Shown piece by piece: positions 1 through 64,000 of a stretch of DNA of 64,000 nt (position 1 is its first letter; each line of letters opens with the position of its first letter). The translations under genes were made by a program, and so were the position numbers. The notes below the pieces were generated by a model. It had not been told where the DNA came from. It made no database searches and was given only the letters and a program-made list of their open reading frames with translations. Where the stretch lies: assembly GCF_029873635.1 (NCBI RefSeq), contig NC_080423.1, positions 93,849,691-93,913,690 of the forward strand, written 5' to 3'. The DNA is from Malania oleifera. Its lineage: Eukaryota > Streptophyta > Magnoliopsida > Santalales > Ximeniaceae.

Positions 1-240
1 TGAGTTAGTAAAGTATGTTTAGCATCCCTCACTGCTTAAATCTTGATACCTAGAAGGGATGACGTCATAAAATTCTAATTCAAGGTCCAAATAACTTAAC
101 ATATATGTTCAATCCTTCTTCTTTTTTTTTAATCAATTTATAAAAAGATATAAAAAAAAAAAAAATTCCTTAATAGACAGTCATTTTTTCCCAAGAAACT
201 TTTCAGAATAAATGGAAACTAACACATAGAGACAAGACAG

Positions 241-560
241 ATATATATATATATATATATAGTTGGACTTGTCCTTGCATTCACACACATGCGCGCGCAC
301 ACACACACACACATATATATAGTTGGACTTGTCCTACACACAGAGACAGAGACAGATACAGACAGATATATAGTTGGACTTGTCCTTACATTCACACACA
401 CACACACATACATATATATAGGAGACACACACACACACACACACACAGATACAGATATATATATATATATGGTTGGACTTGTCCTTGTATTCACACACAC
501 ACACACACACACACTATATATATATATAGTTGGACTTGTCCTAGCATTTGAAAAATGACC
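241..560. repeat. Compound microsatellite/minisatellite
   Basis: Five copies of a core reading TATATAGTTGGACTTGTCCT are separated by variable (CA)n, (GA)n and (TA)n runs. Units are about 50-110 bases long because the dinucleotide runs differ in length. Open reading frames here on either strand are only low-complexity translations of the repeat. It lies downstream of the 3' end of gene A. Confidence 0.85.
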
Positions 561-905
561 ATCAAAGACAGGCATTCAAAACTTTACACTTAGCACTTTT
601 TTGAATGTCATTGCATTCCAGATTCACAATTATAAAATCAACAATACCACAGAAGAAAGGGCTACAATACAATGTCCAGTGTCCAGTCAAAAACCGAACG
701 AGCATTCTGACATTGTCTAACAACAAATCCCCCAAAGATGGCATGCACAATTACATACACAGAATAATAACGAATGGAGACCCTAGCCCCAAAATTTTAA
801 AAAATTATTTTAAAAAAATGAAATCTCCTCCTCCTCCCTTCCACGGACACCCCCCCAAAAAAAAACCTATTGTTGTACAAACTTTTGATGAAAGAAAAAG
901 TTAAT
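561..905. other. 3' flank / probable 3' UTR of gene A
   Basis: AT-rich sequence directly downstream of the gene A stop codon. It probably holds the 3' UTR, but I could not fix a polyadenylation site. No other coding sequence is supported here. Confidence 0.4.
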
Positions 906-3447
906 TTAGGCAGAAGAAGTTGAGTGTCTTTCTGCATTTTCTGCCTCAGGAATTTGGATACTAGAACTTGGTGGGACCTCACTCCTCGAATCATCCGCAA
1001 TTTCTTTTATTGGGACTGGGATTGGGATTGGGATCGGGATCGGGACCGAATAGATTTCCTTGGTTGCTGGTGGGCTGTCGGATGGAGGGATATCAGGAGC
1101 TGAGCTTGGGGACATGGGTGAGGGAGGGGAAACAGAGAGCATCCTGGAGATTGGGTACACTTCTGTGACCTCTTCAATGCCCTCGTCCAAATAAACAACA
1201 TCCTGCATGGTGAGCTGGTGATATTCAACGATTTCCCTTAGAAAGCGGTTCTCCCGCGCATATACAGAATTCTCATGGGCCAAACGAGCCTTCTCTGCCA
1301 AAAGTGTCTCAAGTTGGAGGCGTATCTGGGATTCATTAAAAAAAAAAAAAATTGCACATTGGACATCATCGTCATTATATTTACTTCTGCTCCCAAAAAT
1401 AAAACATAAAACAATATGTACAAATGTGTAAACATCTTCATTATCAATTTTTGTACACTAGAAGTTCGAACCAACGATGTTAGTGTGTCCGGACAAATAA
1501 AAACAATGTATTGATCTTCAAATCATAAAAACAAATAGAAGCAAGATACCAGATCATCATCTGCAGGATTGTCTCCCTTCTCACGACTCTCCCGAAGGAT
1601 TTTATTTTCTTCTTCTAGCTGAGCACAACGTTCCTTTGCAAAAGCCAAATCTGCTTTTACAGTTTTCAGCTCTCGAAGAAGTAGTTTAGCTTTGGCAGCT
1701 GTTGCCATGGCAACCTGCAAACCAGAACAAACGCCAAACAATGCATATCATATCCAAATGAGATAACAGTTGGACTTCAACCCCATGTTTAGGACCTTGA
1801 AGTTCAGACTTTGAATTTAGATTTGTGTGAACTTGAATAAAGTATACGTTGTATAATAAAAAATTATACCGAGTTTCATCCAAGTCCACACAAATCCAAA
1901 TCTGCAACCTGAAATCCATGCTCTCAAACACAACCTAAATAATTGAACATAAGATCATCTCAACTGTCAATTAACTTGAGAATGATATCCGAAAAGTCAG
2001 CTGCACACCCCATCATTAACATTTTTATGTAAAATACTAAGTCCCACAGCAGAAGTACCATGAATAAAAATTAAAGATTTCCAAAAAAATGACAGTCTGA
2101 CCGAAAAAGAGAGCCTGTCTTCCTTGTTTTATTTATCATCTTTTAATGCTTTTAAATTGAGGTTGGCTTACTGTAAGCTTGATTTATTCTTACAGAACTC
2201 ACAATGCTTATTTAAACATTTGAGTAATGGACAGACCGAGGAAGTGCCCTTCTGCTAGTTATTTGGATGCTTTCAAGTAGGTCAAGCTGATGTTAAAAAC
2301 ATTCAACACACTTTCATTGCGTGAACCAGCAATACACAATTACAAAGTTGCCACCTTACGTCGCGAGATGCCTTCAGCTGAGTTTCTTGGTTCTGTATTT
2401 GTGGTTGTGCAGGTTGAAATAGAGGTTGCTGCAATGAACTATTTACACCAGACACTTGATTTTGTGCCTCAAAATTGCCTCCTTTTCTCCTTATTTGAAG
2501 CTTGCGAGTCTCTTGGATGATGTCTGCAGTCTTGTTCTCCACGATTGTGCGACCTTCCTGGAATGTGGAAAACAATGTTAAAGCGAGGCCATTGCAGTTT
2601 TAGAGCTCAATAAAAAAACCATGAAGTATTTTGAGAGAGAACTCCATTTATGAGTGAATGTCCAATCTCTGTCACAGGTTTAATACTTAATCAGAAGCAA
2701 GAAAAATTGACTAAAGCCGGATGGGAGTAACCTCTCTCTCTCTTTCTCTCTACACACACACAGACACACACACACATATAAACATACAAGCCATACTGGG
2801 AGTAACCATTCGTTGGCTATTGATCTAAATTTTACTCTAAAAAATGGCTACCTAGGAACTTGGGCACAAAACCAACATTAGCGGGAACCTATGAGGACTC
2901 TAAAATAGATAACTGTACATGGGCCAAGTTAACTGCAAAGCATGTATAACAGATACACACATTCAGTAATTTATCATTTAACAATAATTAATTCAAATTG
3001 ATGGGTTCAAACTACTCTATCCATTATATTATCAATAGTGGTCCAGATCATGTGTTAGAAGGGAAAATGCATGCAATTAGACAGTTAAAAATTATCCACA
3101 CAAGAAGTCATTTAATATACTGCACCACTAAACAAAATACATAAGATGGCAGGCTTTTATTCCTCCATCTTAGTGGCAGCACAATGATGATAGTAGGCCA
3201 GGCAAAAACTAGCTGTAGTAGGAACAAGCATCAGGTGATGAGAATAGTGCATATGAAACATGGGTACTGGCACAAGATCAGTATGGGGTATGGCCATTCA
3301 TGTGACACAAATGCAAACAAAGAAATAAAATAAAAATTGTAGGGGCACCCCATGGCAGGAAACACAACTATCAGCAACAGACATGCACAGACACCCCACA
3401 CATTCCATGGTTTTTTTCACTGTTCTTTGTTGTGGTTGCCTTCTGCC

Positions 3448-3501
<54 letters not shown>

Positions 3502-4935
3502 ATATCTCCCCAGTACACATCTGAAGTGGGACCGTGACAAGTTCTCCCATCCAATTTCTGATGTACTTGTTAGAGTGGCTTACACCTCTATGTAGAATCC
3601 ACTAACATGAAAGTACCCCCAGGGCAGATCCACTCATATTATAGTACCCCCAAGGTGGCTCTGATACCAAATGTAACGGTCTTAAGCCCAACTCCTGTGA
3701 GGTATTGCCCGCTTTGGCCCACTGGCCTCACAGGTTTGTTCTATAAAAGACGCCTCACTTACATGGAGCCCAAACCCTCCTTATAAGCTCAAGATCTCCC
3801 TAGTATACATCCGATATGGGGCCGGGACACAATGGAAAATACTATGCTACAGATTCCCCCTTTCAAGGGATTATCTCGGAGTAAAAGTGAATTTTTGTTT
3901 ATTTTTTTGGTAGTCTATTCTGTTAGTAATAATGAAACAATTATGTTTGTAGGAACAAAGAGAAGCAGATCTATTTTATACCTGATAAGTGATAAGTACC
4001 AATACCCAATGGAAGGCTAATATCACTTTCTATGAGGGAATGCGTCCAGACAAGCTCATCATTGTGGTGCTGAGACTTCTAATTGTAACAATGCTCCATC
4101 TCTCTCTCTTAATGGAAAAGGAAGAAATTCAATAATAAAGAAGAAAGTACAAAGAGGATGAAAAATCCTCACAGAACAAAAAGAAATCGAAAACAAAAGC
4201 TAGCTATTTAAAGAACAAAAACAAAAACAAAAACTAAGCTAAGAGGGCCAACCAATCATGAGAGATGGCCATACTAATAAAACACCCATTAATGAACAAC
4301 CCCAAGCAAGCCAAAGAAACAGACTATGCCAAATCAGATCTATAGATGAAGCCCAATCACAAAAAAACCAAGCATCCTTTCCAATCAGACTACCCATATA
4401 AATGCAAAGGCCGCAACTGTAATTAGATTATATAGTCTTTCGGTTAAATATATTTTTTTGCGATACAAACAGTATGATTTTTATCGATTCCACATCAAAC
4501 CAATTTGAATATTACTAGAGAATCAAAAAACAACCAAATTGTGTTGAGTCTCTAAACTCACCCTTGAATCTAACAAATTGATGTGAAACAATAAATTCAC
4601 ACAATTTTGAACCTATTGGGACCATCCAATCATTTCAGCCTATTAGATATAGCCAAACTCCAACTACTTTAAAACCCCAAAAATAGCCTATTGTTTTTTG
4701 CTTTTAATTCCTTCTCTACACAGGTTGTGTGCTGAAAAAGAGAAAGGCAAGACTTCAGGTCTCCTGTTGCCTCACAAAACTATTCTTCCCTCTAGTGGGA
4801 CAATAGTGTCATACTGTTGAGAAGAGAGGGCAGCACAATAGTTGCCTAAGATGGTACTCGCGGTTGGCACATATTTTTCCAGCCAACTTCAGACTCAATT
4901 TCCCAATCCTGGCGATTCGACACTTTCATTGGTTC

Positions 4936-4980
<45 letters not shown>

Positions 4981-7900
4981 TTGCCTGAGATGGTACTACT
5001 CGCGGTTGGCACATACTTTTCCAGCCAACTTCAGACTCAATTTCCCAATCCTGGCGACTCGACACTTTCATTGGTTCAGAGGTTGAATTCGGGCTCAATT
5101 GGGAATCCCTTGGGAAGAATTGGGATTTGGGCAAAACCCAAACTCTAGAGCTAGGGAGGCACGTTGGAAGGAGGATATTGTTGGGGGCCAGGGGGACAAA
5201 GATTGGAGATTCACATTAAAAGAGGACGTTTTGGAGAAAGGAAGGGGTCTTGGCAAGAGGAAGGTTCAGAAGGAACCAAGAAGAAAGGGAAAGGAAGCCA
5301 CATATGGAGGAGTCATCAAGAGAAAGGTTAACCCTAGGTTTTCTAATTGGCAGGTGCAAAAGAATCCAAGAGGGAGATAATTTCTCTGTTTTTTCTTTTT
5401 TTTCTTTTTTTTGGGACCCTTTTAAGGATGCATTGATTCAACCATGTTCATATACCTTGAACATCATCAGCAACTTCACACTTCCCTATCCACGGCCACA
5501 AATATAGAGAATCCAAAAAGGAGGAAAGTTTTTTTTTTTTTTTTACCCTTTTAAGGATGCATTGGTTCAACCATGTAGTAAGGCACATGCAGCACACATA
5601 TAGTATTAGGGTACGGTTCATTGTAGTCTTCTTCTTCTTGTTGTCTTCCTGTTGTCGGCTGTGATGGCAGGGAGTTGAATGTAGAGACAGAGAGAAAAGC
5701 AGGCAGAGAAGTAGACCCCATGCGGCTGTCAGTGGCTACCCAACCCGGCCTCCCCAAACCCCTGAAATGCTTGTGAGACAGAGAGAGAGGGGTTCCCCAG
5801 TGCAGCAGCTCCATTGGCGGTGGTCTGGATGTTGGTGACAGTGATCAGGCAGCAGAGTTGGGTGGCTTGAGGCCACAGGGGGCGATACATGGTTTTAAAT
5901 CGTAGTAGCGGGTAGCGTAACATAACAGTAACGGGTATAACGGGAAGCAGGAGTAGCAGATGTTACATAACGGGAAGCGGGGGGAACGGCCGTGAATTTT
6001 TTTTAAGCACGCACAACCTTGTGCATATTAGCGTACTTGCATGTTTTAAGCTTTTAGTCCTTAGAAAGAGTTTTAGTGTATTTGGTAAGGGCAACAAGTT
6101 ATATTTGTTTTAAACTACCATTGATAGAAAAATTACGTGTGAGTATTTATACTTCTCATTGTTAAATTCTTATGTATGCTAAATTAATTAATAAAACAAA
6201 ATACATTATACACTCCATTAATCTATTAGACACTTAAGACATACAAATAATACAAATATAAAATAGTTAGAAAAGAAAGAAGGTTGAAGTTGAAAAATAT
6301 AGAACATAAATATCACATTACTAATATTATCAAAATAAAATATTTTCCTAACAAGTTAGTATTTTCAAATTGTTAATTAATGCATCTCTTGTAAGCATTT
6401 AAAGAAATAGTAAATTTTTTTATCATTGTCAACCTTATTATAATCCTTTCCCCTTCTCGCCACATGGTATATTGAGAATGATTTATGAAAGAGAGGGAAA
6501 AAATGAGAAGAAAAAGTAAAAAATAAAATAATTTTTTTGGTGTTGCAGTCCCATAGCAGTTACTTAACGGCCATAGTGGCTTTTACGTAACGATCGCAAA
6601 CCGTAACAACCGTTACAGCCGTGATTTTTCTTCCCACTGATTTCGCAGTGTGTAACGGTCGCGGCCATTATTTAAAACCATGGGCAATAGGGAGAGACTA
6701 CGGAATCTAGGGTTTCGTTTGGAACTTGGAGGGGAGTAGGGAATAAAATATATATGAGTATTTTATTTATTTTTATTTATTGATTTTTATATATTGTCAT
6801 TATATTAGTGTTATCAATACTACATTATTTGAATTTGCTTGCAGACACCCCAATTTTAACCAGGCCGGGTTGGGAAGACCCTTCGTAATAAAAGTCGACT
6901 TTGTATACCAGGAAGGGGAGGATCCGGTCTGAGTCCAATTATTTTTAAATTAAGTCTAGAGTTTTTTAAAATGAGTCCCAGTTATTTCAAATATCAAGTC
7001 CTTTTATTTTCAATTTCAAGTACCAGTTATTTTTAATTGGGTCCTTTAATTTCAAAATTGATTTCTTTTATTTTTAAAAAATTGAGTCCCAGTCATTTTA
7101 AAAATTGAGTTCTGGTCATTTAAAAAATTAAGTTTCGGTCTTTAAAAAAAAATTGAGTCCCAGCATTTTTAAATTGAGCCCCGTTATTTTTAAATGTGAG
7201 TCCTCGACATTTTAAATTGAGTCCCGATTATTTTGAAATTGAGTCCCGGTCATTAAATTAATTTGAGTCTTTGTTATTTTAAAATTAAGTCCATTTTTTT
7301 TATCGGGTCTTTTGGTTTAAAATTTGAGTCCAGGTCCTCCTATTCCGGGAATCAAGTTCCATTTTATTGGGCCTATCCTTTATTTTTTTAGGAAGAATAA
7401 AATTGGGAAATTGCTTCAAATTAAAAGGAGGGGCTGCCGGCAAACAGGCAAAGAATTTTAGGGTTTTCTTAGGGTTTTAAAAGCTTATAAAAAGAGGAGA
7501 GAACACACACAAATTTCACAGCTGCAGAGGGGGAACTCCAGACTCACGCACAGTTTCACCCACAGCTCTCTCATTCTTTCCATTCACTCACCTTTCCATC
7601 TTCTTCTTCACGCACACACCACTGCTGCTGCTTCTCCCTCATGCACAGCCACTTTCCTCTCCGTCCTCACCCTGCAACACATTGCAGAGCCAGCCATCCC
7701 TCACACCTCATCGTCACCGGCAGCCTCTCTCCTCTCCGTCCTCACCCTCACGCAACTCTCTCAGTCCTCCATCTCCCTCACTATCTCATCTGCAACTCCA
7801 ACAGACATGCCTCCGGAAAGAACAGACAACCACCGTCTCCAACACTGCACAGCAGCCCTCCCTGCACAAGCTCCGGCCATCCTTCACGATCCCCGCTGCT

Positions 7901-10900
7901 CCTCCACCGAACGCACTCATAACACAGCAATTAACCTCCAGCCACCTTACGGAGACCGCACCGTTCACTCTCCCCTTCCCTGCACTGGCTCTGCACCAAC
8001 TCCAGGCGACCCAGCTCCGGCAACATCCCGGCGGTGAGTTCCCTGCCTCCAACCATGCACACACATGCACGTGTTTCTTTCTTTTTTTGTCTTGTTATGT
8101 TTTATTTTATTTTATTGTAATTATTTGTTAGTAATGTTTATGATTTATTGTTATAAATTAACTTTATTATTGTCATCATGTTTTATATATGTTTAAATTT
8201 TTATATCCTTTATTACCTAGTATATATGTTCATATTTTCTATTGTTGCTTAAAGTTCTAGATTTGTGGTTGTATTATTTAAACTCTCAGTATCTTTATTT
8301 TATTCATAGTTGTTGTATATTATTGTTAAAACTTTTTTATTATTTATTGCATTTATTTATTAAAAATTTTAGATCTGTTGTGGTATTATTTAAGTTCTTA
8401 TCGTCATTATATTATTCATTGTTACTGTATATTATTGTTAAAAGTTTTTTTTTTTCTTGTTGTCATGTATATATTGTTATAGTATTGTTAATACTTATTT
8501 AGGGTTTTTCCACCATGTTTGTTAATTATATAGCACTTAGGTTTTATTTATTTATTATTGTTATTATTTAGGGTTGTAACTATGTTATGTTATTATTTAA
8601 GCATGTTTAGAATTTTGATTGGTTTCCATGTTTAGGTGTTTAATTACTTCCATATAGTGTGTATTAATTTTAGGGATTCCATATTATTGTATATTGATCT
8701 TGAGGGTTTCCATATAATGTATATTAATTTTTAGGTTTCCATATTATTGAATCTTGCTTGATAGAACTCAATTTATTTCCATATTTATTTTTAGGATTCC
8801 CATCTTATGGTATATTGATTTTTTTTAGAGTTTGTGTATATTTCGTATTAGATTCATGATGTGAATTATTTTCCATAATCTCTTTTTTTTTCTTTACATA
8901 ATTATAAATTGTATATAATTTCTTGGGCTTAATTATTTCCATACTAGGGTATATTACTAGGGTTTGATTGATTGCCATGTTATTGGAAGTTCCCTTTATT
9001 GTTGATATTGGGACTTTATTATTGAGGTTTTGACTATTATGATATATATTATTATTTACATGTTACGATATATGGTATTAGTATTATATTATTTTCTTTA
9101 TTTATTTTTCATATTATATTGGCTATTTGAAATTTCGGTAAAATATAGAAAAATCATAAAAAAAAAAAGAAGAAGAGAAAATTAGGAGAAAAATTCTAAA
9201 AGTATTTTTGACCTAACTTTCATTATTTTCTTTAATTGTCTTTTCGTTATTTAATTGCTCAAAGTTCGGGATATATAAAAAAAAATTAAAAAATTTAGGA
9301 AAATAGAAAAAATCAGGAAAAATATTTTTGAGACCTAGAAATCATTTTTGGTAATTTTTCATCCTGAATTAGATCAAAAACCTCCCAAAATAGTATTTTT
9401 CATACTTGGAAAACCCTACAAATTTTCAAAAGGTCGGGAGTGTACTTTGTAATATATTTTCTCAATTTTCCGTATCCCCATGATTGCAACAAAAGGGTAC
9501 GAGCTTTTCTTTAAGCTTTTGCGTACCCTGGTTCTAAGGGAATATTTATATTAAATATATCTTGTAAATATCTGTGCATGTACATTATAATTTTGTAATT
9601 TTTCAAGGGGAGTAAAATAAAAGACTTTAGGTACCATTCGTAGAACGGGCGCGTAGGGGGTGCTCATATCTTCCCCTCGAGTAACCGAACTTCCCTGCTT
9701 TGGTAACGCAGACCGATTCTACCCTTAATTGAGTAGCAATCAAGTGTTCTAACCACACTAAAAGGTTAATGGCGACTCCAATCATTCCTATTTTTCCTGA
9801 AAATAATTAAACCATTTTTATTTCGCCACCCCGGGGCACCCTCACTCCCGAGAAGCGTCGCGACATAGCTATAAATTTTAAAAATAAAATGGAAAAAGAA
9901 AAAGGTTTTTTGTGCTTGTCACTTAGTTTGATTTCTTTTTTCAGTTAATTATCCGCTTCTTTATTATTTTTTATTTTTTTCATTAAAAATTCAAAAAAAA
10001 AAAAAATTGTACAAGAAATATAAAAATTTATAGATTTTTTTTTCTAGGGTTTCTAAATTCTCTAAGGTTTTCTTTTGAGGCATTCCCATAAAAAAAAATA
10101 GGGTTTTAAATTTATCAAAAAAAAAATAGAAATTGAAAAATTCAAGAGCAGGGTTTTCCTATTACTGGTTACAAGTTAGGTTGTATTTCTTGTTTTGCTT
10201 GTTGTATTTTGCTAACTATTGTAGCATTTTTCTTGTTTACTTATTGTACAATTTATTCTCATATCAATATTTGATGTTGACAACCCTAGTTAAACCAATC
10301 CAACAATGGAACTCAAAAACAGGGTCATAGTGCCCTTTCAGGATTCTTGAAGTGGGAGAACTGTCTCGTACTTGACTGGGATGTCAGATGGCCATGAAGC
10401 AAATCAAGATTAAAAATGGATGATAAATTATAAATAATTGAGCAAATTGAAGATCTTTGCTATACATATTTAGGATAATCTAAGGTTAATTAGGTATCTT
10501 TCATGAGATAGATCTGTAAGAGATGCTAATACTACCGAACTCAACTCGATTACAAAAACCAAACCCTATTAGTTTTGTGACCTAAGTTTGATTTTTATTA
10601 ATTAAATTAAGTGACCTAATGACACCTAGGGTAAATAAAAGGTTAGTAGCAACTCAACTAAATGGTATAGGAAACCTAATCCCACACACATTTTGTCTCA
10701 CCATCCCCACCAAGGCGTGTGGTCCCCAATCTACACATGTTAGACAATCACATTTCGCTGTGTTGTGATTTTTTAATAGTTTTTTCAATTAATTATTCGT
10801 TTGAGTAACTTTTTTTTTTTTTAATTAGAGAAAGCAAGCATATGCATGAAATATCGATGCAAAGCTTGGTTTAGATGCTTGGCTGTAGATGATAGAATTT

Positions 10901-13900
10901 AGACCAAAGGAATATCAATGGCTTCAGCTTGTGATTGCTGCGTTCATAGAAGCCAGGAAAACATTGATCATATTCTTTCTTTAGGAGAGGTGGCTTCAGA
11001 GGTTTGGCGTCGGGCTAGTGTGGCATTGGGGATTTCTTTCCAACGATCTCTTCCTTGGAAAAATAAAATGGCAAATTGGTTCCACTATGTAAAAAAATTG
11101 TCTATTAAAGATATTTTAATCAGGCTGATTCCATGTTTGATTACGTGGTGCCTCTGGAATCGAAGATGTAAAGCGAGAATAGAAGGAGTTTATCAAAGTG
11201 CAGATCAGATGTGGAGAAGTGTTTGATTCTGGGTTAGTTTTGTTGCTGAAAGCACCATTTCTTTTCAAAAATTGAAGAAGTCGGACATTAAGATTTTGAA
11301 TGAGTTTCAAATTAAGCATCAGAGAATTTGCGATAGGCCTGGAAAAATTATTTCATGGGTTAAACCTCCAGTAGGATGGATAAAATTTAATTGTGATAGG
11401 AGTTGTAAAGGCATTTCGGGTACTTCAGGAGGTGGAGGAATTATTCGGGATTGTCATGGCATGGTAAAAGCGGCTTTTTCAAGTTATTTTGGCAATGGTA
11501 CGAATAATAGTGCAGAATTAAAAGCAATCAGGGAAGGAATTCGTTTGTGTAAATGTTTGCATTATGTTAATGTGATTATTGAAAGTGACTCACAAATTGT
11601 AGTTGATTGGTTTCGGAAAGGTATATGTACTTTGTGGTATCTTTGGGAATTTTGGGAGGAACTCATGGCAGAGTTAGAAGGAGTGAATGTCATGGTAATG
11701 CATCAGTATAGCGAAGACAATAGTGCGGCTGATTTTCTTACTAAAAAAAGAGAAATGGGAAACAATGTAATTTACGAAGAACAACATCTTCTACCATGTT
11801 ATCTGAAAGGTATCCTTCGGATGGATAGGTGGGGTCTTGTTTCTGTTCGTCGTTAGTTCATCGCTAGAGTTTCATTTGGTGTATTTCATTTTGTTTTTGA
11901 TTGTTTTATGTTTTTATCTCCTTTGTTAGTTATGTTTAATTTTGTTTGTCCTAATTTGGTTGGTTGGTTTTAACTTGTAACCACAGTATTCTTCCGTCAA
12001 AAGTGAGGGTTTATTCATAAATAAATGGAGGTGCCGCCCTCTTTTAGTTAAAAAAAAAAAAAAAGCATATGCATGAAATATGTTTTCTAATTGTTGATAA
12101 ATACCATAGGCTTAGTTTTTTGTTATCTTTTCTTATTTCCTTCCCTCATAGTTTAGGTCTTCTTATTAATCTTTTTAGACTCCCACCATTTTACTATTTA
12201 GAGAAAGCACACACATGAAACATATTTTTTTATCGTTAAAATTTAATGTAATTCACTATTTTTTAATGGGCTATATATCAATAAATGCATGTTATTTGGG
12301 ATTGATTTTTTGAAAATTTGTACCAAATCTTACGATTTGATTTGATTCTCAATTCATAAAATTGAGATTTTGATTTACGATGCGAATCTTGATTTGACAA
12401 CTATGCTAGCTATTCAAAAAAGGTCAAGCACAAAATTGGAGAAAGACATACTACCAAAACACCAAATAGTGAACACCCACGAAGAGGCCAAAGAAAAGAT
12501 CACATCCCAAATAAAATTTGTAGATGAAGCACAATCATGAAAATTCCAAGCATTCCTCTCCAACCACGAAAAACCCAAGCATCCATATCCAACCAAATTA
12601 TCCCTATAACTACAGGGACTATACCATTGCCACAAGGCCTACAAGAACTTCCTTTTTCTTTGCCTCCCCAATCCAACAAAATCAACCAACAACAAATCCT
12701 CCCTAAACTAAGGACAAATTTAACCCCAACAAACAAAAAAGCTCTCTATAAGCATCATGCTGCATAGCAATGATGAAATAAATGAGTATGATCCTCACTA
12801 CTAGCAAAACATATAACACATACATCAAGGGAGAGAGCCATGAATGGTCTAGGAAGATACAAAAGTTTGTTTGTGTTAACTCTATTAAGAATGGCAATCC
12901 ACACAAAATCCTTTACCGTTGTAGGCATTTTAGCTCTCATATACGATTAGCAACAGGGAAAGAATAGAAAGATTGGTTTAGATGAGAGTAAATAATTTAC
13001 ATGAAAACACCAAAATTATTCAAACATCAGACTATTAACATCCCATAATTCTTAAAAAGAATCCAATAAATAAATGAGAGAAAAAACTCCTCTGCCCCCC
13101 TACCATTAAGGTTCCTACAAAATTTTAAATCCCAATCCCAAGAAAACGTAATGCCATGAATGATGACAAAAGAAGAGATAAAATCAGTAGAGCATAAAGT
13201 AGGATGAAGGATGGAAGGGAAGGAAGCCTAAAAACTTATTTCTCCTAACTAGAGATCCTTTCAAAGCTGAAACCTACAGCCGTGTCCCACTTTATATTTG
13301 ATATAAAGAAAAACTAAAGAAGATACCTGCCAAATGAACATTAGTGCAAGGAAAGGAAAACAACACCAATGGTAATATCTATTTCTCCATGGATGAAGAA
13401 CCACCAACCCAAAGATCCAAAATAAATGGAATGGTCTAAGAAGTTTTTTAGAGGGCAAAAGGGTCGGACACAATGAAATGTGCAGGAAAAATTGTTATTT
13501 CAATATTTTAATATTATTTACAATTTTTTTAACAAAAAATAAGAGGGATAATTTCCTCCTTTCAATTGAACTTAGCTTCACCCATGTAGTGAGGGTTGGC
13601 TTCATGTCATGGAGGCGTTAGTGTAGTCATGGCATGGTGGCAATAATGGCTACATGGTATTATTTTCAAAATGTTGAGCAACAAAAAAACAACATATCCA
13701 AAAAGTAGAAGTTGCTAAAATGAGAATGCTAATGTGGATGAGTGGTCTAACATTAAAGGATAAATTAAGGAATAAAGATATTCGTGTTGAGGCATAGCGC
13801 CAGTAGAAGATAAGATGAGGGAAGGGTGGCTAAGATGGTTTGGTCACTTGCAATGTAGGCCAATTATTGCACTAGTGAAAATAAGCTAGTTATTGTTGAT

Positions 13901-16900
13901 GGTAGTAGAAAGGGCAGGTAAAAAGGGCAGCCCGGTGCACAAAGCTCCTACGTATGCAGGGTCCGGGGAAGGGGTAGACCACAATGGGTCTATAGTACGC
14001 AGCCTTACCTTGCATTTTTGCAAGAGGCTGTTTCCACGCCTCGAACCTGTAACCTCTAGGTCACAGGCGACAACCCAGAATAAGAGAGCAAGTAAAGAAT
14101 TACCAACTCTCAATTTGTTGGAGGTAACTGTATAAGATTGTGTAAATTGGTACAAAAGGATTCATCTACCAACCCATAAGGCTTTTTCTAGTCAATTATA
14201 GTAGTCTTGTCTAGTTTATCTTTTCAATAATTTTCTTTTAGGGTCAAAGATTTTGTTCTTGGATGGTTGCCATACATTATACATCTATTATCCCCTTCTT
14301 TGGTGACAAATTGCATCATCCTTATGATACATGAGTGTCCAAATCCACTTGAATTGTCATAACAATAACTTATGTGTGTGTCTTGTGAATATTAGGGAAG
14401 GACACAATAGAATTAAGACATTTTAAGGTTAGAGTTAACTATGTAATTAATGAAATATCAAGGGATCATCAGCTCTCTTAGGAAAACCATAGCTTAAAGA
14501 AATGTACCTATAACTAAATTGAATTGGCATTCTAATCAGTTGTACTCCCTCTTTATTAAAGAACTCTTCTACAATTACGATGAACTATAGAATTAAGACA
14601 TTTTAAGGCTTATGGGAAACTATGTAATCGATGAATATCAAGGGTTCATTAGCTTTCTTAGGGAAACCATAGTTAAAAGAATTGTACATTTAACTAAGGA
14701 GTAAGCATTTTTATCTATCTACTTCTACTCCCTCTTTATAAAAAAGTTCTTATAACATTATGCCTGTTATAAGGGAACTTTAATTGATTTGAATACTTGG
14801 ACTAGATCCCTCTCTCCTTTACTTCCATTCTCCCTCTCTTCCCTATCCCGTCATTTTTTGTTTTCTTCTTCTTTGGTGGCTCGAGTTGCTTTTCTCAGTC
14901 TAGTCATCTCTATTGGTGCACCTACTTTCAAAGTTACAATCAAAAGGGTAGGAAGACTGCTGTGCTCTCCCTCTTGGTGAGTTTATTTACTTCACTTTTT
15001 CTTTTACTTTCTTCTCCATCTTAAACCTTCCAACACTACTTGTTTGCTATTTGACCATTCTAGATCAGTGATCTTCTTATTCATCAATAAACTTGCATTA
15101 TACACACATGTTTGAACTTAAGGTTAGTTACAAATGTAATGAAATTTACATGCACACTTAGATACTCTGTCTAAATTTTAAGAGAAACGGCTTTGGAATT
15201 TATTTAAAGAATATGGATGGGCACTTGTACCTTTTTACGTTTTCTCTCACTCTATTCCATCTCCTTTCTTTCCCACTTTACTTTGTCGTCTTTGGTAGCA
15301 TGATATACCATCACCAACTGGAAACCACCATAGTTTGTATAATGACAGCTCATGAAGAAGGGAAGCCTAGGATTCATGACACACCATTAAATCAAAGTCA
15401 TATTACTAAAATAAGTGGCAAAGGGTGTGACTCTACGTAGAAGATAATGTCATTATATGCCTCTCTGTTCTTACACTTCCTCTCTCCCCATGTTTTCCTC
15501 TCTTTTTTTCCCACTTTACACCATAATCTGTGGGGCCATGGTCATGCCATCACCAACCAAAAACGGAACCTTAATGTGTAATGACAGCTCAGGAAGAGAG
15601 GAAGTTTAGGTTTTATGGCACACCATAAAATAAAGGTATCTTACTAATCACTGGCCAAAGGTTTGCCTAGAAGACAATGTGCTAAGGGTTTATGAGATGC
15701 AAAACATACTATCATCAATTGCAAAAAGTGTGCTTTAAAGGCATTGAGTCAATTGAGACATTACTTGATCATTTGATTATATCCACATTGTTTGACTAAA
15801 TTTGTCCAATTTAAAATTTCAATTATGGAAATTTCCCAATAGTCAGTAATCTTGACCTAAAAATTAACCATTGGCATAGAGAGAGGGCCAAGCCACCCCA
15901 CCCAACCCACCAAACCCCCCAACCCATTGCCGGAATTTCGGGGACCATTAAGTTTTATTTGTTTATTTATTTATTTATTTTTAGTATTTACAATATAAAA
16001 TCCTTGGCCCCTACTTAGGCCTAAAATCAAACCAAGCCGCTCAAACAACTCAAGAGCTTGGCTCATAAGAGCTTGTTCAAGTTCATTCATGATACAAAAT
16101 GGTTTCCAAGCTTAATTTTGAGGCTTGTTTGATAAATGAGTTGAACCAAAATTTTGAGGCTTGTGGGCAGCTCCATTTCAATAGGGTCAAGTTCATGGTT
16201 TTAAAATCGCCATAGCGGGTAGCGTAATGTAACAGTAACGGGTGTAATGGGAAGCGGGAGTAGTGGATGTTATATAACGGGAAGCAGGTGTAATGGTCGT
16301 GAATTTTTTTGAAACATGCACAACCTTGTGCATATTAGCGTACTTGCATGTTTTAAACTTTTGGCCCTTCTTAGAAAGAGTTTTAGCGTATTTTGGATAC
16401 TTTAGTTCGAGTAACTAAGTTATTTGGTAACGGCAACAAGTTTACATTTGTTTTCAACCACCATTGATAGAAAAATTACGTGTGTGTGTGTGTATTTATA
16501 CTTCTCATTGTTCTTATCTTGTGATAAATTCTTATGTGTGCTAAATTAATTAATAAAAAAAAATACATTATACACTCCATTAATTTATTAGACACATAAG
16601 ACATACAAATAATAAAAATATAAAATAGCTAGAAAAGAAAGAAGGTTGAAATTGAAAAATATAGAACATAAATATCACATTACAAATATTATCAAAATAA
16701 AATATTTTCCTAAAAAGTTAGTATTTTCAAATTATTAATTAATGCATCTATTGTGAGTATTTAAAGAAATAGTAAATTTTGTATCATTGTCATCCTCATT
16801 ATAATATTTTTCCCCTCTTGCTACTTAGTATATTGAGAATGATATATGAAAGAGAGAGAAAAGTGAGAAAAAAAAGTAAAAAATAAAATTTTTTTTGGTG

Positions 16901-19900
16901 TAATAGTCCTGTAGCGATTACATAACGGCTGTAGCGGCCTTTACATAACGGTCGCGGTCCGTAACAGCTGCTACGGTTGTGATTTTTCTTCCCATTGGTT
17001 TCGTGGTGTGTAACAGTATCGGTAACCCACAAAACCATTACGTAACGGCATTACATAACAGTCGCAGCCGTTATTTAAAACCATGGTCAAGTTCCATAGA
17101 CTGTAGTGGGCTTATGTAACCTAAACGTAGGGGCTGTCTGGGTGTGGGCTTGTTTACCCCAATTCTATAACATGATCTTAGTAAACCCAGGCCCAAGGCC
17201 AATAAGATGGCTTGGTGGGGGTAAAGAAACCCTAAACCAACATTAGTAAGAGCCCCTTTTCACCTTTTGCCTAACAAACCCCAAAGCCTCTCCCCTCTCA
17301 AAATAAGATGAAAGGAACCAAGCCGTTCATCAGCATAACCTTGCACCATAGGGGTCCCTCGTCAGCTTGTTCATTTGCATAATGAACAAGTTAGAGCATG
17401 GTAAAGCTTGGCTCAGCTACAGCCCTATCCCTGCCAAAATTTAAGATACCTTGTCTCGGTCCTTCTTAGAAAATTGACTAAGTTCTATAATTTTTTGTGA
17501 CCCTGACCCCCCCCCCCCAAACTCCCAAAAGAAGAAAAAAAAAAAAAGTTGCAGCCTATAATATTAGGTATTTCTAGTTCCATGCAAATCAATACGTTCC
17601 TATTGTGTGTGCAGTAATTATATCAAAGGAAGAGTAAATTAACACAGACACTCATTGATTAAAAAAAAATTAAACAAAAATAAATCCAAACAAGGTGTTA
17701 AATTTTACAAATTACGGATTAATAGTTGATGAAGTTCCTGATGCAGGAAACACTAACAATAAACAGCAGATGGTCACAGAGGGGGGAAAAAAAATTAGCC
17801 AACCCTTGTTTTGTGGCAGAGGATAGTCGCACAGTTCAAAGGCCAAGTTTGTTAGTTTGCTTTTCACCATAGGAGCATCCTGCTCTCAATTTTTTTTTTT
17901 TTTTAATGGAACAAGAAGACAATATTATTAAATCTGAAAATCAGAGAACATGATTTAGAGGAGTCCTCCTCAACTAGCTAGAAAAGCTGAAGAAAAACAA
18001 TAAACAGCGAGGAAAATACCAAAAGAGGAAAAACCAAAACACAATACAAAAAAATTCTCAAGAGCGCTGTCTTTCAATCTCTAGCAAGGTCAGACAGCGA
18101 AGACCCCCAAAGAAACCCAAGGAGTGCACCCACAAGGAGGCTAGGGAAGTCACTCTATCCCACAGAAGTTGCGAACAAGTTGATCAGCTTCTCAAAATCC
18201 TAGCATTCCTCCCTATCCACAAGGTTCAAATCATGGCAAAAACAGCCGCACATCATAGAGCTTTGTCATTCCCCTCAAATTAACCAAAAACAGGTCTCTC
18301 ACCTTTCCTTGAGCCACCCACTCTTCCCCCACCAGAGAGAAGAGGGCATTCCAAAGCTGCGATACCAACTTGCAATGCACAAAAAGATGGGCATTCGACT
18401 CATTGCTTTCACAACACATGAAGCATATATCAAGACAAAAAGCCTTATAGGGTATTCTCCTTTGAAGCAGATCATGCATGTAATACTTTCCAAAATCATG
18501 GTTCAGACAAAAGTCCAAATCTTCCCTGGCACCTTAGCACTCTAAAGAAAGTGGTTCCAAGGAAAAGGATTAAGGTATGAGTTTTTAAAAGGTGAGATAG
18601 AAAATATTTGGAAGCAATATACCTGAAAAATCCACCTCCCACACTCTCTCATCCTCGCAAGAAGAGGGAATGTGCTGGTCCAACAAGGAAATGAGGGTAC
18701 TGAGCTCATCGACCTCTCCTTTGTTGAGATCCCTGTAAAAATGGAAATCCCAAGAAGAAGAACCACCCTCGGAAGAAATAAAGGAGCCTATAGAAGCATT
18801 ATGAAGTGAAGAAAGCTTAAAAAATGAGGAACCTTTTGCTCCAACAAAGTCTCTTACATCCTCCCCGAAGACGATTTTAATGCCATTACCCACTTTGAAC
18901 CAAATAAAAGGAAAAAACAACTGCCTACCTGAGAGAAAATTTTCCAAACACGTGTGTGAGATATGATGCGCTGCTTCATCCTGCTCACAATATGAGACTT
19001 GGAAGACTGTTTTGTGCTCTCCCTCGCAAGTTTATCTTCTTTGTCCTTTCCTTCTACTTCGACTTTAACCTTTGTACACTGCTTATTCACTATTTGACCA
19101 TTTCAGATACATTTTTTTCATTATTTTAAATATACTTGCATTCTACACCATGTTTACACTCGACAAGTTTCCTTAGAACTGGTAACTAAACCTATACAGC
19201 CTTAACCTTAAAATTTCTGCTGTGACCTGTTAATAATACTTTGTCTACTGATTCGAATATCTAAACACTGGTTCTCAAGATCTTAAGCTCTATGATTATT
19301 TCTTGCTCCTAAGATGTTTCTACATCTTTCTTTCTTGCATTCCGTTCCATCTATTCTTGAAATTTGGATGGGAAGTGAAAACATGCTGAATCAAATTGTC
19401 GATGCCATCTTAATTTGTTAGGCAGCTGCAAATTGGGTCAGGATGTTCTTACTAAGTGGAAATTTGGCCTAAGTTTGGGTTCCTTGTAATTTATCCTCAA
19501 GTAAAATAAGTTCCAAAATCATTTCCAGAAGTCCCTAGAGCTGCAACTTGTAGGAATTCAGTGTACATTCAAGACTTCCTCAACAAGAAAATGCATTATT
19601 GACTCAACTAAACAAAATGTAATTTTTTCTCCAATATATTTCTATGATACTTTGTTGACCATCATGCATTTTAAAAATGCAAAACAGGTGTTCTCTCTCA
19701 CATTATTCAGTTAGATGCAAAAAATTCTTTTGTAATAAATTTATGTGCTAAATAGGATCAGTCAAGAGTTAATACCTTACAAAGCCATTTCACTTGCAGA
19801 TTCAAAGATTCCAATAAAGTTCAATAATACCCCATTAGATTCCCATGATTGCAGGATTTCTATGTTTGGTACATTGGTATTATTCCTACGACCTTCCCAG

Positions 19901-22900
19901 GAATTTAAGTCTTTTTGTTCACTACCCCGTCTTTGGAATGTTACAACCTACAATATCACATATGTAATGGTAATCATACTCCACAAAATATGAAAAGTGA
20001 TGCTGATGGTATTTTAACATGCCTGGAATCTTAATTTTTAATTTGAACCAAATTTGGGCATATTTTAGAGTATTATTGCAAACATTCTGTGAACCAAATG
20101 CCCACATGAGGACAACTATGTGTTACATATATAGTAATTCCTTTCTTTATAATTTTCTCTTGAAGGCTAAGTGCAAGGGTTGAGGACTGCACAATAAATG
20201 ATTTTTATCTTAGTTGAGTTTAATAAAGCTATAACTCTTTACAGATGATGAAACCCGTGCCCCATAAATAAAAACAGAAGAAAGTCACTCTCTCTCTCTA
20301 AGTTTGTAATGCCAAACATCCCCTAAAATTTTATTATAAATGCAATCTAACCAAACCACTGCAACTACTCATGTTCTTTTACATTAGAATACTCTTCATT
20401 GTCTCCTACAACAGATCTTATGTCTTGCTTTTAACAAAAATGGTAAAAAGTAAACCTGTATCAAAATTCTGAATATGCTTACTTGGTGTTGTTGCAATAT
20501 GCAGGCATGATCTTACACAGGTGAAGCTGGATGGCACCTCGGAATGTGGGAGATTTCTTGATCATGAAGGATAGGGATTTTAGCTCAAGTGGAAAGGGCG
20601 GCATATCATGGAACGGAGCAATTTTTGCTACCTTATGGACCCTTTGTATCAAGAACACAAGAATCTTTAAGGGTTGAACATCTTGCGCTAGTGTCTTGTG
20701 GAATAGGGTGGTGTTCTTGGCTTTGTTTTGGGCCCATTCTTTTGGTGTCTTTTGGGGTTTATTGCTGTCCGATCTTCAAAGGGATTGGAGGGCAGCTCTT
20801 TTGTAATATTTATGGTACAGTTCATTATATATTGAGGACATCTTGTCCTCTTCCATTGTACATTATTTTGGTTCTTAATAAAAATTTTCTCTTATCCAAA
20901 AAAGAAAAAAAATAGAAAAAAAGAAAAATCTACTCTTGTTTTGTTGCTTTCTTGTTTCTAGTCTTAGTAAGCTTTTTAATACTTCAATTCCAAAAAAAAC
21001 AGAAAATAGAAAATTAATTTTTTGAGTTTCAAAAGAAGAACTCTACAAGTTCAATTTTAAGGAAGTTTTTCGAGAACCTAATAGATGAATAACACATTAA
21101 AAAAATAAATAATAAAAAATCTTGGTAACATAGAAGTCGCCTTTGGGTTCAAAAGAAGAACTCTACAAAATCAATTTTAAGGAAGTTTTTCGAGAATTTA
21201 GTAGATGAATAACACATTAAAAAAATAAATAAGAAAAAATCTGGGTAATAAAGAAGTCGCTGTATACGAAGATGATATCTTATTGTTTTATCATAATGTT
21301 GGAAAAGATGATTCATGGGGAATACAAGATTACACCAAATCATGTGAGGCAATTGCTGTGGGCAGTAGGAATAATGCAATTAACCATCCATAGAAGAACT
21401 CTACAAGTTCAATAAAGGAAGTTTTTGGAGAATTTAGTAGATGGATAACACATTAAAAAGATAAATAAGAAAAAATCTTGGTAACAAAGAAGTCGCCGTA
21501 TATGTTTGAAGATGATACCTTATTGTTTTATCATAATGTTGAAAACGATGATTAATGGGGAATAAGATTACATCAAATCATGTGAGGCAATTGATGTGGG
21601 CAGTCAGAATAATGCAGTTAACAATCCATAGATAATAGTATTCACTATTTTGGGATAATTGACAAGAGTTAGAAAATAAGAACAGAAGAAACTATAGACC
21701 ATCAGGCGACTGTGTTGCAGTTGAGAAACTAGGAAAATGAATTGGCATTCTAAAGGCATAATTTGTTAAAAGGATAAGATCAAAACAACTAACCTCAAAA
21801 GCATTTCCAATGGTGCCACCAATGTGATTGAGAGAAGATGTGATTGCATCCAAGCCCTTCCGTATTTTGGGGTTGTCCATTCTTCTAATGCTCTCAGGTG
21901 ACTGATATGGTTGGGATACCTGCAATATGGAGAAGATAAGAGGAACAATATTAAAAATCATAAAAGAGGCTTTGCATGAACAAGTATTCGGCATTAAAAT
22001 TCAAAACGAGCACACTGAAAAGATCACCCTTAACTTGAAAGTGGCCAGAGTTGCATAAAAAACAATGTTGTGATTTAATAATTACCAGGTTGCCTGTAGA
22101 CGAATCAACCATTTGTGGCCTTGCTCTTTTAGGCATATCAAACTGCTCATCATCGTCAAGAATTGCTTTGGCTTTCCTGGCCAAAACACCCCAAAAACCT
22201 TTGGGCTCATTTGTACTTTTCAGCGATGTATACTCATACTGAGTAGGAACCTGCAATATGAACTGTCAGGGATTCACTTCATTTCAGGAGAGTAGGAAAA
22301 ACTGATATATATATAGACACGTACACACACCAAGCCTAAGTCCCACTAGTGGGGTCGCTACATGAATCCTTTTCTGCCAATTTACTTGATTACAGACTAG
22401 TTCTTCTACATTTTAAGGGCCAATGCCAACAAGATATATAACAGAAACAAACTGATCAATTTAACATAAACTTAGTGCACAGGTGTTGACTGAGGAATGA
22501 TATCTGACTCTCCAGCTGTCCAAAGTAAAATGCACTTACATACAGAAGAAAACCAATAGTGCAGAAAATGTATCCTCTGCCGTTCTCATTGTCAGACATT
22601 GGATTTTTAGCAGTATAATTTCTCAAAGCAACGTACTTTTAGAAAACAATCGATGTTGAAACTTTTTGAGAGCGGATAGAACTAAGTCGTACTCAAAATT
22701 ACTAACGAGAAGAACTTCCAATCATCATCAGTAATACTCCGAATTCTGCTATATATATCAATGCCTCCGAACTATTACTAGATTCAACAAAAATTAATGG
22801 ATTAAAAATCATTACAACTTGCTCCACCATACCTAACTTGAAAAGAAAAGATCAAGAGAATTCTTTTTTTAAGAGTTAACATCAACAGAATCATCCATAG

Positions 22901-23364
22901 AAGAAAACCATCTCCAATTCAATAACAAAATCAGCGTCCAGGAAAAGAGAATCCGTAACAAACTTGTCACGCGTAATTCATCTACATTCAATTGAGAGGC
23001 GCACACACATTAGGTCGTTTCAGTTCGCATTAAAAATGTCGAGAATTGAGACCGATCTGCTGGTAAAAGAGAAAAGCGGCAAATGTATGAGAAAATGAAT
23101 GGATATAAAAAGAACCTTAGATCGTTGACGCTCGGAATCTCTGTTGGCGTAGGAAAAAGCAGAATCGCCATAAGCAGAGGAAAGCGACGACTCGCGATGC
23201 GCGGCAGATGCTCGGATCGCCTGAGCGGCAAGAGACGAAGAATTGGCATTGGAATTGGAAGAATAAGAAGAAGACGAAGAAGAAAAGGGGTCGTCCGGAG
23301 GGTAATGTATCTCTTCCTTGAAAGTCGAAGCCCTAGCCATTCCCTGCCTCCTTCTATAAGCCAT
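906..23364 (-). CDS. Plant coiled-coil protein of unknown function (gene A), 6 coding exons, 440 aa
   Basis: The coding exons, in transcript order on the minus strand, are 23364-23116, 22250-22086, 21919-21794, 2557-2360, 1714-1550 and 1325-906. All junctions are GT-AG and phase 0, and the total is 1323 nt including TAA. The start [15 protein letters not shown] follows a GC-rich leader. Residues 1-83 are Ser-rich. Residues about 84-138 contain [17 protein letters not shown]. Residues 139-246 contain [21 protein letters not shown] followed by [19 protein letters not shown]. Residues about 250-350 ([26 protein letters not shown], broken here as heptad-like Leu/Glu/Lys sequence, then [14 protein letters not shown]) look like a coiled coil. 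The C-terminus is Pro/Ser-rich with an Ile-Pro repeat. I recognise the sequence as a plant-specific family from memory but know no established function. No membrane segment or catalytic motif is visible. Exons 3 and 4 join in frame and read as continuous family sequence, so the 19.2-kb intron between them is likely real. Confidence 0.85.
3448..3499. repeat. (GT)n(GA)n microsatellite
   Basis: A run of GT dinucleotides passes directly into a GA run inside the TRIM remnant. It truncates the left LTR of that remnant. Confidence 0.9.
3500..3829 (-). mobile_element. TRIM retrotransposon remnant, minus orientation
   Basis: A 158-bp LTR lies at 3672-3829, reading on the minus strand from TGTCCCGGCCCCATATCGG to CCGTTACA. 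It is followed after two bases by a primer-binding site TGGTATCAGAGCC (3669 down to 3657), complementary to the initiator tRNA-Met 3' end. A second, truncated LTR starts at 3539 (TGTCACGGTCCCACTTC) and runs into the GT/GA microsatellite. The internal region is only about 120 bases and has no coding capacity, which defines a terminal-repeat retrotransposon in miniature. I considered Cassandra but saw no 5S rRNA-like segment. Confidence 0.6.
4110..4425 (-). mobile_element. LINE 3'-end fragment
   Basis: This sequence is recognisably similar to the stretch at 12420-12700, which follows a zinc-finger-like LINE domain on the minus strand; both share wording such as GATGAAGCCCAATCA against GATGAAGCACAATCA. 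It is the non-coding or decayed C-terminal end of an L1-type LINE. No intact reading frame is present. Confidence 0.5.
4840..5080. repeat. Tandem duplication (~100 bp) separated by (TC)n
   Basis: Two near-identical copies (about 4840-4938 and 4979-5080) of a segment containing GCGGTTGGCACATA and TTTCCCAATCCTGGCGA flank a (TC)n run at 4938-4976. They differ by a 3-base ACT insertion and a few substitutions. No gene is implied. Confidence 0.85.
5889..6681. mobile_element. Mutator-like MITE, copy 1
   Basis: A 793-bp non-coding element with terminal inverted repeats ATGGTTTTAAAT / TTTAAAACCAT and further GTAACGG-rich subterminal inverted repeats. The flanks GGGCGATAC and GGGCAATAG match at 7 of 9 positions, fitting a decayed 9-bp target duplication of Mutator type. 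A sister copy lies at 16195-17084. Confidence 0.7.
6840..9865 (+). mobile_element. Probable solo LTR (about 3.0 kb)
   Basis: It begins TGCAGACACCCCAATTTT and ends GCGTCGCGACA, i.e. TG...CA. The flanks TTGCT and TAGCT match at 4 of 5 bases. A TATA-like TTATAAAAAGAGG near 7485 is followed by a C-rich, CA-rich leader. The 3' part holds GGTTAATGGCGACTCC and a CACCCCGGGGCACC segment that I associate with gypsy-type LTR ends. No internal domains or second LTR are seen. Reading frames at 7641-8131 are low-complexity leader sequence. Confidence 0.5.
6936..7330. repeat. Degenerate tandem array with GAGTCCCGGTCATTTT-like units
   Basis: About fourteen imperfect units of roughly 22-30 bases contain variants of TTTAAAATTGAGTCCCGGTC. 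The array lies in the 5' part of the probable solo LTR. Strong divergence between units suggests age. Confidence 0.7.
10855..12062 (+). mobile_element. 5'-truncated L1-type LINE with poly(A) and 19-bp target duplication
   Basis: The element is flanked by identical 19-bp copies of AAGCATATGCATGAAATAT at 10836-10854 and 12063-12081. It ends in a poly(A) run, and its 5' end is cut inside the zinc-finger-like region behind the reverse transcriptase. These are the marks of target-primed reverse transcription with 5' truncation. It is inserted in gene A intron 3, antisense to the gene. Confidence 0.9.
10918..11856 (+). pseudogene. LINE C-terminus: zf-RVT tail plus RNase H domain
   Basis: The first part (10918-11226) carries the end of the plant LINE zf-RVT region ([16 protein letters not shown], then [10 protein letters not shown]). 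After a TGA stop at about 11224 an RNase H (RVT_3-type) domain reads to 11856: [44 protein letters not shown] and [11 protein letters not shown]. The acidic catalytic positions appear kept (Asp in NCDRS, Glu in AELKA, Asp in ESDS, Asp in AADF). The usual Gly of the first DGS motif is Arg. It lacks the endonuclease and reverse transcriptase, so it is not an active element. Confidence 0.85.
12420..13470 (-). pseudogene. LINE fragment with zf-RVT domain
   Basis: On the minus strand 12940-12755 reads [20 protein letters not shown], then [18 protein letters not shown]. This matches the conserved zf-RVT layout (KVKxFxW..., C..C...HLF.HC) found at the C-terminus of plant L1 LINEs. Sequence up to 13470 is probably the decayed linker after the reverse transcriptase. 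Stops and frameshifts are frequent. The 3' part resembles 4110-4425. Confidence 0.65.
13675..14160 (+). pseudogene. RTE-clade LINE 3' fragment, split by a SINE
   Basis: 13710-13850 encodes [21 protein letters not shown], the conserved tail after the RTE reverse transcriptase, with an in-frame stop. It aligns with the same tail at about 35395-35500. The alignment resumes after the SINE (14076-14160), where the text parallels 35605-35720. The reverse transcriptase core is missing. Confidence 0.6.
13919..14075 (-). mobile_element. Au-type tRNA-derived SINE
   Basis: On the minus strand the sequence runs from a tRNA-like head with a B-box-like ACAGGTTCGAGGC (about 14052 down to 14040) through AAGGCTGCGTACTATAGACCC to a tail CACCGGGCTGCCCTTTTT. 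This matches the widespread plant Au SINE as I know it. It sits inside the RTE fragment. I did not find a clean target-site duplication. Confidence 0.75.
14408..14745. repeat. Diverged tandem duplication, period about 180 bp
   Basis: The segment beginning TAGAATTAAGACATTTTAAGG occurs at 14408 and again at 14588, followed in both copies by similar text ending in TACTCCCTCTTTAT. No coding potential is evident. Confidence 0.75.
15213..15690. repeat. Diverged tandem duplication, period about 240 bp
   Basis: Two related blocks each contain a pyrimidine-rich CCCACTTTAC segment, then GCCATCACCAAC-like and AATGACAGCTCA sequences and a CACACCAT(T/A)AAAT segment. The short reading frame at 15213-15440 lies in the first block and has no recognisable domain. 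Confidence 0.6.
16195..17084. mobile_element. Mutator-like MITE, copy 2
   Basis: An 890-bp sister of the 5889-6681 element with the same ATGGTTTTAAA / TTTAAAACCAT ends and GTAACGG-rich subterminal inverted repeats. It is flanked by identical GGTCAAGTTC at 16185-16194 and 17085-17094 (9-10 bp). It has no transposase. The retained duplication suggests it inserted more recently than copy 1. Confidence 0.8.
17890..18976 (-). mobile_element. 5'-truncated LINE with imperfect 14-bp target duplication
   Basis: It starts on the plus strand with a poly(T) run (the poly(A) tail of a minus-strand element) after CATCCTGCTCTCAA (17876-17889). It ends before CATCCTGCTCACAA (18977-18990), 13 of 14 identical. 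On the minus strand 18947-18231 carries [17 protein letters not shown] and then, after a frameshift, [15 protein letters not shown]...[17 protein letters not shown]-like text, the zf-RVT region of a plant LINE. Stops and frame changes show it is dead. Confidence 0.75.
20560..20930 (+). mobile_element. LINE C-terminal end with A-rich tail
   Basis: The frame around 20608 reads [20 protein letters not shown], the typical end of plant LINE ORF2 behind zf-RVT, interrupted by stops. It is followed by a short 3' UTR and an A-rich tail at 20897-20930. The reading frame at 20589-20915 is an off-frame product of this relic. Confidence 0.55.
21029..21640. repeat. Three-copy diverged tandem repeat next to exon 3
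   Basis: AGAAGAACTCTACAA starts at about 21033, 21155 and 21392, each time followed by GGAAGTTTTT(C/G)GAGAA and GATGAATAACACATTAAAAA-like text. The second and third units also share a longer tail containing TTATTGTTTTATCATAATGTT. The array lies about 150 bases from the exon 3 donor. Confidence 0.8.
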
Positions 23365-24371
23365 TATCTTCCCCCGCTTTCCCCTCTTCCCGGTCTTGCT
23401 CTACCCCGATGATGATGATGACTACACACCGTCAGTCGTTGCAGCACCAGAACAACCGCCACCGGCAGGTGCGCCACCACGCGAGCAACACCACCACCAC
23501 CACCACCGCGAGCACCTGAAGCAGCACGATCTCCACCGAGAACCAGGAGGATGGGCTGGAATGTCTCTGGAAATGGATGCGCCCGCGTTTAACGAACTCC
23601 CCTTGAAAAAACACGAGAGAGAGAGAGAGAAGCGGTACAGCCGTTAATTGCATTTTAAAGGAAAGCCGAGAACCGTTGGATTATCAATAATCAGCGAGAG
23701 ATGGCCCAGACAATTTACCTTTCATTTCGTTAATTAGCTTCTTCTTTTTTTCCGCTGAGCACATTAATTAGTTTTTTAGGTTATTACCGCACTGCCCGCG
23801 TGCCCCTTGCCTATTACAAGGCAAAAAATAAAATAAATAAATACAAACTTTTTTGTTTGGATCAAATCAAATTAAGTATTTTGAGTCTATTTAATTTAGT
23901 TTTGAAATTTATTATTTCAATTATGACCTTAAACGTTTGATATATGGGAATTTTAAAAAAATAACAAAATAAACTATTTAATACGCAAAAATCAATCACT
24001 ACTAATGTATGTTGATTATTTTATTCATTATATATAATTATATTATTTAGTGAATTTTCACGCTAATTTGTAGTTCATTACTCTAATATTTTGATATGTT
24101 TTTTATTATTATTTTGTAATTTTATTTTTTAAACCTCATTTGTAATGTCCTAATCTTTTACACACAATTGATCTCAAACTTGGATAAAGGAGGAGGGTTG
24201 TTTTAGGTAGCTGATAGCCAGCGTAAAATTTGTTAGATCACTATAATATGAATCCTTACCGAATATTTTCTTGAGCATTTCTTACGAGTGACATGCTGCA
24301 CTTGTACCACTTGGGTGTAGTGAAAAGTGAGCGAGGGTGGGCAAGGTTGTTGCCCCGAAGCAACGCGCCGT
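23365..24371. other. 5' leader and promoter region of gene A
   Basis: 23365-23650 is GC-rich, pyrimidine-rich on the minus strand, and probably the 5' UTR. A minus-strand reading frame of 73 codons (23653-23432) could be an upstream ORF, but its Val run comes from a GGT repeat. 23700-24371 is AT-rich. I could not choose a TATA box with confidence. Confidence 0.4.
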
Positions 24372-24690
24372 GTGTTAGGTGGTCTAGGGTCTTCTCAACC
24401 CCAAAAGCTAACTCATGGGGTGAGGTTTTTCCTCACACTTAATAACTGACCACCGGCCCCTTCCACAACCGATGTGGGATAACCCAACAATCTCCCCCTC
24501 ACACATCGAGGTCTCTCTCAGCATGGCAATGATTGGGGTCTCCCCCGGCACGACACACTAGGGAGAAAGTTGGTGAACCAGGCTCTGATACCAATATTAG
24601 GTGGTTTAGGGTTTTCTCAACCCCAAGAGCTAGTTTTTGGGGTTGACAAGGCCCTAGACCACCTAACACTGGTATCAAAGTTAGGTTATT
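24372..24690 (-). mobile_element. Rearranged TRIM retrotransposon with mirror-image LTR ends
   Basis: On the minus strand an LTR (about 24634-24597) ends at a primer-binding site TGGTATCAGAGCC (24595 down to 24583). A short internal region and a purine tract TGAGGGGGAGAT follow, then a second LTR from TGTTGGGTTATCCCACATC to ACCACCTAACA (24490-24373). At 24628-24680 another LTR end plus TGGTATCAAAG lies in the opposite orientation. GTGTTAGGTGGTCTAGGG at 24372 therefore has its exact inverse at 24652-24669. No coding sequence. Confidence 0.6.
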
Positions 24691-25356
24691 TGTTAGGTTA
24701 TTGCCTTCCATGTGGAGGAAAGCCTAAGTGGGCTTCATTAAAAGCCCAAAGTCCAACCCTTGAGTGTGATTACCTAAAGGAAGTTATAAAAAGAGAGGGG
24801 AGAAAGGAGGAGCCGTCACTTCTCAAAAGAAAGAGAGAAAAACGTGTTTTTTCTCATGTTGTTCAGATTTCATCAAGACTCTTATCCCGCTTCTTCTGTG
24901 GTCTAATCGAGCTGAAATTTGAAGGAGAGGTTCACGACTCAAGGAGCTACAATCTGAATGATAGAGATCGGATTTTGAGCTCGAGAGTTGGGATTTTTGC
25001 CCGTGAACAGTAACCATGATTTTGGTATATTCTCTCCAATTCTCTTTGTATTTGCCAAGATTGTTGATATCTTGATGAGATATATTTGTAACCTCTAATT
25101 ACGATTAGAGAAGACTTGGTGTACTCATTATTTGGTTGATTGAGGAGGTTTTAACTGGACTAGGTCTCGTGGTTTTTCTTCCTCACACTGGGGAAGTTTT
25201 CCACATAAAAAATTACGTATGTTCTTATGACTTGGTGTGATTGATTATTTTTTTTATTATTTTCAACATGTATAAAAGTAGAGATACACTATATTTGCTT
25301 GCATATAGGGAGAAGAATTATTTCATTGTGGTTGTTTGTTGATATCTCTCCCAACA
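24691..25356 (+). repeat. Copia 5' LTR (666 bp)
   Basis: It runs from TGTTAGGTTATTGCC to CTCTCCCAACA. TATA-like AGTTATAAAAAGAG near 24783 marks the probable U3/R promoter. The primer-binding site follows after three bases. Confidence 0.92.
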
Positions 25357-25359
25357 AAG

Positions 25360-25371
25360 TGGTATCAGAAC
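25360..25371 (+). other. Copia primer-binding site
   Basis: TGGTATCAGAAC is complementary to the 3' end of initiator tRNA-Met, with one change from the usual TGGTATCAGAGC. Confidence 0.85.
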
Positions 25372-25406
25372 CCGGTTGACAAATTGCCAGGTTGGCAGTT
25401 TGAGTT

Positions 25407-28400
25407 ATGGAAGCAAATACGAGTAAAATGATTAATCTCAATAGTTCAAATTATCACATATGGAAAGGAAAAATGGAGGATCTTCTTTGTATGAAAGATT
25501 ATTACCTACCGGTGTTTAGTGCTAAAAAACCAAAAAAAAAAAAAAACTCTAATGTGGAATGGACTTTGTTTCATCAATAGGTGTGTGGGTATATCAGGTA
25601 GTAGGTAGATGATAATGTTTTAAACCGTATTAGTGGAGAGACAAATGCACATTCTCTATGGAGTAAGCTTGAACAGTTATATGCTATAAAGATTGGAAAT
25701 AATAAATTGTTTCTGATTAAATAAATGATGGCTTTGAGGTACCAGGGCGAGACTCCTTTATCTAATCACCTAAATACATTCTAAGGAATTATTAATTAGT
25801 TGGTTGGAATGGGTATTAAGTTTGATGATGAGATACAAAGGTTATGGTTGCTTGGTTCATTATCGGACTCGTGAGAGACGCTCAGAACTTCATTATCTAA
25901 CTTTGCTTCAGAAGGTGTAATCTCAATGGATATGGCCAAAAGTTGTTTGTTAAATGAAGAGATGAGAAGAAAAACATAGAGATCCTCTTCACAGTCAGAG
26001 AACTTGGTTACAAAAAAAAAAGGGAGAAGTAAGAACAGAGGTCCAAAGAATAGAGATAACAGTAGAAGCAAATCCAACAAGTTTGCAAATGTTGAGTGTC
26101 ATCATTGTAAGAAAAAAGGACACATCAAGAAATATTGCAAGCAATTGAAGAAAGAAAACAAGAATGAGAAAGGGAAGGGAACGAAGACTGGAGATGAAAA
26201 AAATGGTAATGATAGAGTTGCTACCACCACTCCTGCAGACATCCTCATTATTTATGATGATGAGGTGATAAATGTTGCATACCATGAGACCAGCTGGGTG
26301 ATTGACAGTGGTGCCTCTATTCATGCTACATCTCGGAAGGATCTCTTTACATCCTATAGATCTGGTGACTTTGTAACAATAAAGATGGGCAATGATAGCT
26401 TGGTTAAAGTCATTGGAATTGGGAATGTGTATCTGAAGACAAATAATGGCACGAGTTTAGTTCTTAGAGATGTGAAGCATATTCCTAACATTCGTTTGAA
26501 TTTGATTTATGCAGATAAACTTGACAACGAAGGGTACTGCAACACTTTCAGTGATGGCCAGTGGAAGCTCACCAGGGGTGCTATGGTTGTGGCTCGAGGC
26601 ATGAAGCACTCTGCATTGTACGTTCTACAAGCAAAGGTCTCCAACAACATAGTTAACGCGATGGAGGATAATGGTACAACAAAGTTGTTGCACAAGAGAC
26701 TGGTTCATATGAGTGAGAAAGGATTAGCTTTACTAGGAAGAAAAGTCTACTATGTGGACTAAAAAGTACACTTCTGAAAAGGTGTTCTCATTGTTTGTCA
26801 AGGAAGCAGAGTAGAGTTTCCTTCAAAAATTCCCCTCATTTGAGAAAGTTAGAGATATTGGATTTGGTACATTCGGATGTGTGTGGCCCTATGAAGATGA
26901 GAACACTTGGTGGCTCTAGATACTTTGTGACTTTCATAGATGATCATTCAAGGAAGTTGTGGGTATATACCTTGAAGTCAAAAGACCAAGTGTTGGTTGA
27001 GTTCAAGCAATTTCAAGCCCTAGTTGAGAGACAGACTACGAAGAAACTGAGGTACATCCGAACTGATAATGGTGGAGAGTATTCTGGTCCATTTGATGAG
27101 TATTGTAGACAATAGGGCATTCGATATCAAAAGACTCCTCTGAAAACTCCTCAATTGAATGACATAGAAGAAAAGACGAACAGAACATTGGTTGAGAGAG
27201 TGAGATGTTTGCTTTCACAAGATCGATTGCCAAAATCCTTTTGGGGGGAGGCATTGAGTACTGTTGTTCATGTGTTGAATCTTACACCTTGTGTTCCTCT
27301 ACAGTTTGATGTGTTAGACCGAGTTTGGACAGGTAAGGATGTTTTCTATAATCATCTGCGTGTTTTTGGGTGTAAAGCATTTGTGCATATTCCAAAAGAT
27401 GAAAGGTCCAAACTTGATGAGAAAACGCGATAGTGTATATTCCTTAGCTACAGTCAAGATGAGTTTGGATACAAGCTTTATGATCCAGCTGAGAAGAAAA
27501 TTGTGAGAAGTAGAGATGTCGTGTTTGTAGAAGATCAGACGATTCAGGATATTGAGAAGGAAGAGAAATCCATGTCTCTGCAGGGCGATAGTTTGATTGA
27601 TGTGGATCTGGTTCCTTTGAAGAATTTTCCATCTCAAGTTGAGAATGATGTTCAAGATGACCACCAGGGTAGAAGTGATGTGGATGTTCCCTTATAGGTT
27701 TAGGGAGATGTTGAGACTGATGAGTAGTTGACAATGCCAGAGATTCCATCCAGGAGGTCAACCAGAGACCGACATCCTTCCACTTGGTATTCAGTAGAAC
27801 AACATGTGTTATTGATTGATGGGGGAGAGTCCCGGTGTTTTGCAAAAGCCATGGAAGATGAACACAAGGCAGAGTGGGTTGAGGCCATGCAAGATGAAAT
27901 GCAGTCATTGCATGATAACCACACCCTTTGAGTTAGTGAAGCTACCTAAAGGAAAAAGATCTTTGGAGAACAAGTGGATTTATAAGAAGAAGCCAAATGA
28001 GTTCTCTTCACGGCCACAGTACAAAGCTAGACTGGTTGTAAACGGTTTAACAGCTAGTCTTGACTTGGAAGTTGAGCAGATGAATGTGAAAACTGCCTTC
28101 ATTCATGGTGATTTGGAGGAAAAGATTTATATGAAGTAGCCAGAGGGTTTTAGAGTGAAAGGGAAAGAGGATTATATGTGCAAGCTAAAAAAAAGTCTAT
28201 ATGGTTTGAAACAAGCACCGAGACAATGGTATAAGAAGTTTAAGTCTATTATGGGGGAGCAAGGCTATAAGAAGACAACTTCAGATCACTGTGCATTTGT
28301 TCAGAAATTTTCTAATGATGATTTTATTTTCTTACTACTTTATGTGGATGACATGCGGATTGTTGGCAGGAATGCTTCAAGGATTGACCAGTTGAAAAAG

Positions 28401-29418
28401 CAATTGAGTAAGTCATTTGCTATGAAGTATTTGGGGTCAACAAAGAAAATTCTTGGCATAAGAATCAATCATGACAGGAGTACCAAGAAGTTATATTTGT
28501 CACAGGAGGAGTTCATTGAGAAAGTGCTTCAGAGGTTCAATATTGACAAAGCTAAAGTGGTTAGCTCTCCTCTCATTGCCCACTTTAGACTAAGTACAAA
28601 GGAATGTCCTTCTAGAGATAAGGAAAAGGAAGACATGGAAAGAGTTCCTTACGCCTCAGTAGTGGGAATTTTGATGTATGCAATGGTTTGCATAAGACCA
28701 GATATAGCCTATGCAGTTGGTGTAGTTAGCCGATTCTTGTCAAATCTGGGAAGAGAGCACTGGAATGCAGTGAAGTCGATCATGAGGTATCTTCGAGGCA
28801 CTTATAGTTTGAAACTTGGTTTGAGAAATGAACAACCATTGTTAGTTGGCTACACAGATGCAGATATGGCTAGGGAAGTGGATGCTCGTAAGTCTACTTC
28901 GAGGCACTTCTAGTTTGAGACTTGGTTTGGGAAATAAACAACCATTGTTAGTTGGCTACACAGATACAGATATGGCTAGGGAAGTGGATGCTCGTAAGTC
29001 TACTTCGGGCTATTTGATAACTTTTGCAGGTGAGGCTATAACTTGGCAATTGAGACTTTAGAAGTGTATTACTCTTTCTATGACAGAGGCAAAGTTCATT
29101 GTAGCAATGGAAGCAACTAAAGAGTTGCTATGGGCAAAGAAGTTCTTGAGAGAACTTAGTTTCAAGTAGCAGAGGTATGTGTTGTTTTATGATAGCCAGA
29201 GTGTTATTCATCTTACTAAGAATTCTAGTTTCCATGCAAGATCGAAGCACATTGATGTATGATACCATTGGATCATAAATGCATTGAACGATAAGTTGCT
29301 GGAACTTAAGAAGGTTCACACTAATGATAATGGTTCTGATATGTTGACAAAGATACTGCCAAGGGAGAAGCTTGAAGTTTGTTGTTTGATCGCTGGGATG
29401 GCGATTCCCTCCATATAG
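25407..29418 (+). pseudogene. Copia gag-pol pseudogene
   Basis: Gag starts MEANTSKMINLNSSNYHIW at 25407 and has several stops. The zinc knuckle CHHCKKKGHIKKYC is at about 26097-26138. The protease active site SWVIDSGASIHA lies near 26296. The integrase zinc region (LLHKRLVHMSEKG) is near 26685, and core motifs LDLVHSDVCGPM and IRTDNGGEYSG follow. The usual integrase motif NGVAERMNRT is replaced by NDIEEKTNRT. The reverse transcriptase has KTAFIHGDLEE and the catalytic YVDDM at about 28341. RNase H shows YTDADMAREVDARKSTSG and the end is a TAG at 29416. The frame is broken by stops (for example 26761, 27113, 27431, 28138) and by a 106-bp duplication. I place it near the TNT1-like lineages, but only tentatively. 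Confidence 0.9.
28791..29002 (+). repeat. 106-bp tandem duplication in copia RNase H
   Basis: CTTCGAGGCACTT begins at 28791 and again at 28897. The two 106-bp units differ at a few positions. Because 106 is not a multiple of three, the duplication shifts the reading frame within RNase H. Confidence 0.9.
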
Positions 29419-29422
29419 TCGT

Positions 29423-29435
29423 AAAGGGAGAGATT
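29423..29435 (+). other. Copia polypurine tract
   Basis: AAAGGGAGAGATT lies immediately before the 3' LTR, in the expected place for plus-strand priming. Confidence 0.8.
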
Positions 29436-30101
29436 TGTTGGGTTAATTCCTTCCATGTTGAGGAAAGCCCAAGTGGGCTTTATTAAAAGCCCAAAGCCCA
29501 GACCTTTAGTGTAATAACCTAAAAGAAGTTATAAAAAGAGATTGGAGAAGGGAGGAGCCATCACTTCACAAAAAAAAGAGAGAAAAACGTGATTTTTCTC
29601 ATGCTGGCCAGATTTCATCAAGACTATGATCCCACTTATTATCTGGTCCGATCGAGCTGAAATTTGGAGGAGAGGTTCATGACTCAAGGAGCTACAATTT
29701 GAACGGTGGAGATCAGATTTTGAGATCGAGAGTTGGGATTTTTGCCCGTGAACTGTAACCACGATTTTGGTATATTCTCTCCAATTCTCTTTGTATTTGC
29801 CAAGATTGTTAATATCTTGATGAGATATATTTGTAGCATCTAATTGCAATTAGAGAAGACTTGGTGTGCCAATTATTTGGTTGATAGTGGAGATTTCAAC
29901 TAGATTAGGTCCCATGGTTTTTCTTCCTTACACTGGGAAAGTTTTCCACGTAAAAAATTATTTGTGTTCTTGTGGCTTGGTGTAATTGATTATTTTTCTT
30001 ATTATTTTTAGCACGTATAAAAGTAGAGATACACTATATTTGCTTACATATAGGGAGAAGAATTATTTTGATGTAATTGTTTGTTGATATCTCTTCCAAC
30101 A
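29436..30101 (+). repeat. Copia 3' LTR (666 bp)
   Basis: It runs from TGTTGGGTTAATTCC to CTCTTCCAACA and is the same length as the 5' LTR with many substitutions. It contains AGTTATAAAAAGAG. Confidence 0.92.
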
Positions 30102-30106
30102 AAGTG

Positions 30107-31827
30107 TCGGTGCCCGGGTACTGTGTCAAATAGGCAAGGGTTCCTGCATCATTCTGGTCGTGGGCAGATAAAGAAGTTAGTTTAAAAAACTAAGATTAGA
30201 TTAGCAATTTGGAATATAGGAACACTTATAGGTAAAAAGCATGGAAATTGTGGTCACAATGATTAGAAGAAGAATTAATATAATTTGCTTTCAAGAAACT
30301 AGATAAATTAGGATTTAAACTTTGGTATACTAGAAAAGAAAAACATAATAATGAAGTAAGAATTAATGTAGACAAAAACTTAAAAGATAGCTTTGTTGAT
30401 GTAAACAAAGTAGGAGGTAAAATTATAAAAATCAACATGGTAGTAGGCCAAAAGATAATAAATATCATTAGTGCTTATGCTCCTCAAGTTGACTTGGTAG
30501 AAAATCTTAAGAGACAATTTTGGGAAGATATGGATAGTATTATACAAGGCATACAAGGGATTGAGAAAATATTTATAGGATGAGATCTGGATGGACACGT
30601 TGGAAGGGATGATAAAGTTATGAGAGGATAAATAGAGGATATGGATGTGGAGACAAAAATGAGTTTCTAGAGATGATCTTAGAGTCGCTATGTCATATAA
30701 TTTTAGTATAATGAATACTGACTTTAAGAAGAGAGAAGTACACTTAATAACTTTTAAAAGTGGACAAAATAAAAGTCAAATAGATTTTTTTTTAACTAAG
30801 AGGGTAGATTGTTTATCATGCAAGGATTATAAAGTTATTTCAAATGAAATCCTAACCACACAACAAAGAGTCTTCGTGTGAGATATATGTATTAAAAAAA
30901 TTAAAGAAAAATGATAAAATAAACCAATGTAAGAGAACTAGGTAGTAGAACCTAAAGGGAGAAAATATAAAATTTAAAGATAAAATAATCAAAGATGGGG
31001 ATTGGACTATAGAGGATAGAATGGATACAAATACTCTTTGGAGTAGATTAACTAACTCTATTAAAAAGATAGCAAAAGATAATCTACGTGAATCAAGGGG
31101 AAGATTCTCGAATAGCAAAGGAAGTTGGTGGTGGGATAAATATGTCCAAAAGTTCATAAAAACAAAAAGAATTTGGTATAAAAACATGGCAAAAATGTAG
31201 AAACATGAAAAACTTTGAAAAGTATAAGGAAGCGAGAAAAGATGCAAACAAGGTCATTAATGAAGCTAAATACAAATCATTTAATATATTGTATGATATA
31301 TTAGATACAAAAGAAGGGGAAAGAGATTAATATAAACTTGTTAAAGCTAGAGAAACGAAGAGTAAGGACATAGGAAATGTAAAATGTATAAAAAGTGAGG
31401 ATGATATTGTTTTGGTTAAGGATTAAGACATTAAAGAAAGATGACGAAGTTATTTTAGTAAGTTATTTAATGAAAACCAAATAGAAGGCTTAAACTTAGA
31501 TTTGACAAATGAGGAAAAAACTAAAAATATAATATTTATTCGTAAAATTAGATTTAATGAAGTTAAGTTCGCACTAAAATATATGAAAAAAAGGAAAGTT
31601 GGAGGACCGGATAACATCCCAATTTAAGTTTGGAAATGTTTAGGTGATAACACAATTATATGGTTAACTAATTTGTTTAATACAATTATAAAAACTAAGA
31701 AAATGTCAGATGAATATAAGAAAAACACTTTAATACTTATATATAAAGGAAATATTCAAAATTGTAATAACTATCGTGAAATTAAACTTATAAGTCATAT
31801 GATGAAACATGGGAAAGGGTAGTTGAA
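30107..31827 (+). pseudogene. RTE-clade LINE, endonuclease half and start of reverse transcriptase
   Basis: Around 30205 the frame reads LAIWNIGTLIGKKHG, the N-terminal motif of an apurinic-type endonuclease. Later come ISAYAPQVD, FWEDMDSIIQGIQG and IFIG*DLDGHVGRD, the RTE pattern (GGDLNGHVG) with an in-frame stop. At about 31580 KRKVGGPDNIPI begins the reverse transcriptase. Many stops show decay. The element is cut at 31827 by an insertion and continues at 33969. Confidence 0.75.
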
Positions 31828-33968
31828 AGTTAAGGAGTTGTCCCAAAAGGGGGTGAATTGGCTTATCAAAATTTTCTTTTAATTCTTTTTATGAATTCTT
31901 AACCTCTTGTTAATTTAGCAATCACACAACCAAACCTTAATTTAACAATCAATCCAAAAACCAACATACAAGTAAAAAAAACTTAATCAACCAAATAACC
32001 AATTAATGACTTAAGTAATCAATTAACAAAATACCCAACCAAAATATAATATGCAGTTCTTTGGCAATTTTCAATTTTGTTTGTAGCTCTGTGTATATGA
32101 TTGTTTCAAACCCTGTAAAGAATGAAAATTGTTTGCACTCTCTTAACTAAGATTTCCGCAAACAATTAAACAACGTACTCCCTTGTTGGTTCTCGCAAAA
32201 GTTTAATCAAAACATACTTTCTTAAGTTCAAGAGTCTTCTTATTAATCTTGGATTTTGTTTTTTCAGCAACCTGCACTCATACACACCACACAATATATA
32301 TACACTAAATGTAAAAGAGTAGAGTAAAAGCGAGACCAAGATTTTTACGAGGTTCGGCTTATCCACGGCCCACATCCTCGCCGTAGGCCAATACCACCTA
32401 AGGATTCCACTAGAACACTCCTTTTTCGGGCGGAGCAAACCGTTACAAGTGATACCCCACGCTCAGTCACTCCTTCAATAGGCCAGAGCAACGCCTCTCC
32501 AAGCGATACCCCACGCTCGGTCAAACGATCCAACAACCTGAAATCATTTAAAGAACTACAAGAAACAAGAAACAATATGGTGTACAAATACACTCTCACA
32601 ACAGAACTGATTAGTACAATTTAAAACTATATACTTCAATCAAAATCACAATATGGAAAGGTAAAGCTCAAGAAGATATTACCGGGGTTCTTTCTTAGTT
32701 GTAAAATTCAGTTAAGAACACAAGAACTGTGGCCTTTAAATTAGCAAAATCTCAGTAGTGAAATTTAGAAATTGATTGCATAAAAGAGCTTTGAGAGAAT
32801 TGGGAGATTTGAGAGCAAGAAAGCTTGATTGCTGTATTTTCTTGGTATAATTAATCCTTAGCCTTGGGGGGTTATTTATAGATGAGAAATCAAGTCTATT
32901 TTGTGTTTCCTAAGTAACTTGGAGTGTTTTCCAAGTTTATAGAAAATTTGGAGTACAAGAAATATGAATTTGAATTTAAAAATTTTTAAAATATATGGCC
33001 GTTAACAGTGTTCAGTAGACTGAAGTGTCGGGTTCAGTCTTCTAAAGTACTTTAAAACATTGAAAAAATCAGTCTGGAAATAGTGTCAGAAGACTGAAGT
33101 GAAGAGTTCAGTCTTCTGAGGTAATACTGCCTCTTTAGGATTTCTTCAGAAAGTTCTTCAGTAGACTGAACTTAATCTTCAGTCTTCTGAAGAAATTCTT
33201 TAGTAAACTGAAGTTAAACTTCAGTCTTCTAAGCAGACAAAAACTTTGGTTTCTTGACAACTTCGACCCCCCTTCAGTATTTTGATTATAATGTTTTCTA
33301 TATAACTCCAAATTATACGTTCTTGGTATCAACAGAAAGATAAGAGAAAAAATCACAACTTTCATGGTGAATACTTTTTAAAATAAGGAGTTTTTGATAG
33401 AAAAAAATGCACATAAATGCGGCTATAAAAAAAATAACAACATTTGGAAAATCCTATTTTTGGTGCTTTTCATTCCAAAAATAATTTTAACCTTTTTGAA
33501 ATAATTTTTTACCTTATAAAATATTTTCAAGTATTTTAAAAGGTATCTAGATTCAATAAATTAACCTAAGAGCTTCATGCATCCATATTGAAATTGTTTG
33601 AAGTACTTACATAAAGACTGCTTAAGACTTTGACATTCTAAGCACTTAAGTCTTCTTACTTGTTTTTCTTTGGCTCCATCTTGTTTTCAAACTTCAATAT
33701 ACTTTAAGCTTTTATCAAGTGCTCTTTAATATTCATGCTCTCATGATCTTCAAGTTTTATTAGATCATCTTTGAATCCATGCCTTATTATTCTTTAACCT
33801 TCATTTGATTATCTTTTTTTGGAGTATAAGCTTTCAATGATTCTTGTGAGCATTTGACCTTGTATTTACATACTTGAGTCCTGAAATATCATCAATTAAC
33901 CAAATATGTTAAGTTCTTCTTATTTGTTATCATCAAAACAAGATTTTAAGCCTTGTAAGGCCAACAAC
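31828..33968. mobile_element. 2.1-kb insertion in the RTE LINE, unclassified
   Basis: It is flanked by AGTTGAA at 31821-31827 and 33969-33975, and a longer GTAGTTGAA occurs again at 34541. The left part has a GGGGGTGAATTGG segment and ACGAGGTTCGGCTTATCC near 32347, a type of sequence also seen at 59437-59950. The right part contains a palindrome array (33000-33240) and a TTCAGTATTTTG segment similar to 63570. These resemblances suggest a non-autonomous LTR-type element, but I see no terminal repeats or coding domains. Confidence 0.45.
33000..33240. repeat. Array of TTCAGTCTTCTGAA-type palindromes
   Basis: At least eight copies of CAGTCTTCTGAAG, CAGTAGACTGAAG and close variants occur in both orientations, so many pairs can form hairpins. 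The array is inside the 2.1-kb insertion, about 30-270 bases upstream of the conserved TTCAGTATTTTG segment. Confidence 0.85.
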
Positions 33969-34714
33969 AGTTGAACAAAGATTAAAGTTAGAAACGAAGG
34001 TCTTAGAAAATCAATTTGGTTTTATGTCTGAGAGATCTACAATAGAAGTTATATATATTTTAAGAAGATTAATGGAAAAGTTTAGGGAAAAGAAGAAAGA
34101 TCGACTTGCATATGGTATTTATTGACCTAAGAGCTTAATCTAAGAGTTTCATGCATCCATATTGAAATTGTTTGAAGTACTTACATAAAGATTGCTTAGG
34201 ACTTTGACATTCTAAACACTTAAGTTTTCATGCTTGTTTTTCTTTGGCTCCATCTTGTTTTCAAACTTCAATATACTTTAAGCTTTTATTAAGTTCTCTT
34301 TAATATTCATGTTCTCATGATCTATAAGCTTTATTAGATCATCTTTGAATCCAGGTCTTAATATTCTTTAAACTTCATTTGATTATCTTTCTTTGGAGTA
34401 TAAGCTTTCAATGATCCTTGTGAGCATTTGACCTTGTATTCACATACTTGAGTCCTGAAATATCATCACTTAACCAAATAAGTTAAGTTTCTCGTATTTG
34501 TTATCATCAAAATAAGATTTTAAGTCTTGTAAGACCAATAGTAGTTGAACAAAGATTAAGGTTAAAAACGAAGGTCTTAGAAAATCAATTTGGTTTTATG
34601 TCTGGGAGATCTACAACATAAGCTATATATATTTTAAGAAGATTAATGGAAAAGTTTAGGGAAAAGAAGAAAGATCACTTGCATATGATATTTATTGACC
34701 TAGAGAAAACATAT
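33567..34714. repeat. 574-bp tandem duplication spanning an insertion junction
   Basis: AG(C/T)TTCATGCATCCATATTG occurs at 33571 and 34145, and TTGAACAAAGATTAA at 33971 and 34545, both offsets being 574. Each unit contains the right end of the 2.1-kb insertion plus the first part of the resumed RTE reverse transcriptase, so the duplication happened after the insertion. Confidence 0.9.
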
Positions 34715-35755
34715 GATAGGATACTTAGGGAAGTTCTATGGTGGGTTTTAGAAAAAAAAAAAAAAAAGGTGTATATAATAGGTATATTGATGTCATTAGG
34801 ATATGTACGATGGAGTAATGACTAGTGTAAGGACTATAGATGGAGAAACTAGATAATTTCCAATCACCATAGGTGTATATAAAGGATCTGCTTTGAGCCT
34901 TTATCTTTTTGTTTTAGTGATGGACCAACTGACTAAAAGTAATCAAAATGAGATTCTATGGTGTATGTTGTTTGTAGATGATATTGTATTAATTGATGAA
35001 ACTAGGGGCGAAATAGAGGTTGAGCTAGAATTTTGGAGAGAAACTTTGGAATCTTGAGACTTTAGGATAAGCAAAAATAAGACATAATATATGAAATGTA
35101 ATTTCCGTAATAGTAGGAGGAATATTGGAAACAAAGTTAAACTTGATGATAAAAAAATAAATAGCACTTGTAGATTTCAATATCTTGGATTTATGCAAAT
35201 TGAAAGAGAAATTGAAAATAATGTACTGCATTGGGTAAAATGGAGAAGTGTTTCAAGTATGCTTTGTGATCTTAAAATACCCTTAAAATTAAAAATGAAG
35301 TTTTATAGGATGGTTATAAGACTAGCTATGCTATATGGATCAAAATGTTGGACAACGAAGAAATAGAATATCTAAAAAGTAAAAGTTACCGAGATGAAAA
35401 ATGCTTAAATGGATGAGTGGTATAACACTAAAAGATAAATTAAGGAATATATTCGCGGTAAATTAGGAGTAGCTCCTATAAAAAATAGGATAAGGGAAGG
35501 ACGACTCAAATGATATAGATATTTACAACATAGGTCACATAGTGCGCTAGTGAGGAAGAGTGAGTTAATTACTGTGGTGTGCAGTAGAAGAGGTAGGAGT
35601 TAACCTAAAATAACTTGTAAGGAGATAGTGAGTAAGGATTTAATAGCCCTAAATCTGTTAAAAGAAATGGTTCATGATTGTATAAATGAACACAAAATGA
35701 TTCATATAACCGACCCCACCTAGTGAGACTTAAGGTTTGGTTTTGTTGTTGTTGT
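33969..35755 (+). pseudogene. RTE-clade LINE, reverse transcriptase and 3' end
   Basis: The frame resumes with VLENQFGFM.GRST and LRRLMEKFREKKK, duplicated by the 574-bp repeat. It continues with FIDLEKTYDRI, then MDQLTKSNQNEI and the catalytic LFVDDIVLIDE near 34970, where the first catalytic residues are kept. RFQYLGFMQIE and MLYGSKCWTTKK follow at 35175-35364, then [17 protein letters not shown]. The 3' end is a TTG-rich GTTGTTGTTGTAATG at about 35740-35755, usual for plant RTE elements. Stops and small indels make it inactive. Confidence 0.75.
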
Positions 35756-36211
35756 AATGTGTTAATATTGATTTTTTAATATAATGAGGTATTGGGTAAT
35801 AGATTATTTTACATTTTTATATTTACTTTTTTGCATGTTAAATTTAATTAAAAGTAAACTTGAGAATATAAATGGCTACCACAAATGATAGTTGGATTGA
35901 TGAGTTTATAATTAAATTAAATTTTATAATTTATTTAAATTGAAATGATGGGTTTGATATTTTTCATAGTATAACAAAATCAAATCACATCATGTTTACC
36001 TTAACTTATCGTGTCTAAATTATTTATTGAAAATATTTTTTCTAAACAATATCTTGTCTTTAAAAAGAAATAAAAATTAAAGGAAGGGACTTTTTTAAGA
36101 AAATAATTTCTTACTTTTCATTGACAACTATTTTTAATCTAAATAAATGGAACTAAGGTTCCTTGCATTTTTTTGTCCTTTTTTTAATAATAAAATGCCA
36201 TATAAATTATA

Positions 36212-36246
<35 letters not shown>

Positions 36247-38839
36247 GAAAAAAATTTTTTCCAATATGCATTGCAAATATTTATTAAAGAATAGGATGTG
36301 ATAAATTTAGTGAAAATTTTTCCAACCTTTCTTCGAAAATAACTCTTTACATGCTCATGGTTTGTGTGGCATGTAAGAAAAAAATAATTTTTTCTTTTTA
36401 ATTTTACATGTTCTCCACATAATTTATCATTCCATTCAACTCCCAATCCACTCTATTCCAGCACACCTAATATTAGGTTATTATTATTAATTTTTTTAAA
36501 TATAATTCATTAAATCTAGGTTAATTCAATGCATAAAAATATAATAATGTAACTTGGAATAAATAAAATTCTAACTATATATTTGGAGAAACCTTAAATT
36601 TAGATTTGTTTTGGATTTGATAAGATCTAATATAAAATTGTATTAAAACTTATCCAAATCTACCCAAATCCAAATCCAAGGTCTAAACTCTCTGCTTCCA
36701 AACTCTAAGCGTATATGAATTCTATTGAAATATTTTGCTTTATATTTAAAGCAACAAGATTATATTTACTTGTTTTTCCTATTTTGTTCCGCAACATTTT
36801 AGAGATGGTTTATAAATTAGGGGTAATAGTGATATTTCATTTTCAGTACTCACCAAATGAAGTAATATTTTTGGTCTAATTTGTTATTTTTCACAAAATA
36901 CACCTTTTCTAAAAATGTAATTCTAATTAATTCTTCAAAATACACTAATAATTATAATTAAAATGATTAGTAAGTCCTCTCTTTTCAAGAAGTACCTTAA
37001 AAAGTTTGCTAGCAAATACCTTAATGCGCAACCAGGATGAGGAATGAAAAGCAAAATATTCTAAGATGAGAAGCCAAATGTGATTTATGAGATTGAGTAG
37101 TTGAACCAAGAAATTCACGCAATCAAGGCCTTGATGAGGACTTTGCATAGGACAAAATGTAGGCTAGATGAGGGTTGTGCAATGAGAAGACATAAATGCT
37201 CAAGCGCCCAATTTGCCATGCCCTAGTTAGTGCACATCTTGATAGTAGTAGCTTCTTCTATCTTCTTGTCCTTGCTTACGTGACTACCTCAACTTTGTTA
37301 TCATTCTCTCCTTAGTTTTGTCCTAATTTTTGTTTAAACATCTCTTTTTTTTTCCTTGTGTTATTTTTCTACTTTTTCTCTTCAATAGCATTCTTCCAAA
37401 AGATAGGATCTCTTACCCTATGGGAGAGCATAACTGGAGTGAACCTTAGGATAGACTTTAATTAGGATCGAGTTGAGGTTAAAATGCAAGATGTTTAGGG
37501 AAACATTAGAGGTAAATGATAGTTAAGCTAAGAAAATAAGGGGGATTGATAATGTGAAATAAATAATTGTAAAGATCCTACCTTGAGGATTTGAAGAGAA
37601 GGGCCCATCAAAACGATATAATGAAGATAGTGGATCAGCAAAGAAAGAAAAATGCTCAAATCAAGCTCAAAGTGCCGTTAGAGGGAACTTTTGATCAAGT
37701 AGAAGGTATGATGCTGATCCAAATAATGGTCGTCCTACATTTGACCATGGCTTTAAACATGATTTTTGAAATCAATAATCATGCAAATAAAATGTTTACT
37801 CCAAAAAATATCATTAATGAAATTATCATGTAAACGATTGAAAACCCTAAACATGCTCCGTATCATACAAATTAATATAAGCAATCCTAAGCATGTTCCT
37901 AATCATGTAAATTAAAATAAATAATTCTAAGCATGTTCCTACTTCCTAGTGATGCATAGTAAATATAACAAGTTCAACAATGCGTATCTTCCTAACAACA
38001 ACAAAAATGGCTCAAATACAAATAGAAATCCAATATAATATGTGTTTAGAATTCCAATAAGGAACAAAGATGAATGCTTCTAGTAGTAACTAAGTAATCA
38101 ATCAAACATACTTTCAACTCTCCCTCTTTGTCCTTCAATCCCCTTAAGCCTAGGGCCTTAAGGCCCTATTTATGGACAAACAAAGAGACCTAGGATTTGT
38201 ATGATTTCATTTCGAGTATCAAGGATTGGTATATTTATATCCCTAAATGGCTAGAAGCTCATCAAAAACTATCAAAAGAGGCATCCAAAGGATGAAAGAT
38301 TATTATAAACATCCAACTAATCACCGTTTGCGTTGTATGCAGTGAGAGGGAAGATGCACTGCTCCCTTGATGGGCAAGAGATGGTGCCACCCTCAACAAG
38401 TTAAATGGTTGGTGCCATTCTAATTTTGGCATCAATGGTGGGCACAATTTGGTGTCATTACTTGCTCTAAAACCTCTTTCCTGAATTACGACTAAATATT
38501 GGAATGATTCGATTTGGGCTTTTTATCTTATTTAAGGCCCAAAAATGCTCCTTATTATGAATTAATTACCAAAAATATATTTTTAATTCTAATGTTTAAA
38601 ATCGTGTAAATTTAATTGCAAATCCTTAAATTTATGCAACTTCTTGAATATTTAGGCTTATTTCACCCAAAAAATGAGTTCAATATTATAAGGGCCAAAA
38701 AGGGGGAGACTATACATATAAAGTGAGAAATACATATTAGAATATGGCTACATTGAAATATGAAAGATAAAAAATCAAAGTCCCGTAAATAATAAGTAGG
38801 TAATGCTTGCCCAATGTGCCATGTCTTTAATAGTTATAT

Positions 38840-38889
<50 letters not shown>

Positions 38890-39234
38890 TTTATAAAGTA
38901 GAAATTATAAGACAATATTTAATGGCAATTTAAATGCATAAAAATTCTTAATTAAAATATATTATAAAACTTTATTCACTTGTTAACTAATCTCTCAGAA
39001 GGTAAAAAATTAGTCAAGCTGGAGGTAGTATTACAACATTTAGTAAAAGAGGAGTTGTTGCAATTTATTCCCAGCAATGAGAGTTCCTTGTAAAATGATT
39101 TAATAGTGAAAACAACATTCTTGTCCAAAGCCCATTTTGATTTGTTGGGAGTGTTTTGGTAATGGAAGTTATAAAAAATTTAGTAAACATCAAAGAATAT
39201 ATAAAGTTTCCAATCTTCTACTGTTGTGTAAAAC
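35756..39234. other. AT-rich intergenic DNA without recognisable genes
   Basis: I find no protein domain, RNA gene or paired terminal repeat. It contains (AT)n runs at about 36213-36246 and 38853-38885. The reading frame at 37591-37833 has no family resemblance I can support. Parts may be very old retroelement DNA. Confidence 0.5.
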
Positions 39235-39693
39235 ACCCCAAATATGCACAACGGAAATATTTATTTGTGTAAAGAATCAAACACACACTGCAGTAATCTA
39301 ATGGTGAATATAAAGAACAATCCACAACCAGGAATTAAAGCAATAACAATCACAAAGACACGGAGAATTACGTGGTTCGACAGTGCCTACATCTATGAGA
39401 GCAAACGATAAGGATTCACTATATTTTTGTATAAATTACAAGAGCAATATAAGAGCCCTCTTAATTTTTCTCAAAAATCATCAACCAACACATTTGACTT
39501 ACAATATACAATATATACTATGTACATATAAGCCTCCTTGGAGGTTTCCCCCAGAAACCCAACCATATTAACATCCATTTATTCAAAATTTGAAATCTGC
39601 GTTAGGCATCTCGAGCCAAACCATTGACTGATTGGGCCAAATCGTCGACTATTTAAAACATAATGTAAATTGTCTGAATTCTGGAGCCAAATA
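39235..39693 (-). repeat. Copia LTR, left copy, interrupted at 39694
   Basis: TGTGTAAAACACCCCAAATA onward is a same-orientation match to 46777-47255 (for example CAAACACACACTG, AGAATTACGTGGTTCGACA, AAGCCTCCTTGGAGG). The match stops exactly at 39694, where the gypsy LTR starts. The continuation seen in the right copy (GTCGACTATTTTCC) is missing here. Confidence 0.75.
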
Positions 39694-41860
39694 GGTAACG
39701 ACCTGAAATTTCTACTGTATATATATATTTCCACATAATAAATTATCATAATAACTCTGATACCATAATATACTAACAAAGTCAAAGTCAACCTGAACCC
39801 ATAGGTACCAGGTATATACCTGTCTATACATATATTTCATTTATGCAGCGGAAACTATAATTTACACAACCATATATATACAATACCAAAGTTCTACTAT
39901 GTCCATAAATACACATACATTCATCCCCAAAAAGAACCATAATATCCTAGGGTGATAACCCTAAAAATCCATCTTGAACACAACCCCACAACTCACCCTT
40001 CAAACAAGGTAGTATCAAACAACCTCCACTACCTCAGAGCTCAGTCCGCTCTTCTATTTGGGTTTCCTAAAATGTTTGTAATGCTGGGATGAGACACTTC
40101 TCAGTAAGGGATATTAATTAATATCAGTGTGTGACAACGTGAGTATCATTGTAATATAAATATATACTGAACATGGTATATTATATCTGTTAAATAAGGA
40201 AAACCAATACATAATTCAACTACATTTGATAAATCTGATAAAACTATTCTATATAAATCTATATAAATCATATTTCATATAACATCGGTATACATAAAAT
40301 CATCTATTATATCTGCATAATACTGAAATTACACCCTGGATGGATAGCTAGTTGATATCATGTATTACCCCCACATGACTAGGTTGTGCAGCCCGTAGGT
40401 GGGATCTAACAATGACTGGCCTACCATGCTAATTTAAATTGATAATTCTGTAAGTACGATTGGCTTGCCCAGCCTGGTCCGGACTACCAGGGGGCAACTA
40501 CTCCCACGCTGATGCACAATCGACTATCCAAACTCCCACACTCTATCTGAGATGTGTGGTAGCACTACCTGAACTGATAGCTACGGTACCATGCTCTGAA
40601 TCTAAACTAAGCCATCCGGACTCTACTATCATATAATACATTTCTCATAATATAATTATGTTCTTAAATAACATTTTCATATTTCATAAATAAAATTTAA
40701 CTTTTACATATTTCTGAATAAAAGCTGTCATTTCACAATTTCTGAATAAACTGCCATATTAAAATTGATCACGACATCTGCGCCGGCTGAATATCTCGAT
40801 ATCTGCACTGGCTGAATAATACAACATCTACACCGACTGAAAGTTACGGCATCTGCGCCGATTGAATATCATGATATATTGAAAATATAGTTATTATACT
40901 ATTTCTAGTTTTTCTGAAAACTGTCATTAAATCATGTTCGTTATGAAAAATCATAATATTATGATATATGATCATTTGCATAAATCTATACTCATGCCAC
41001 ACATAAATGGGTACTATACTATAACATATTGTCTAGTCTGAAATCATATAATTTCTAAAAAAATATTATTAAATCTATTTTTCAAAGTTTCCTTAGTTTC
41101 ATCACAGTATTTTAGTTTCATCACAGTATTCCCAAAGTATACATAATTTCTAAATTAAATACTAAATATTGGATAATGCATTTTCTGAAATACCTAACTT
41201 AGTTTATCCCATTACCTAGTTCTTGGGAAACCTGCTAAAATCCTAAACCACGCGTATGACATCCCAAAACTCCAATTCCTAAAATTAGATTAACTCCAAT
41301 TCAATCAACCCAAACTTCAGTATAAAACCTTCTAGTACATTTCCTAGGTCTATAAATAACTAATAATCAGGTAAAACCTAAAATAACTCACTTACCCTAA
41401 TTTTGGAATGGTGCCTAAGAACTCCAAACCAACAATCTGCTCTGACTAAGTTGTATAGAAATTCCCCAAGATCAACGTGGTAACTTCTGATCATCGAAAT
41501 GGGGAAAAATGGAGCTGAAATTGTAGAGAGAAGGAGGGAGAGCCGAAGTAGAGAGAGAAGATGAAGAGAGAAGTGAATTTCTTGCCAAGAAATCTGATTT
41601 TTCGCTATATATAGGTGGTTGTTCATATGGCCTTGTCGATGAGACACGTGTACTCGTCGATGAGTCACAGAAGGGTATTCGTCAATGAAGATAATGAGTT
41701 TGTCGACGAACCCTTAATGACCTGAATTCCTTGCTCTCGATATCTTCTCGTCGACGAACACGTGTACTTCGTCGACGGGATCTAAAAGGACGTTCGTCGA
41801 CGAGAACTCTGGGTTCGTCAACTATTAGTTCATAATCTAACAGTTACACCTCTAATCCAC
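39694..41860 (-). mobile_element. Long gypsy-like LTR, minus orientation
   Basis: Reading on the minus strand: a GTCGACGAA palindrome array (41830-41635), a TATA box CTATATATAG (41614-41603 region), and a GA/CT-rich leader. Then come a donor-like GTAAGTGAG at 41395, a 32-bp minisatellite (40865-40770), the motif CTTACTGAGAAGTGTCTCATC (40108-40087 region), an acceptor-like TTTTAG ending at 40067, and an end near CAGGTCGTTAC at 39694. It is homologous to the plus-strand copies at 42755, 55945 and 60783. The outer boundary at about 41860 is approximate. Confidence 0.65.
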
Positions 41861-41874
41861 ACAGTTTAACAAAT

Positions 41875-41995
41875 CATTGGGAAATAAAAGAATGCGTTGC
41901 CTCGGAATCAAATAATACAACAACTTTATGAGAAAGCATGTAAATGATACCCGTGATTACATCACCAGCATTCTTTGCGTCACCGGGAGTCAGAT
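41875..41995 (-). pseudogene. Gypsy aspartic protease remnant
   Basis: The minus strand encodes PGDAKNAGDVITGIIYMLSH, then KVVVLFDSEATHSFIS. This is the Ty3/gypsy retropepsin region, in which the usual FDSGATHSF active-site loop has Gly changed to Glu. Only about 40 codons remain between two LTR-like segments, so nearly the whole gag-pol has been deleted. Confidence 0.7.
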
Positions 41996-42754
41996 ATCAT
42001 CACATATCTCATATCCGTAGTACGACTGGCCAACCAAAAGCCTTGATTCGGACTCGGGGGGCACAACAACTCTACTATACAACTTAGTCGACTGTCACGT
42101 CACACGCTCCACGAGGCCATGTGGTTGCACTAACATCACTAGCAATGGTACGGTGCTCTCAATATCACAACCCATCATTAGGATTTCCATATCCATCAAT
42201 CAGGATTATCACTGCCTACTGGCATTTCACTAATCACATGTTTGTATTCCCCTTTCGGAATTTCACAAATCACTTCTCACAATTTAATATTCATATTGCA
42301 GAATTAACGGTGCAATATTCACATTTCACATATTCACATTTCCCATAATCATACTTCACATTTTCATATTGCAAAATTAACATTACAATATTTTCATTTC
42401 ACATATTCACATTTCTCATATTCATATTCCTCATATTCACATTTCTCACTTTCATATTGCAGAATTAACATTGCGATATTCACATTTTCAGTATTCACTA
42501 CTCATTTCATGAAATTCACATTTCTCAATAAAACCTTTCTATGTATCACATATTCATCATTTCTCAAAAGATGTTTATTTTTCAGTAGATATCACTTTCA
42601 ACATTTTCCCCCATTTCAAATCTCATATCTTAATTCATATTTTCAATAACCTCATTTCAACTTTCATAATTCATTTCATCAATTCAGTAATCACATTTCC
42701 ATGTACACATTTCAATATAAATCATATGTCACACAAATTTCATCTGATATATAT
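41996..42754 (-). mobile_element. Second minus-strand gypsy LTR, left part
   Basis: The text GTACGACTGGCCAACC, then the GGGGGGCACAACAACTC and GGTACGGTGCTCTC segments, parallels 40440-40600 of the neighbouring LTR. The rest is a run of TTCACATTTC-like repeats (42290-42700). It is interrupted at 42755 by a plus-strand LTR and resumes at 44926. Confidence 0.55.
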
Positions 42755-44925
42755 TGTAATGACTCGAAGAATAATGGTATTTAAATAATAAAAAAAAAAA
42801 GGAAAATGGTAACAAGAACGGAAGGAGGTAATCGACTTCGTCAACGAACTTGAATTGGATGGGATAATCATAAGAAATTTTTCAGGTCTCGTCAACGAAT
42901 ACAGGGGCTTCGTCGACAAGGGTTCTTCAGGATCTCGTTGACGAAGTTCCATCTCGTCAACGAGAAAATACCGAGAGAGGATTTTTGGAAGCCTGAAATT
43001 CGTCGATGAGGGTTGAAGTTCGTCAACGAACTTTTTACATGACTCGTTGACAAGGTGACGTGGCTCGTAGACGAATTCTGTAGTATAAATAGGGTTAAAC
43101 ATGATTTTTCAGTTCATTTTCTGCGCAAAACCTCTCTCTCTCTCTCTCTCTCTCTCATCCTTCGGTTCCATACCCTTCTCTCTAAGATCTCGGGCCGATT
43201 TTCTGCCAGTTCGACGATCTGAAGTCACCACGACGCTCTTGGGAAAGTTCTCTACAAGTCTGCCAGAACGGATCGTCGGTGGGGCTGAGTTGGAAACCAT
43301 CCCAAATCCACGGTAAGGTTTTCTACTCAGTATTTGCCTATTTGACAGTTGTAGAAAGTGTTGTACACGTAGAAATAATGAACTTTAGTTCTGGGGAAGT
43401 TGTTTTTAGGGTGTTGAATGGGAACCTTGCGAGTGAAGAAGTATTTCTCTTAGGGGCTTTTTAGGACTCAGGAAAGAGGATAAATTAAGCTAGTTCTTTT
43501 ATGAAAATGTATGTATATTATTACAACATTTGATTTCAGGAAAATAAATATATTTATATATGATTTATATTTGGGAAATACTGCTGAAAATGATGGTATG
43601 TTAAATATACGAAAAACTTGTTTTGTGTGGCATGAGTTGAAATTGATATGAAATACTATTTTCTGAGAATGTGTTAATGATACGGATTTTTATATTGGAA
43701 AACCAGCGTACGGGCCGAGATTTTGATATGATTTTTCGGCGTACAGGTCGAGTTATGTGTATGATTTGCCAGCGTACGGGCTGAGCTATGGATATGATTT
43801 GCCAGCGTATGGGCTGAACTATGTATATGATTTGCCGGCGTACGGGCTGAGTTATGAATGTGATTTGCCAACGTACATGCTAAGCTATGGATATGATTTG
43901 CCGGCGTACAGGCCGAGCTATGGTAAATGATTTTCATGATATACGTATATATGCAGAATGATATGATTGATTTGATAATTAATGATAAGAAATATTCATG
44001 TATCACAGTTTCAGTATATGTTATATGATATCAGAACCTGGTTGGCTTGGTCTAGGCTAGCACTTGCATGATACCGTTGCTATGTGTCTATGGTCATCAT
44101 GATCATGATATTTGTGTTAATGCCGCTGTACGGAGTGGTGTGAGATTGGATGGTTGATGTGGTTTTTAAGAAGTGTGCGAGCGCCCTTGGTGTACAGACC
44201 AGGTCTGGCAAACTCATCAGACTTACAGATTGTACTTTTGACTTGGCAGTGGTCGGCCAACCATTGTCAGGTCCCGCCTTCGGGCCACACAACCCAGTCA
44301 TATGGGGGTTATACATGACAACAACTAACTAACCTACTAGGAATATTTTTGTATTATATTTTATGAGATGAAATATGATTATGAAAATGCAGTATGTTCT
44401 GCCATGCTATGATGATATATATATACGTTTTCCCAAATATGACATGACAGTTTACTAAATATGTTTCTATATGATATATGTATAACACGGAATACTCATG
44501 TTGCCACACACTAGTATTGGTTTATTTCCTTTACTGAGAGGTGTCTCACCTCAAAATTTTATAAACATTTCAGAAGCCCCAGATAGGAGAATGGGAAAAG
44601 TCTCGCAGATTTAGTACTGTTGATCTGTCCTTCCAAAAGGGTAAGTGTTGATAGGGTCAGAAGTATTTTGTGGGATGACCCTAAAATATCTTTTGGGTTG
44701 TGTACTGTGTGTATATAAATACAGTGGTTGTAGTAACTCTGGTATTGTGATGTATGGTATAATGTGATGTTTATGATTGCATATTTCTTGCTGTTTAGGC
44801 TTCCGTTATGTGTTCTGATGTATTCCTGGTACCCATGAGTTCAGGTGGATTATGATCTGCTGAGTTTTGTGATATTGTATTTATATTATGGAACAAAAAT
44901 GTGGAAATTAAGCAGGTCGTCACAT
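42755..44925 (+). mobile_element. Solo LTR of the long gypsy-like family (2171 bp)
   Basis: It runs from TGTAATGACTCGAAG to CAGGTCGTCACA, with flanks TATAT and TTTAT (4 of 5). In order it holds the GTCGACGAA array (42830-43075), TATAAATAG (43084), a (CT)n run (43132-43156), donor-like CGGTAAGG (GT at 43313), seven 33-bp repeats (43697-43925), the 20-bp motif TTACTGAGAGGTGTCTCACC (44531-44550) and an acceptor-like CATTTCAG ending at 44573. It carries no coding domain and no second LTR, and is nested in another LTR. The minus-strand reading frame at 44006-43674 is only the 33-bp repeat translated. Confidence 0.8.
43697..43925. repeat. 33-bp minisatellite, about 7 units
   Basis: Units read GATTTGCCAGCGTACGGGCT followed by GAGCTATGGATAT with substitutions. 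GATTTGCC at 43763 and 43796 gives the 33-bp period. It lies inside the putative LTR intron. Confidence 0.9.
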
Positions 44926-45370
44926 TTATATCATAAATAAATTTTAGGTAAAATAACATAATTTCATTTTCACATAATAACTCATTTAGTATTTCTCAAA
45001 TCAACTATAATAATTTATTCCCCTCACCTGACTTACTAAGATTTCACAAAACACCCAATTTTTACGCACTTCAATGTTCGTGGCCCAAAAATTTGCAATT
45101 CATATTTTTCCCAAATTATTCAACACAACTCCCGTAGTAACTTCCATGTAACACTTCCTACATTTCATATACTCCAATTTAACTTAAAAACCCTAGAAAT
45201 ACACCACTTACCCTAATTTTTAGATGGTGCCCCAGAACCCCAAATTGAAAATTTACTCCACGTAGGTTACAGAGAATCTTCCCAGGAACCCCGTAATGGT
45301 TTCTGATCGTCAATCCGGGCTTAAATGAGGCCGAAATCGAAGAAAGAAAGAGAGAGGGTTCGTGCACTGC

Positions 45371-45448
<78 letters not shown>

Positions 45449-45840
45449 GAGATTTTGATTTCATGAAAATAAAATGGCTCTTAGTTTCCCCTTAAATGCC
45501 CACTGCAGAGAAAACCGTTGCCAGTTTTCTCCAGCTCTCAAAAAATCGTCGCTAGTTTTCCATTTATCGGTTCGATTTTAACTGTTTACTCGTCACCGCT
45601 TTGCGGTAAATACCAAAACCATCGTCGGTTTTCTGGCTCCTCTAGAAGACCGTCACCGATTTTCTCCTTCCCCAGCTAAAAATCACTTTTCCCCTTTTCT
45701 TTTATTATTTTATTTTCCTGAGTCTCTATATAAATGGTCGTGTGAGATGTATGAGGAATAAATGGGAATGGTGATAGTGTTGGATAGGGTGGTCTCTCAC
45801 CACGTGATCACCGGAGAGAACATTTGTAGTCTTACAGTAC
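44926..45840 (-). mobile_element. Second minus-strand gypsy LTR, right part
   Basis: It continues the LTR interrupted at 42755. On the minus strand it holds a TATA-like TTTATATAGAG (about 45735-45723), a long (CT)n run (45445-45373 as GA on plus) and a donor-like GGTAAGTGG at 45211. An array of ACCGTCGCCGGTTTT-like units lies at 45680-45520 where sister copies have GTCGACGAA units. The distal end near 45840 (TGTAAGACTAC on minus) is uncertain. Confidence 0.5.
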
Positions 45841-46389
45841 TCAATCAAAATAATTGGACAAGCTTTAAGCTCAAAGAAATTCTTCTCAATATTCAAAATA
45901 TCAACTCTGTAGAGTTCTTACAATGATTTAGAATATAAAGACTTAGCATGGGGGGACAATACATTAACTCTTACACAGGCATGGGGGGACAAAGCATGGG
46001 AAGCTAAACATGAGAAAACAAAATATTAAATAGTTACACTTAATTCTAACATAATAAACACTCTCACAACTTACTAAACTCACATGCTTATGCTTAGTTG
46101 ACTTATACTTAATACAATTAAAATATGAGACATGTATCAAAGGAAGGCCAAATCTGTGTGAGACCCATAAAGTCGCATGGGGCCCACATGGGTCTTGGAC
46201 TCGAACTTGCTTCAACATATCGACTGGGGTCTTCTCGTACTGAAAGTCTTCAAGTAGTCTTCAAATAACTCCATGCATACCTACAAAATAATTATGAACA
46301 AAAGTGGACATCGGGATGTCGTCCACGTGTCACCATGTCGGTGAAGGAAACAGTTAAGGCCCGTTGATCCCCATCAAAGTGTTGATATG
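45841..46389. other. Unclassified retroelement-derived DNA
   Basis: It lies between the gypsy LTR and the copia gag remnant. CTTTAAGCTCAAAGAAATTC and GTAGAGTTCTTACAATGA have the look of another LTR leader, but I cannot pair it with a second copy. No coding sequence is supported. Confidence 0.35.
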
Positions 46390-46757
46390 ATAATGCACAT
46401 CTGAACCCTACACCATCTTAAGCCAATACAGTTTTGCTTAAGAAAGAGTTTGTTCGATAAAGACTTAGACATATATCAGCTTTCCAGTTTACGCCAAACT
46501 GTTGCCGGAGAATCCATAAGACGTGATACAACACGTCATCAGGCAAACACAAACGGATAGTTGATACCGCATTTGCCTCCAATTCATTCCATGTTGTTTC
46601 ATCCATACTTTCCGGTTGAATTATATATAATGCCTTCTCCATCCCTTACTGCACCAAGAGATCCTTCACCCTTCTCCGCCACAAATCGAAATTCCTGGTT
46701 CCATCAAACTTGACAACGTAAAATTTCGCAAATGAAGATGTAGAGACCATTACAACA
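46390..46757 (-). pseudogene. Copia gag remnant
   Basis: The minus strand reads KFYVVKFDGTRNFDLWRRR, then VKDLLVQ*GMEKALYIIQPE and WNELEANAVSTIRLCLPDD. This is the start of a plant copia gag (KFDGxNFxLWxxRVKDLLVQQG) with a stop replacing one Gln. It sits directly after the primer-binding site and LTR on its right, so the element is in minus orientation. All of pol is missing. Confidence 0.75.
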
Positions 46758-46759
46758 GT

Positions 46760-46772
46760 GCTCTGATACCAA
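46760..46772 (-). other. Copia primer-binding site, minus strand
   Basis: GCTCTGATACCAA on the plus strand is the inverse of TTGGTATCAGAGC, complementary to initiator tRNA-Met. It lies four bases from the LTR end at 46777. Confidence 0.8.
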
Positions 46773-46776
46773 TTTT

Positions 46777-47330
46777 TGTGTAATACGCCCCAAATATGCA
46801 CATCAAAAATATATATTAGCATAAAGAATCAAACACGCACTGTAATAATCTAATGGTGAATATACAGAACAATCCACAACTACAGCAGGTAAATTAAAGC
46901 AATAACAATCACAAAGACACAGAGAATTATGTGGTTTGACAATGCATATATCCACGGGAGTAAATAGTAAGGATTCACTATATTCTTGGGTAAATTACAA
47001 GAGCAATACAAGAACCCTCTCAATTCTCTCAACAATTATCAACTAAAGCACTTGACTTACAATATATAACATATACTATGTATATATAAGCCTCCTCGGA
47101 GGTTTTCCCCCGAAACCCAACCGTATTAACGTCCATTTATTAATTTGAAATCTGTGCTTGGCATCTCGAGCCAAACTGTCGACTGATTGGGCCAACCTAT
47201 CAACTGTTTCAGACAGAATGTAAATTGTCTGAATTCTAGAACTAAATAGTCGACTATTTTCCTACTACTTCTTAGTACATGTGATTTTCTACTATGTTTT
47301 CTTCCTTGTTATGCAATTCATCAAGTATAT
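46777..47330 (-). repeat. Copia LTR, right copy
   Basis: It starts TGTGTAATACGCCCCAAATA and matches 39235-39693 in the same orientation. It continues past the point where the left copy is broken. The outer end near 47330 (ACACAACA) is a guess, since I could not confirm a target duplication with ACTGT left of 39235. Confidence 0.6.
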
Positions 47331-48028
47331 GAGCCACAAAAACACAACAACTACATTCCTAGTAAGATGTAATGTTTTGAGCATTAAAAAGTGTTGCTAA
47401 ATCTACTTTCCATTATTTATTAAAATACGGGTACAATCCTATTAAACGATATCCTATTACTTGCAGAAGTAGAGATAATTACATCCCATACCTACTGCAA
47501 CATTAAGTGCAAGTTCTGATTTGAAAAAATATTAGTAATAATAATGATATTCAACAAATAGGCTCCACCTGCATTAAGGACTTTGTTTGAAAAAGAAATT
47601 AAGAAGGATATCAAATTTTCATATGCAGAATACTATTTAGAATAAAATTATTCAAATATGATTAAAATTGCGTTCATTAGTTTATTTTGTGTGCATGTGC
47701 GTATTCATGTTCTTAACATGAAAATGAAAGTGTAAATTCCTTCAACCTAATGTTTATAAGGGAAATATATAAGGATTGGTAACAAGCAAACCATGCAAGG
47801 CATGTATGTGGCAAATACTAACTACTGTATGTGCTAATACAATGAAGGCAGAAAAGGAAAAAAACACTACAGGAAGGAGAATGGAATGCATTGGTGCACC
47901 TTCCCCACTTTTCCCAGTTCGAAGCAAACAGGAAAACTATGCACTAGAAATCTTAAAAGTGAAAATGGAATATAAACAACAACTTTCTTTTTTGTTCAAT
48001 AATAATTTTTGAGCCCAGAATAAATTTG
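47331..48028. other. Intergenic sequence and probable 3' UTR of gene B
   Basis: AT-rich. The part nearest 48028 is probably the 3' UTR of gene B. The plus-strand reading frame at 47776-48012 has no domain. No repeat or RNA gene recognised. Confidence 0.4.
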
Positions 48029-51000
48029 TTACAGCTGAAGTGCTAAATTGGCATGCTGAGCCCCTAAGGTGGATTGCTGTTGACTATGGAGGAAAGCCTG
48101 AGTGGTTGCCTCAGTTCGGCGGGCACGTGCAAAAGCCAGTTGTTGACTCATTTCATCAAAGAATCTTGACTCAGTGCCTGAATTTTGTTTCCCTGAAGGT
48201 TGCAGCATTTTATCCTGTTCTAAGGAATTCATCTGATTAAGACGTGACTCCAAGTATGGCAGGTTGAAAATGAACTGAGGCAGCACTGGAATGGGTGGCA
48301 CTGATTTTGAAGCCTGGCATGCCTCGGGCAAGCTACTGCCTCCGTCCTCACAGCCCAGTGCAGCTATGTCTTGATTCTTTCGACATGGGAATTGTGAATC
48401 CAGGTTCTGTGTGGAGGTACGGGGCCCACTGGGGCTCAAAAGCTCTGTGGTTTGTACACGACATGAATTGGGTGCAGGACTCTGATTGTTTTTCCTTGCT
48501 ATGTGTGTATTTGACGCAGGGTGCTCTGAAGCTGAGGCTGATGGCTGCACATGATGATCCAACTTGCCTGTGTTCAACATTGTTTGTGCATTTCTAGTGC
48601 TTCCTATCCACTGCACTGAAGCATCCTTTCCAGCACTAGGAGTTGATGAAGATGAACCAAACTGAATCTGAGTTTTTCGGCTCTCACAGACCGTCTGTTC
48701 TCTGAATTGACCAAAAACATCCACCACATCACTAGTTTGTTCATTATCAGCAAAGGCATGATGGTGATTCCTGGTGGTATTGTCAATCATTTCTCCAATT
48801 GAAGCACCAAAAAGGACTGGTTTATTAGTATGATAAGCCTTTGCTCCTTTGTCAGCATCACCCGTATCAATTCTGTTGCTGTTGTTTTCAAGGACAGTAG
48901 CATGCCCAGGAAGGTGCTCAATAGAATTGCAAGATCTTGGAGTAAGAGTAACAGTATTCAGAATACTAGGTCTCAATTGTGTGGCGTCAGAAGCTATAGG
49001 AAGTTGACATTTTGGAGCCTGAAACCAAAAGTTCGAAGTTGCAGTCTGATTCTCATAATAGCCTGCATGCCACCCCTGTAACTTTCGTTTGGCAATCTTC
49101 TGGGCTGTTGGTCCTAAATCTTTAGCAAACAGCATTAAGCTTTCTCTGTAACTAATGTCCTTCTGATCCACCTATCAAAATAAGAAGATCTAATGACCTA
49201 CACACTCCATAAGAAGTCCTACTTCTGAGAAGAAAAATATGATGATAACTAGTAAACGTTCTTAATTATTCCTCACAGCTGGACGGTTGGGATCACTTGA
49301 CAAATTCTTCCATGCCCATATATTGGACGGTGAATAAAATAAGCAGTCACAGAATGTCAGGAAAAATCATCCAATCAATGTGATTCTGGGGAAAGGAGAC
49401 ACCTTCATAAAGCCTTTTCTTAGGATGGTGCAAATACAACCACAGGCAATAGGCAGAAGGGCCTTGACCCTAATTATACTTTTCAATATTAAGAGGGTGG
49501 ACGCTGAATGATATATAAATCCTTTCTTATTATGAAAATAGCGCCTGAGAAATTTTGCCTTCATAGAATTAGGGGCATCCTCAAATAACTTTATGCACAT
49601 GATAAGCCCATACAACTTGGAAAGAATGTTTAGATATTTTAAGCATATATTTAGAAATGCATCAATCTACCTTGTTAATAAGTTTAAGCCCAAATGAAAA
49701 TCGAAAAGAAAAAAAGAAGAAAACCTTACTTGTGTAAGTGTTTTGGGGCTATTATAAACAGAGGACATTGAATTGTCCTCATTAACAGGCATCCATGGTA
49801 TATATGTACAACGCCGGTCTGCTGTGTTAAAACTAGATCTTTTGCCATCCCTAGTGCCTGTTCACAGAACCAAAAAAAAAAAAAAAAAGTCAGAAAGGAT
49901 TTAAACTTTGATTTTAATATGAATTCTGGCTAGTATGAGTGGAATAGACTGAAAGAAGTTTATGGAGTCATATTAAGGTCCAAAGCATCAATGCAATTAT
50001 ACCAGGTAATAGAAACTGCAGCTGAACTTTGGTCATCACAACTGAAATGAAAGTTGGAATTTCATGAAGATTCCATGAGACATAGAACTATTTCAATCAT
50101 AATTCCAAGAAGTTGAGTGCAACATATACTTAGAAGAGTAGGCCCCAGATCTTATGGTTATGGAACAATTGGGAAGAACTGGGAATAACTGGGAACTGAT
50201 GTGGCAATAACTGGGAAGAATAACTAAATAAGTAATGGCCTACATCTAAAGATTGGAATAACATGAAGATCCAACCAGCATTAAATCTTCCATAAAACTG
50301 CACCTTTTAGCTATCAGAAGGAGAACCAACAAAACAAAGCCTTTCACCCTTCTTTTCTCTTTTTCTTTTTTCTTTAGAGAAGATAAAGTAAGGCTTGTTA
50401 ATTTAACTATTATATCGTGAGAGGGTGCCCATAGATCGCATTTCCCAGGTCACTAGGTTGCATACTTAAAGAGCATAAAGATCTTAAGGAAAAAATGAAA
50501 GAAGAAAATTTTCTATCCATCCACTAAGAGATTGAGGCTATGAGTTGCAACTCCAAATGTGAAGTAAATTCTGTGAAAAGTAATGCTTCCTTTTTTATTA
50601 AAAAATAAAAATAAAATATTTGCCTTTTTCTCCTCCTGTTACTGGTTGGGATTATTTCTACAAGACTTCCAATGTAGGAGATGAGTTTAGTTAACATCTT
50701 TATTTTTTATAACTCATAAATAATCCATTATATCACTTGGCTCCCATGGAGATTGGGGGGGATAATTTTTCCTCACCAAGCCAAGGAACTAAATGTAATA
50801 GATCAATTTACACTTCTTACCATAAAAAGTTTCACGATCTCTTACGTCAACACGAGCAGCAGCACCAGAGTACCCCGGGTTTGACTGGACAAACCTCTTG
50901 AGATTCAATGGACTGCCTAATGAACATGGCATGTCCTTGTCTGGAACATCGAAAGCTATATTACTGGAGTCAATATTTCTAGCAAGTTTAGAACATGAGC

Positions 51001-54000
51001 TGAAATTTGAGACCCTGGCATCACCCTGGGGCCTTCTACCAGATCTCCGTCTTGTCGTTGAGAACTCCAATTCAAATTTTTCAGGTTCATTTTTCAGAAC
51101 ATGAAATATCTTCTTAGCTAGCTCATGAATGGCACGAGCCTGAAAAAAAGTTGGGGGGGGGGGGGGGGGGGCAGTAATCAACTAGTTGAGACATCAAGAA
51201 ATTATCACTGTAGTTTAAAATAACATTAATGAAGAAATCAATAAACTTCATAGGAATTCTATCACGACTTACCTGCCTGAAATAGACTGTAGCTGAGGAA
51301 TTAAAATGCATTGCATTTCCAGATATTAAGAATACATCATGCTGCAAAATAGTCCAAAAAAATAATCAGGTGGATGATGGCCCAGCTTTCCCAGTTATTT
51401 GGGTATGATATATATCTGCATGCCCCCAACGGCCAAATATATAGTATACCACTCATGCTTGCAAATTTGATTTGCCATAGAATTGAATCCATGTTGTAAA
51501 ATCAATACGAGATATTTGGATGATTTATTACCCTTTGCATAGCTGCCCTAAGTTTGAATTGAAAACAGCATGGAGGGATAAATACAAGTTCTAAGTTGGA
51601 ATATAGACATATATGACCTGCGCAGCTTGCTAAATGGGTTAATACATGATGTGATCATGATTCATGACTCAAACAACAAGAATGTTTGGGCTTCGAAATG
51701 GCTATGTCCACAGGGAAATGTGACAAGTGGTTTTGCATAAACTCACAAATCTTCATTTTACTTAAAAAGCGAGTGCAGACCCTTCTCAAGGTTGCTATGT
51801 ATTGTAAGAGTGTATACCAGTAACATTGCCATTTTTTAATTTGTAGTATGTATGCATCTTACGTAAGTATGGTAGGAACTTCTAATATCAATATATTCAT
51901 GGTAAGAACTGGCAAGATAGATAATTTCTAGGAAATGCACAAACCTCAAATTGTTCTAGACTTCTATACATCCCTTCATGAAGCTTAGCTCTCATGGTGC
52001 CAAAATCCATGGGCTCTTTAATGATTTCATAGTAATCCTCAACCTTAGAAAACCAAAATTTGTGTCAAGCTTAAGGGATGAAATAGAATAAAATATTCTT
52101 GACGTAACATGAAGAAAACAATGAAATGAGTACACACCTCATTGGGGTCAACTGGTTCTGCAAATATCTCATATGTGTCTCTCCTAAAAAGTGGATAACA
52201 AAATAAATGATTTTCCATTCATGAAAGTAACTTTGAATATTTCATTACTCATTTGCATTCCACCATGTCGGTTTTTTAAAATAAAGCAAAGAACTTGACC
52301 CTACATATGCCCAAAAAAAAAGGACTGCATTTAAAAGCTACTAACCTTTGCAATATGTCAAGGACAAGTTGGAGAATGCGCTTTTCAGGCAACCATGATT
52401 CAGATAAAACATCTGATGCTCTACCTAATACAAGTAGTAACAAAATCAGAAACAAAGATACCTATTTATTGTTGAATATTGAAATACTTGTGATTAGATA
52501 TACAAGCTTCAATTTAAATTAAGAAATAAATGCTAACCATTGTATGCAACTTGGCAATCTTTGGTTTCCACAGTTGTTGTGTGGCCTGATACAACAAATC
52601 ACTCATTTACAAACTGATTTCATTTCACTGAATCTTGAACAGGTTAATTAACAGTTAATATTCCCAACAAAAGGACAAGTGCACCTCTATTGAGTGGATG
52701 ATCTTCATGATTTGGGCTTTCTCTATCCTGCATGTGATTTCAAATAGATTATTCAAACCAACATTCACAAAACACAAGGTAAGGGGGATTGAGTATAACC
52801 ATGCAGCACATTTCTTTCATTAAAAAAAAAAAAAAAAACATTTGTTCATATTGACAATCCAAAGAATTCATATCTGCATGTATGTCTGTCTTCTGCACAC
52901 ATTAGTAAACCAAGAAGTAGGCAGGAAATGCTCCCCAAAAACCTTTCACTCATCTACCAATGCTTGACAGTCGGGACTATTAAACTGGAATGTCAATGAC
53001 AAGATTCCTAAAGGCATCAGTCTGAACTCATAAGATTGATTAGAGTTGGTCGGGAATACAGTCAACAAATTGATTAGAGTTGGTCGGGAATACAGCCATA
53101 TTTGTTGACTAAACAAACATACTGGCTGTTTCTCCTTTGGTGTATTAAATTTACTCAACTCATGATCAGCTCAGTACTTTTTTCTGTCTTGGTTATTGAA
53201 CAGATCTCATTATAAACAAACAATTATTAGTTAGAAGATCAAGTACAATTCCTTCTGATGATGGAGAAGTTTGTTTTGGTGTCCTTTCAATAATTGTGGC
53301 TGCCCTCACAACAGGTACAAGTTTACTTGGGTTTGTTTTTTCCAGATGCATCTGAGGCATTAAAATTTTTGTAATAAAACTCAATTGGAAATTTATAAAG
53401 AGTCTTTGCAATTTAGGAAACCAGATAAAAACATTAATGACAAAATAGAGCAAGAAGGCTTCCAGCTGCAGGCATTAATAACCACAAATCCTTCAAGTCA
53501 TCACCTCAGAATACAAACTAAGTTTTTTCGTTAAAAAAAAAAAGTATTTATTATTGAAAGGGGTACACTATGTGGCAGATGGCATTTAAATATTCAATTC
53601 ACATTGCCCAACAATGGCCCTTGCGATGACAGAAAGAGAAAGCCATTACAATGCACAGAAAATTATAGCTAGCAGCTTAATAAACTAAATCTTAATTCCG
53701 AGACATTAATTACCATAAACCCATCTTAAACCCTATCCACAGAGTCACAGTCTCGCACATTGGAAAAATAAACAGAAGAAGATTAACACAATAAATATAA
53801 AATCTGAAATAGCTCTCCTTCCCTGGTGGGAAATATAAACTAGATCAATGAACCTGATAACAATAATAATTAAGAATAGAAAAAAATAAGAAATAAAAAA
53901 CGAACCATTTTAGCTTTGCTTGCCACTTCTTCCACTGTTCTCAGTTTTATCTTCTTCCTAGCCCTTGTCCGTGCTGGTGGTCCCTCTCCACTGCCTGAGT

Positions 54001-54094
54001 CGTCGTCCTCCATTGCCTGTGTCCGTGTGGAATTTTGTGCGGATACAGAGTTGTGACTCGCACGCGCCGGTCGCTGGGCCTTCCATGCATCCAT
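48029..54094 (-). CDS. Bromodomain protein (gene B), 11 coding exons, 755 aa
   Basis: The coding exons in transcript order are 54094-53906, 53351-53247, 52727-52685, 52585-52538, 52424-52346, 52183-52138, 52043-51945, 51341-51273, 51139-50821, 49857-49730 and 49171-48029 (2268 nt with stop). All phases close, although the exon 2 donor (ATT|GTACTT) is weak. The bromodomain spans about residues 140-245: LPEKRILQLVLDILQRRDTY, IFAEPVDP, EDYYEIIKEPMDFGTMR and ISGNAMHFNSSATVYFRQA. Asn217 of HFN is the expected acetyl-lysine-binding residue and Tyr174/Tyr175 lie in the ZA loop. Residues 42-52 (RTRARKKIKLR) look like a nuclear localisation signal. A basic stretch TTRRRSGRRPQG follows the bromodomain. 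The C-terminal 380 residues are one large exon, polar and Gln/Ser-rich with no known domain. Bromodomains read acetylated histone tails, so a chromatin role is likely. The start is uncertain because a second ORF overlaps the first exon. Confidence 0.85.
51153..51171. repeat. G19 homopolymer beside a splice acceptor
   Basis: Nineteen G on the plus strand give C19 on the gene B transcript, ending about 13 bases before the exon 9 acceptor (TTTTTTTCAG|GCTCGT at 51140/51139). Confidence 0.9.
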
Positions 54095-55944
54095 GGCGCA
54101 GATTCGTGGGCTCCTCCTCTGCCCATCTTTCCACGCTGATCTTTGTAATTTTCTGCAACACCCACATTGGAAATTGCATTACTCTGAATTCTCATAGCTT
54201 CTTTCACAAGTACATTTTCTAGCATCGAGGTAAAAAAAAAAAAAAAACCTAAAAGCAAAAGTGTGGAAAGGAATGTCTTCAAAATATATCAGAAGCACAC
54301 CTCGACATTTTTGCGAACCGAGAGCAAGAACTCAGAACTTTTGGGTTTTTTTTTATTTTATTTTTTCCTCCTCTAAAGAAAAGGGGGAGGGAATGGTAAT
54401 GGAGTGATTGACGCAGATGAATCTTTTGCTTTATAAAGTGAGAAAGGAAGTGATAATTGTTGCATCAGAGGAGATACAGCTGAGGGTGGCTTGTTTTGCT
54501 GAAATTGGAAGATATGGTAATCCCGCAAAAAGGAATAACATTAAACCCCAAATAGCCGTTTCATTCGATGATCAATGCTGAATGCTGAATGCTGATGCCG
54601 CTGCTGCTTCTTCTTCTTCGTTTTGTTCGGGGATCAATGACCCTTTCCCTCCAAACACAGCAGAGAGAGAGCCAGAGAGAGATCAGCAATTTACATTTTG
54701 CAAAACCTCTGGGTCACATCACACTATCCGATGGAAGGGTTTAAGGACGTCAAAAGTGTGGGCGAAAGGCGAATTAATCTCATTATCACAAATGCGATGA
54801 AAATTATGAAATGAATAGGCTAGCGAAGATTGGACAACGCGATTTGAAGAAGCGTCCCCTGACGCGCCAACCATGAAACGTGGAATATGGACAAAGTTCC
54901 CAAACAGCGCCTTAAGAATTCAAGAGATTGTGTGGGTAATAAAAAAAGAAAAGGAATAAAATAAAATTCACTATTTGTAAGAAAGAGGAAAGCTACTTTC
55001 ACCGACGGGTCACCTAACAATTTCTTCTTCACTCTGTTCTGCCTCAAAAAATAAAAAATTTTAAAAAATAAACCAATGTAGCCCATCGTGCAGGAGAAAT
55101 TAAGAAAAGATTAAGGCTCCGAACTCTAATAGATTTCCTAGATTATATGTAGGTTTTATCAAGTAGTAATTACATAGGTTTGGAGTAATTTTATAGGCAA
55201 AGAGGTTGGAAGATTTGGCTTATCTTTCCAATAAAACCTAATTTTTTTTCACACCTCTAGAACGTGTGCGAGTCAGTCGATACTATTTTTATTCTTATTG
55301 GTTGAATGTTTTACAATCAATTTGTGATGCCATCAATATGATCTTCAAGAATTACATTTGGGTATCTACAAAGAATAAGAGAAGTGCTCATTTTGTTATA
55401 TGAGATTCAATCACGACCCCCAAAAAAATTGGAGGATTGGGTCATCGATGCATTCACCATAATAACATAACGTTGTTGGAAAAATTGTCTTGTGATATCG
55501 TACTAAATGTATATAAAACCTAGTTGAATTTTATGAAGACTAAGTATTGAAAAGAAGATTTTTTTTTCCTCTTATACGACATCAATCTACCCATCAATAT
55601 TTGGAACTCAATGATGATTCATCAAGGATGGATTTAGGTTCAAAATGGGGGATGAGCAAAAATTTTTAAGTTTGATGTTTGGTTGGAGATTGAACCTCAA
55701 TAAAATTGGGTGAAGATAGAATGACACCTAAAAGTTAAAAATATTAATTCTAATTGTGGTAACTAGGATTTGAGCACATCTCATCTATGATACATCTGGA
55801 TTACAACATGTCATTATATTGACATCATTAGCTTGTCGGGTGCAATTAGAGGACTCATTTTATAGATACTTTGCTAATTATATGATTTATAGCTTAAGAG
55901 ATGTCTACTAGTGGTTGACTTGCCTAGGGATGGATAGGGGTAAC
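54095..55944. other. 5' region of gene B and AT-rich flank
   Basis: A TGTTGCAG just upstream of the first coding exon (near 54158) suggests a 5' UTR intron, so the transcription start is probably further right, around 54300-54700. The plus-strand reading frame at 54582-54800 is unsupported. 54900-55944 shows no gene; a weak LINE-like flavour at 55260-55560 (KNYIWVSTKN) could not be confirmed. Confidence 0.35.
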
Positions 55945-58900
55945 TGTAATAACCCTAAAAAGGGCTATACAAGATTGGTGGAGTGATTCCTAAATAAAAA
56001 TAAATAAAATAATTAATTAGTTAATTAAATTTTAAAAAAAAAAAGAAAAAAAGAATTGAAATTTATTTTTATTTTTATTAATAAAATATATTATTATTAA
56101 TATTAATTAAATATTATTATTATTATTATCATTCCTAGGAATGAAATTTGAAGAGAGATCCGCCCCACCCTTCTTCCTTTTCTATCTGTGCAAGAGCCCT
56201 GCACGGTCTCTCTCACTCCTCTCATTCTCTCCCCCTCTCTCCTCAATTACGTGACAAATTTTCGTCCGATCAAAAATCGAAAGATACCGCTAGACTCTAT
56301 TCTCCGCTGCCGTCATTTCTACCGGAGCAGATCGGTGGCAGGAGTGGCGTAGGCGTATCTCTTGGGGTAAACCAATTTCCCCTTTTTCTTTAATTTCTTA
56401 TAAATTATAAGTCCAATCGACGAACGGACACCACCACAAGAATTTAGGGATGATTCTCTACAAGTCTAGTAGGACAGAATTCTCGTGGGATAGTCGTGGG
56501 TAAAACCCCAAATTTAGGGTACAGGGTTATTAAGGAGCTTATTTTTAATTAATTGAGATTAATTTAGAAATACTAAAATGTTGAGCATTTGGAGTTAAAG
56601 CGAAATTTTTGGAATTTAGGAATCGAGTGAGCGCCGCGGGTGTAATTTTGGGACCCGCAAGCAAAATTCAGAAAATTAAGTGGGACTGTTAAATGTTAGT
56701 TTAAATATTAATTTGAGGTAAATGAAGCTTAGGGAAGGTTAGATGGGTATTATTTTGGAGAAATAGATTAATTAATCTAGGGAAAATGTAAATTGAAGGA
56801 GTTGAATTTCGGGCGCCAAGGGCGTAGGAGTTGGGGTATTAACGAGACTCTCAGTAAGCCAGGTAAGGGAAATAAATTATAACATTATTTTTAGAATTGT
56901 TGTTTAAATTAATATGTGAAAATGAGCATATGGTATTTTCCTTGAAAATGATTATGATATAAATATTAGATAAATTATGTGGCATCTGAGTAATATTAAA
57001 TTGTGAATATTAAATGAAGACTGTGTGGTATATGACTTATATTGAAAAATGTGAAATATAACAACGTGTATTTTCTGAGAAAATATTGAAACGAGAATGA
57101 TTGATGTGATTAGTGAAAAAAAATGAAATGTGATATTTATGCATGAGTAGAGATTCTTTGCATGAAAAATAAGTTTGTACAAATTACTAATATGAGTATT
57201 TTGGGAAATGTGAAAATACGTGAAATATGATATATATTATTATGAGATGATGTAATGCGCATAGAAAATAATGAGAATATTTATATTGAACTGAATTGTG
57301 ATTTACTAAAACATGATTGATGAAATGTCAATACCGCATAATGATTGCGGGTAGGTGATATTCCTTTCCTATTGATGCCATTGGGGAGGTATGCTCAGTA
57401 TGGAGACTGTGTGTGCGTGCGAAGTTCCTACTGATGTCGTTGGAGAGGTATGCTCAGTATGGAGACTATGTGTGTGTGCGAAGTTCCTACTGATGTCGTT
57501 GGAGAGGTATGCTTAGTATGGAGACTATGTGTGTGTGTGTGTGTGCGAAGTTCCTACTGATGTCGTTAGGGAGGTATACTCAATATGGAGACTCTGTGTG
57601 TGTGTGAAGTTCCTACTGATGTCGTTGAGGAGGTATACTTAGTATGGAGACTGTGTGTGTGTGTGCGAGTTCCTACTGATACCATTGGGGAGGTATGCTC
57701 AGTATGGAGACTGTGTGTGTGTGTGTGAAGTTCCTACTGATGTCATTAGGGAAGTATGCTCAGTATGGAGATTGTGTGTGTGTGCGAAGTTCCTACTGAT
57801 GCCGTTGGGAAGGTATGCTTAGTATGGAGATTGTGTGTGTGTGAGAAGTTCCTACTGATGCCATTGGGGAGGTATGCTTAGTATGGAGACTGTGTGTGTA
57901 TGTGAAGTTCCTATTGATGCCATTGGGGAGGTATGCTCAGTATGGAGACTGTGTGTGTGTGTGAAGCTCCTACTGATGTCGTTGGGGAGGTATGCTTAGT
58001 ATGAAAATTGTGTTGTGAAGTTCCTACTGATGCCGTTGGGGAGGTATGTTCAGTATGGAAATTGTGTTGTGAGATTCCTACTGATGTTGTTGGGGAGGTA
58101 TGCTCAGTATGGAAATCGTAAATGTGTCGAAAATTGGAATTATGTGATCTAATGTAGTATGTAAAGTATATAAATGTGAATTTATGTATACATAGATATG
58201 TAATGAGTTAAAATGGGAAATGATTATGAAAAATGAAAGAGTGTGTGTTTTATAAAATAAATAATTGAGGCGAAGTGAAACTCTCCACCTGAGAGATTAC
58301 TGAGTAAGGTGAGTGCCCCGATAGGTATCAGATGTGGTCATTCTTGGCAGCATAATGTGTTAGGGCAGAGGGAAGCTACCTGTATGGGCGGGCAATCTTC
58401 CCTATTCTTAGGAACTTTGTAGGAAATTATGTGTGTTGTAAATGAATAAACTTGAGTAATGGTTTTAAAGTTATAAAAACTTGTGTTATATATCTATATG
58501 ATTATGAGAATGTGAATATCAGTGTATTTTCTCAGATGAAATGTTGTTTTGAAAAGTAAAGTATGTTATAACTGAACTCATTTGGCCACACACTGTAAAT
58601 AATTTGTTCCTTCTTACTGAGATGTGTCTCACCCAAATTATCTAATTTTTTAAGGAAATAGAGACCGACCGGGGGATAGAGCTCCGTGATTATAGGGAGC
58701 TGGAACCCTGATATACAGAGTGAGTTTGGACTAGGGAAGTGTGATTCCCTAGAGTTGTATTGTTTTTGGGTATGAGATAGTATTGTGTATATATGTATGT
58801 TGATACTCTGGGTATTGTATTCTGACTTATATATATATAGTCTTCCGCTGTTAGATTTTATAAATAAAATGACTTTACCCAATACCCAATACAAGTCGAG

Positions 58901-59018
58901 TCGTACGAATGGTAGTAGGGTTGTTGACATGGCTGATTTGTGGATGTTTTGGATGACAAGTGATTATTTATTTATTATTGGGAAAAAAAAAATTTGTACA
59001 AAAAATTGGGGCGTCACA
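55945..59018 (+). mobile_element. Solo LTR of the long gypsy-like family (3074 bp)
   Basis: It runs from TGTAATAACCCTAAAAAG to GGGGCGTCACA and is flanked by a perfect 5-bp duplication GTAAC (55940-55944 and 59019-59023). It contains a pyrimidine-rich segment (56200-56245), a leader TTCTCTACAAGTCTAGTAGG shared with the sisters, a donor-like CCAGGTAAGGG (GT at 56863), and a 13-copy minisatellite (57360-58115). The motif TTACTGAGATGTGTCTCACC (58614-58633) and an acceptor-like TTTTTTAAG follow. No GTCGAC array is present in this copy. No coding domain and no partner LTR. Confidence 0.85.
57360..58115. repeat. Minisatellite of about 13 units, 54-66 bp
   Basis: Each unit holds TTCCTACTGATG(T/C)CGTTGG, then GGAGGTATGCTCAGTATGGA and a (GT)n run of variable length, which causes the period to vary. 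It lies inside the putative LTR intron. Irregular spacing and the embedded (GT)n rule out a CRISPR array. Confidence 0.92.
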
Positions 59019-59341
59019 GTAACTTTGAATTTGGAAGTACAAATTCTCTCAAAAGTTTAAAATATTTTTTTTGTTTGCATATCATGGATAGTTTTTTACT
59101 AGTGAATATCCTATAAAACTTAATTTAGTTGACTCACGTTGTTGTGCTTGGTGTATGGGTAGACTTGAAGATATTCTACATCTTCTTTGGGATTGCTAAA
59201 AGGCCAAGGAATTTTGGTTTGGCTTTCTTTTTATGCTCTTCCATCAAAACTTCTTCATTCAAGGTCTTGACCATTGATAAAAGGACGATCTTCCTACAAC
59301 CTCAAAGGGGAGAATCTCCCAAGGGCCTTCATCATTACTTG
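59019..59341. other. Short gap with weak LINE resemblance
   Basis: The region after the solo LTR reads CAYHGYVFTSEYPI-like text only loosely, with LPRLEDILHLLWDC-like wording near 59150 that recalls zf-RVT. I do not claim a gene. Confidence 0.25.
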
Positions 59342-59891
59342 TTAGGTAGTTTGAAGGATGTAGAGTGCTAAAGTCATAGAAAGAATATATTCTTCAATCT
59401 TTTCTCAATTGTTGTAGATAAAAGGATTGATGTTGGCCTGGTAGTATGTCTAGAGGGAGGGTGAATAGACTTTCTTCAGTGATGTGATTACTTTCTACAA
59501 GCACAGAAATCTTACCAAGAGCAAGTGCATAAAATTGTTGTGTAAAAGGAAATGTAACAAATCACAATAACAATATAAATGAGATAAGAGAGAAGAAAAG
59601 CTTAACACATTGATATTTAGGTAGTTTGAAGGATGTAGAGTGCTAAAGTCATAGAAAGAATATATTCTTCAATCTTTTCTCAATTGTTGTAGATAAAAGG
59701 ATTGATGTTGGCCTAGTAGTATGTCTAGAGGGAGGGTGAATAGACTTTCTTCAGTGATGTGATTACTTTCTACAAGCACAGAAATCTTACCAAGAGCAAG
59801 TGCATAAAATTGTTGTGTAAAAGGAAATGTAACAAATCACAATAACAATATAAATGAGATAAGAGAGAAGAAAAGCTTAACACATTGATAT
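59342..59891. repeat. 275-bp near-identical tandem duplication
   Basis: Copies at 59342-59616 and 59617-59891 differ at one position by eye (GGCCTGGTAG versus GGCCTAGTAG). The near identity points to a very recent event or an assembly duplication. Confidence 0.95.
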
Positions 59892-60782
59892 TTATGTGGT
59901 TCAGCACCCTGCCTACGTCCACGCCTTGAGACCAACTCAAGGATTCCCAAAATCCACTAAAATCCTCCTTCGGGCGGAGAAGCCAATACACACCAGCTCA
60001 CAAAGAGCTTCAACAAGGTGCTCACTTAGAGACACCCAAAAGGTTCTTTTTGTCCTTTTAAGTTTCTAAGAAGGTTCTTGTCCATTTGGGGGTTTCTTTA
60101 TATACTTAAAAATGACTTTACTAGTATTTTGTTGTGCGTGTGTGATATGCCTCTTTCTTGCTCTTAGTATTGAGTTTCACTTTATGTACAAGATATTTAC
60201 AAGATAATATCTCTCTTATTTTACACACTTATTTTTCAGATGACTTTTGTACATTTGTTGTATTGTTCATGAATGCTTTGAGAGACTTGTGCTTCTGGTC
60301 ATGACATGAGTTGTTTTGACTGCTTGTTGGTTCAGATGCCATTCTGTATACTTGAAACATATCTTAGAGAAACGTTAGTAACCTTGAGAGCAACTAATGG
60401 GTTGATAACATCAAAACATAGTAGGAATGAAACACCTTTAACTATTTGGTTTAACAATTGACAAAAGACTTTGATATGAATTTTGGTCTTTATCGTATCA
60501 ATTTGTCTTCTTGTATGTAGTTTAGAATAGTTAAATCCTGCTAACAATAGCCGAAGGAAGATAAATATTGACAGTAGATCTCAAGACAATTCAAAGTAAG
60601 ATGGAACTAGTGGTCTCATGAGGGATCATGTTAACCTTATAGGCTACACCATCATTGTTTAATGTGTTTTGATGATATTAAACTATATGTTGTTCTTAAT
60701 ATTTTCCTATCTTTGTAGATCATGTTTAGTACAGACACTCATACATGAATTATTGGATCGAAGGCAAAGATCGGGCCGAGTA
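59892..60782. mobile_element. Unclassified retroelement DNA, left of solo LTR
   Basis: ATGTGGTTCAGCACCCTGCC (59894) and CCTTCGGGCGGAGAAGCC have the same character as 32345-32440 in the RTE insertion. The stretch is interrupted by the solo LTR at 60783 and seems to resume at 62920. No domains are seen. Confidence 0.4.
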
Positions 60783-61098
60783 TGTAAGAACCCGAACTGT
60801 TATATGTGGAGTTGATTTTGTAAAAGAGGGGTAAAATGTAAATTTTGCAGGCTTCGTCGACAAAGCAAGAATTCATCGACGAAGGTAGTAGGATTTTCGT
60901 TGACGAAATTCAGAGGTTCGTTGAGGAAGGAAAGCCGAGAGGGGGAAAATTGGAAATATCAGACTTCGTTGACGAAGTCGCCGATTACTCGACAAAACGC
61001 AGAATTTTTCATCGATGAATACACCTTTTCGTTGACTAAATCCCTCAAGTTAAAGGTCTATAAAAGGATATTTTAGGGGTTGCTTAGCTCCTAAGTTT

Positions 61099-61155
<57 letters not shown>

Positions 61156-62919
61156 GATTCCTTTGCCGTTTGTCACCGAAATTACAAATCCAAAGTTACT
61201 GTGAGAATTAGTGAAGGATTCTCTACGTTTCTAGTGGATCAGAATCTCGATTCGAGCGTTTTCGGGTTTCAGGGGCAAAAATCGAGGTAAGGCTCGATTT
61301 TCATTTCTGATTCAGTATATGTGTAGTGATATGGATTGTAAGTATGTTATGTACTGGGGTTTGTAGATTTCGGAGTCTCAGTTCGTAGTTTTGAGAGATG
61401 TAAAGTTCGTAGTTGGATTTTGGGTTAAGGTAAGGGGATTCTGTTTATATCAGTCTATTTCTGAAATCAGGATCGGTAAGCCTGTAGGCTACGATCGTAT
61501 GTATGTTTTGACTACTTATTTGGGAAAATTTATTGGGTAAAAATGCGGGATTTTCGGGTTACAATTTTTTGAGAAAATCGGGGATTTCGGGTATCATCTC
61601 TATTTTGTTTGGAAAACAGTTGGTTGCGTTTTAAACTGTATTATTGAGGTGACCGTAATCCATATTTGCATAAACTGTATACTTGAAATTGTAAATGATA
61701 TGATTTGTCGTAAACCAAATAAGTGTGGTATGTATGGTTGTATGAAATTGTTCCAGGTATTTGTAAAATAGTTATGTGGCGGTTAATTACCGTACGGTGA
61801 AATGTATAGGAACGTGAGTTCCAAAATGATTCCAGATTTTGTAAAATCAGCTATGTGGCGGCTAATTACCGTACGTCGAGAGTGGCCGGCTTTATATCCG
61901 AGGGTGTGAAATATCACCAGTCTAATTTCGGTTGGTCACCGAAGTGGTGTGAGCTATATTCTACATCGTATGTTGCAATGGATTCATAGTGGGCCTAGGT
62001 CGTCGCAGCGTAGTTGGCACGTGGCAATGTAATCAGGGTGAGATTAGGTGACCTTATGTAGTTGCGTATGTAGCAATGGATTCACTATTGGGCCTGAGTT
62101 GTAGATCTTCGTAGTTGCATGTGTAGAAACGTAATCGTTGTGAGACTAGGTGACCTTGTGTAGTTACGTATGATGCAATGGATTCACCATTGGGCCTTGA
62201 TCGTCGCAACGTAGTTGCGTATGTAGCAATGTAATTGCTGTGAGACGAGGTGACCTGGTGTAGTTGCAAACTAGTGTGATGACACTGACCGTATGTATGT
62301 ATGTATGTATGTATGTTGGGTATCGTATGAACTGGAATGGTTTTTGTGAAAATACTGGAACTGTATGGAAATGTATGGAACTGTTTTGAAATTGTACGAA
62401 TTGTTTCAAACTGTATCGTATGTATAGTGTTTTGAAGTATGTAAAATGACACTGGTATGTCACACACTGATATAAACTATTTTCTCCCTTACTGAGAGGT
62501 GTCTCACCCCGAATATATACAAATGTTTTTCAGGTCCTTCGGGTAACCGAAACTAGCATCCTAGCATCCGGAAGCGGGGGTGTGGTTTGGCTACTACTAG
62601 TGCCTGGTAGGTACAAGTTTTTGTAACCGGGTTGTCGTAATGGATTTTGTAGACACTTGTAGTATGTATGGTATTCATAGGGATGTTTACCCTAGTATGT
62701 ATAGACTTTGGTATGGTACAGTTTTTGTATAGAAAGATCGTTTTCCAATGCGTATTATGGATGAGTATGAATGGTTGTATGTATGTATGTGGACATCCGT
62801 CACCCCACGGGGTCGGACCCTTTTTGTATGTTGTATCATGTATGTTTTAATTGATACAGAGACAGGTTAGGATACTTAAATTCACCCCTAGGTCCCATTT
62901 CTGGGTTCGGAGCGTGACA
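60783..62919 (+). mobile_element. Solo LTR of the long gypsy-like family (2137 bp)
   Basis: It runs from TGTAAGAACCCGAACTG to GGAGCGTGACA with a perfect 5-bp duplication GAGTA (60778-60782 and 62920-62924). In order it holds a GTCGACGAA-type array (60850-61040), TATAAAAGG (61059), a (TC)n run (61101-61152), a donor-like GAGGTAAGG (GT at 61287), a three-copy repeat of about 100 bp (61970-62270), a (GTAT)n run (62291-62316), TTACTGAGAGGTGTCTCACC (62489-62508) and an acceptor-like TTTTTCAG ending at 62533. Reading frames at 62054-62467 are repeat translations. Confidence 0.88.
61970..62270. repeat. About 100-bp tandem repeat, three units
   Basis: GCAATGGATTCA starts at 61975, 62073 and 62175, each time followed by GGGCCT, a GTAGTTG segment, and TGAGA(C/T)(T/G)AGGTGACC. 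Confidence 0.85.
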
Positions 62920-64000
62920 GAGTAGACATCAAGAAAGAAAGATCAAATGGACACATACTCGGAATGACCCAAGCACAACCAAATGAAGCTTAATTATAGA
63001 ATTATTTGTAATAAGGGTTGTGTGAGGTAGTATGTTTTGTAACTCTTGCGAGTGTGTTACTTGCATGATTTCTGAGTAAGAGTTGAGCAAAACACATGTA
63101 TACTAGGACACATGAGTTTATAGGATTGCACTAAAAATATAAACACAAACTCACATTTCATGGTTTTCAAAGTTGAACTTAAAGAGTCTATTAAATGAAT
63201 CCTAAACTCAAACATGTTTTCGATCTAAAGAGACAAGTTTTCAACTATCTTGGTATTTTGAACATCTTCATACTTAGTCCCGGTTTTATCAAAACGACTC
63301 TTGTGTCCTAAAGGTTTAAAGAAAGTCGAGTATATTTATAAAAGGACATACTAAGCATATAAGATATCAAAATGGGTTTTCAAACGTGTTTTATTAATTA
63401 AGATATCTTATATTCAAAAGGAAACTCATTTGGACAAGTTTTAATTTTCATTAGACTTAATATATTTCATATACTTTTATCCAAGAATGTTTTGAGTCAT
63501 TAAACCGCTTTTTGATAAGGAAAAACAAAGCAATCGTCATTACCATAGTACAGCCTTGAGTCCTAAACACCTTTCAGTATTTTGGGCATAACTTTTGCTA
63601 GAAAAGTCCAAATGAGATGATCTTGGTGTCCCTGGAAATTTAAGACAAAATGCCACAACTTTTATGTTGATGACTTTTTCTAATTCAGTGACCTCATTGA
63701 CAAAAATAGGAGATTCGTCGACGAGTTGTAGTATGTGATTAGTCAACAAGTGTAGGGGCCTAGTCGACGAGTCCAACAGGCAGAATGACGCTAATGGGCG
63801 GAAAATGGCTAGTTTACCAAATAAAATATCTTTTCTTCCCTCCAACGGCTTTTAAGGCTCTTAGTCTATAAACACAAGCTATTGGACTTGTATTAACATG
63901 GTTTTGAAGGTTTTTGATCATTTTTAATGAAAAATATCTTTTTGCACCAAAACCTAAGCACCTAGCACTTTGCATTGTTGTTCTTCATTCACAAGTGCTC
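62920..64000 (+). mobile_element. Retroelement DNA with TATA box and palindromes, runs off the window
   Basis: 63565-63680 is similar to 33265-33375 (CTTTCAGTATTTTG, then CTTGGTGTC and CACAACTTTTATG). Three GTCGACGAG-like or degenerate units lie at 63710-63765 and a TATA-like TCTATAAACACAAGC at 63863, so this may be a U3 promoter of another LTR. The right end is beyond the window. Confidence 0.4.

Follow-up and report, generated by a model that had tools for sequence, protein, structure and literature searches.

How a single LTR-element transcript can act both as messenger and as genome is an open question. According to the accessible text of the 2005 description of the soybean element Diaspora, no intron upstream of gag was then known in any LTR element, and the extended length of LTRs was difficult to account for (PMC1142308). 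A 64,000-nt stretch of the Malania oleifera genome (NC_080423.1, 93,849,691-93,913,690; GCF_029873635.1), hereafter the window, holds several copies of an LTR in which splice-site-like sequences recur in the same order. We consider it likely that these LTRs contain the 5′ portion of a leader with two introns, an arrangement that would separate a spliced mRNA lacking the PBS from an unspliced genome RNA.

The sequence-only reading had described four LTR copies (c1-c4 in Table 1), each with a possible leader intron and a shared 20-nt motif. All four are real: the motif is present in each with at most 2 mismatches (0 in 100 shuffles), the donor and acceptor letters are correct, and the intron lengths of 1329, 1261, 1792 and 1247 nt agree with the positions given for them. 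A fifth copy, c5, on the minus strand and split by the nested c2, had been missed; it breaks off before the acceptor and, at its low end, passes into a fragment of a gypsy protease. The donor assigned to c3, CAG/GTAAGG at 56863, lacks homology to the other donors and falls within a stretch that can be aligned to c5; the homologous site is the weakened one listed in Table 1. The window copies represent diverged subfamilies (c1 and c2 are 60% identical), and a complete internal region is absent from all of them. Neither c1 nor c2 has a clean target duplication, and a matching one was absent from c1 on inspection by eye.

Table 1. Features of the LTR copies in the window. Donors are given by their first intron base; a slash marks the putative exon-intron border.
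Copy	Feature	Position	Strand	Remarks
c1	LTR copy	39694..41850	-	start near 41850, end 39694; BLAST match to c2 over nearly full length, 60%
c1	TATA-like box	41606..41613	-	218 nt upstream of donor 1; transcription start putative
c1	donor 1	41395	-	AGG/GTAAGT; in register with c2, c4, c5
c1	putative intron 1	40067..41395	-	1329 nt; 44 ATG
c1	conserved motif	40088..40107	-	2 mismatches; motif search
c1	putative exon 2	39997..40066	-	70 nt; 0 ATG
c1	donor 2	39996	-	AGG/GTGAGT
c2	LTR copy	42755..44924	+	nested in c5
c2	donor 1	43313	+	ACG/GTAAGG
c2	putative intron 1	43313..44573	+	1261 nt; 61 ATG
c2	intron 1 minisatellite	43703-43933	+	33-bp unit
c2	conserved motif	44531..44550	+	exact
c2	putative exon 2	44574..44640	+	67 nt; 1 ATG
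c2	donor 2	44641	+	AGG/GTAAGT
c5	LTR copy	41862..45840	-	two pieces (45840-44925 and 42754-41862), c2 between; outer ends approximate
c5	donor 1	45211	-	AGG/GTAAGT; homologous to donor 1 of other copies
c3	LTR copy	55945..59018	+	solo; target duplication GTAAC
c3	site homologous to donor 1	56519	+	AGG/GTACAG; weakened
c3	conserved motif	58614..58633	+	1 mismatch
c3	acceptor	ends 58654	+	TTTTTTAAG; AAG type, weaker than YAG of other copies
c3	putative exon 2	58655..58719	+	65 nt
c3	donor 2	58720	+	AGA/GTGAGT
c4	LTR copy	60783..62919	+	solo; target duplication GAGTA
c4	putative intron 1	61287..62533	+	1247 nt; 46 ATG; donor GAG/GTAAGG, acceptor TTTTTCAG/G
c4	conserved motif	62489..62508	+	exact
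c4	putative exon 2	62534..62610	+	77 nt; 0 ATG
c4	donor 2	62611	+	TAG/GTACAA; weak

The LTRs belong to the Ty3/gypsy chromovirus group. They run from TG to CA, with 5-bp target duplications in c3 and c4, and a PBS of the TGGTATCAGAGC type adjoins the 5′ LTR; most of the 12 copies examined have it 2-3 nt past the LTR end. Retrotrans_gag, RVP_2 and RVT_1 domains were found in one genome copy (L055), and an integrase-end chromodomain (Chromo PF00385, E 1.4e-06, above the cut-off) in another (L026). This end resembles that of the Tekay/Del clade, a candidate placement, and rice Retrosat2 may belong to the same lineage as the present LTRs.

In the host genome, the single plant genome covered, the exact motif occurs 15,931 times (0 in a reversed control), and genome copies were collected through these exact matches; copies L002-L009 contribute to none of the results. 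In a sample of 48 copies, 5 without a leader match were dropped from the donor 1 count; GGTAAG is present at donor 1 in 32 of the remaining 43 (67/2619 control windows), while 11 differ from it. To compare diverged copies, 25 representatives less than 80% identical to each other were picked by alignment, from 46 aligned copies, after removal of those with a leader score under 10 and then of close relatives. The GGTAAG columns have a mean majority identity of 0.88, compared to 0.64 for the preceding exon and 0.57 for the following 40 intron bases. The claim that the borders are selected while the intron body is free to vary is thus borne out at the donor, whose columns are the best kept.

The sites might instead be common only because the copies are young, with no constraint maintaining them. 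Many copies are indeed close, namely: one LTR pair is 99.08% identical across 2065 aligned positions, and the gag matches among those listed are 80-100% identical. However, the median pairwise identity of the representatives across the donor region is 0.48, and the splice-site columns are nevertheless the best kept, which leaves this explanation barely credible.

Downstream of the motif, a T-rich YAG (acceptor 1) follows in 44 of 48 copies (control 626/2880; c5 was left out of the acceptor counts). In the genome copies, this acceptor is followed after 56-74 nt by another conserved donor (donor 2), and the LTR would therefore contain a short internal exon. Given acceptor 1, donor 2 is found in 32 of 44 copies (control 56/626) and is missing in the other 12; among 21 diverged representatives, acceptor 1 is present in all 21 and donor 2 in 16. 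When the exon 2 sequences were clustered at 75%, all fell into a single cluster. Intron 1 varies from 918 to 1654 nt in the 25 of 48 copies that have all sites, and arrays of period 12 or more occur inside it in 26 of 39 genome copies. These arrays had been thought unique to each copy, but related genome copies carry units of 29-34 bp like those of c2, and the arrays are shared within subfamilies.

In copies that bear gag, the site order ends with an acceptor at the gag ATG. Two of the 12 PBS-bearing copies (L052 and L060) have no gag start and were excluded; in all 10 others the acceptor abuts the ATG. Excision of intron 2 would thus take out the tail of U5, the end of the LTR, the PBS and the leader. 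Two gag-anchored samples, each of 20 copies taken by hand from at least 150 places listed per gag search, contain donor 2 in 18/20 and 14/20 copies; the gag acceptor is AAG in 7/20 copies of one sample and is altered in 5/20 of the other. Support for a leader intron whose borders are selected and whose body is free, as first read, is thus partial, because among the four donors of that reading one is non-homologous, its minisatellites are not copy-specific, and its intron is one of two. The probable function of the system changes as well, given the second conserved donor and the acceptor at the gag ATG.

The distribution of ATG triplets bears on this function. Across 19 genome representatives (2 of 21 were dropped because their leader match was too distant), ATG is depleted in exon 1 (15 vs. 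a shuffle mean of 44.3) and exon 2 (3 vs. 19.9) and enriched in intron 1 (802 vs. 512.0). In the window, intron 1 of c1-c4 contains 44-97 ATG, and each of their exon pieces 0-1. It should be noted that exon 1 is not free of ATG, with 20 in 5000 nt of the 25 copies having all sites. Descent alone does not explain this depletion and enrichment. The same pattern also argues against the conserved sites serving packaging, RNA structure, transcription-factor binding or poly(A) control with an accidental likeness to splice sites, since the sequence is exon-like between the sites and intron-like inside. Such another role could account for a 20-nt motif kept beyond the needs of a branch point and able to form a hairpin, but it would have to produce four sites of the right kind, order and polarity at variable spacing, and we regard it as decidedly improbable.

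We infer the splicing of both introns from conservation. In the two-intron model, transcription would start ~190 nt upstream of donor 1 (among the 12 representatives listed, 4 yielded no TATA box). The spliceosome would excise intron 1, ~0.9-1.65 kb and wholly within the LTR, and intron 2, ~0.6 kb, running from U5 past the end of the LTR and across the PBS and stopping immediately ahead of the gag ATG. The product would have a leader of ~260 nt with the gag ATG at or near the first AUG, and this RNA, spliced twice and without the PBS, is probably the message for gag-pol. The unspliced RNA would retain dozens of upstream AUGs together with the PBS and act as genome, as only this RNA could rebuild an LTR that still contains intron 1. 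The weak donor 1 and acceptor 1 of c3, and the weak donor 2 of c4, count against the model, as do the genome copies in which one site is missing or altered, the residual ATGs of the exons and the representatives in which no TATA box was found. By a narrow balance, we favour its extension to a dominant plant chromovirus lineage, in which an mRNA with a doubly spliced leader would be the sole source of Gag-Pol. Both donors and the internal exon would lie in the LTR, the second splice would delete the PBS and land on the gag start codon, and splicing would switch an RNA irreversibly from genome to messenger. Retroviruses make Gag from unspliced RNA, and the proposed switch is the inverse.

Genomic DNA was also searched for the joined exons. 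The sequence spanning exon 1 and donor 1 has 9,849 sites in the genome, while the joined form of exons 1 and 2 has 6 (control 8); the RNA that replicates would therefore be unspliced at intron 1. The unspliced donor 2 sequence has 1,433 sites and the joined form of exon 2 and gag has 0. The lack of spliced joins in DNA is equally expected without any splicing. In the one subfamily tested, no trace was found of LTRs with a precise loss of intron 1. This bears on a further alternative, namely that only intron 1 is spliced and acts as a promoter-proximal booster of expression (intron-mediated enhancement), with donor 2 and the gag acceptor little used and gag translated from RNA in which intron 2 remains. 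Intron 1 does have the most regular donor, close to the TATA box. However, donor 2 equals donor 1 in regularity among the representatives, the gag ATG is adjoined by an acceptor, intron 2 contains 17-23 ATGs in each of 8 copies measured, and an RNA retaining the PBS could have yielded the intron-less LTRs that were not seen in that subfamily. We therefore consider this alternative unlikely.

The two-intron model resembles several described systems in part. In the open-licence literature searched, as far as its text was available, the only intron placed upstream of gag or entirely within a plant LTR was the one predicted for Diaspora. For Diaspora, a Ty3/gypsy element on the Athila/Calypso side, donors were predicted in the LTR at 1400-2200 bp ahead of gag-pol, with acceptors on either side of the start codon of gag, a layout alike in outline. 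Unlike the present case, these were program predictions for a single family, called of unknown relevance; the available text describes no cross-copy conservation, internal LTR exon or ATG test, and the Diaspora PBS matches tRNA-Asp, whereas the present element is a chromovirus (PMC1142308). Barley BARE1 (Ty1/copia) has distinct RNA pools for translation and replication with splicing in the translated pool, but, in the text available, its 104-nt intron at the gag end yields a Gag-only message, and what sets the pools apart is promoter, cap and poly(A) rather than PBS removal (PMC3735527). In Arabidopsis EVD/EVADE (Ty1/copia), splicing likewise splits RNA fates, though the intron lies in gag-pol and yields a short GAG, and leader splicing is not described in the accessible text (PMC8892269, PMC12786077). 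Its intron-keeping RNA is retained in the nucleus and thus offers a precedent for the proposed model (PMC8892269). Ogre, BAGY-2 and CRR are plant Ty3/gypsy elements with spliced transcripts, but splicing occurs between ORFs, to env, or removes rt, and the available text describes none upstream of gag (PMC3735527). Retrosat2 (Ty3/gypsy) has a very long LTR of 3.3 kb with an R region of ~2 kb, whereas in the accessible text of its paper "intron" has 0 occurrences and "splic" a single one, in the title of a reference (PMC3485330). A December 2025 review, in its available parts, treats Ogre and EVADE as exceptions among plant LTR elements, which it regards as generally free of introns (PMC12786077). 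A family of thousands of copies with four conserved splice sites would answer both the missing introns upstream of gag and the long LTRs. If true, the extended model would provide the first demonstration of an intron upstream of gag in any LTR element and might account for the multi-kilobase LTRs of several plant Ty3/gypsy families. An intron and an exon lying wholly within solo LTRs could also supply nearby host genes with new first exons.

The donor, a branch-point-like sequence and the T-rich YAG acceptor occur in the order of a GT-AG intron. The motif itself contains two branch-point-like sequences, CTTAC and CTCAC, resembling the plant branch-point pattern, and a potential 5-bp hairpin. 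We would guess that it tunes the splicing of intron 1 and leaves enough RNA unspliced. Six motif strings were absent from the text of the open-licence literature searched, and the motif had 0 matches in the viral_contigs collection; one match in a Lactococcus contig was taken as chance. Near-complements of the motif, spotted by eye beside 56863 in c3 and in c5, might allow long-range pairing with it.

Comparison of the LTR copies gives good support to a conserved leader with two putative introns, in the order exon 1, donor 1, intron 1, motif (a conserved 20-nt sequence), acceptor 1, exon 2, donor 2, intron 2 and gag ATG. A sequence-only reading had described four LTR copies in the window (c1 to c4) and a possibly spliced leader intron with selected borders and copy-specific minisatellites. 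The four copies are present as described and each carries the motif, which shuffled sequences never gave. c1 and c2 are 60% identical over almost the entire LTR; c3 and c4 can be aligned to other copies mainly in the leader and near the motif. In the leader alignment, donor 1 stands in register as GGTAAG in c1, c2, c4 and a further copy, c5, and as GGTACAG in c3. The c3 donor first proposed is not homologous to these; it lies 344 nt beyond the homologous site, within a segment aligning to c5.

Genome-wide, the exact motif has 8,001 + 7,930 occurrences (reversed control, 0). Among the matches listed, 48 motif-anchored copies were studied, all from the 4.4 Mb at the start of contig 1. A leader profile that stops 20 nt short of donor 1 matches 43 of the 48, two of them more weakly than E = 1, and 32 of these 43 have GGTAAG in the next 60 nt (control windows, 67/2619), at an offset of 19-21 in all but one (31 of 32). 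For conservation analysis we used 25 representatives less than 80% identical, namely: 21 genome copies and c1, c3, c4 and c5 (median pairwise identity 0.48). Majority identity averages 0.88 in the GGTAAG columns, 0.64 in the preceding exon and 0.57 in the following 40 intron bases.

Acceptor 1, a T-rich YAG, is found 14-34 nt past the motif in 44/48 copies (control, 626/2880), and donor 2 (GTRAG, usually AGG/GTAAGT or AGG/GTGAGT) 45-85 nt beyond it in 32 of the 44 acceptor-bearing copies (control, 56/626). The 21 diverged genome representatives, which were picked from copies with a leader match, all have acceptor 1, and 16 have donor 2. The succession of an acceptor and a conserved donor thus points to a short exon within the LTR, between two introns. 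In the 25 copies where it was measured, this exon is 56-74 nt long.

Intron 2 would run from the LTR across the PBS to an acceptor at gag. Among 12 PBS-bearing copies read downstream of the LTR, 10 have a recognisable gag start and, by eye, all 10 have YAG plus one purine immediately 5′ of the gag ATG. The other two (L052 and L060) differ in internal contents: the PBS is present and the gag start is absent in the stretch read, with other open frames further along in L060. These are possibly non-autonomous relatives or nested insertions. In eight copies with both ends called by script, intron 2 measures 591-676 nt and holds 17-23 ATGs. Independently of the LTR anchor, we sampled 20 of 150 listed places, spread over contigs, from each of two gag searches. 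The first sample has acceptor 1 and donor 2 in 18/20 each, the exact motif in 15/20, and YAG (13/20) or AAG (7/20) before gag. The second has acceptor 1 in 15/20, donor 2 in 14/20 and the exact motif in 8/20; YAG precedes the ATG in 11/20 by the script rule (purine before ATG) and in 15/20 by eye, i.e. four more with C, and is changed in 5.

The domains Retrotrans_gag, RVP_2 and RVT_1 in one copy (L055), and SH3_Tf2-1 and Chromo at the pol end ahead of the 3′ LTR in another (L026), identify the element as a Ty3/gypsy chromovirus, possibly of the Tekay/Del clade. One LTR pair is 99.08% identical across 2065 aligned positions; the family has therefore moved recently.

Start codons are unevenly distributed over the leader. 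Twenty-five copies have donor 1, acceptor 1 and donor 2; in these, the 200 nt upstream of donor 1 hold 4.0 ATGs per kb and exon 2 holds 1.2, against 16.4 and 14.7 expected from base composition, and intron 1 holds 37.1 against 18.2. In 19 representatives, the counts for exon 1, exon 2 and intron 1 (15, 3 and 802; shuffle means 44.3, 19.9 and 512.0) lie beyond every one of 500 shuffles. The window copies c1 to c4 agree, with 1, 0, 1 and 0 ATGs in the 180 nt upstream of donor 1 (the homologous site being used throughout for c3), 0, 1, 0 and 0 in exon 2, and 44, 61, 97 and 46 in intron 1. Among exon 1 trinucleotides of the 19 representatives, GTA (10) is scarcer than ATG (15), AGT (47) and GAT (74), which would be consistent with additional donors being avoided along with start codons. 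A TATA box lies 217-222 nt upstream of donor 1 in 6 of 12 listed representatives; 2 have it at another position, and the remaining 4 gave none. In c1, c2 and c4 the distance is 218-229 nt. Where the box can be placed, this spacing implies a near-constant length for exon 1, unlike intron 1 (918 to 1654 nt).

Leader splicing would probably serve as a switch between messenger and genome. RNA spliced at intron 1 only would retain the PBS and, if copied, would yield LTRs without intron 1. The genome-wide junction searches covered one abundant subfamily. There, the exon 1-donor 23-mer matches 9,849 sites at ≤3 mismatches (control, 4); the joined exon 1-exon 2 23-mer has 6, below the reversed control (8), and the two inspected are unrelated sequence. 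The 44-nt exon 1-exon 2 join gave none, and the exon 2-gag join 0, at a stringency where the unspliced donor 2 23-mer gave 1,433 (control, 2). Copies of this subfamily therefore arose from RNA in which intron 1 had been kept; this agrees with separate RNA pools, yet is also what the absence of splicing would produce.

Plant LTR elements with introns are known. In a review of late 2025, Ogre and EVADE are given as the notable examples (PMC12786077), though sunflower elements also have spliced isoforms (PMC7730604). In BARE1, the RNAs for translation and replication differ in promoter, cap and poly(A), and a Gag message is produced by splicing (PMC3735527). In the accessible open-licence literature on these elements, to which our search was confined, so that an earlier report may exist, we could not find PBS removal by splicing or this leader mechanism described.

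The motif, treated here with MINISATELLITES and the intron 1 tandem arrays, occupies the expected branch point position and includes CTTAC and CTCAC, which fit the plant branch-point pattern. The three variants tried fold as a 5-bp hairpin. Near-identity between subfamilies suggests an additional role; our guess is that the motif controls how efficiently splicing proceeds. Intron 1 carries tandem arrays in 26/39 copies, with units common to related copies; the intron body is thus free to vary, as proposed, and the minisatellites are not unique to each copy. In c3, TCTCAGTAAG, the exact complement of CTTACTGAGA within the motif, stands immediately before the donor first proposed; c5 has TCTTAGTAAG at the corresponding place, then CAG/GTGAGG. 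This site could be an alternative donor of the c3/c5 subfamily, or could pair at long range with the motif.

Features of the window (G000:C7:93849691-93913690; genome of 1.494 Gb, 510 contigs) and of two further copies
Feature	Position	Observation
c3, c4		Clean solo LTRs (5-bp target duplications)
c5		Fifth LTR copy, interrupted by c2
Stretch with TCTCAGTAAG and the donor first proposed, c3	56842-56868	
Stretch with TCTTAGTAAG, c5	~45045-45020, minus	
Direct repeats	39224-39694, 46776-47249	83-88% identical, ~7.55 kb apart; apparently arms of another element framing c1, c2 and c5
c1 boundary	39694	Coincides exactly with end of first direct repeat
Tandem repeat	59342-59901	275-bp unit, present twice at 98% identity in the c3-c4 interval
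Open frames	26004-28913	CCHC zinc knuckle and Ty1/copia-like reverse transcriptase stretch (by eye)
Family LTRs L028, L029	C1:1953284, C1:1960687	7.4 kb apart, PBS after each; as if elements head to tail with one LTR in common
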